A stretch of DNA of 18,378 nt from NCBI GenBank assembly GCA_040757115.1, contig JBFLYA010000066.1:1-18378 (forward strand), in the 5' to 3' direction. Source of the stretch: a bacterium. Its GTDB lineage: Bacteria > UBA9089 > CG2-30-40-21 > SBAY01. Position numbers and translations under genes: made by a program. The notes below the pieces were generated by a model that searched no databases, was not told where the DNA came from, and was given only the letters and a program-made list of their open reading frames with translations. This document shows, piece by piece, positions 1 to 18,378 of the stretch (the stretch's first letter is position 1; each line of letters starts with the position of its first letter).

Positions 1-54
1 TGTGGAAAACAACAAATTTCCATAAATTTCTATTAGTTTCTATTAATTTCAATT
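1..54. repeat. Half of a decamer-periodic palindromic repeat
   Basis: A run of about 10-nt units of the type TTTCTATTAG / TTTCTATTAA / TTTCAATT fills positions 14-54, preceded by the linker-like GAAAACAACAA. The same linker and the same arm occur at 18136-18190, where the opposite arm is also present. This is therefore probably the right half of another copy whose left arm lies before the window. It continues into AT-rich spacer with no gene up to position 299. Confidence 0.7.
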
Positions 55-125
55 TTTTTAATAATATCTCCCTATCTCCTTAATCTCCACATCTCCTTTT
101 GTTACACCACCTGAACGCTTACATA

Positions 126-230
126 AATTCAAATAACCAAAATTCAAAACATTACCCCCATAGTTTGTATTTAGGACTTGAAATTTGGTGTTTATTTGAG
201 ATTTGGTGCTTGGGATTTGGGATTTTTTTA
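126..230. repeat. Palindromic array of ~7-nt units
   Basis: The left arm (126-150) has units such as ATTCAAA and CCAAAATTCAAA. The right arm (178-229) has ATTTGAG / ATTTGGT / GCTTGGG / ATTTGGG. The arms are inverted relative to each other around a short unique linker. No ORF or promoter was identified in 1-299. The spacer separates hndB from whatever hydrogenase gene follows outside the window. Confidence 0.55.
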
Positions 231-299
231 CTTATCCACTCTGAGTAAAGTTTTGACTAATAACTGCTATAATCGTGAACTGGAAACACTATAACTCTC

Positions 300-683
300 T
301 TAATAAGTCGTTTCACTACCCATAACAAAGGCATATTCTTCGACAATCTTCTCACCAAGGACATGTTGAGTTAGTATCTTGATTATTTTTTCTGCATCCA
401 GCTCCACATATTTAACTGGTGATTTTCCTATTAATTCAACCGTAGCCATTGGTTCACGACTGCACAGACCAGCACAACCTGAGGTAGTTACGATAATGTC
501 TTTTACATTTCTTTTTGCAACTTCGTCCATCAAAGAGGTCATTACTTTTCTTGCCCCGGCGGCAATACCACAGGTTCCCATGTGAACTGTTATTTTTGCC
601 CGATAACCACCTTCCCGTAATGTTGCGGTTGTTTGATAATCCTTTTTAATCTTTTTTAAATCCTCTACCCTTAATTTTGGCAT
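300..683 (-). CDS. hndB: HndB-type (2Fe-2S) ferredoxin subunit of [FeFe] hydrogenase
   Basis: 127 residues, the usual size for the thioredoxin-like ferredoxin subunit (HndB) of NADP-reducing, electron-bifurcating [FeFe] hydrogenases, a cytoplasmic electron carrier between the flavin and catalytic subunits. Recognisable motifs are GTCGIAAGA near residues 36-44 and SGCAGLCSREP near 68-78, with Cys38, Cys70 and Cys74. These are the only three cysteines in the protein, so the classical fourth ligand of a 2Fe-2S site is not visible. A strong Shine-Dalgarno (GAGGAGGT) lies 6 nt before the ATG. It follows hndA by 65 bp on the same strand and is probably cotranscribed with it. The flavin (HndC/NuoF) and catalytic (HndD/HydA) subunits would be expected next, but 300 bp of repeat-rich spacer reach the window edge first. 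Confidence 0.85.
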   Translation of the reverse strand: MPKLRVEDLKKIKKDYQTTATLREGGYRAKITVHMGTCGIAAGARKVMTSLMDEVAKRNVKDIIVTTSGCAGLCSREPMATVELIGKSPVKYVELDAEKIIKILTQHVLGEKIVEEYAFVMGSETTY

Positions 684-748
684 CTTATACCTCCTCGTAA
701 TAGGTCAATGCTCTCCAATAAAATTGAGTATTGATTTTATTCATTATT

Positions 749-1246
749 TTATTTATATTCATTCACAATCTCCATAATCTTAACCGAGTCAACTGCTCCG
801 TAGGTATCTTCATCTACTACTACCACTGGTGCTAAACCACAGGCTCCCAGACAGCGAACACTATCTAACGAATATCTTCCATCTCCGGTCATTTTCCCAA
901 CTCCTACATTTAATTCTTGTTTAACCTTATCTAAAATCTCATCACTTCTTTTTACATAACAGGCTGTTCCCAGGCAGACACGGATTAAATGTCTTCCTCT
1001 GGGCACCATTGTAAAGAATGAATAGAAAGTGACGACACCATAGACCATAGATGAGGAAAGATTTAATCTCTCCGCGATATGGTGTTGGACCTCTTCGGGT
1101 AAAAATCCGGCTACGCCCTGTACCTGTTCTAATACCGGGATAAGAGCACCTGGTTTATCCTTGTATTTAGCAATTATCCCATCAATCTTTGCCCACTGTT
1201 CCTGGGTTATTTCAACCTTTTTTGCACATTGACATTCTTTTTCCAT
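749..1246 (-). CDS. hndA: NuoE/HndA-type 24-kDa [2Fe-2S] subunit
   Basis: 165 residues, matching the NuoE/HndA family: an N-terminal helical region followed by a thioredoxin-like [2Fe-2S] domain. The four ligands are visible as CLGTAC (Cys91, Cys96) and RCLGACG (Cys132, Cys136), and the family signature VYGVVTFYSFF lies at residues 68-78. An extra CQC pair occurs at residues 5-7. Beside hndB and the PHP/ATPase genes it most likely belongs to a soluble NAD(P)-linked [FeFe] hydrogenase rather than to respiratory complex I, since no other nuo gene is present. A clear AGGAG lies about 9 nt before the ATG. A 685-bp gap full of repeats separates it from the upstream genes, so it may need its own promoter; I could not identify one. 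Confidence 0.88.
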   Translation of the reverse strand: MEKECQCAKKVEITQEQWAKIDGIIAKYKDKPGALIPVLEQVQGVAGFLPEEVQHHIAERLNLSSSMVYGVVTFYSFFTMVPRGRHLIRVCLGTACYVKRSDEILDKVKQELNVGVGKMTGDGRYSLDSVRCLGACGLAPVVVVDEDTYGAVDSVKIMEIVNEYK

Positions 1247-1281
1247 AGTTAGATATCTCCTTTCGATTTTTGGTAACTATT

Positions 1282-1311
1282 CAGCCACAGATGGACACGG
1301 ATGAAACACGG
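1282..1311. repeat. Dispersed 'cacagatggacacggatg'-type intergenic repeat
   Basis: A stretch of the GCCACAGATGGACACGG type, a motif I recognise as recurring in intergenic DNA of many environmental bacteria. It lies between the hndA ribosome binding site and the palindromic arrays further upstream. Only one copy is seen here, and no function can be assigned. Confidence 0.45.
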
Positions 1312-1390
1312 AAAATCCGGTGGTGTCTGAAAATAACTCTAATAGTGAAATCTATGCAGATTTGGTGTCCAAAAGGGATTTCCTCCAAAG

Positions 1391-1662
1391 AGCAAAATGC
1401 AAAACTCGTTTATAGTTTAGGGTTTATAGTTTATAGTTTATAGTGTATAGTGTATAGTTTATAGTGTATAGTCCTTCAACTATAAACTATCAACTATAAA
1501 CTATCAACTATCTACTACATTTCAGCGTTAAAATACTTGAAGCAAAGATATTACTAAATTCCTCCAACTCTTTGAGAAACCCTGCTACTTCCTCTTTGAA
1601 ATTTGATTTGTAATTTTGCATTTTGATATTTATATTTGATATTTGATATTTAATATTTATTT
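1391..1662. repeat. Outer palindromic array with a second array in its loop
   Basis: A left arm (1391-1405: CAAAATG / CAAAACT units) and a right arm (1598-1662: AATTTTG / CATTTTG / ATTTGAT / ATTTAAT units) are inverted relative to each other. The 190-bp loop between them holds an independent heptamer palindrome (1408-1516). This makes up most of the 685-bp gene-free gap 1247-1931; the remainder is the miniature element at 1722-1912. Confidence 0.5.
1408..1516. repeat. Palindrome of (GTTTATA)n heptamers
   Basis: About nine tandem degenerate heptamers (GTTTATA, GTGTATA, GTTTAGG) run from 1408 to 1470. After the linker GTCCTTC they are answered by about six inverted heptamers (ACTATAA, ACTATCA) from 1476 to 1516. 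The strict 7-nt phase with variation at fixed positions is visible by eye. Single-stranded, this would fold into a long AT-rich hairpin. Confidence 0.85.
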
Positions 1663-1721
1663 GTTATCTCCCCCAAATCCTATTTTGCAGAACCCTATAC
1701 ACTATTTTAACCTTTATGCTA

Positions 1722-1912
1722 GTGTGGTGTTGAGTAAGTTTTGCACGGGGTATCATCAGGTTTCGTAACCTGCAAACGGATAATTGGTAACTGGTAATTG
1801 GTAATTGGTTAAATAGCTTCGTCGTGAGCTCAGCCGAACGGTATTTAATTACCAATTACCAATCACCAGTTACCAGAATCAAATTCCGTGCGTTATTTGT
1901 TCACCACGACAC
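1722..1912. mobile_element. 191-bp miniature transposon (IS630-like, CTAG target)
   Basis: Terminal inverted repeats start GTGTGGTGTTGAG at the left and end CACCACGACAC at the right; 19 of the outer 27 positions match. The element is flanked by TA on both sides (1720-1721, 1913-1914), and C before and G after reconstitute a CTAG target, as known for IS630-type insertions. It encodes no protein. Its centre is a palindromic heptamer array (1781-1875). A short reading frame over this region is made of repeat sequence and is not a gene. Confidence 0.75.
1781..1875. repeat. Palindrome of (GGTAATT)n heptamers in the miniature element
   Basis: Left arm 1781-1812 with GGTAACT and GGTAATT units, a unique linker, then inverted units (ACCAATT, ACCAATC, ACCAGTT) to 1875. 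The same unit recurs as a short solo copy at 3204-3222. Translated, such repeats give QLPITNY-like peptides, which recalls the heptameric STRR repeats known from filamentous cyanobacteria. Confidence 0.85.
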
Positions 1913-1931
1913 TAGAAGCAGGATGCTTATG

Positions 1932-2462
1932 TTACTTTAAATCTTCCATAAGGTCTTTCTGGATAAGTTTTAGCACCTCGACATTATTTATTGGGATTTC
2001 ATCCAAATCTGCCTTTATTTTGTCCGTATCCAGAGAATAAGTTAAGTTTTCTTTTTTATGTTGATAAAAAAAGTCTATTTCTGGATTTCCGGCTATGAGC
2101 GTCATTATTGTTTGTTTCATATCGCCGATGGGTTTGCGGTCGATATGACTATGTTTGAAACTCGCGGTAATTTTAGTTCCAATCCCTTTTTTTGATTTTA
2201 TTTCAAATTTGCCGTCACATTCATTCGCCGCCTGAGCAAGCAATGAAAGCCCTAAACCGACCTTTCGTGTTTTTTTAGTCGTAAAAAACGGGTCTGTGGC
2301 TTTTTTAACCGTTTCTTCATCCATTCCAAAACCATCATCGTTCATCTCGATTTTTAGCACATCTTTTTTTAAATTTTCGTCAATCTTTATTTTGACCCTT
2401 TTTGCCCCAGCTCGAATTGAGTTTTCAACTATGTCCAGAATATGTAATGATAAATCTTCCAC
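1932..2462 (-). CDS. Kinase-type ATPase (HATPase_c) without phosphoacceptor domain
   Basis: 176 residues containing essentially one GHKL/HATPase_c domain. Visible motifs are the N box VENSIRAGA (Glu13, Asn14), the G1 box DDGFGMD (residues 42-48), the F/G2 region DPFFTTKKTRKVGLGLSLL (57-75) and a G3-like GIGTKITASF. There is no dimerisation/His-phosphotransfer domain or sensor domain, so it is not a complete histidine kinase. It may bind or phosphorylate a partner, as anti-sigma kinases do. The GTG start lies 15 nt after the stop of the PHP gene, with no strong Shine-Dalgarno, suggesting translational coupling. Genes of this type accompany PHP and DRTGG genes next to [FeFe] hydrogenases in Clostridia. 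A role in hydrogenase regulation is inference. Confidence 0.8.
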   Translation of the reverse strand: MEDLSLHILDIVENSIRAGAKRVKIKIDENLKKDVLKIEMNDDGFGMDEETVKKATDPFFTTKKTRKVGLGLSLLAQAANECDGKFEIKSKKGIGTKITASFKHSHIDRKPIGDMKQTIMTLIAGNPEIDFFYQHKKENLTYSLDTDKIKADLDEIPINNVEVLKLIQKDLMEDLK

Positions 2463-2477
2463 TTTACTTTTGTGTCT

Positions 2478-3191
2478 CTAAATCTTTAATGTAGTTTTTA
2501 ATAAAGCCTTTTTTATTTCTTTTACCATTGGTTTTTTTAGTGAAAATTGAGTCCATGTTTTACCAATATCCGCTAAAAAATGGGCATCAGAGCCTGTAAT
2601 TACAGGAAATTCTTTTACTGTCAATTTATCCTTTGTTATGTTTGGCGATATTTCGACAGCATCTAATTCTAACCCTTCTGGAATAAAGCCCAATTGCCCA
2701 ATAATTCCAAATCCTTCACGGTCAATATGTGAGGCAATGGCAATGCCATTAAGCGAATGAATTGCCTCAACACATTTTTCAATCGTTAATTTAGTTGCTC
2801 CAATCAAAAGCCTCTGGTTATGCCTTACAATTTCGTCATCTTCATTAACCACTAATTGTAATCCAAAGGCATTCTCGTCATTTACACCTGGTAAGTTTTC
2901 ATAGACAAGTTCTTGTAATTTTAGTAGGTCATCATCATTATCAAAAAGGGCTAATAGATGTACTTCTTCTGATGTTGTAATCTCAATTCCCCCAATAACC
3001 GTTATCTCAAAGGTTTTGCCAATTTTTTTACTAATCAAGACATTTTCGGCTGAATTATGGTCGCAGATACCGATTATATCTAATTTTTTTGACTTTGCCG
3101 TATTTATTATTCGTTTTGGTGTCATATCCAGGTCCCCACAAGGAGAAAGGCAGGTATGGATATGCAAATCTGTATTAAATATTTTAAGCAT
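2478..3191 (-). CDS. PHP-domain metal-dependent phosphoesterase
   Basis: 237 residues spanning one PHP domain, a TIM-like metal hydrolase fold related to histidinol phosphatase and the polymerase III PHP domain. Metal-ligand motifs are in order: DLHIHT (His10, His12), CDHNS (Asp44, His45), GIEITT, ASHIDREG and GSDAH (Asp202, His204). The substrate is unknown; relatives hydrolyse phosphate or nucleotide phosphate esters. It sits between a DRTGG gene and an orphan ATPase in the hydrogenase-linked series. Its ATG comes 10 nt after the preceding stop, and the leader is repeat-derived (CAGTTAGCAATCCCAAA), with no recognisable Shine-Dalgarno, so translation may depend on coupling. Confidence 0.88.
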   Translation of the reverse strand: MLKIFNTDLHIHTCLSPCGDLDMTPKRIINTAKSKKLDIIGICDHNSAENVLISKKIGKTFEITVIGGIEITTSEEVHLLALFDNDDDLLKLQELVYENLPGVNDENAFGLQLVVNEDDEIVRHNQRLLIGATKLTIEKCVEAIHSLNGIAIASHIDREGFGIIGQLGFIPEGLELDAVEISPNITKDKLTVKEFPVITGSDAHFLADIGKTWTQFSLKKPMVKEIKKALLKTTLKI

Positions 3192-3201
3192 TTTGGGATT
3201 G

Positions 3202-3540
3202 CTAACTGGTAATTGGTAACTGATATAATTTCCCTACTAACTCAAAAGTTGATAATTTACTGACTAAAATAGGAATTTTTTCATGGATTGCCTTTTGTAG
3301 TGTATCTTCGTCTGGCTGACGATTATTAACTAAGATAATCCCTCTAATCTCTTTCAAGGAAGCCACGGCCACGATATTTTGATGTATTTGTAAAGTTACC
3401 CAGATATTTCCTTCCCTGGCATTTGCCATCACATCCGATAACAGGTCAGAGACATAGCCGCCGGTAACTTCCTTGTCTAACATTTCCGGTGCAGATTTAA
3501 CCTCTAAATTTAATTTTTCAACTATTTCCTTTAACTTCAT
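3202..3540 (-). CDS. DRTGG-domain protein (first copy)
   Basis: 112 residues forming a single DRTGG domain, a small alpha/beta module of unknown ligand, often annotated as a serine-kinase-of-HPr-like regulator. It aligns along its length with the protein encoded at 4531-4887: both start MKL(K/R)E, share SDVxxxxxxG, a central IRGI/IKAI strand and KxIPxLV, and end in a (G)KLYQ or (G)RLYQ motif. After LYQ this copy ends LPITS and a stop, and those codons are read from the heptamer repeat at 3204-3222, so the native C-terminus has been replaced. It starts 75 nt after the CBS-ATPase stop, with a hairpin in between. Confidence 0.75.
   Translation of the reverse strand: MKLKEIVEKLNLEVKSAPEMLDKEVTGGYVSDLLSDVMANAREGNIWVTLQIHQNIVAVASLKEIRGIILVNNRQPDEDTLQKAIHEKIPILVSKLSTFELVGKLYQLPITS
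3204..3222. repeat. Solo copy of the (GGTAATT) heptamer repeat
   Basis: Three units (AACTGGT / AATTGGT / AACTGAT) identical in type to the palindromic array at 1781-1875. It overlaps the last five codons and stop of the DRTGG gene and fills the leader of the PHP gene. No inverted partner arm is seen here. Confidence 0.75.
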
Positions 3541-3561
3541 TTTTCACCGTTTATAGAGGTT

Positions 3562-3610
3562 AGAGGTCAGATTTTAAAGATATTACCTTAATATCTGTTC
3601 TCTGACCTCT
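3562..3610. repeat. Intercistronic palindrome of ~7-nt (GAGGTCA) units
   Basis: AGAGGTCAGA (3562-3571) pairs with TCTGACCTCT (3601-3610), and inside it AGATATTA (3578-3585) pairs with TAATATCT (3589-3596) around a 3-nt loop. Flanking GAGGTTA and TCTACTC extend the 7-nt phase. It lies between the CBS-ATPase stop and the DRTGG start. It lacks a U-tract typical of an intrinsic terminator, so attenuation or mRNA processing are only possibilities. Confidence 0.7.
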
Positions 3611-3615
3611 GTTTT

Positions 3616-4530
3616 CTACTCTAAATTTATAATAATTTCAATTTGAGTTCCTTGACCTACTTTTGAATTGATGGAGAATTTATCAGCACACTTTTTAATA
3701 TTGACCAGTCCCATACCTGCACCAAAACCCATTTCTCGAATCCAATCTGGTGCGGTAGAGAAGCCGGGTTGCATTGCTTGTTCAACATCAGGTATGCCAG
3801 GTCCAGAGTCTATCACGGAAAGCTTAATCTGCCTGGGTTGAATATTAGCGATAATCTTGCCTTGAGATGTAAAAATAACAATATTCATCTCCGCTTCATA
3901 ACTGGCAATAGCTAACCGACGAATTACCTGCGGACGGATACCTAATCGTGTCAGTGTTTTTTTGAGACGGCTTGATGACTCTCCCGCTCGCTTAAAATCA
4001 TTTCCAACAATATTATATTGTAAAATTATCCTTGATTCATCGGCAATAATATCCTCAAAGAAATGACTTGCTCGAAGTCGCTTAATCTCCTCCTCATAAT
4101 ATTCATGTTCTAATCTTTGCAATAGCCCATGAATAATATCTCCTTTGGTTATAATCCCAACTAATTTACCATTTTCTCTTGCAACTACCGGAAATCTTCC
4201 ATAATTTAATTTCTCGAATTTATTAATGGCGTGGATAAGTGGTTCATCCTCGTATAAAGTTTGTATAGATTGAGTCATTTTTTGTGAAACAGGGATTTCC
4301 ATTTCTCCATCTAATAAACATTTAATAAAATCTTCAAGACTAATAATCCCAACTAATTTACCTTTATCTACAACCGGTGTTCCTGAGATACGGTTATCTC
4401 TCAAAATTTCACGCAAGTCAGCGATTAAATTATTCGGACTAACAGTAATAACCTCTTTTTTCATTACCTCGCCAACTTTTAATTCATAAGCCAGTTCTTG
4501 AATTACACTAATTTTTTCTTTTGCATCCAT
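3616..4530 (-). CDS. CBS-pair protein with RsbW-type ATPase domain
   Basis: 304 residues with two modules. Residues ~18-135 are two CBS motifs (MKKEVITVSPNN...GTPVVDKGKLVGIISLEDFI and MTQSIQTLYEDEP...GRFPVVARENGKLVGIITKGDI), an adenine-nucleotide-binding sensor. After a charged linker (~140-165), residues ~170-304 are a GHKL ATPase of the anti-sigma-factor (RsbW/SpoIIAB) type, with N box YEAEMNIVIF, G1 box DSGPGI and lid GFGAGMGLVNIKK. The combination suggests a protein that reads adenylate or NAD(H) charge and acts on a partner by binding or phosphorylation; the partner is not in the window. The stop of the upstream DRTGG gene directly abuts its ATG, so the two are tightly coupled. Confidence 0.85.
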   Translation of the reverse strand: MDAKEKISVIQELAYELKVGEVMKKEVITVSPNNLIADLREILRDNRISGTPVVDKGKLVGIISLEDFIKCLLDGEMEIPVSQKMTQSIQTLYEDEPLIHAINKFEKLNYGRFPVVARENGKLVGIITKGDIIHGLLQRLEHEYYEEEIKRLRASHFFEDIIADESRIILQYNIVGNDFKRAGESSSRLKKTLTRLGIRPQVIRRLAIASYEAEMNIVIFTSQGKIIANIQPRQIKLSVIDSGPGIPDVEQAMQPGFSTAPDWIREMGFGAGMGLVNIKKCADKFSINSKVGQGTQIEIIINLE

Positions 4531-4887
4531 TTATTCTTCTATCTCTGAGCACCCGGGTAATCCTTTTTGATATAATCGACCACAGGACTCATACATCGGT
4601 AAATTAGTGACTAATAATGGGATATTTTTTTCTTTTGCCATGTCAATTGTTTCTGGGGGTGGTTTTTTACCACGCACAAAACAAATTGCCTTTATATCAG
4701 ATATCTCTGCGGTCCGAATTACCTGGGAATTAGTGAGACCTGTGAGAAGTAATGCCCTGGCTTTAGTAAAGGATAAGACATCACTCATTAAATCCGCGCC
4801 ACAAGCCATCTTTACTTCTATTTCTAAACCAGAGGTATCTGTAAGAATTTCAGCCTCTAAAATTTCTTTTAGTTCTCTAAGTTTCAT
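4531..4887 (-). CDS. DRTGG-domain protein (second copy)
   Basis: 118 residues, one DRTGG domain, paralogous to the protein at 3202-3540. It shows MKLRELKEIL, a region GADLMSDVLSF, a central strand IKAICFVRGKKP, KEKNIPLLVTNLPMYE and the LYQKGL end that the other copy has lost. Function is unknown; DRTGG domains also occur between CBS and ATPase domains in larger proteins, so this one may be a detached partner of the CBS-ATPase that follows with zero spacing. Its ATG overlaps the end of the nucleotidyltransferase-like gene by 4 nt, indicating one transcript and coupled translation. Confidence 0.75.
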   Translation of the reverse strand: MKLRELKEILEAEILTDTSGLEIEVKMACGADLMSDVLSFTKARALLLTGLTNSQVIRTAEISDIKAICFVRGKKPPPETIDMAKEKNIPLLVTNLPMYESCGRLYQKGLPGCSEIEE

Positions 4888-5360
4888 TTATTTTCCCTTT
4901 TTTGCATTTCTTGCCATTTTTCAAGATACTTAATATCTATCGTATCTTTATATCTATCTGTTTTCTTTAATTTAATCAAATCCTCAACACAAGGCACATT
5001 TACCTGAAATCCTGTTTCATCTGTAATTACTTCCTTACGGTTATACATTTCTTCAAATGAAATAGTTTCTCCTTCTTGAATAATCTTTTTTTTAGCCCGA
5101 AACACATCAATAGATACATCATTTTCTAATTTAAACATAAAATATGATTCCATCTCGTCTAATTTTTTAGATGGAAACAGGTCAAACTTCTCTGCTATTT
5201 CAAGGAAATTTTTGGTATTTTCTCTACTTCCATCAATATAAAGGTCGTAATCCATTGTTTGGACAGGTATACCATAGGCAATCATTGCCTGTCGTCCTAT
5301 CAGAAGATACTTAATATGAGCATTATGAATTGCGGCAATAAACTCAACCGGGTCTGTCAT
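4884..5360 (-). CDS. Nucleotidyltransferase-fold protein (MNT/AbiEii-like)
   Basis: 158 residues with the signature of the polymerase-beta-type nucleotidyltransferase fold: GRQAMIAYGIP (22-32) in place of the usual GG/GS motif, the metal-binding pair DYD (Asp37, Asp39) and a third Asp at residue 85 (SIDVF). The C-terminal part VNVPCVEDLIKLKKTDRYKDTIDIKYL is typical of family members that follow a small partner gene. The second glycine of the motif is Arg23, so activity is uncertain. It overlaps the small upstream gene by 17 nt and the downstream DRTGG gene by 4 nt. Such pairs often behave as toxin-antitoxin-like modules, but no such activity is shown here. Confidence 0.7.
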   Translation of the reverse strand: MTDPVEFIAAIHNAHIKYLLIGRQAMIAYGIPVQTMDYDLYIDGSRENTKNFLEIAEKFDLFPSKKLDEMESYFMFKLENDVSIDVFRAKKKIIQEGETISFEEMYNRKEVITDETGFQVNVPCVEDLIKLKKTDRYKDTIDIKYLEKWQEMQKRENK

Positions 5361-5526
5361 TTTCCACCTTTTTTAATTTGCTAAATTTAATCGCGGCAAG
5401 GGTATGTCTATATCCAATTTGTAATCTCTTTTTAACGCCAAACTTAGAAAGCCAGGTAATTAGATTTTCCATTTCTTTTTCTTCATCCTCCTGTGTTGGT
5501 AGAGGTATCGTATCTTTATCAATCAT
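5344..5526 (-). CDS. Small unknown protein paired with the nucleotidyltransferase
   Basis: Not recognised. Starting at the ATG at 5524-5526 it gives 60 residues, acidic at the start (PTQEDEEKEMENL) and basic in the second half (KKRLQIGYRHTLAAIKFSKLKK). A longer reading starting at 5565 is open but would place the start inside the -35 box of the promoter at 5537-5565, so it is rejected. The expected transcript start, about 5530, would make the message nearly leaderless. A later Met at about 5472, with AGGAGG 14 nt upstream, is an alternative. It overlaps the nucleotidyltransferase gene by 17 nt, which supports a functional pair. Confidence 0.5.
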   Translation of the reverse strand: MIDKDTIPLPTQEDEEKEMENLITWLSKFGVKKRLQIGYRHTLAAIKFSKLKKVENDRPG

Positions 5527-5536
5527 CTTAAAAATT

Positions 5537-5565
5537 ATATTATCACAATATCCTGAAAAAGTCAA
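5537..5565 (-). promoter_or_regulatory. Sigma70-type promoter of the minus-strand gene series
   Basis: On the minus strand, TTGACT (5560-5565) and TAATAT (5537-5542) are separated by exactly 17 nt. This is a good housekeeping-type promoter and is the only one I see for the long series that runs down to the ATPase gene. It fixes the start choice of the first small gene. Confidence 0.65.
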
Positions 5566-5584
5566 TTTTTATTTTAAAAAATTC

Positions 5585-5612
5585 TTGACAACAACTTATT
5601 ATTTATGATAAT
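5585..5612 (+). promoter_or_regulatory. Sigma70-type promoter of argG-xseB
   Basis: TTGACA (5585-5590), a 16-nt spacer and GATAAT (5607-5612) with a preceding T-rich stretch. Transcription would start about 35 nt before argG, whose leader carries AGGGG before the ATG. Its -35 box lies only 19 nt from the -35 box of the divergent promoter. No ARG-box-like operator was recognised. Confidence 0.6.
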
Positions 5613-5652
5613 CTTAATAGTGCTTTATGAAATAAAAAGGGGATGAAGAAAG

Positions 5653-6825
5653 ATGAAAAAAATTGTTTTGGCATATTCTGGTGGGTTAGATACCTCCGTG
5701 ATGATTAAATGGTTAAAAGACAATTATGATGTTTTGGTGATTGCCGTAGCCATAGATTTAGGTCAGGGAGAAGATTTTGATAAATTGCACTCAAAGGCAA
5801 TATCAAGCGGGGCGGATAAGATTTATATTGAGGATGTCAAGGATGAATTTATTAATCAATATATCTTTCCTGCATTAAAGGCAAATGCGATTTATGAAGG
5901 TAAGTATTTATTAGCAACTTCACTTTCTCGACCTTTGATTGCCAGGAAATTAGTTGAGGTTGCCAAAAAGGAGAATGCAGATACTGCCGCACATGGTTGC
6001 ACGGGTAAAGGCAATGACCAGGTTCGGTTTGAGGTGACAATTTCAGCTCTGGCTCCAGAACTAAAAATTTTAGCCCCTGCCAGAATATGGGAATTTAAAA
6101 GTCGTGAGCAAGAGATTGAATATGCGATAAAACACAATATCCCGGTGCAAGTAACCAGGGAGAGCCCGTATAGCATTGATAAAAACCTGTGGGGAGTAAG
6201 TATTGAGTGTGGTCCATTAGAAGACCCCTGGGTAGAACCACCAGAAGATGCTTATCAAATAACTACCGCTCAATCACCAACAGAACCAACTTATTTAGAA
6301 ATAGCGTTTGAAAAAGGAATTCCGGTAAAACTAAATAATGAGGAGTATGCCTCAGTAAAGTTAATCCAGAGATTAAACGAAATAGGTGGGAAATATGCCA
6401 TTGGACGGGTTGATGTAGTTGAGAATAGACTTGTTGGAGTGAAGTCACGAGAGGTTTATGAGGCACCAGCCGCGACTATTTTATTTGAGGCACATAAGGC
6501 ATTAGAATCATTAGTGTTAGATAGAGAAACAATTCATTTTAAAGAAATAATCAGCTTGAAATACGCTGAATTGATATATTATGGATTATGGTATTCGCCA
6601 TTAAAATCTGCATTAGACGGATTTGTCGAAAAGACACAAACTAATGTTACGGGTAAAATCAGAGTAAAACTTTTACCTGGCAAGGCAATCGTGGTTGGTC
6701 GAGCATCCGCATATTCACAATACCGCTATGAATTAGCCACATACAGCCAGGATGATACCTTTGACCATCAAGCCGCTGAAGGATTTATCAAAATCTTTGG
6801 TTTACCGTATAAAGGAATAGGTTAA
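5653..6825 (+). CDS. argG: Argininosuccinate synthase
   Basis: 390 residues, full length for ArgG (about 400). It catalyses ATP-dependent condensation of citrulline and aspartate to argininosuccinate, the penultimate step of arginine synthesis, in the cytoplasm. The N-terminal pyrophosphatase-type ATP loop AYSGGLDTSV (7-16) is present, followed by HGCTGKGNDQVRFE, the SPYSIDKNLWG segment and a C-terminal oligomerisation region ending in the FGLPYKGIG tail. No other arginine gene is in the window, and argH does not follow. xseB begins 2 nt after the stop, so the two are cotranscribed. Confidence 0.97.
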   Translation: MKKIVLAYSGGLDTSVMIKWLKDNYDVLVIAVAIDLGQGEDFDKLHSKAISSGADKIYIEDVKDEFINQYIFPALKANAIYEGKYLLATSLSRPLIARKLVEVAKKENADTAAHGCTGKGNDQVRFEVTISALAPELKILAPARIWEFKSREQEIEYAIKHNIPVQVTRESPYSIDKNLWGVSIECGPLEDPWVEPPEDAYQITTAQSPTEPTYLEIAFEKGIPVKLNNEEYASVKLIQRLNEIGGKYAIGRVDVVENRLVGVKSREVYEAPAATILFEAHKALESLVLDRETIHFKEIISLKYAELIYYGLWYSPLKSALDGFVEKTQTNVTGKIRVKLLPGKAIVVGRASAYSQYRYELATYSQDDTFDHQAAEGFIKIFGLPYKGIG

Positions 6826-6827
6826 AC

Positions 6828-7100
6828 ATGGAAGAAAAAATAAAATTTGAAGAGGCATTAGTAGAACTGGAAGGGATTGTCCGAAAATTAGAGCAAGGTG
6901 GCTTACCATTAGAGGAATCATTAGCCGCTTTTGAAAAAGGAATGAAACTGTCAAAGACCTGTTTTAAAAAGTTGAATGAGGCACAACGCAAAATCGAAAT
7001 TTTATCTAAAGATAAAGAAATAGGTAAAATTACTTCTAAACCATTTTTATTAGAAGAAATTGAGTCTGATGATAAGAAGGGAGATGAATTTATGAATTAA
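6828..7100 (+). CDS. xseB: Exodeoxyribonuclease VII small subunit
   Basis: 90 residues, slightly longer than the usual 60-85. The XseB family pattern is clear: FEEALVELEGIVRKLEQGGLPLEESL, then FEKGMKLSKTCFKKLNEAQRKIEIL, forming the helical hairpin that binds the XseA catalytic subunit. The last ~20 residues are an acidic extension. XseA, which normally lies just upstream, is absent; argG occupies that place. Exonuclease VII degrades single-stranded DNA from both ends and acts in repair. The gene ends just before mobile-element debris. Confidence 0.92.
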   Translation: MEEKIKFEEALVELEGIVRKLEQGGLPLEESLAAFEKGMKLSKTCFKKLNEAQRKIEILSKDKEIGKITSKPFLLEEIESDDKKGDEFMN

Positions 7101-7489
7101 ATCCTAAATCACAGGGTCAAGCAAGCATTGACACTTTGAATCCGCCCCATGGGCTGACATTACCCTAAAAATTTACAACCTGTGAAATAGGTCTATCCTT
7201 TTTATTTATGCAGCCTTTTTTAGCTCAAAGAGTATCTGCCTCTTCTTAATCCAATTATCCTGTTCATTGTTTTGGTGCAAGGTAATAACTGAAGCCAAAG
7301 CACTTGACCCTTTTTTACTCCATCTCATACCATTATGTTTTTGCCGATCCGCTACAGCAAGATCATTTGCTTTCTCTCCTCTATTGCTGGATATTCCCAA
7401 CCCAAGTTTTTTCCTGAGCCCATAACAGGGAATATAGCTTCGATTCCTCTCAAAATAACTATACTGGACACTGCCATTAACTGAGATAT

Positions 7490-7638
7490 TTAGGGACGGA
7501 TTATTTTCGTCGTTTTTCCCTGTGATTTCTTTTGGAAATTAGAAATTGGAAATTAGGTCTTCACTTCTTTCCCCAATTTCTAATTTCATATTCATTTTTT
7601 AACCGCAATCTTTCACACTAAAATGAACCGTCTCTAAA
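7490..7638. mobile_element. 149-bp miniature element inside the transposase remnant
   Basis: Inverted ends are TTAGGGACGGATTATTTT at the left and the complement of TTTAGAGACGGTTCATTTT at the right. It is flanked by AT on both sides (7488-7489, 7639-7640), consistent with a 2-bp target duplication. It encodes nothing and carries a palindromic heptamer array at its centre (7534-7586). Confidence 0.7.
7534..7586. repeat. Palindrome of (GAAATTA)n heptamers in the miniature element
   Basis: Units GGAAATT / AGAAATT / GGAAATT at 7534-7554, a linker (GTCTTCACTTCTTTCC), then inverted AATTTCT / AATTTC units. It has the same sense-linker-antisense plan as the arrays at 1408, 1781 and 10564, but with a different unit. 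Confidence 0.75.
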
Positions 7639-8030
7639 ATCGCAATTTGTAACGGTGTTGAGTATAATTAAGCAATCAATGGCTACCTGTGATTTAATAT
7701 CCTTTTCTTCAACCACTCTCAAAACGTTAACCGCATGGTCAATCTTTCCTACCCATAAATAACCCCTTACCTTCCTAAGTATCTCATTCCGAATTCCCTT
7801 GTTTTTTAAACCAAGACTTAACTGCATTTCACACTTCTTAACTAAATAATACCAATCAAGAATAATTCTATATGGTATCCAACCAAACATTGATTTTATT
7901 GCTGAATGTAAATCCTTTGCTCCATCCACAAAAAATAATAAACTCCCTTTCCTTAGCAAATCATTATGCAAGAGAAAGTCGATTAATCTCCTTATCGTCT
8001 CAACTATCCCTAATCCGTTAAGTATATACC

Positions 8031-8061
8031 TGTTGACTAACGATACGTTAAGGTGTATAAT
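8031..8061 (+). promoter_or_regulatory. IS481 left end with promoter
   Basis: TGTTGACTAACGATACG at 8031 looks like an IS481-type left terminus. It contains a consensus-like promoter: TTGACT (8033-8038), 17 nt, TATAAT (8056-8061). The transposase ATG follows 8 nt later at 8070, so the message would be nearly leaderless. The abutting remnant frame stops being homologous here, which supports 8031 as the boundary. Confidence 0.55.
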
Positions 8062-8069
8062 CTTAGCGT

Positions 8070-8339
8070 ATGGAAATAAAGTTACACAAAAAAGCTACTA
8101 CAACTTTAGCAATAAGACAAATTATTAAAGAAAGCCTTCTTTCTGCTTATGCTTTGGCTAAAAAGTATGGCATTAGTCAAACTACGGCTCAAAGATGGAA
8201 AAAGGCTGAAAGCCTTGAAGATAAATCCTCTCGTCCACATAGACTTCGTACCGATTTAACAAAGGAACAAGAAGATTTAATTTGTTTTGAAAGAAAGCAA
8301 TTTAAGAAGACAATTGAAGACATCTTTTTTACTTTAGAA
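8070..8339 (+). pseudogene. IS481-family transposase, 5' part (split gene)
   Basis: Ninety codons encoding the N-terminal helix-turn-helix of an IS481-type transposase: AYALAKKYGISQTTAQRWKKAESLEDKSSRPHR, followed by the start of the second helical region. The homologous frame ends at codon 90 (TTA GAA), where a foreign element begins with CCCGGATTCCGG. Beyond that point the frame (to 8378) is insertion sequence. The second half starts at 10728. Joining codon 90 to GAT at 10728 gives an uninterrupted 257-codon frame (T-L-E-D-K-I-P-N-L-Y-P), so the insertion is recent in evolutionary terms. Confidence 0.8.
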
Positions 8340-8419
8340 CCCGGATTCCGGACAAATTTCTCCAAAAATATAACGTAACATATTGAGGGACATGAAGAAA
8401 TGTTGCCTTTTGCTTATAC

Positions 8420-8437
8420 ATAGTGTAGCCCATAAAT
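8420..8437. repeat. 18-bp direct repeat, left copy (flanks IS1634 transposase)
   Basis: ATAGTGTAGCCCATAAAT here is identical to 10447-10464. The two copies bracket the transposase gene in the same orientation. IS1634 of Mycoplasma is known for long, variable target duplications, which this could be. GTGTAGCCCATAA is also the inverse of the sequence ending at 10491, so it may instead be a terminal repeat. Confidence 0.7.
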
Positions 8438-8461
8438 TTTTTGTAAAAAAAATTTAACAGC

Positions 8462-8590
8462 AATTCTCGGTGAATTTTTAGAGACTGAATTCACCTATGT
8501 TTAGGAGAGATAGAGAAAAGTATTTTTCGTAAAGATTTTGAGAGGAAAATAAGGAATAATGAGTCTCTATCTAATTTTTCACCGAGAATT
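8462..8590. repeat. 129-bp inverted-repeat segment in the IS1634 leader
   Basis: AATTCTCGGTGAA begins at 8462 and is answered by TTCACCGAGAATT ending at 8590; the next ~12 nt (TTTAGAGAC / GTCTCTATCTAA) also pair imperfectly. The enclosed sequence has no ORF. It may be a further miniature element or a leader structure of the IS. It lies immediately upstream of the -35 box. Confidence 0.65.
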
Positions 8591-8611
8591 TCTGAAATTT
8601 AAAAAAATTAC

Positions 8612-8640
8612 TTGACAAAAGAGAATTAATGATATATAAT
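8612..8640 (+). promoter_or_regulatory. Perfect-consensus sigma70 promoter of the IS1634 transposase
   Basis: TTGACA (8612-8617), 17-nt spacer, TATAAT (8635-8640). The short leader contains GTAGTCC and GGGAGGGCTAC, which can form a small stem over the Shine-Dalgarno just before the ATG at 8670. Confidence 0.8.
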
Positions 8641-8669
8641 GTAGTCCATAACAAACGGGAGGGCTACAT

Positions 8670-10437
8670 ATGTATCTTGATTATAAAACTACAAGATATA
8701 AAGACAAAATATATAAATCCTACTTGATCGTTGAATCCTATCGAGAGAAAGGCGAAGTAAAAAAGAGACCTTTATGGAAAATCGGTAAATTAACTGATAA
8801 TCAAGTTGCCCAAATAAAATTAATTTGTAAGTCACAAACTGATAAAGAGTTTGCCGTAACTGAGCTTAAAAATGTCATCCCTCTACAGAGCAAACCATAT
8901 TTGGAGCTTGCTGTTGTAAATGAACTATGGAATCAAGGGGAACTATCAAGGGTATTTAGAACTAATATTACTAAAGGAGATTTACCAACACCTCTTGTAG
9001 CAAGAGTTCTTACGATCAATAGATGTGTTGATCCTTGTTCTAACTATTCTATTCCCCCAATGGATAAGAAAAACCGCCGTATCTGAAATTCTGGGAATCT
9101 GTCTTGATAAACTTAATGATGACAAGATCTATTATGAACTCGACAAGATAGAAGAAAATAAGAACCATCTTGAAGATCATCTCTTCAGGATGACATATAG
9201 GAAAGACCCGTCAAGTTATACTATAGTCAATTATGATCTCTCTTCTTCCTATTTTGTTGGATTCAAATGCAAACTTTCCGCATTTGGTAGAAGCAAAGAT
9301 GATAAACATGGTAATAAACAAGTTATAGTGGGTTTGCTGGTAAATGATAAAGGATACCCTTTCTCTTGGGATGTTTACCCTGGTAATACGGCTGAAGTGC
9401 ATACCTTAACAGATAAGGTAGACATCTGCCGTAAGCGTTTCAAGATGAAAGATATTACCCTGGTATTTGATCGTGGCATAGTATCCGATGACAACCTGGA
9501 ATACATCACAGATAAAAAGCTAAAATACATATCTTGTCTTGATAAAGATCAGATACAAAATGTTCCTGGAATTGATTTATCTATTTTCAAGGTATTAACT
9601 ACCAAGGATTTATCTGAGAAACAACTCTCTATATTAGGGCTTGACAAATATGACCAGGATTTGTGGTTCAAAGACCTTGGAGAAAAGGAAAATCGTCGAT
9701 ATATACGTGGACTTAACCCAACACTGTTTAAAGAGGAAAGAGAATCTCGGATTGAGAAGCTCAGATGTTTTGAAGAATTTGTCGAGAAAAAGAATGTAGA
9801 GCTTAAATCGGCTAAACGCTCAAGAGGTTATGAAGCCACTAAAAACTGTATCATAAACGAGCTCAAAAGATTAAAGACAAAGAAATATTTTAATGATGAA
9901 CCAGTTCTTGAGGAGATAGAGATTCAACCTATAGATAAAGATGGTAAAAAAGGTAGTCTCATAAAATCATATCAGGTATCAATAGAGAGAAATGAGGTTA
10001 ATATTGATAAGGATGAATTAGTAGAGGGCCTTTGTGTATTTGTTTCTAATCATATTCAAAAGAAAGAGGAAGATGTCATTTTCAGCAGTGAAAGAATAAT
10101 AAAGGCTTATCGGGATAAAACAAAGATTGAGGATGCTTTCAAACATATTAAATCATTCTTAAAGATACGTCCCTTCTTCGTCAATACCGATAAGCACGTC
10201 AGAGCTGTTTATACCGTATCCGTGGTCTCATATTTCATTAATAAGGACTTAGCAGAAAGACGTAAACAGATAGAAGGTATTGACTACCTTAATTCTAAAA
10301 ACCTTTATGAACCCTTTAGAGGTTATGATTGGATTAAGCTCAAAGATACATTGTCTGGTAAAACGAAAGGAGAGGAGGTTTGGTTGAGTGAAGAACAAAA
10401 AAGATTATTGAACAATCTAAATATAAACATTCAATAA
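8670..10437 (+). pseudogene. IS1634-family DDE transposase, two frames joined by a +1 shift
   Basis: The first frame (8670 to about 9056) encodes the N-terminal domain (YLIVESYREKGEVKKRPLW, ending TINRCVDPCSNYSIP). The second (from about 9058 to 10437) continues QWIRKTAVSEILGICLDKL and holds the catalytic core: NYDLSSSYF (first Asp), LVFDRGIVSDDN (second Asp) and YRDKTKIEDAFKHIKSF (Glu). Together they make about 588 residues, normal for the family. The junction is at CCCCC (9054-9058): reading ATT CCC then skipping one C gives CAA TGG, matching the family PQW/ARW region. Either a one-base expansion has inactivated the gene or a +1 shift on ATT-CCC-CCA makes the full protein. All catalytic residues are intact, so decay is recent or absent. 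Confidence 0.85.
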
Positions 10438-10446
10438 GAAAATTAT

Positions 10447-10491
10447 ATAGTGTAGCCCATAAATCTAAAGTTATAATCTTATGGGATACAC
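10447..10491. repeat. 18-bp direct repeat, right copy, and terminal hairpin
   Basis: ATAGTGTAGCCCATAAAT (10447-10464) repeats 8420-8437. TGTAGCCCATAA (10451-10462) also pairs with TTATGGGATACA (10479-10490), with one mismatch over 12 bp around a 16-nt loop. This 40-bp hairpin is just 13 nt after the transposase stop and could act as a transcript end or be the right IS terminus. Confidence 0.65.
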
Positions 10492-10494
10492 CTA

Positions 10495-10692
10495 GTGTAG
10501 CGTTCTCTAAATACATATAATAGTTATTAACGAAAATTTCTCATAGAACAGATATAGCAACAGGGTTGATGGTTGATAGTTTATAGTTGATAGTTTCATA
10601 GACTATCAACCATCAACTATCAACAATACTAATGTGAACTTTTGGTTAATACTTACTATAATATTGTTATATCTACTTAGAGAACGCTCTAC
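10495..10692. mobile_element. 198-bp miniature transposon (IS630-like, CTAG target)
   Basis: The left end GTGTAGCGTTCTCTAA and the right end (reverse complement GTAGAGCGTTCTCTAA) are inverted repeats that stay similar for about 26 bp (22 matches). TA flanks both sides (10493-10494, 10693-10694) within CTAG. No ORF. A palindromic heptamer array fills the centre (10564-10625). It sits immediately after the IS1634 right end. Confidence 0.75.
10564..10625. repeat. Palindrome of (GGTTGAT/AGTTTAT)n heptamers
   Basis: Five sense heptamers (GGTTGAT, GGTTGAT, AGTTTAT, AGTTGAT, AGTTTCA) are followed, after a 3-nt linker, by inverted ACTATCA / ACCATCA / ACTATCA units. The unit is related to the array at 1408-1516. 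Confidence 0.85.
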
Positions 10693-10727
10693 TAGTTATA
10701 AATATTTTTCCGGAAGTGGGGTTAGAA

Positions 10728-11191
10728 GATAAAATACCCAATCTTTATCCAATGAAGATTTACCGTTGTTTAAAAAGGCATAATTTGAATATCGTGCCTG
10801 AAGAGTTTATTAATGCTGAAAGAAAGATTAAGAAGTTTCGCAAATATACTATGGGATACCTTCATATGGATTTACTTTATGCTCCAAAGATTAACAAGGA
10901 AAGAAACTATATTTACACTGCTATTGATAGGGTGGCTAAAATTGCTTTTGTAATGATAGGTAAAAGAAAGAATAAAGAAACAGGGGCTATATTTCTAAAA
11001 CAAGCCTGTCCTTTCTATCCTTACAAGATTAACTATATCCTAACTGACAATGGAGCTGAATTTAGTTATAAAGCATTGCCAAAAGGAAAGAAGACCAAGA
11101 AAACTCACTCTTTTGACAAGATTTGTCAAGAAAACAAAATACAACATCGAACTATCAAATTCAAACATCCGTGGACTAATGGAATGATAGA
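10728..11191 (+). pseudogene. IS481-family transposase, 3' part, truncated
   Basis: Continues the frame broken at 8339. It encodes the end of the second helical domain (IPNLYPMKIYRCLKRHNL) and the rve/DDE integrase core: MGYLHMDLLYAP (first Asp), DNGAEF (second Asp) and HPWTNGMIE (catalytic Glu). After the Glu the homology stops at about 11191 and the frame runs 13 more codons through unrelated DNA to a stop at 11231. The C-terminal tail after NGMIE(R) is missing, replaced by the broken end of the opposite-strand IS701-like gene. The apparent GTG start at 10716 lies in the right end of the inserted element and is not the native start. Confidence 0.8.
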
Positions 11192-11194
11192 GAT

Positions 11195-11663
11195 TAGCTA
11201 TTTTCAGACACCACCAGAAAAGGGAGCTTGACGATGATGCCAAGTGTAACCCAGTTCTGTCCTCATATAAGCACAGGAAGTATTTTTGTAGAAAGGACAG
11301 GATCTCTAAATATACCTGCACCTGATATCTTTTCCCACTCTTGGCGAATAGGGTATCATTACCCACAGTATGATCAATGCTTCCTTCTCGGATAAGGGTG
11401 GAAACGATCATTTTCAATACTCCATAAACTAAATGGTTAATGTCCCATTTAGCCCTTTTGAAGAAATTGTAAAAACAACTATGATGTTTTCTTTTGGGTG
11501 CACCTCCTGTCTGAATTATTCGGGTGATAGTCTTTCGACCTGGGGTTAGCAACCAACCAATAATTAGAGTCACAAAGTTCTCGAAACTTTGTTTATTTTT
11601 GAAAGAATTTGTAAAAGTATTCAAAATTTGATAGAAAGTTGTCGATAAATATAATAGGCTCAT
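11195..11663 (-). pseudogene. IS701-like DDE transposase, N-terminal fragment with frameshift
   Basis: From the ATG at 11663 the first ~112 residues read like the N-terminus of IS701-type transposases: SFENFVTLIIGWLLTPGR, KHHSCFYNFFKRAKW and the first catalytic region VGNDTLFAKSGKR. Homology then shifts frame near 11320. The shifted frame reads SGAGIFRDPVLSTK, has an in-frame TGA, then GQNWVTLGIIVKLPFL, the expected continuation. Homology ends at about 11195, against the IS481 fragment. The open frame beyond it to 11040 is only the antisense of IS481. So there is a frameshift, a stop and loss of the C-terminal two thirds: a dead fragment. Confidence 0.78.
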
Positions 11664-11722
11664 CTCTTCTCCTCCTTTTAAAGATTTGATTCCTATTATC
11701 TTTAATCGACAGGAGAAGAGAT
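11641..11722 (-). promoter_or_regulatory. Two overlapping inverted repeats over the IS701-like start
   Basis: In the minus-strand transcript, ATCTCTTCTCCT (11722-11711) is perfectly complementary to the Shine-Dalgarno and start region AGGAGAAGAGAT (11673-11662). The next segment (11710-11692) is complementary to codons 2-8 (11658-11641), about 16 of 19 positions. The two helices interleave, so they would compete or form a pseudoknot around the ribosome binding site. Leader structures that silence read-through translation are known for IS10 and IS50. Confidence 0.65.
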
Positions 11723-11871
11723 TCTTTTTAATTTCTGCTAAAAAATGACGAAACTCTAGGGGGGTAAAAAGTAAGTGTAGAAATTGATAAATGAAGTTAT
11801 ATTTCCCCTTTTAATTTTGATTGTAAAGCTGATCAGAGAAAGTAGAATAAGTAAATTTTAGGAATTTATAA

Positions 11872-13104
11872 ATGTTCTCAATTTTAAAATTAGCGGGAAA
11901 AAATATTTTTCGAAATAAACGAAGGACAACTATTACACTATTAGCTATATTTGTAGGTATAGGTAGCGTCGTAATTAGTAAAGGAATAGTCGCAGGTTTT
12001 CAGAAAGGAATAATTGACTTAGTCACAAGAGTAAAAACAGGACATATTCAGATTCATACTAAAGGATATTTAGATGCTTTACAATTAATGCCATTAAGGT
12101 TGTACATCAAAGAATTAAAGAAGACAGAGAAGATAATAAGAAAACAGAAAGAGGTAGTTCATTATGCTAGAAGAATTAACTTTACAGGAATGCTTTCTAC
12201 TGGAGAAGAATCTACTATGTTTATGGGAATAGGAATAGAACCAAAGAGCGAATTTAAAATATGTAGAGATTTACTATCAGGAATTATAAAAGGGAAGGAG
12301 TTAAAGGGATTTTCTCCTTACTCTGCTTTAATCACTAACCAGTTAGCGAAAGGCTTACAAGTAGATGTGGGTGATACTATTATGCTTATATCACATACAA
12401 TAAATGATACAATGAATGCTGTTGATGTACAAGTTGAAGGAATAGTACAAATTGGCACCCCAGTCTTTTTTAGTGGGAATATGTTGATCACTACATTGGC
12501 AGCTGCTCAGAAACTTCTTGATATGAAAGGTAAAGTAACAGAAATAATAATTGGTATTGATAAGATTGAGAATTTAGAAAATGTTGCAGAGACTCTCCGT
12601 GGTAAGTTTAATACGAAGAGAATGAATTTAGAAGTGCATACTTGGAAAGACATAGTTCCCTACTATAAGGATACTATACAGGCTCAAAATGTGATACTTT
12701 GGATTATAGTTCTGATTTTACTAATTATAATAGGGACAAGTATAATGAATACAATGATGATAGCAGTATTTGAGAGGACACGAGAAATAGGTGTAATGAT
12801 GGCAATAGGAACTGAAAGAATGCAAATTTTTTTACTTTTCCTTTTTGAATCATTATTCACTGGAGTAATTGGGAGTTTCATTGGATGTGTAAGTGGAGCA
12901 TTGTTTGTTTGTTATTTAAATATAATAGGGATTACTATCAATCTTTCTGGGGAATTAAGATCTGTAACTTTTTATCCGTATGTAACAGAGAATAATATTA
13001 CATTTTCCTTCTTATTTGGTATTTTTGTATCAATTATATCAGGAATCTATCCAGCCTATTTAGCCTTACAATTAAAACCTGTTGATGCTTTGAGATATGT
13101 ATAG
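11872..13104 (+). CDS. ABC transporter permease, FtsX/LolE-MacB type
   Basis: 410 residues with the LolC/E and MacB permease plan: a short N-terminal amphipathic start (LAGKNIFRNKRRTTITLL), first membrane helix at ~21-43, a large extracytoplasmic domain (~45-270), then three C-terminal membrane helices at ~274-297, ~320-352 and ~376-397. The conserved coupling segment MMIAVFERTREIGVMMAIG and the C-terminal motif YPAYLALQLKPVDALRY are present. Such permeases extract or export lipids, lipoproteins or peptides, and need an ATPase subunit. None is encoded nearby, and mobile debris lies directly upstream, where it may have been lost. The Shine-Dalgarno AGGAA lies 10 nt before the ATG. The dikinase gene follows 60 nt later. 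Confidence 0.87.
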   Translation: MFSILKLAGKNIFRNKRRTTITLLAIFVGIGSVVISKGIVAGFQKGIIDLVTRVKTGHIQIHTKGYLDALQLMPLRLYIKELKKTEKIIRKQKEVVHYARRINFTGMLSTGEESTMFMGIGIEPKSEFKICRDLLSGIIKGKELKGFSPYSALITNQLAKGLQVDVGDTIMLISHTINDTMNAVDVQVEGIVQIGTPVFFSGNMLITTLAAAQKLLDMKGKVTEIIIGIDKIENLENVAETLRGKFNTKRMNLEVHTWKDIVPYYKDTIQAQNVILWIIVLILLIIIGTSIMNTMMIAVFERTREIGVMMAIGTERMQIFLLFLFESLFTGVIGSFIGCVSGALFVCYLNIIGITINLSGELRSVTFYPYVTENNITFSFLFGIFVSIISGIYPAYLALQLKPVDALRYV

Positions 13105-13164
13105 TATAATATTTGAGTTCTTAGTTAGCGTTATCTATATCTTCATTAAAAAAGAGAGTTAAAA

Positions 13165-15882
13165 ATGGTAAAAAAATACCAATTATTCAAAAAGGGAATT
13201 CTATCCAATAAATACATTCGAGATCTTAATAATATTACTATTAATGACATCTCTTTAGTAGGGAGTAAAGGTGCTAAGTTAGGGGAAATGAAAAAGGCAA
13301 AATTCCCTGTACCACCAGGATTTTGTATTACAGCTGATGCTTATGAATATTATCTCCAATATAATGAAATCCAAGATGAGATTGTTAAAATAGTAAAGGA
13401 TACATTTATATCTTTTTCTTCTCTTAAATCAGAAGCTTATAAGATAAAAAACCTTATTTTATCTGGGCATATACCATTAGAGCTCAGAAATGAAATTATA
13501 TCAGCTTATCACAAATTAAGAGGATATGTATCTATTCGTTCATCTGCTACTTATGAAGATTTATCTATAACTTCCTCTGCTGGGATATATGATACTTATC
13601 TCAATATAATTGGTGAGAATGAAGTACTTAAGAAGGTAGTTGAAGTTTTTGCATCTTTGTGGAGTGAACGAGCTATTTCTTATCGAGAGGCTAAGTTTTC
13701 TAAGAATGAGGTTACTATAGGAATTCCAAAGATGGCAGTTATAATACAACAGATGATTTCAGCACAAGTTTCTGGTATAATTTTCACTTCCAACCCTGTC
13801 GATAAAGATTTGGTGATCGAAGGAAGCTTTGGATTGGGTGAGATAATTGTAAAAGGTAAAGTTACTCCGGATAGATATGTGATTAATAAAAGAACATTGA
13901 AGATAAGCGAAAAAACACTCTCTACTAAGGATGTAATGATAATTCCTGATCAGAGTCCTAATCAAGTATCTATGGGAGTTCTTGAGATCTATGTTCCTCA
14001 AGAGAAAAAAGATAGGCAAATTCTATTAGATCGAGAGATAAAAAAATTAGCAAGGTTGGGTTTAAATATCGAGAGATATTATAGAGTCCCTCAAGATATT
14101 GAATGGGCTTATAATAAAGGTAAGTTTTATATCTTACAAACAAGACCAGTTACTGCTATCCCAGAAAAAGTAACTATATGGAGCAACTTTAATTGGAATG
14201 AGATAATTCCAGGAGTATTATCTCCCTTTACTTGGTCAATGTTAAATGAAGTAATTCAGAATATGATAAAACATATAATGAGAAAATTTGGATTTCCTCC
14301 TGTTGAGTTACCACCTATAATAGAGTTGCTTTATGGTCGGGTATATTGGAATATGAATAATCTATTAGAAGTATTTAAAGACCTATCTTTTTTTGAAGAG
14401 ATTGGGGGAAAAGAAGCAATATTGGCTGTTGGGGAAAAAGTACCTAATTTTAGAATTAAGATAATATTGATGTGTCTGCAGATTTTTAGATTCAATATAT
14501 TCAAACTCTTAAATGTTATTTATAAAATCAGTTGTATTTTCTTTAAGATGCACCGTGATATAGAGAAGGTATACTTCCAAGTTAGAAAGACTTTTGATAA
14601 GTTTGAAAAAGTTGATCTTTCAAAAATCTCTTTAGAAGAATTATTATCCTTTAGAATATTGTATAGTGAAGAAGCAAAGGAAGTAATGCTTGCTAATGTA
14701 CTAGGGGGTGGATTAGTTATATCTTCTTATCAATTACTTGGTAAAATAACTAAGCGATGGCTTGATGATAAGGATGGAATACTCCAAGCAAAATTAATAG
14801 GTGGAATGTTAGATGAGACTGTCAAAATGGATATTGAAATCTGGAAATTAGCACAAAAGGCTTCAACTTCTGAATATATCAATTCTATTTTTAGTGAGAG
14901 AAATGAGGAAGAAATTATTAGTTTATTAAAAGAAAAGGGAGAAGGAAGGGAGTTCTTAATTAAATTAAAAGAATTTCTATCTGAATATGGACATCGATGT
15001 AGTATGGAATATGATTTTATGGTACCCAGATGGATAGAAGAACCAAGGTTTATCTTAAGTATGATAAAGAATTATCTCAAGAATAAAGTAAGTGAAGAGG
15101 GGTTAGTTGTTAATCCTATTAGACACTTGAAAAATAAAGCAATAGAACAGGAAAAAATAATTCTTAAATCTTTAGAAAAGTTATCATCAGGAATCTTTAA
15201 TAAATTATTTCCCATAAAGAGATTCATTTTCAAGAAGGCCATTCAGAACCTTCAAAGAAACCACTCTTTACGGGAGACACCAAAATTTTATGCAATGATG
15301 CTATGGATGGCTGCAAGAATGATGATTTTAGAGGTAGGTAATCGTTTATTTGAAGAAGGAGTTCTTTTAAGTAAAGACGATATTTTCTTCTTGAATATAA
15401 ATGAGACAAGAAAATTAGTAAAAGGGGAATTCAGTAAAAAAAAGGCTCTACAATTAGTAACTGAACGTAGGCAAGAATATGAACATAACCTTAAACTTAA
15501 ACCGCCATCAATTATTAGAAGTGATTCTTTTCTCACTTTTGAAGAAGAGAAGTTGGAATCTTCATCTTATCTGGAAGGAGTAGGTGTATCACCTGGTAAA
15601 GTAACTGGGAAGGCAAGGATAATTTTTGATATAAATAAGTCTTGGAATTTAAGGAAAGGTGAAATATTAGTAGTACCTTATACTGATCCAGCGTGGACAC
15701 CCCTATTTTTGATAGCAGCAGGAGTGATAACAGATATTGGAGGTTTACTTTCTCATGGTGCCATTATTGCTAGAGAATATGGCATCCCTGCTGTGATGGG
15801 TGTAAAAAATGGAACTAAGACGATAGAAGAGGGGAGAACGATCACCGTCGATGGAAATGAAGGAAGGGTTTATCTTTATTAA
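13165..15882 (+). CDS. Rifampin-phosphotransferase/PEP-synthase-like dikinase
   Basis: 905 residues in three parts. The N-terminal ATP-binding domain (~25-335) shows GSKGAKLGEM, PVPPGFCIT, SIRSSATYEDL, AGIYDTYL, QQMISAQVSGIIFTSNP and DIEWAYNKGKFYILQTRP. A variable middle domain (~345-800), opening NEIIPGVLSPFTWSML, follows. The C-terminal swivelling domain (~815-905) has GVGVSPGKVTGKARI and the phospho-His motif GGLLSHGAIIAREYGIPAVMG (His864). The SHGAI motif and the substrate-type middle domain resemble rifampin phosphotransferase (about 865 residues) more than PEP synthase (about 790), whose motif is usually TCHAAI. It may transfer the ATP beta-phosphate to a small molecule; the substrate cannot be inferred. 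It has a weak Shine-Dalgarno and sits between a permease and a radical SAM gene. Confidence 0.85.
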   Translation: MVKKYQLFKKGILSNKYIRDLNNITINDISLVGSKGAKLGEMKKAKFPVPPGFCITADAYEYYLQYNEIQDEIVKIVKDTFISFSSLKSEAYKIKNLILSGHIPLELRNEIISAYHKLRGYVSIRSSATYEDLSITSSAGIYDTYLNIIGENEVLKKVVEVFASLWSERAISYREAKFSKNEVTIGIPKMAVIIQQMISAQVSGIIFTSNPVDKDLVIEGSFGLGEIIVKGKVTPDRYVINKRTLKISEKTLSTKDVMIIPDQSPNQVSMGVLEIYVPQEKKDRQILLDREIKKLARLGLNIERYYRVPQDIEWAYNKGKFYILQTRPVTAIPEKVTIWSNFNWNEIIPGVLSPFTWSMLNEVIQNMIKHIMRKFGFPPVELPPIIELLYGRVYWNMNNLLEVFKDLSFFEEIGGKEAILAVGEKVPNFRIKIILMCLQIFRFNIFKLLNVIYKISCIFFKMHRDIEKVYFQVRKTFDKFEKVDLSKISLEELLSFRILYSEEAKEVMLANVLGGGLVISSYQLLGKITKRWLDDKDGILQAKLIGGMLDETVKMDIEIWKLAQKASTSEYINSIFSERNEEEIISLLKEKGEGREFLIKLKEFLSEYGHRCSMEYDFMVPRWIEEPRFILSMIKNYLKNKVSEEGLVVNPIRHLKNKAIEQEKIILKSLEKLSSGIFNKLFPIKRFIFKKAIQNLQRNHSLRETPKFYAMMLWMAARMMILEVGNRLFEEGVLLSKDDIFFLNINETRKLVKGEFSKKKALQLVTERRQEYEHNLKLKPPSIIRSDSFLTFEEEKLESSSYLEGVGVSPGKVTGKARIIFDINKSWNLRKGEILVVPYTDPAWTPLFLIAAGVITDIGGLLSHGAIIAREYGIPAVMGVKNGTKTIEEGRTITVDGNEGRVYLY

Positions 15883-16138
15883 TTTTGACTTTTATTACGT
15901 CAGAGGAATTAAAAAGGATGTCTTGTAATTACAATAGATTATATCTGACTATTTCAGTTGTACATACGGTTCTAATTCAACTTGTCCTAATGAGTTCAAT
16001 AGGTTAATCAAAAAGTTTGCATACAAAAAAAGTTTCTGGCTTTTCATACAATAAGAGAACTGTTGTTCTTCAAAACATTTTTATCCAAAAGAAATCATAA
16101 GAAAATGTGCAGGAATATACTATCCTATAGGAGTTAAA
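15883..16138 (+). other. Gene-free spacer with leader of the radical SAM gene
   Basis: 256 bp of AT-rich sequence with no ORF of note and no inverted repeats long enough to be a terminator. A small stem GAACTGTTGTTC occurs near 16058. A good Shine-Dalgarno, TAGGAGTTAAAATG, leads into the next gene. No consensus promoter was seen, although the spacing suggests a separate one. Confidence 0.4.
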
Positions 16139-17698
16139 ATGAAAGTAGTATTTGTAAATTCACCAAGGTATGTACATCCTATTATGTATGAGACAAATGA
16201 TTATTTGATGCCTTTAAATTATCCATGTTTAGCAGCAGCTATACGGGATAAAATGGAGGATATTGAAGTAAAAATTATTGACTGTCCACCTATGAGAATA
16301 GGCTGGAAAACTCTAAGAAAAATAATAGAAAAAGAGAAACCTGATGTAGTAGGCTGTGGAGATGTAGTTTTATATGCCCATGAAAGTGTAAAAGTCTTCA
16401 AGATAGCGAAAGAAATTAATCCTCGGTGTATTACTATCGCTGGGGGACATTTTTTTTCCTTCATGGTAGAGAAAGGTCTAAAGGAATATATGGCAGATTA
16501 TATTGTAAGATTCGAAGGTGAAGAAACGATAGTAGAACTCCTTGAATATCTTAGGAATAATAGAGACTTGGAAAAGGTCAAAGGAATTGGTTTTAAAAGA
16601 GAGGGGAAGATTATTATTACCCCTCCAAGACCTCTTATTAAAAATCTTGATGAATTACCTATACCAGCTTTTGATCTTATGGTTATGGAGAAACCTTCTT
16701 CTTTTGGCATGACTTGGTTAAATGCAGGAGTGCTTGAAAAGTCTCGAGGATGTATAGATCACTGTAATTACTGTTCCCTATGGAAAGTAATGGGTCAATA
16801 TTCTATTAAGCAAGATGGGAAGGAAGAAGTGAAACCTTGTTATAGGCAAAAGAGTGTTGAGAGAGCTATTGAAGAAGTAGAAATTCTTTACCACAAATAC
16901 AAAAAGCGATATCTTTTCTGGGTTGATGCTACATGGAATGTTGCTCCTGAATGGACAGATGCTTTTTGTGAAGAGGTACTAAAGAGGAAAATGAAGTTTA
17001 ATTACTGGGCTTTTCTCAGAGCAGATTGTCTACTACAAGATGAAAAACTGGGAATTTTAGAAAAGATGGTCAAAATAGGACTTAAGCATGCTCTTATAGG
17101 TATTGAAAGATCATCAACAGAATCATTACAAACTTTGCAAAAGTCAAGATGTACTTATGAACAGACAAAAGAAGTCTTCGAAGTTCTTAGAAAAAAATAT
17201 CCTCAAGTTATTAGAGTAGGGACATTTATAGCTGGAGTAGAAAATGAGACTAAAGAATCAATCATGGATTTGGCAAATTATGCTCTTGATCTTAAATTGG
17301 ACTACATAGAGCTTTTTACTTTAACTCCTAACCCGGGGACTACCATCTGGAGAGAGTGTGTAAGAAAAGATTGGATTGAAATTAAAGATTATAAACAATG
17401 GGACTGGCGTACACCCATAATGCCATCAGAATATATGTCTAGGGAGGAAATAGCAAATACTATTGAAAAAGCTCTAAGAAAATTCTATCATTTAAAGCAT
17501 CTAATATTTAGACAACTCCTTTCCCCTATCAGTTTACGGAGAAAGACTGCCTTTTGGATCATTTATATCACTATAAAGTTTATGACTCTTCATATTGCAA
17601 ATTTATTAAAAGGTATTTTTGAGGGTAAGAAAGATTTAAAGTCCTCAAAAATACTAAAGGTAGAAAAAGTGATAAAGCCTAAATGGTATGATACATGA
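16139..17698 (+). CDS. B12-binding-domain radical SAM protein
   Basis: 519 residues. The N-terminal ~135 residues have a cobalamin-binding-like Rossmann domain (MKVVFVNSPR, PDVVGCGDVVLYAHESVKV, CITIAGGHFFSF, EGEETIVELL), but the classical DxHxxG loop is not visible, as in several members. A linker (LDELPIPAFDL) leads to the radical SAM core with SRGCIDHCNYC: Cys205, Cys209 and Cys212 in the CxxxCxxC arrangement that binds the 4Fe-4S cluster. The core continues with FWVDATWNV, GLKHALIGIERSS, GTFIAGVENETKESI and LFTLTPNPGT, typical of class B/BchE-like enzymes. The C-terminal ~90 residues are basic and include a hydrophobic stretch (AFWIIYITIKFMTLHIA), suggesting membrane contact. It may methylate, cyclise or otherwise modify a lipid or natural product; the substrate is unknown. 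Confidence 0.9.
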   Translation: MKVVFVNSPRYVHPIMYETNDYLMPLNYPCLAAAIRDKMEDIEVKIIDCPPMRIGWKTLRKIIEKEKPDVVGCGDVVLYAHESVKVFKIAKEINPRCITIAGGHFFSFMVEKGLKEYMADYIVRFEGEETIVELLEYLRNNRDLEKVKGIGFKREGKIIITPPRPLIKNLDELPIPAFDLMVMEKPSSFGMTWLNAGVLEKSRGCIDHCNYCSLWKVMGQYSIKQDGKEEVKPCYRQKSVERAIEEVEILYHKYKKRYLFWVDATWNVAPEWTDAFCEEVLKRKMKFNYWAFLRADCLLQDEKLGILEKMVKIGLKHALIGIERSSTESLQTLQKSRCTYEQTKEVFEVLRKKYPQVIRVGTFIAGVENETKESIMDLANYALDLKLDYIELFTLTPNPGTTIWRECVRKDWIEIKDYKQWDWRTPIMPSEYMSREEIANTIEKALRKFYHLKHLIFRQLLSPISLRRKTAFWIIYITIKFMTLHIANLLKGIFEGKKDLKSSKILKVEKVIKPKWYDT

Positions 17699-17988
17699 AG
17701 AAATCTAAATCCAGTTATAAGGACTTCTGCAAAATGGGAAAATAAATAATAGAAGGAAGAAAGAGGTATTTTGAGAATAAAAAAGGGATTTTAAACAAGA
17801 TTTGTGGGAAAGAAGAAGAGGTTTATTAAAAAAGACAATAATTTCCCTATGAGAGGAACAAATCGCTCTTTAAAAATTACTTTTTTAGTTCTTCAGGCAG
17901 CCGTAGATAAGGCAGAATCGTGTGCAAAGATGCGATAACACCTAATTTTCTGTGGTTGTTTTAATAAGAGAGCGGCATCATAATCTAC
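17699..17988. other. Gene-free AT-rich spacer
   Basis: 290 bp between the radical SAM gene and the IS630-like element. I see no ORF, tRNA, terminator hairpin or periodic array here. A purine-rich stretch (about 17740-17830) is the only visible character. Confidence 0.4.
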
Positions 17989-17990
17989 TA

Positions 17991-18252
17991 GTGCTCTGTC
18001 GCTACTTAATTGATGGATAAACCCGTTTCAAAAAATAGATATTGAAACAAGTTGATTTGAAATTCATAGAAATATGGTAGAAATTAGTTGAAATTTATAG
18101 AAATTGATGGAAATTGGTAGAAAGATGGTGCAAGAAAACAATAAGTTTCTATTTATTTCTACTAATTTCAATTATATTTCCATAAGTTTTATATTATTAT
18201 TGACAAAGAATGCTTAAGAAAAATATTAATCAAATCATTGGCGACAGAGCAC
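17991..18252. mobile_element. 262-bp IS630-derived miniature element
   Basis: Ends GTGCTCTGTCGC and GCGACAGAGCAC are perfect 12-bp inverted repeats, flanked by TA (17989-17990, 18253-18254) with C before and G after, giving a CTAG target. The right ~70 bp match, inverted, the first ~70 bp of the IS630-family element that begins at 18255, so this is a deletion derivative of that family. Its centre is a decamer-periodic palindrome (18041-18190). No ORF. Confidence 0.8.
18041..18190. repeat. Palindrome of ~10-nt (GAAATTNATA) units
   Basis: Sense units GAAATTCATA, GAAATTAGTT, GAAATTTATA, GAAATTGATG, GAAATTGGTA run to 18128. After the linker GTGCAAGAAAACAATAAG, inverted units TTTCTATTTA, TTTCTACTAA, TTTCAATTAT continue to 18190. 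The period is 10 nt rather than 7, and the linker and right arm match positions 5-54. Confidence 0.8.
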
Positions 18253-18281
18253 TAGTGCTCTGTCGCCAATGATTTGATTAA
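18226..18281. repeat. 56-bp perfect palindrome at head-to-head IS630 ends
   Basis: 27 nt on each side of a central TA (18253-18254) are exactly complementary, reading outward GTGCTCTGTCGCCAATG and on to ATTTGATTAA. It is created by two IS630-family left ends meeting at one shared TA. Confidence 0.9.
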
Positions 18282-18378
18282 GATTTTGGTCATTCTTGCC
18301 GATAATAATATAAACTCTTGAGGCAAGGAGGAACCAAAATGAAAAAAAGTATATAGTTGAATTAACGGACGAAGAACG
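18255..18378 (+). mobile_element. IS630-family insertion sequence, left end (continues past window)
   Basis: Begins GTGCTCTGTCGCCAATG directly after a shared TA. A leader of 84 bp with the strong Shine-Dalgarno AAGGAGGAACC precedes an ATG at 18339. The reading frame that starts there is typical of IS630 transposases once one base is allowed in the A-run. The rest lies outside the window. Confidence 0.75.
18339..18378 (+). pseudogene. IS630 transposase N-terminus, partial, frameshifted at A7
   Basis: ATG is followed by seven A residues (18342-18348), and the direct frame reads M-K-K-S-I-stop. In the frame beginning at 18350 the sequence reads YIVELTDEER, matching how IS630 transposases usually begin (MKKYIVxLTxEER). 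Eight A residues would give MKKKYIVELTDEER, so either one A was lost or a slip on the A-run restores the protein. Only about 13 codons are visible. Confidence 0.5.

Follow-up and report, generated by a model that had tools for sequence, protein, structure and literature searches.

Inverted short-unit arrays in small mobile elements and their probable origin in gene-bearing hairpins

Short-unit arrays in the window

The window (the whole stretch of 18,378 nt analysed, contig JBFLYA010000066.1) contains the following small elements and palindromes, which occupy the spacers that separate protein genes or IS remnants. A strand is given where one was assigned.

1..122, minus strand: right part of an element of a 237-bp family, truncated by the contig start; ends GTAACYRTTCA/GTAAGCGTTCA, 8-bp target duplication
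123..271: incomplete palindromic element, TA-flanked, with the end TAGCAGTTATTAGTC; AAATTCC/ATTTGGG array at 126-230
1319..1720 (right edge approximate), minus strand: element with GGTGGTGTCT ends; contains a 3' remnant of a PF05635 gene and, at 1408-1516, a palindromic array of GTTTATA/TCAACTA units
1720..1914: TA-flanked MITE with ends TAGTGTSGTGTTGAG; GGTAATT core array inverted round a loop
3556..3611: short GAGGTTA/GAGGTCA palindrome between two genes
7493..7634: REPIN-like element with ends GGGACGG.../...CCGTCTC; core of inverted GAAATTA/GAAATTG arrays
10493..10694: outer element with outer ends TAGTGTAGCGTTCTCTAA.../...TTAGAGAACGCTCTACTA
10515..10661 (about): inner TA-type element with its own imperfect inverted ends; GTTGATA/GTTTATA/GTTGATG palindromic array
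17989..18254: MITE with ends TAGTGCTCTGTCGC; core formed by a GAAATTNATA 10-mer palindrome

The first-pass annotation had described four miniature transposons with inverted cores. All four exist (1720-1914, 7493-7634, 10493-10694, and 17989-18254), each has inverted arrays as its core, and all fold far better than dinucleotide shuffles, with z scores of -9.65 (1720), -4.25 (7493), -5.74 (10515), and -8.23 (17989). The three further arrays that it had listed (126-230, 1408-1516, and 3562-3610) were also found. Two of these had been regarded as non-transposon copies, but 126-230 is the core of the TA-flanked element at 123-271, and 1408-1516 that of the GGTGGTGTCT-ended element. The stretch at 10495-10692 had been taken for one MITE; an element is indeed present, but it is nested or composite: its outer ends occur in about five copies only, while the inner 147 bp was found more than 20 times without them.

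Several of the window copies are incomplete. The left end of the 123-271 element was lost to the neighbouring element ending at 122, whose end CACCTGAACGCTTAC occupies 108-122 and whose core consists of GGAGATA and GAAATTTATA arrays; an intact copy of the 123-271 family, with an empty site, is present in the sister genome (L076:3779-3992). Complete copies of the 237-bp family carry perfect 8-bp duplications (e.g. L076:397-633), and their core is related to that of the 17989 element. At L009 and at window position 18253, the end of the latter is followed by an HTH-transposase-like frame. The right end of the 1319-1720 element is missing at the seat of the 1720 element, and its GTTTATA array is absent from the GGTGGTGTCT-ended copies in L083, L091, and L099. 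The two genomes together hold over 60 copies of the 1720 family; at each end, 25 of 29 copies have a TA flank, often as CTAG. Relatives of the 7493-7634 element were found in both genomes, while the 3556-3611 palindrome had few (5 subjects among the sequences compared).

Mobility and variation of the elements

Elements with GTAAC.. and GGTGGTGT.. ends were found to carry 8-bp target duplications and to have empty sites in the sister species. We identified 72 GTAAC-ended elements with such duplications, versus 0.4 expected from a shifted-flank control. The GGTGGTGTCT-ended sister copies also showed 8-bp duplications and empty sites. One copy of 546 bp contains a damaged PF05635 gene, and its site is empty in the sister genome; for a second gene-bearing element, the search for an empty site gave one partly matching site only. 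Target duplications and empty sites were documented within this genus only. IS66 has GTAA ends and makes an 8-bp duplication, which is the basis for the idea that it drives the GTAAC ends. We found no autonomous transposon sharing these ends; the genome has only a degraded IS66 transposase.

The strong folding of the hairpins and their location in spacers would suit a role as binding sites or regulatory RNA structures that selection maintains where they now are, and heptamer repeats have been proposed to be regulatory in Beggiatoaceae (PMC4679880) and Geobacter (PMC2700814). However, orthologous spacers that are 97% identical between this genome and its sister differ by the presence or absence of an element, unit number and sequence vary freely between copies, and no Rfam family matched anywhere in the window. 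We consider a regulatory role of this kind extremely improbable.

Within families, the arrays vary by whole units. The cores of the 1720 family measure 73, 80, 87, 94, 101, or 108 nt, i.e. they differ in steps of 7 nt. In the 30 copies read of the 10515 family, the left arm has 2-10 units and the right arm about 2-6, and GTTTATA variants are confined to the left arm. The arms thus vary independently, so that over this time scale there is no sign of hairpin-templated copying from one arm to the other. All readable copies of the 1720 family share one ancestral array, as do those of the 10515 family. Since the arrays are inherited within a family, they were not repeatedly inserted into the middle of ready-made MITEs; a shared ancestral array is what the first-pass annotation had itself named as a refutation. 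Its statement that the changing units are not explained by one inserted element was borne out. We rejected a single insertion because GGTGGTGTCT ends enclose at least three different cores, arrays change by whole units, and the 1720 and 10515 families each have an ancestral array of their own. Cores have been swapped between different ends.

To survey the arrays more widely, we sampled 40 segments of 20 kb from this genome and as many from the sister species. In 0.82 Mb of this genome, noncoding spacers contained 630 arrays with a period of 6-11, versus 46 in shuffled sequence, and with a score of at least 40 the numbers were 307 and 1. Adjacent arrays with related units were inverted in 90 cases and direct in 7. 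The inverted-array plan is therefore far above chance across the 0.82 Mb sampled. Cyanobacterial STRR are further intergenic tandem heptamer arrays; the purely direct tandem arrangement of that type is not what was found here. A preference of arrays for elements bounded by inverted repeats, which had been suggested, was weak: flanking repeats of at least 14 nt were present at 69 of 423 arrays and at 45 of 423 control windows, and with at least 16 nt (35 vs 30) there was no clear excess. Dispersed repeats contained 249 of the 423 arrays as against 96 of the 423 controls, a clear enrichment. A pattern scan found exact GTTGATA palindromes at 7 places in Verrucomicrobia, Planctomycetes, Acidobacteria, and Bacteroidota, indicating that this unit is not private to this genome.

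Genes bracketed by inverted arrays

In several phyla, inverted arrays of the same plan bracket small genes of two families: PF05635, a four-helix-bundle protein ('23S rRNA intervening-sequence protein'), and GxxExxY, a predicted PD-(D/E)XK protein, on which literature is scant within what we searched. Inverted arrays bracketed 41 of 53 GxxExxY genes, versus 19 of 636 mismatched pairs, and 21 of 28 PF05635 genes, versus 0 of 756. Among open reading frames of 60-400 aa in samples of the two genomes, only 8 of 2701 were bracketed at an IR score of at least 20, and these included 3 PF05635-like frames and 1 GxxExxY. The best arm period was 7 at 21 of 34 bracketed PF05635 loci and at 0 of 41 GxxExxY loci, 35 of the latter having a period of 8-10. 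Protein identity correlated with arm similarity for GxxExxY (Spearman 0.38, permutation p 0.001). The correlation was weak for PF05635 (Spearman 0.2), which suggests that its units turn over fast and are loosely linked to the gene.

Units of the window recur around PF05635 genes of this genus. Arms like those of 123-271 bracket such a gene in L356, L373, and L099 (this genome and its sister), GGTAACT/GGTAATT arrays do so in L366/L364, and GTTGATA arrays in L342 and L362, which are orthologous and have arrays of unequal length. Split alignment to the sequences compared gave no gene-bearing relative of the GAAATTA (7493) or GAAATTNATA (17989) arrays, and none of the 1720 and 10515 elements that was homologous beyond the shared units.

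Deletion derivatives were found for both gene families. The 1319-1720 element aligns to the gene-bearing L352 in two blocks, 252 bp (L352 1058-1309) being absent, and it retains the frame remnant EEVAGFLKELEEF from the 3' part of PF05635. Similarly, L064 (193 bp, with a perfect 8-bp duplication) is a deletion derivative of the intact GxxExxY element L173. A detectable gene remnant was retained in only 18 of 106 duplication-flanked elements (13 GxxExxY and 5 PF05635), which counts against a gene-bearing origin, as do the missing gene-bearing relatives, the weak PF05635 correlation, and the restriction of target duplications and empty sites to this genus.

These data bear on the idea that any noncoding palindrome, whether the interior of a MITE or a gene bracket, is prone to replication slippage and fold-back synthesis and so builds inverted arrays repeatedly, with both gene families as mere frequent passengers. 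The whole-unit steps in the 1720 and 10515 families are in line with it, as are a heptamer array that replaces about 30 bp inside one element, the fact that some units look like the tips of the element in which they lie (ATTCACC with GTAACTATTCACC), and the existence of families with no known gene. It does not fit, however, with the bracketing of two specific gene families across phyla and of very few other frames in the samples, with a unit length that tracks the gene family, or with arms that vary independently and show no copying from one to the other on a short time scale. We judge this explanation unlikely. Still less probable, in our opinion, are ordinary MITEs whose founders happened to contain simple repeats that transposition then copied. 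The single array common to all readable copies of the 1720 and 10515 families would agree with such an origin, and neither the ends nor the target duplications (TA or 8 bp) are unusual in MITEs; against it stand the occurrence of one plan across many end types and many units, the excess of inverted over direct neighbours, and the gene brackets in other phyla.

Proposed origin of the arrays

The closest parallel is with rRNA intervening sequences (IVS). In Coxiella, the 23S IVS contains an S23 ORF, its inverted ends pair into a stem, and strains differ in how many tandem heptamers it has (PMC4990558). Common to the IVS of Coxiella and Leptospira (PMC4990558) and to the present elements with their gene-bearing relatives are a stem formed by inverted ends with a small PF05635 gene in its loop, heptamers beside the ORF, and decay or deletion of that ORF. 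The window copies have the inverted ends; the gene in the loop is found in gene-bearing relatives of the genus, and the window has only the remnant at 1319-1720. Unlike IVS, the window copies do not lie inside an rRNA gene; the elements occupy spacers between protein genes, occur in many copies with very different units, are often ORF-less, and have transposon-like ends with target duplications, and GxxExxY is a second gene family with the same plan.

Like MITEs, the elements are short, mostly noncoding, and multi-copy, with inverted ends, empty sites, and a target duplication (TA in the 1720 and 123-271 families, 8 bp in the GTAAC and GGTGGTGT types); they differ in that families with unrelated ends share an interior of inverted short-unit arrays. 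The TAACTGA arrays of Beggiatoaceae (PMC4679880) and the heptanucleotides of Geobacter metallireducens (PMC2700814) are likewise intergenic, tandem, present in many copies, and scattered over unrelated lineages, but they are mainly direct repeats reported without an origin, whereas those described here are mostly inverted and tied to mobile hairpins and two gene families. The inverted ends of 7493-7634 recall REPIN/RAYT, and the genome has a Y1-transposase fragment (L072), though no link of those ends to a RAYT gene emerged; the long central heptamer palindrome sets the 7493-7634 element apart. No published system closer than these was found in the literature searched.

Inverted arrays around two small gene families point to a source for the arrays. 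We think it probable that the arrays are the stems of small IVS-like hairpin elements and that in the window copies little or nothing of the gene is left. The first-pass annotation was partly right, since there is a hairpin element whose short units change; it had missed the gene-family brackets. The ancestral design would be a small gene, either PF05635 with mostly 7-nt units or GxxExxY with mostly 8-10-nt units, between inverted short-unit arrays. Several transposon end types (TA-flanked, GTAAC.. with 8 bp, and GGTGGTGT.. with 8 bp) carry such interiors, hence the MITE look with one common interior plan. Units are gained and lost in whole steps, separately in each arm and presumably by replication slippage, and cores would pass between ends via nested insertion and recombination. 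All arrays, even those with no known gene-bearing relative, may descend from gene-bearing forms. The hairpin, once transcribed, might be cut out by an enzyme of the RNase III type, which would make insertion between operon genes tolerable.

A broader proposal, which is possible and in our eyes rather doubtful, is that the hairpins with GxxExxY and those with PF05635 belong together as a single class of mobile elements, as yet without a name and widespread among bacterial phyla. By acting on the arrays, e.g. as a PD-(D/E)XK nuclease that recognises them, the small protein would drive both spread and unit turnover, and most intergenic 7- to 10-nt arrays would be debris of these elements.

The probable origin in IVS-like hairpins would provide a candidate source for the short intergenic arrays of 7- to 10-nt units that are on record from many bacteria with no account of where they came from, and would extend the IVS design outside rRNA genes. 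It also indicates that MITE interiors are exchangeable between different ends, and gives two protein families of unknown function, GxxExxY and PF05635, a shared and testable context.

Inverted short-unit arrays and their inheritance

The window is one complete contig of a 4.3 Mb draft genome. The four elements and three further arrays reported by the first-pass annotation were found, with slightly shifted ends, and each element indeed contained an inverted array in its core, which folded far better than shuffled sequence. We sampled this genome as 40 stretches of 20 kb and a sister genome of the same genus (G001) as 40 stretches of at most 20 kb each. In the sample of this genome, noncoding DNA contained 630 arrays with a period of 6-11 nt, versus 46 in dinucleotide shuffles, and adjacent arrays with related units were in inverted orientation in 90 cases and in direct orientation in 7. 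The units were highly diverse (48 distinct heptamers alone, in a first pass over the sample). Dispersed repeats extending on both sides contained 249 of 423 array clusters, versus 96 of 423 control windows. Genomes of Verrucomicrobia, Planctomycetes, Acidobacteria, and Bacteroidota (stretches L126-L132) also contained exact, gene-free GTTGATA palindromes.

The family of the 1720-1914 element comprised more than 60 copies across the two genomes, with a TA flank in 25 of 29 copies on the left and 25 of 29 on the right. Its readable cores measured 73, 80, 87, 94, 101, or 108 nt, a 7-nt ladder; one core was expanded to 364 nt, and the length changes were confined almost wholly to one arm. In thirty copies of the 10515-10661 element, one arm carried 2-10 units and the opposite arm about 2-6, and GTTTATA variants were limited to a single arm. 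Within families, the arrays are inherited, and each arm gains or loses whole units independently. It had been proposed that arrays were inserted separately into miniature transposons, or that one arm was copied from the other through the hairpin. Because each of these two families has one inherited array, repeated insertion is ruled out; because the arms vary separately, so is copying between them on the observed time scale.

Genes enclosed by inverted arrays

Some palindromic-array inserts carried pieces of a GxxExxY gene (PF13366/TIGR04256; a predicted PD-(D/E)XK protein). Matches to this family numbered 65 in this genome, 55 in the sister, and 0-21 in each of the 17 other genomes searched. 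Intact GxxExxY genes were enclosed by inverted arrays. Beyond the genus, both flanks shared an inverted repeat (score of at least 16) in 41 of 53 full-length GxxExxY genes from relatives, Acidobacteria, Verrucomicrobia, Planctomycetes, Bacteroidota, Sphingomonas, and others, versus 19 of 636 pairs of flanks taken from different loci. The arms were short-unit arrays in most of the bracketed loci, with units alike inside one locus and unlike between loci. Arm similarity rose with protein similarity (Spearman 0.38, permutation p 0.001).

Among the ORFs of the samples, 8 of 2701 were bracketed, 3 of which encoded four-helix-bundle proteins of the PF05635 family. PF05635 genes were bracketed in 21 of 28 cases (0 of 756 mismatched pairs), and in 34 of 53 distinct loci once more of this genus was added. 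The best arm period was 7 in 21 of these 34 loci versus none of the 41 GxxExxY loci, 35 of which had a period of 8-10. GTTGATA/GTTTATA arrays enclosed a PF05635 gene in two orthologous loci with unequal array lengths (L342 in this genome, L362 in the sister), lying between fabD and fabG as read from the translated flanks. GGTAACT arrays enclosed PF05635 genes in L366 and L364 (this genome and sister). On a Sphingomonas plasmid (L304), a bracketed GxxExxY gene lay between annotated fabD and fabG; this operon gap was thus hit by both gene types, PF05635 in this genus and GxxExxY in Sphingomonas. An inverted repeat with a score of 35 enclosed a DUF5618 gene at L143:162-539; this may represent a third kind of enclosed gene or be unrelated.

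Gene loss, mobility, and exchange of cores

We show that gene-bearing elements have a small gene between inverted short-unit arrays, that the gene can be lost by internal deletion, that the arms change unit by unit, and that the elements are mobile with several end types. Window 1319-1720 aligned with the PF05635-bearing locus L352 in two blocks, 252 bp of L352 being absent; TCCTCT/TCCTTT overlapped the junction, and a remnant of the frame was left (EEVAGFLKELEEF). Arms of the 123-271 family bracketed a PF05635 gene in L356, L373, and L099. Similarly, a 193-bp element (L064) with a perfect 8-bp duplication corresponded to an intact GxxExxY element (L173) minus about 261 bp. Gene remnants occurred in 18 instances among 106 duplication-flanked elements (GxxExxY in 13, PF05635 in 5).

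Clean spacer insertions of 120-440 bp, at loci about 97% identical in this genome and G001, were mostly elements with a palindromic array and a target duplication. The duplicated sequences were AATCTCTT, AAAAGTAA, and AAGAAAAG at GTAAC-ended insertions and GAAAATTA and CAAATCTG at GGTGGTGT-ended ones, whereas the 123-271 family duplicated TA. A search of the two samples for ends of the GTAAC type identified 72 elements whose 8-bp duplications had no more than one mismatch, versus 0.4 expected from shifted flanks. G001 had an empty site for a 546-bp gene-bearing copy, whose gene was damaged. IS66, of which this genome has a degraded transposase, is a candidate driver of the GTAAC ends.

The same internal plan with changing units and ends, as originally noted, was confirmed, and is accounted for by exchange of cores between ends and by nested insertion. 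No fewer than three distinct cores were present in elements with GGTGGTGTCT ends, one of them shared with GTAAC-ended elements; sister copies had about 30 bp in place of the window array 1408-1516; and a 1720-family copy in G001 contained in its loop a second palindromic element, accompanied by a direct repeat of some 7 bp. This copy, and insertion-sequence remnants seen around the 10493-10694 element, are as follows.

L149:19025-19489, 1720-family copy with insert: GGTAACT array expanded to about 19 units in one arm, CGCAAAGA-unit palindromic element in the loop
Window 8670-10437, DDE_Tnp_1 match
Window 10716-11231, rve integrase core match
Window 11040-11663, DDE_5 match

In two GTAACTATTCACC-ended elements (L062:11525-11739 and L006:1269-1497), ATTCACC/ATTCACA arrays resembled repeats of their own tip, CACGAAG units stood at the opposite end, and a GxxExxY fragment lay in between. 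At window 18253-18378 (also at L009), an element predicted to encode a transposase begins. Its ends match those of the 17989 MITE, which it adjoins in opposite orientation, and its transposase-like frame, which we take to be IS630-like, matched HTH_29 below Pfam's cut-off.

Relation to rRNA intervening sequences

The 23S rRNA intervening sequence (IVS) of Coxiella has an S23 (PF05635) ORF and a stem made by its inverted ends; upstream of the ORF lie tandem GACAGAT heptamers whose number varies by strain, and the authors termed the IVS selfish, with an unclear origin (PMC4990558). Heptamer arrays have been reported, with no origin given, in Beggiatoaceae (PMC4679880) and Geobacter (PMC2700814), and only two of the open-licence papers searched mentioned GxxExxY, both in passing. 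We therefore class the present elements as IVS-like hairpin elements outside rRNA genes, prior descriptions having been sought in the open-licence literature. They resemble the IVS in plan but are largely ORF-less, occur within transposon ends, and involve a second gene family.

A gene-bearing origin may also apply to the 7493 and 17989 arrays, for which no relative with a gene was found, and to the 1720 and 10515 families, which have no more than the unit in common with gene-bearing elements. Slippage probably produces the unit steps. By analogy with rRNA IVSs, RNase III may cut out the transcribed hairpin, in which case insertion between operon genes would be tolerable.
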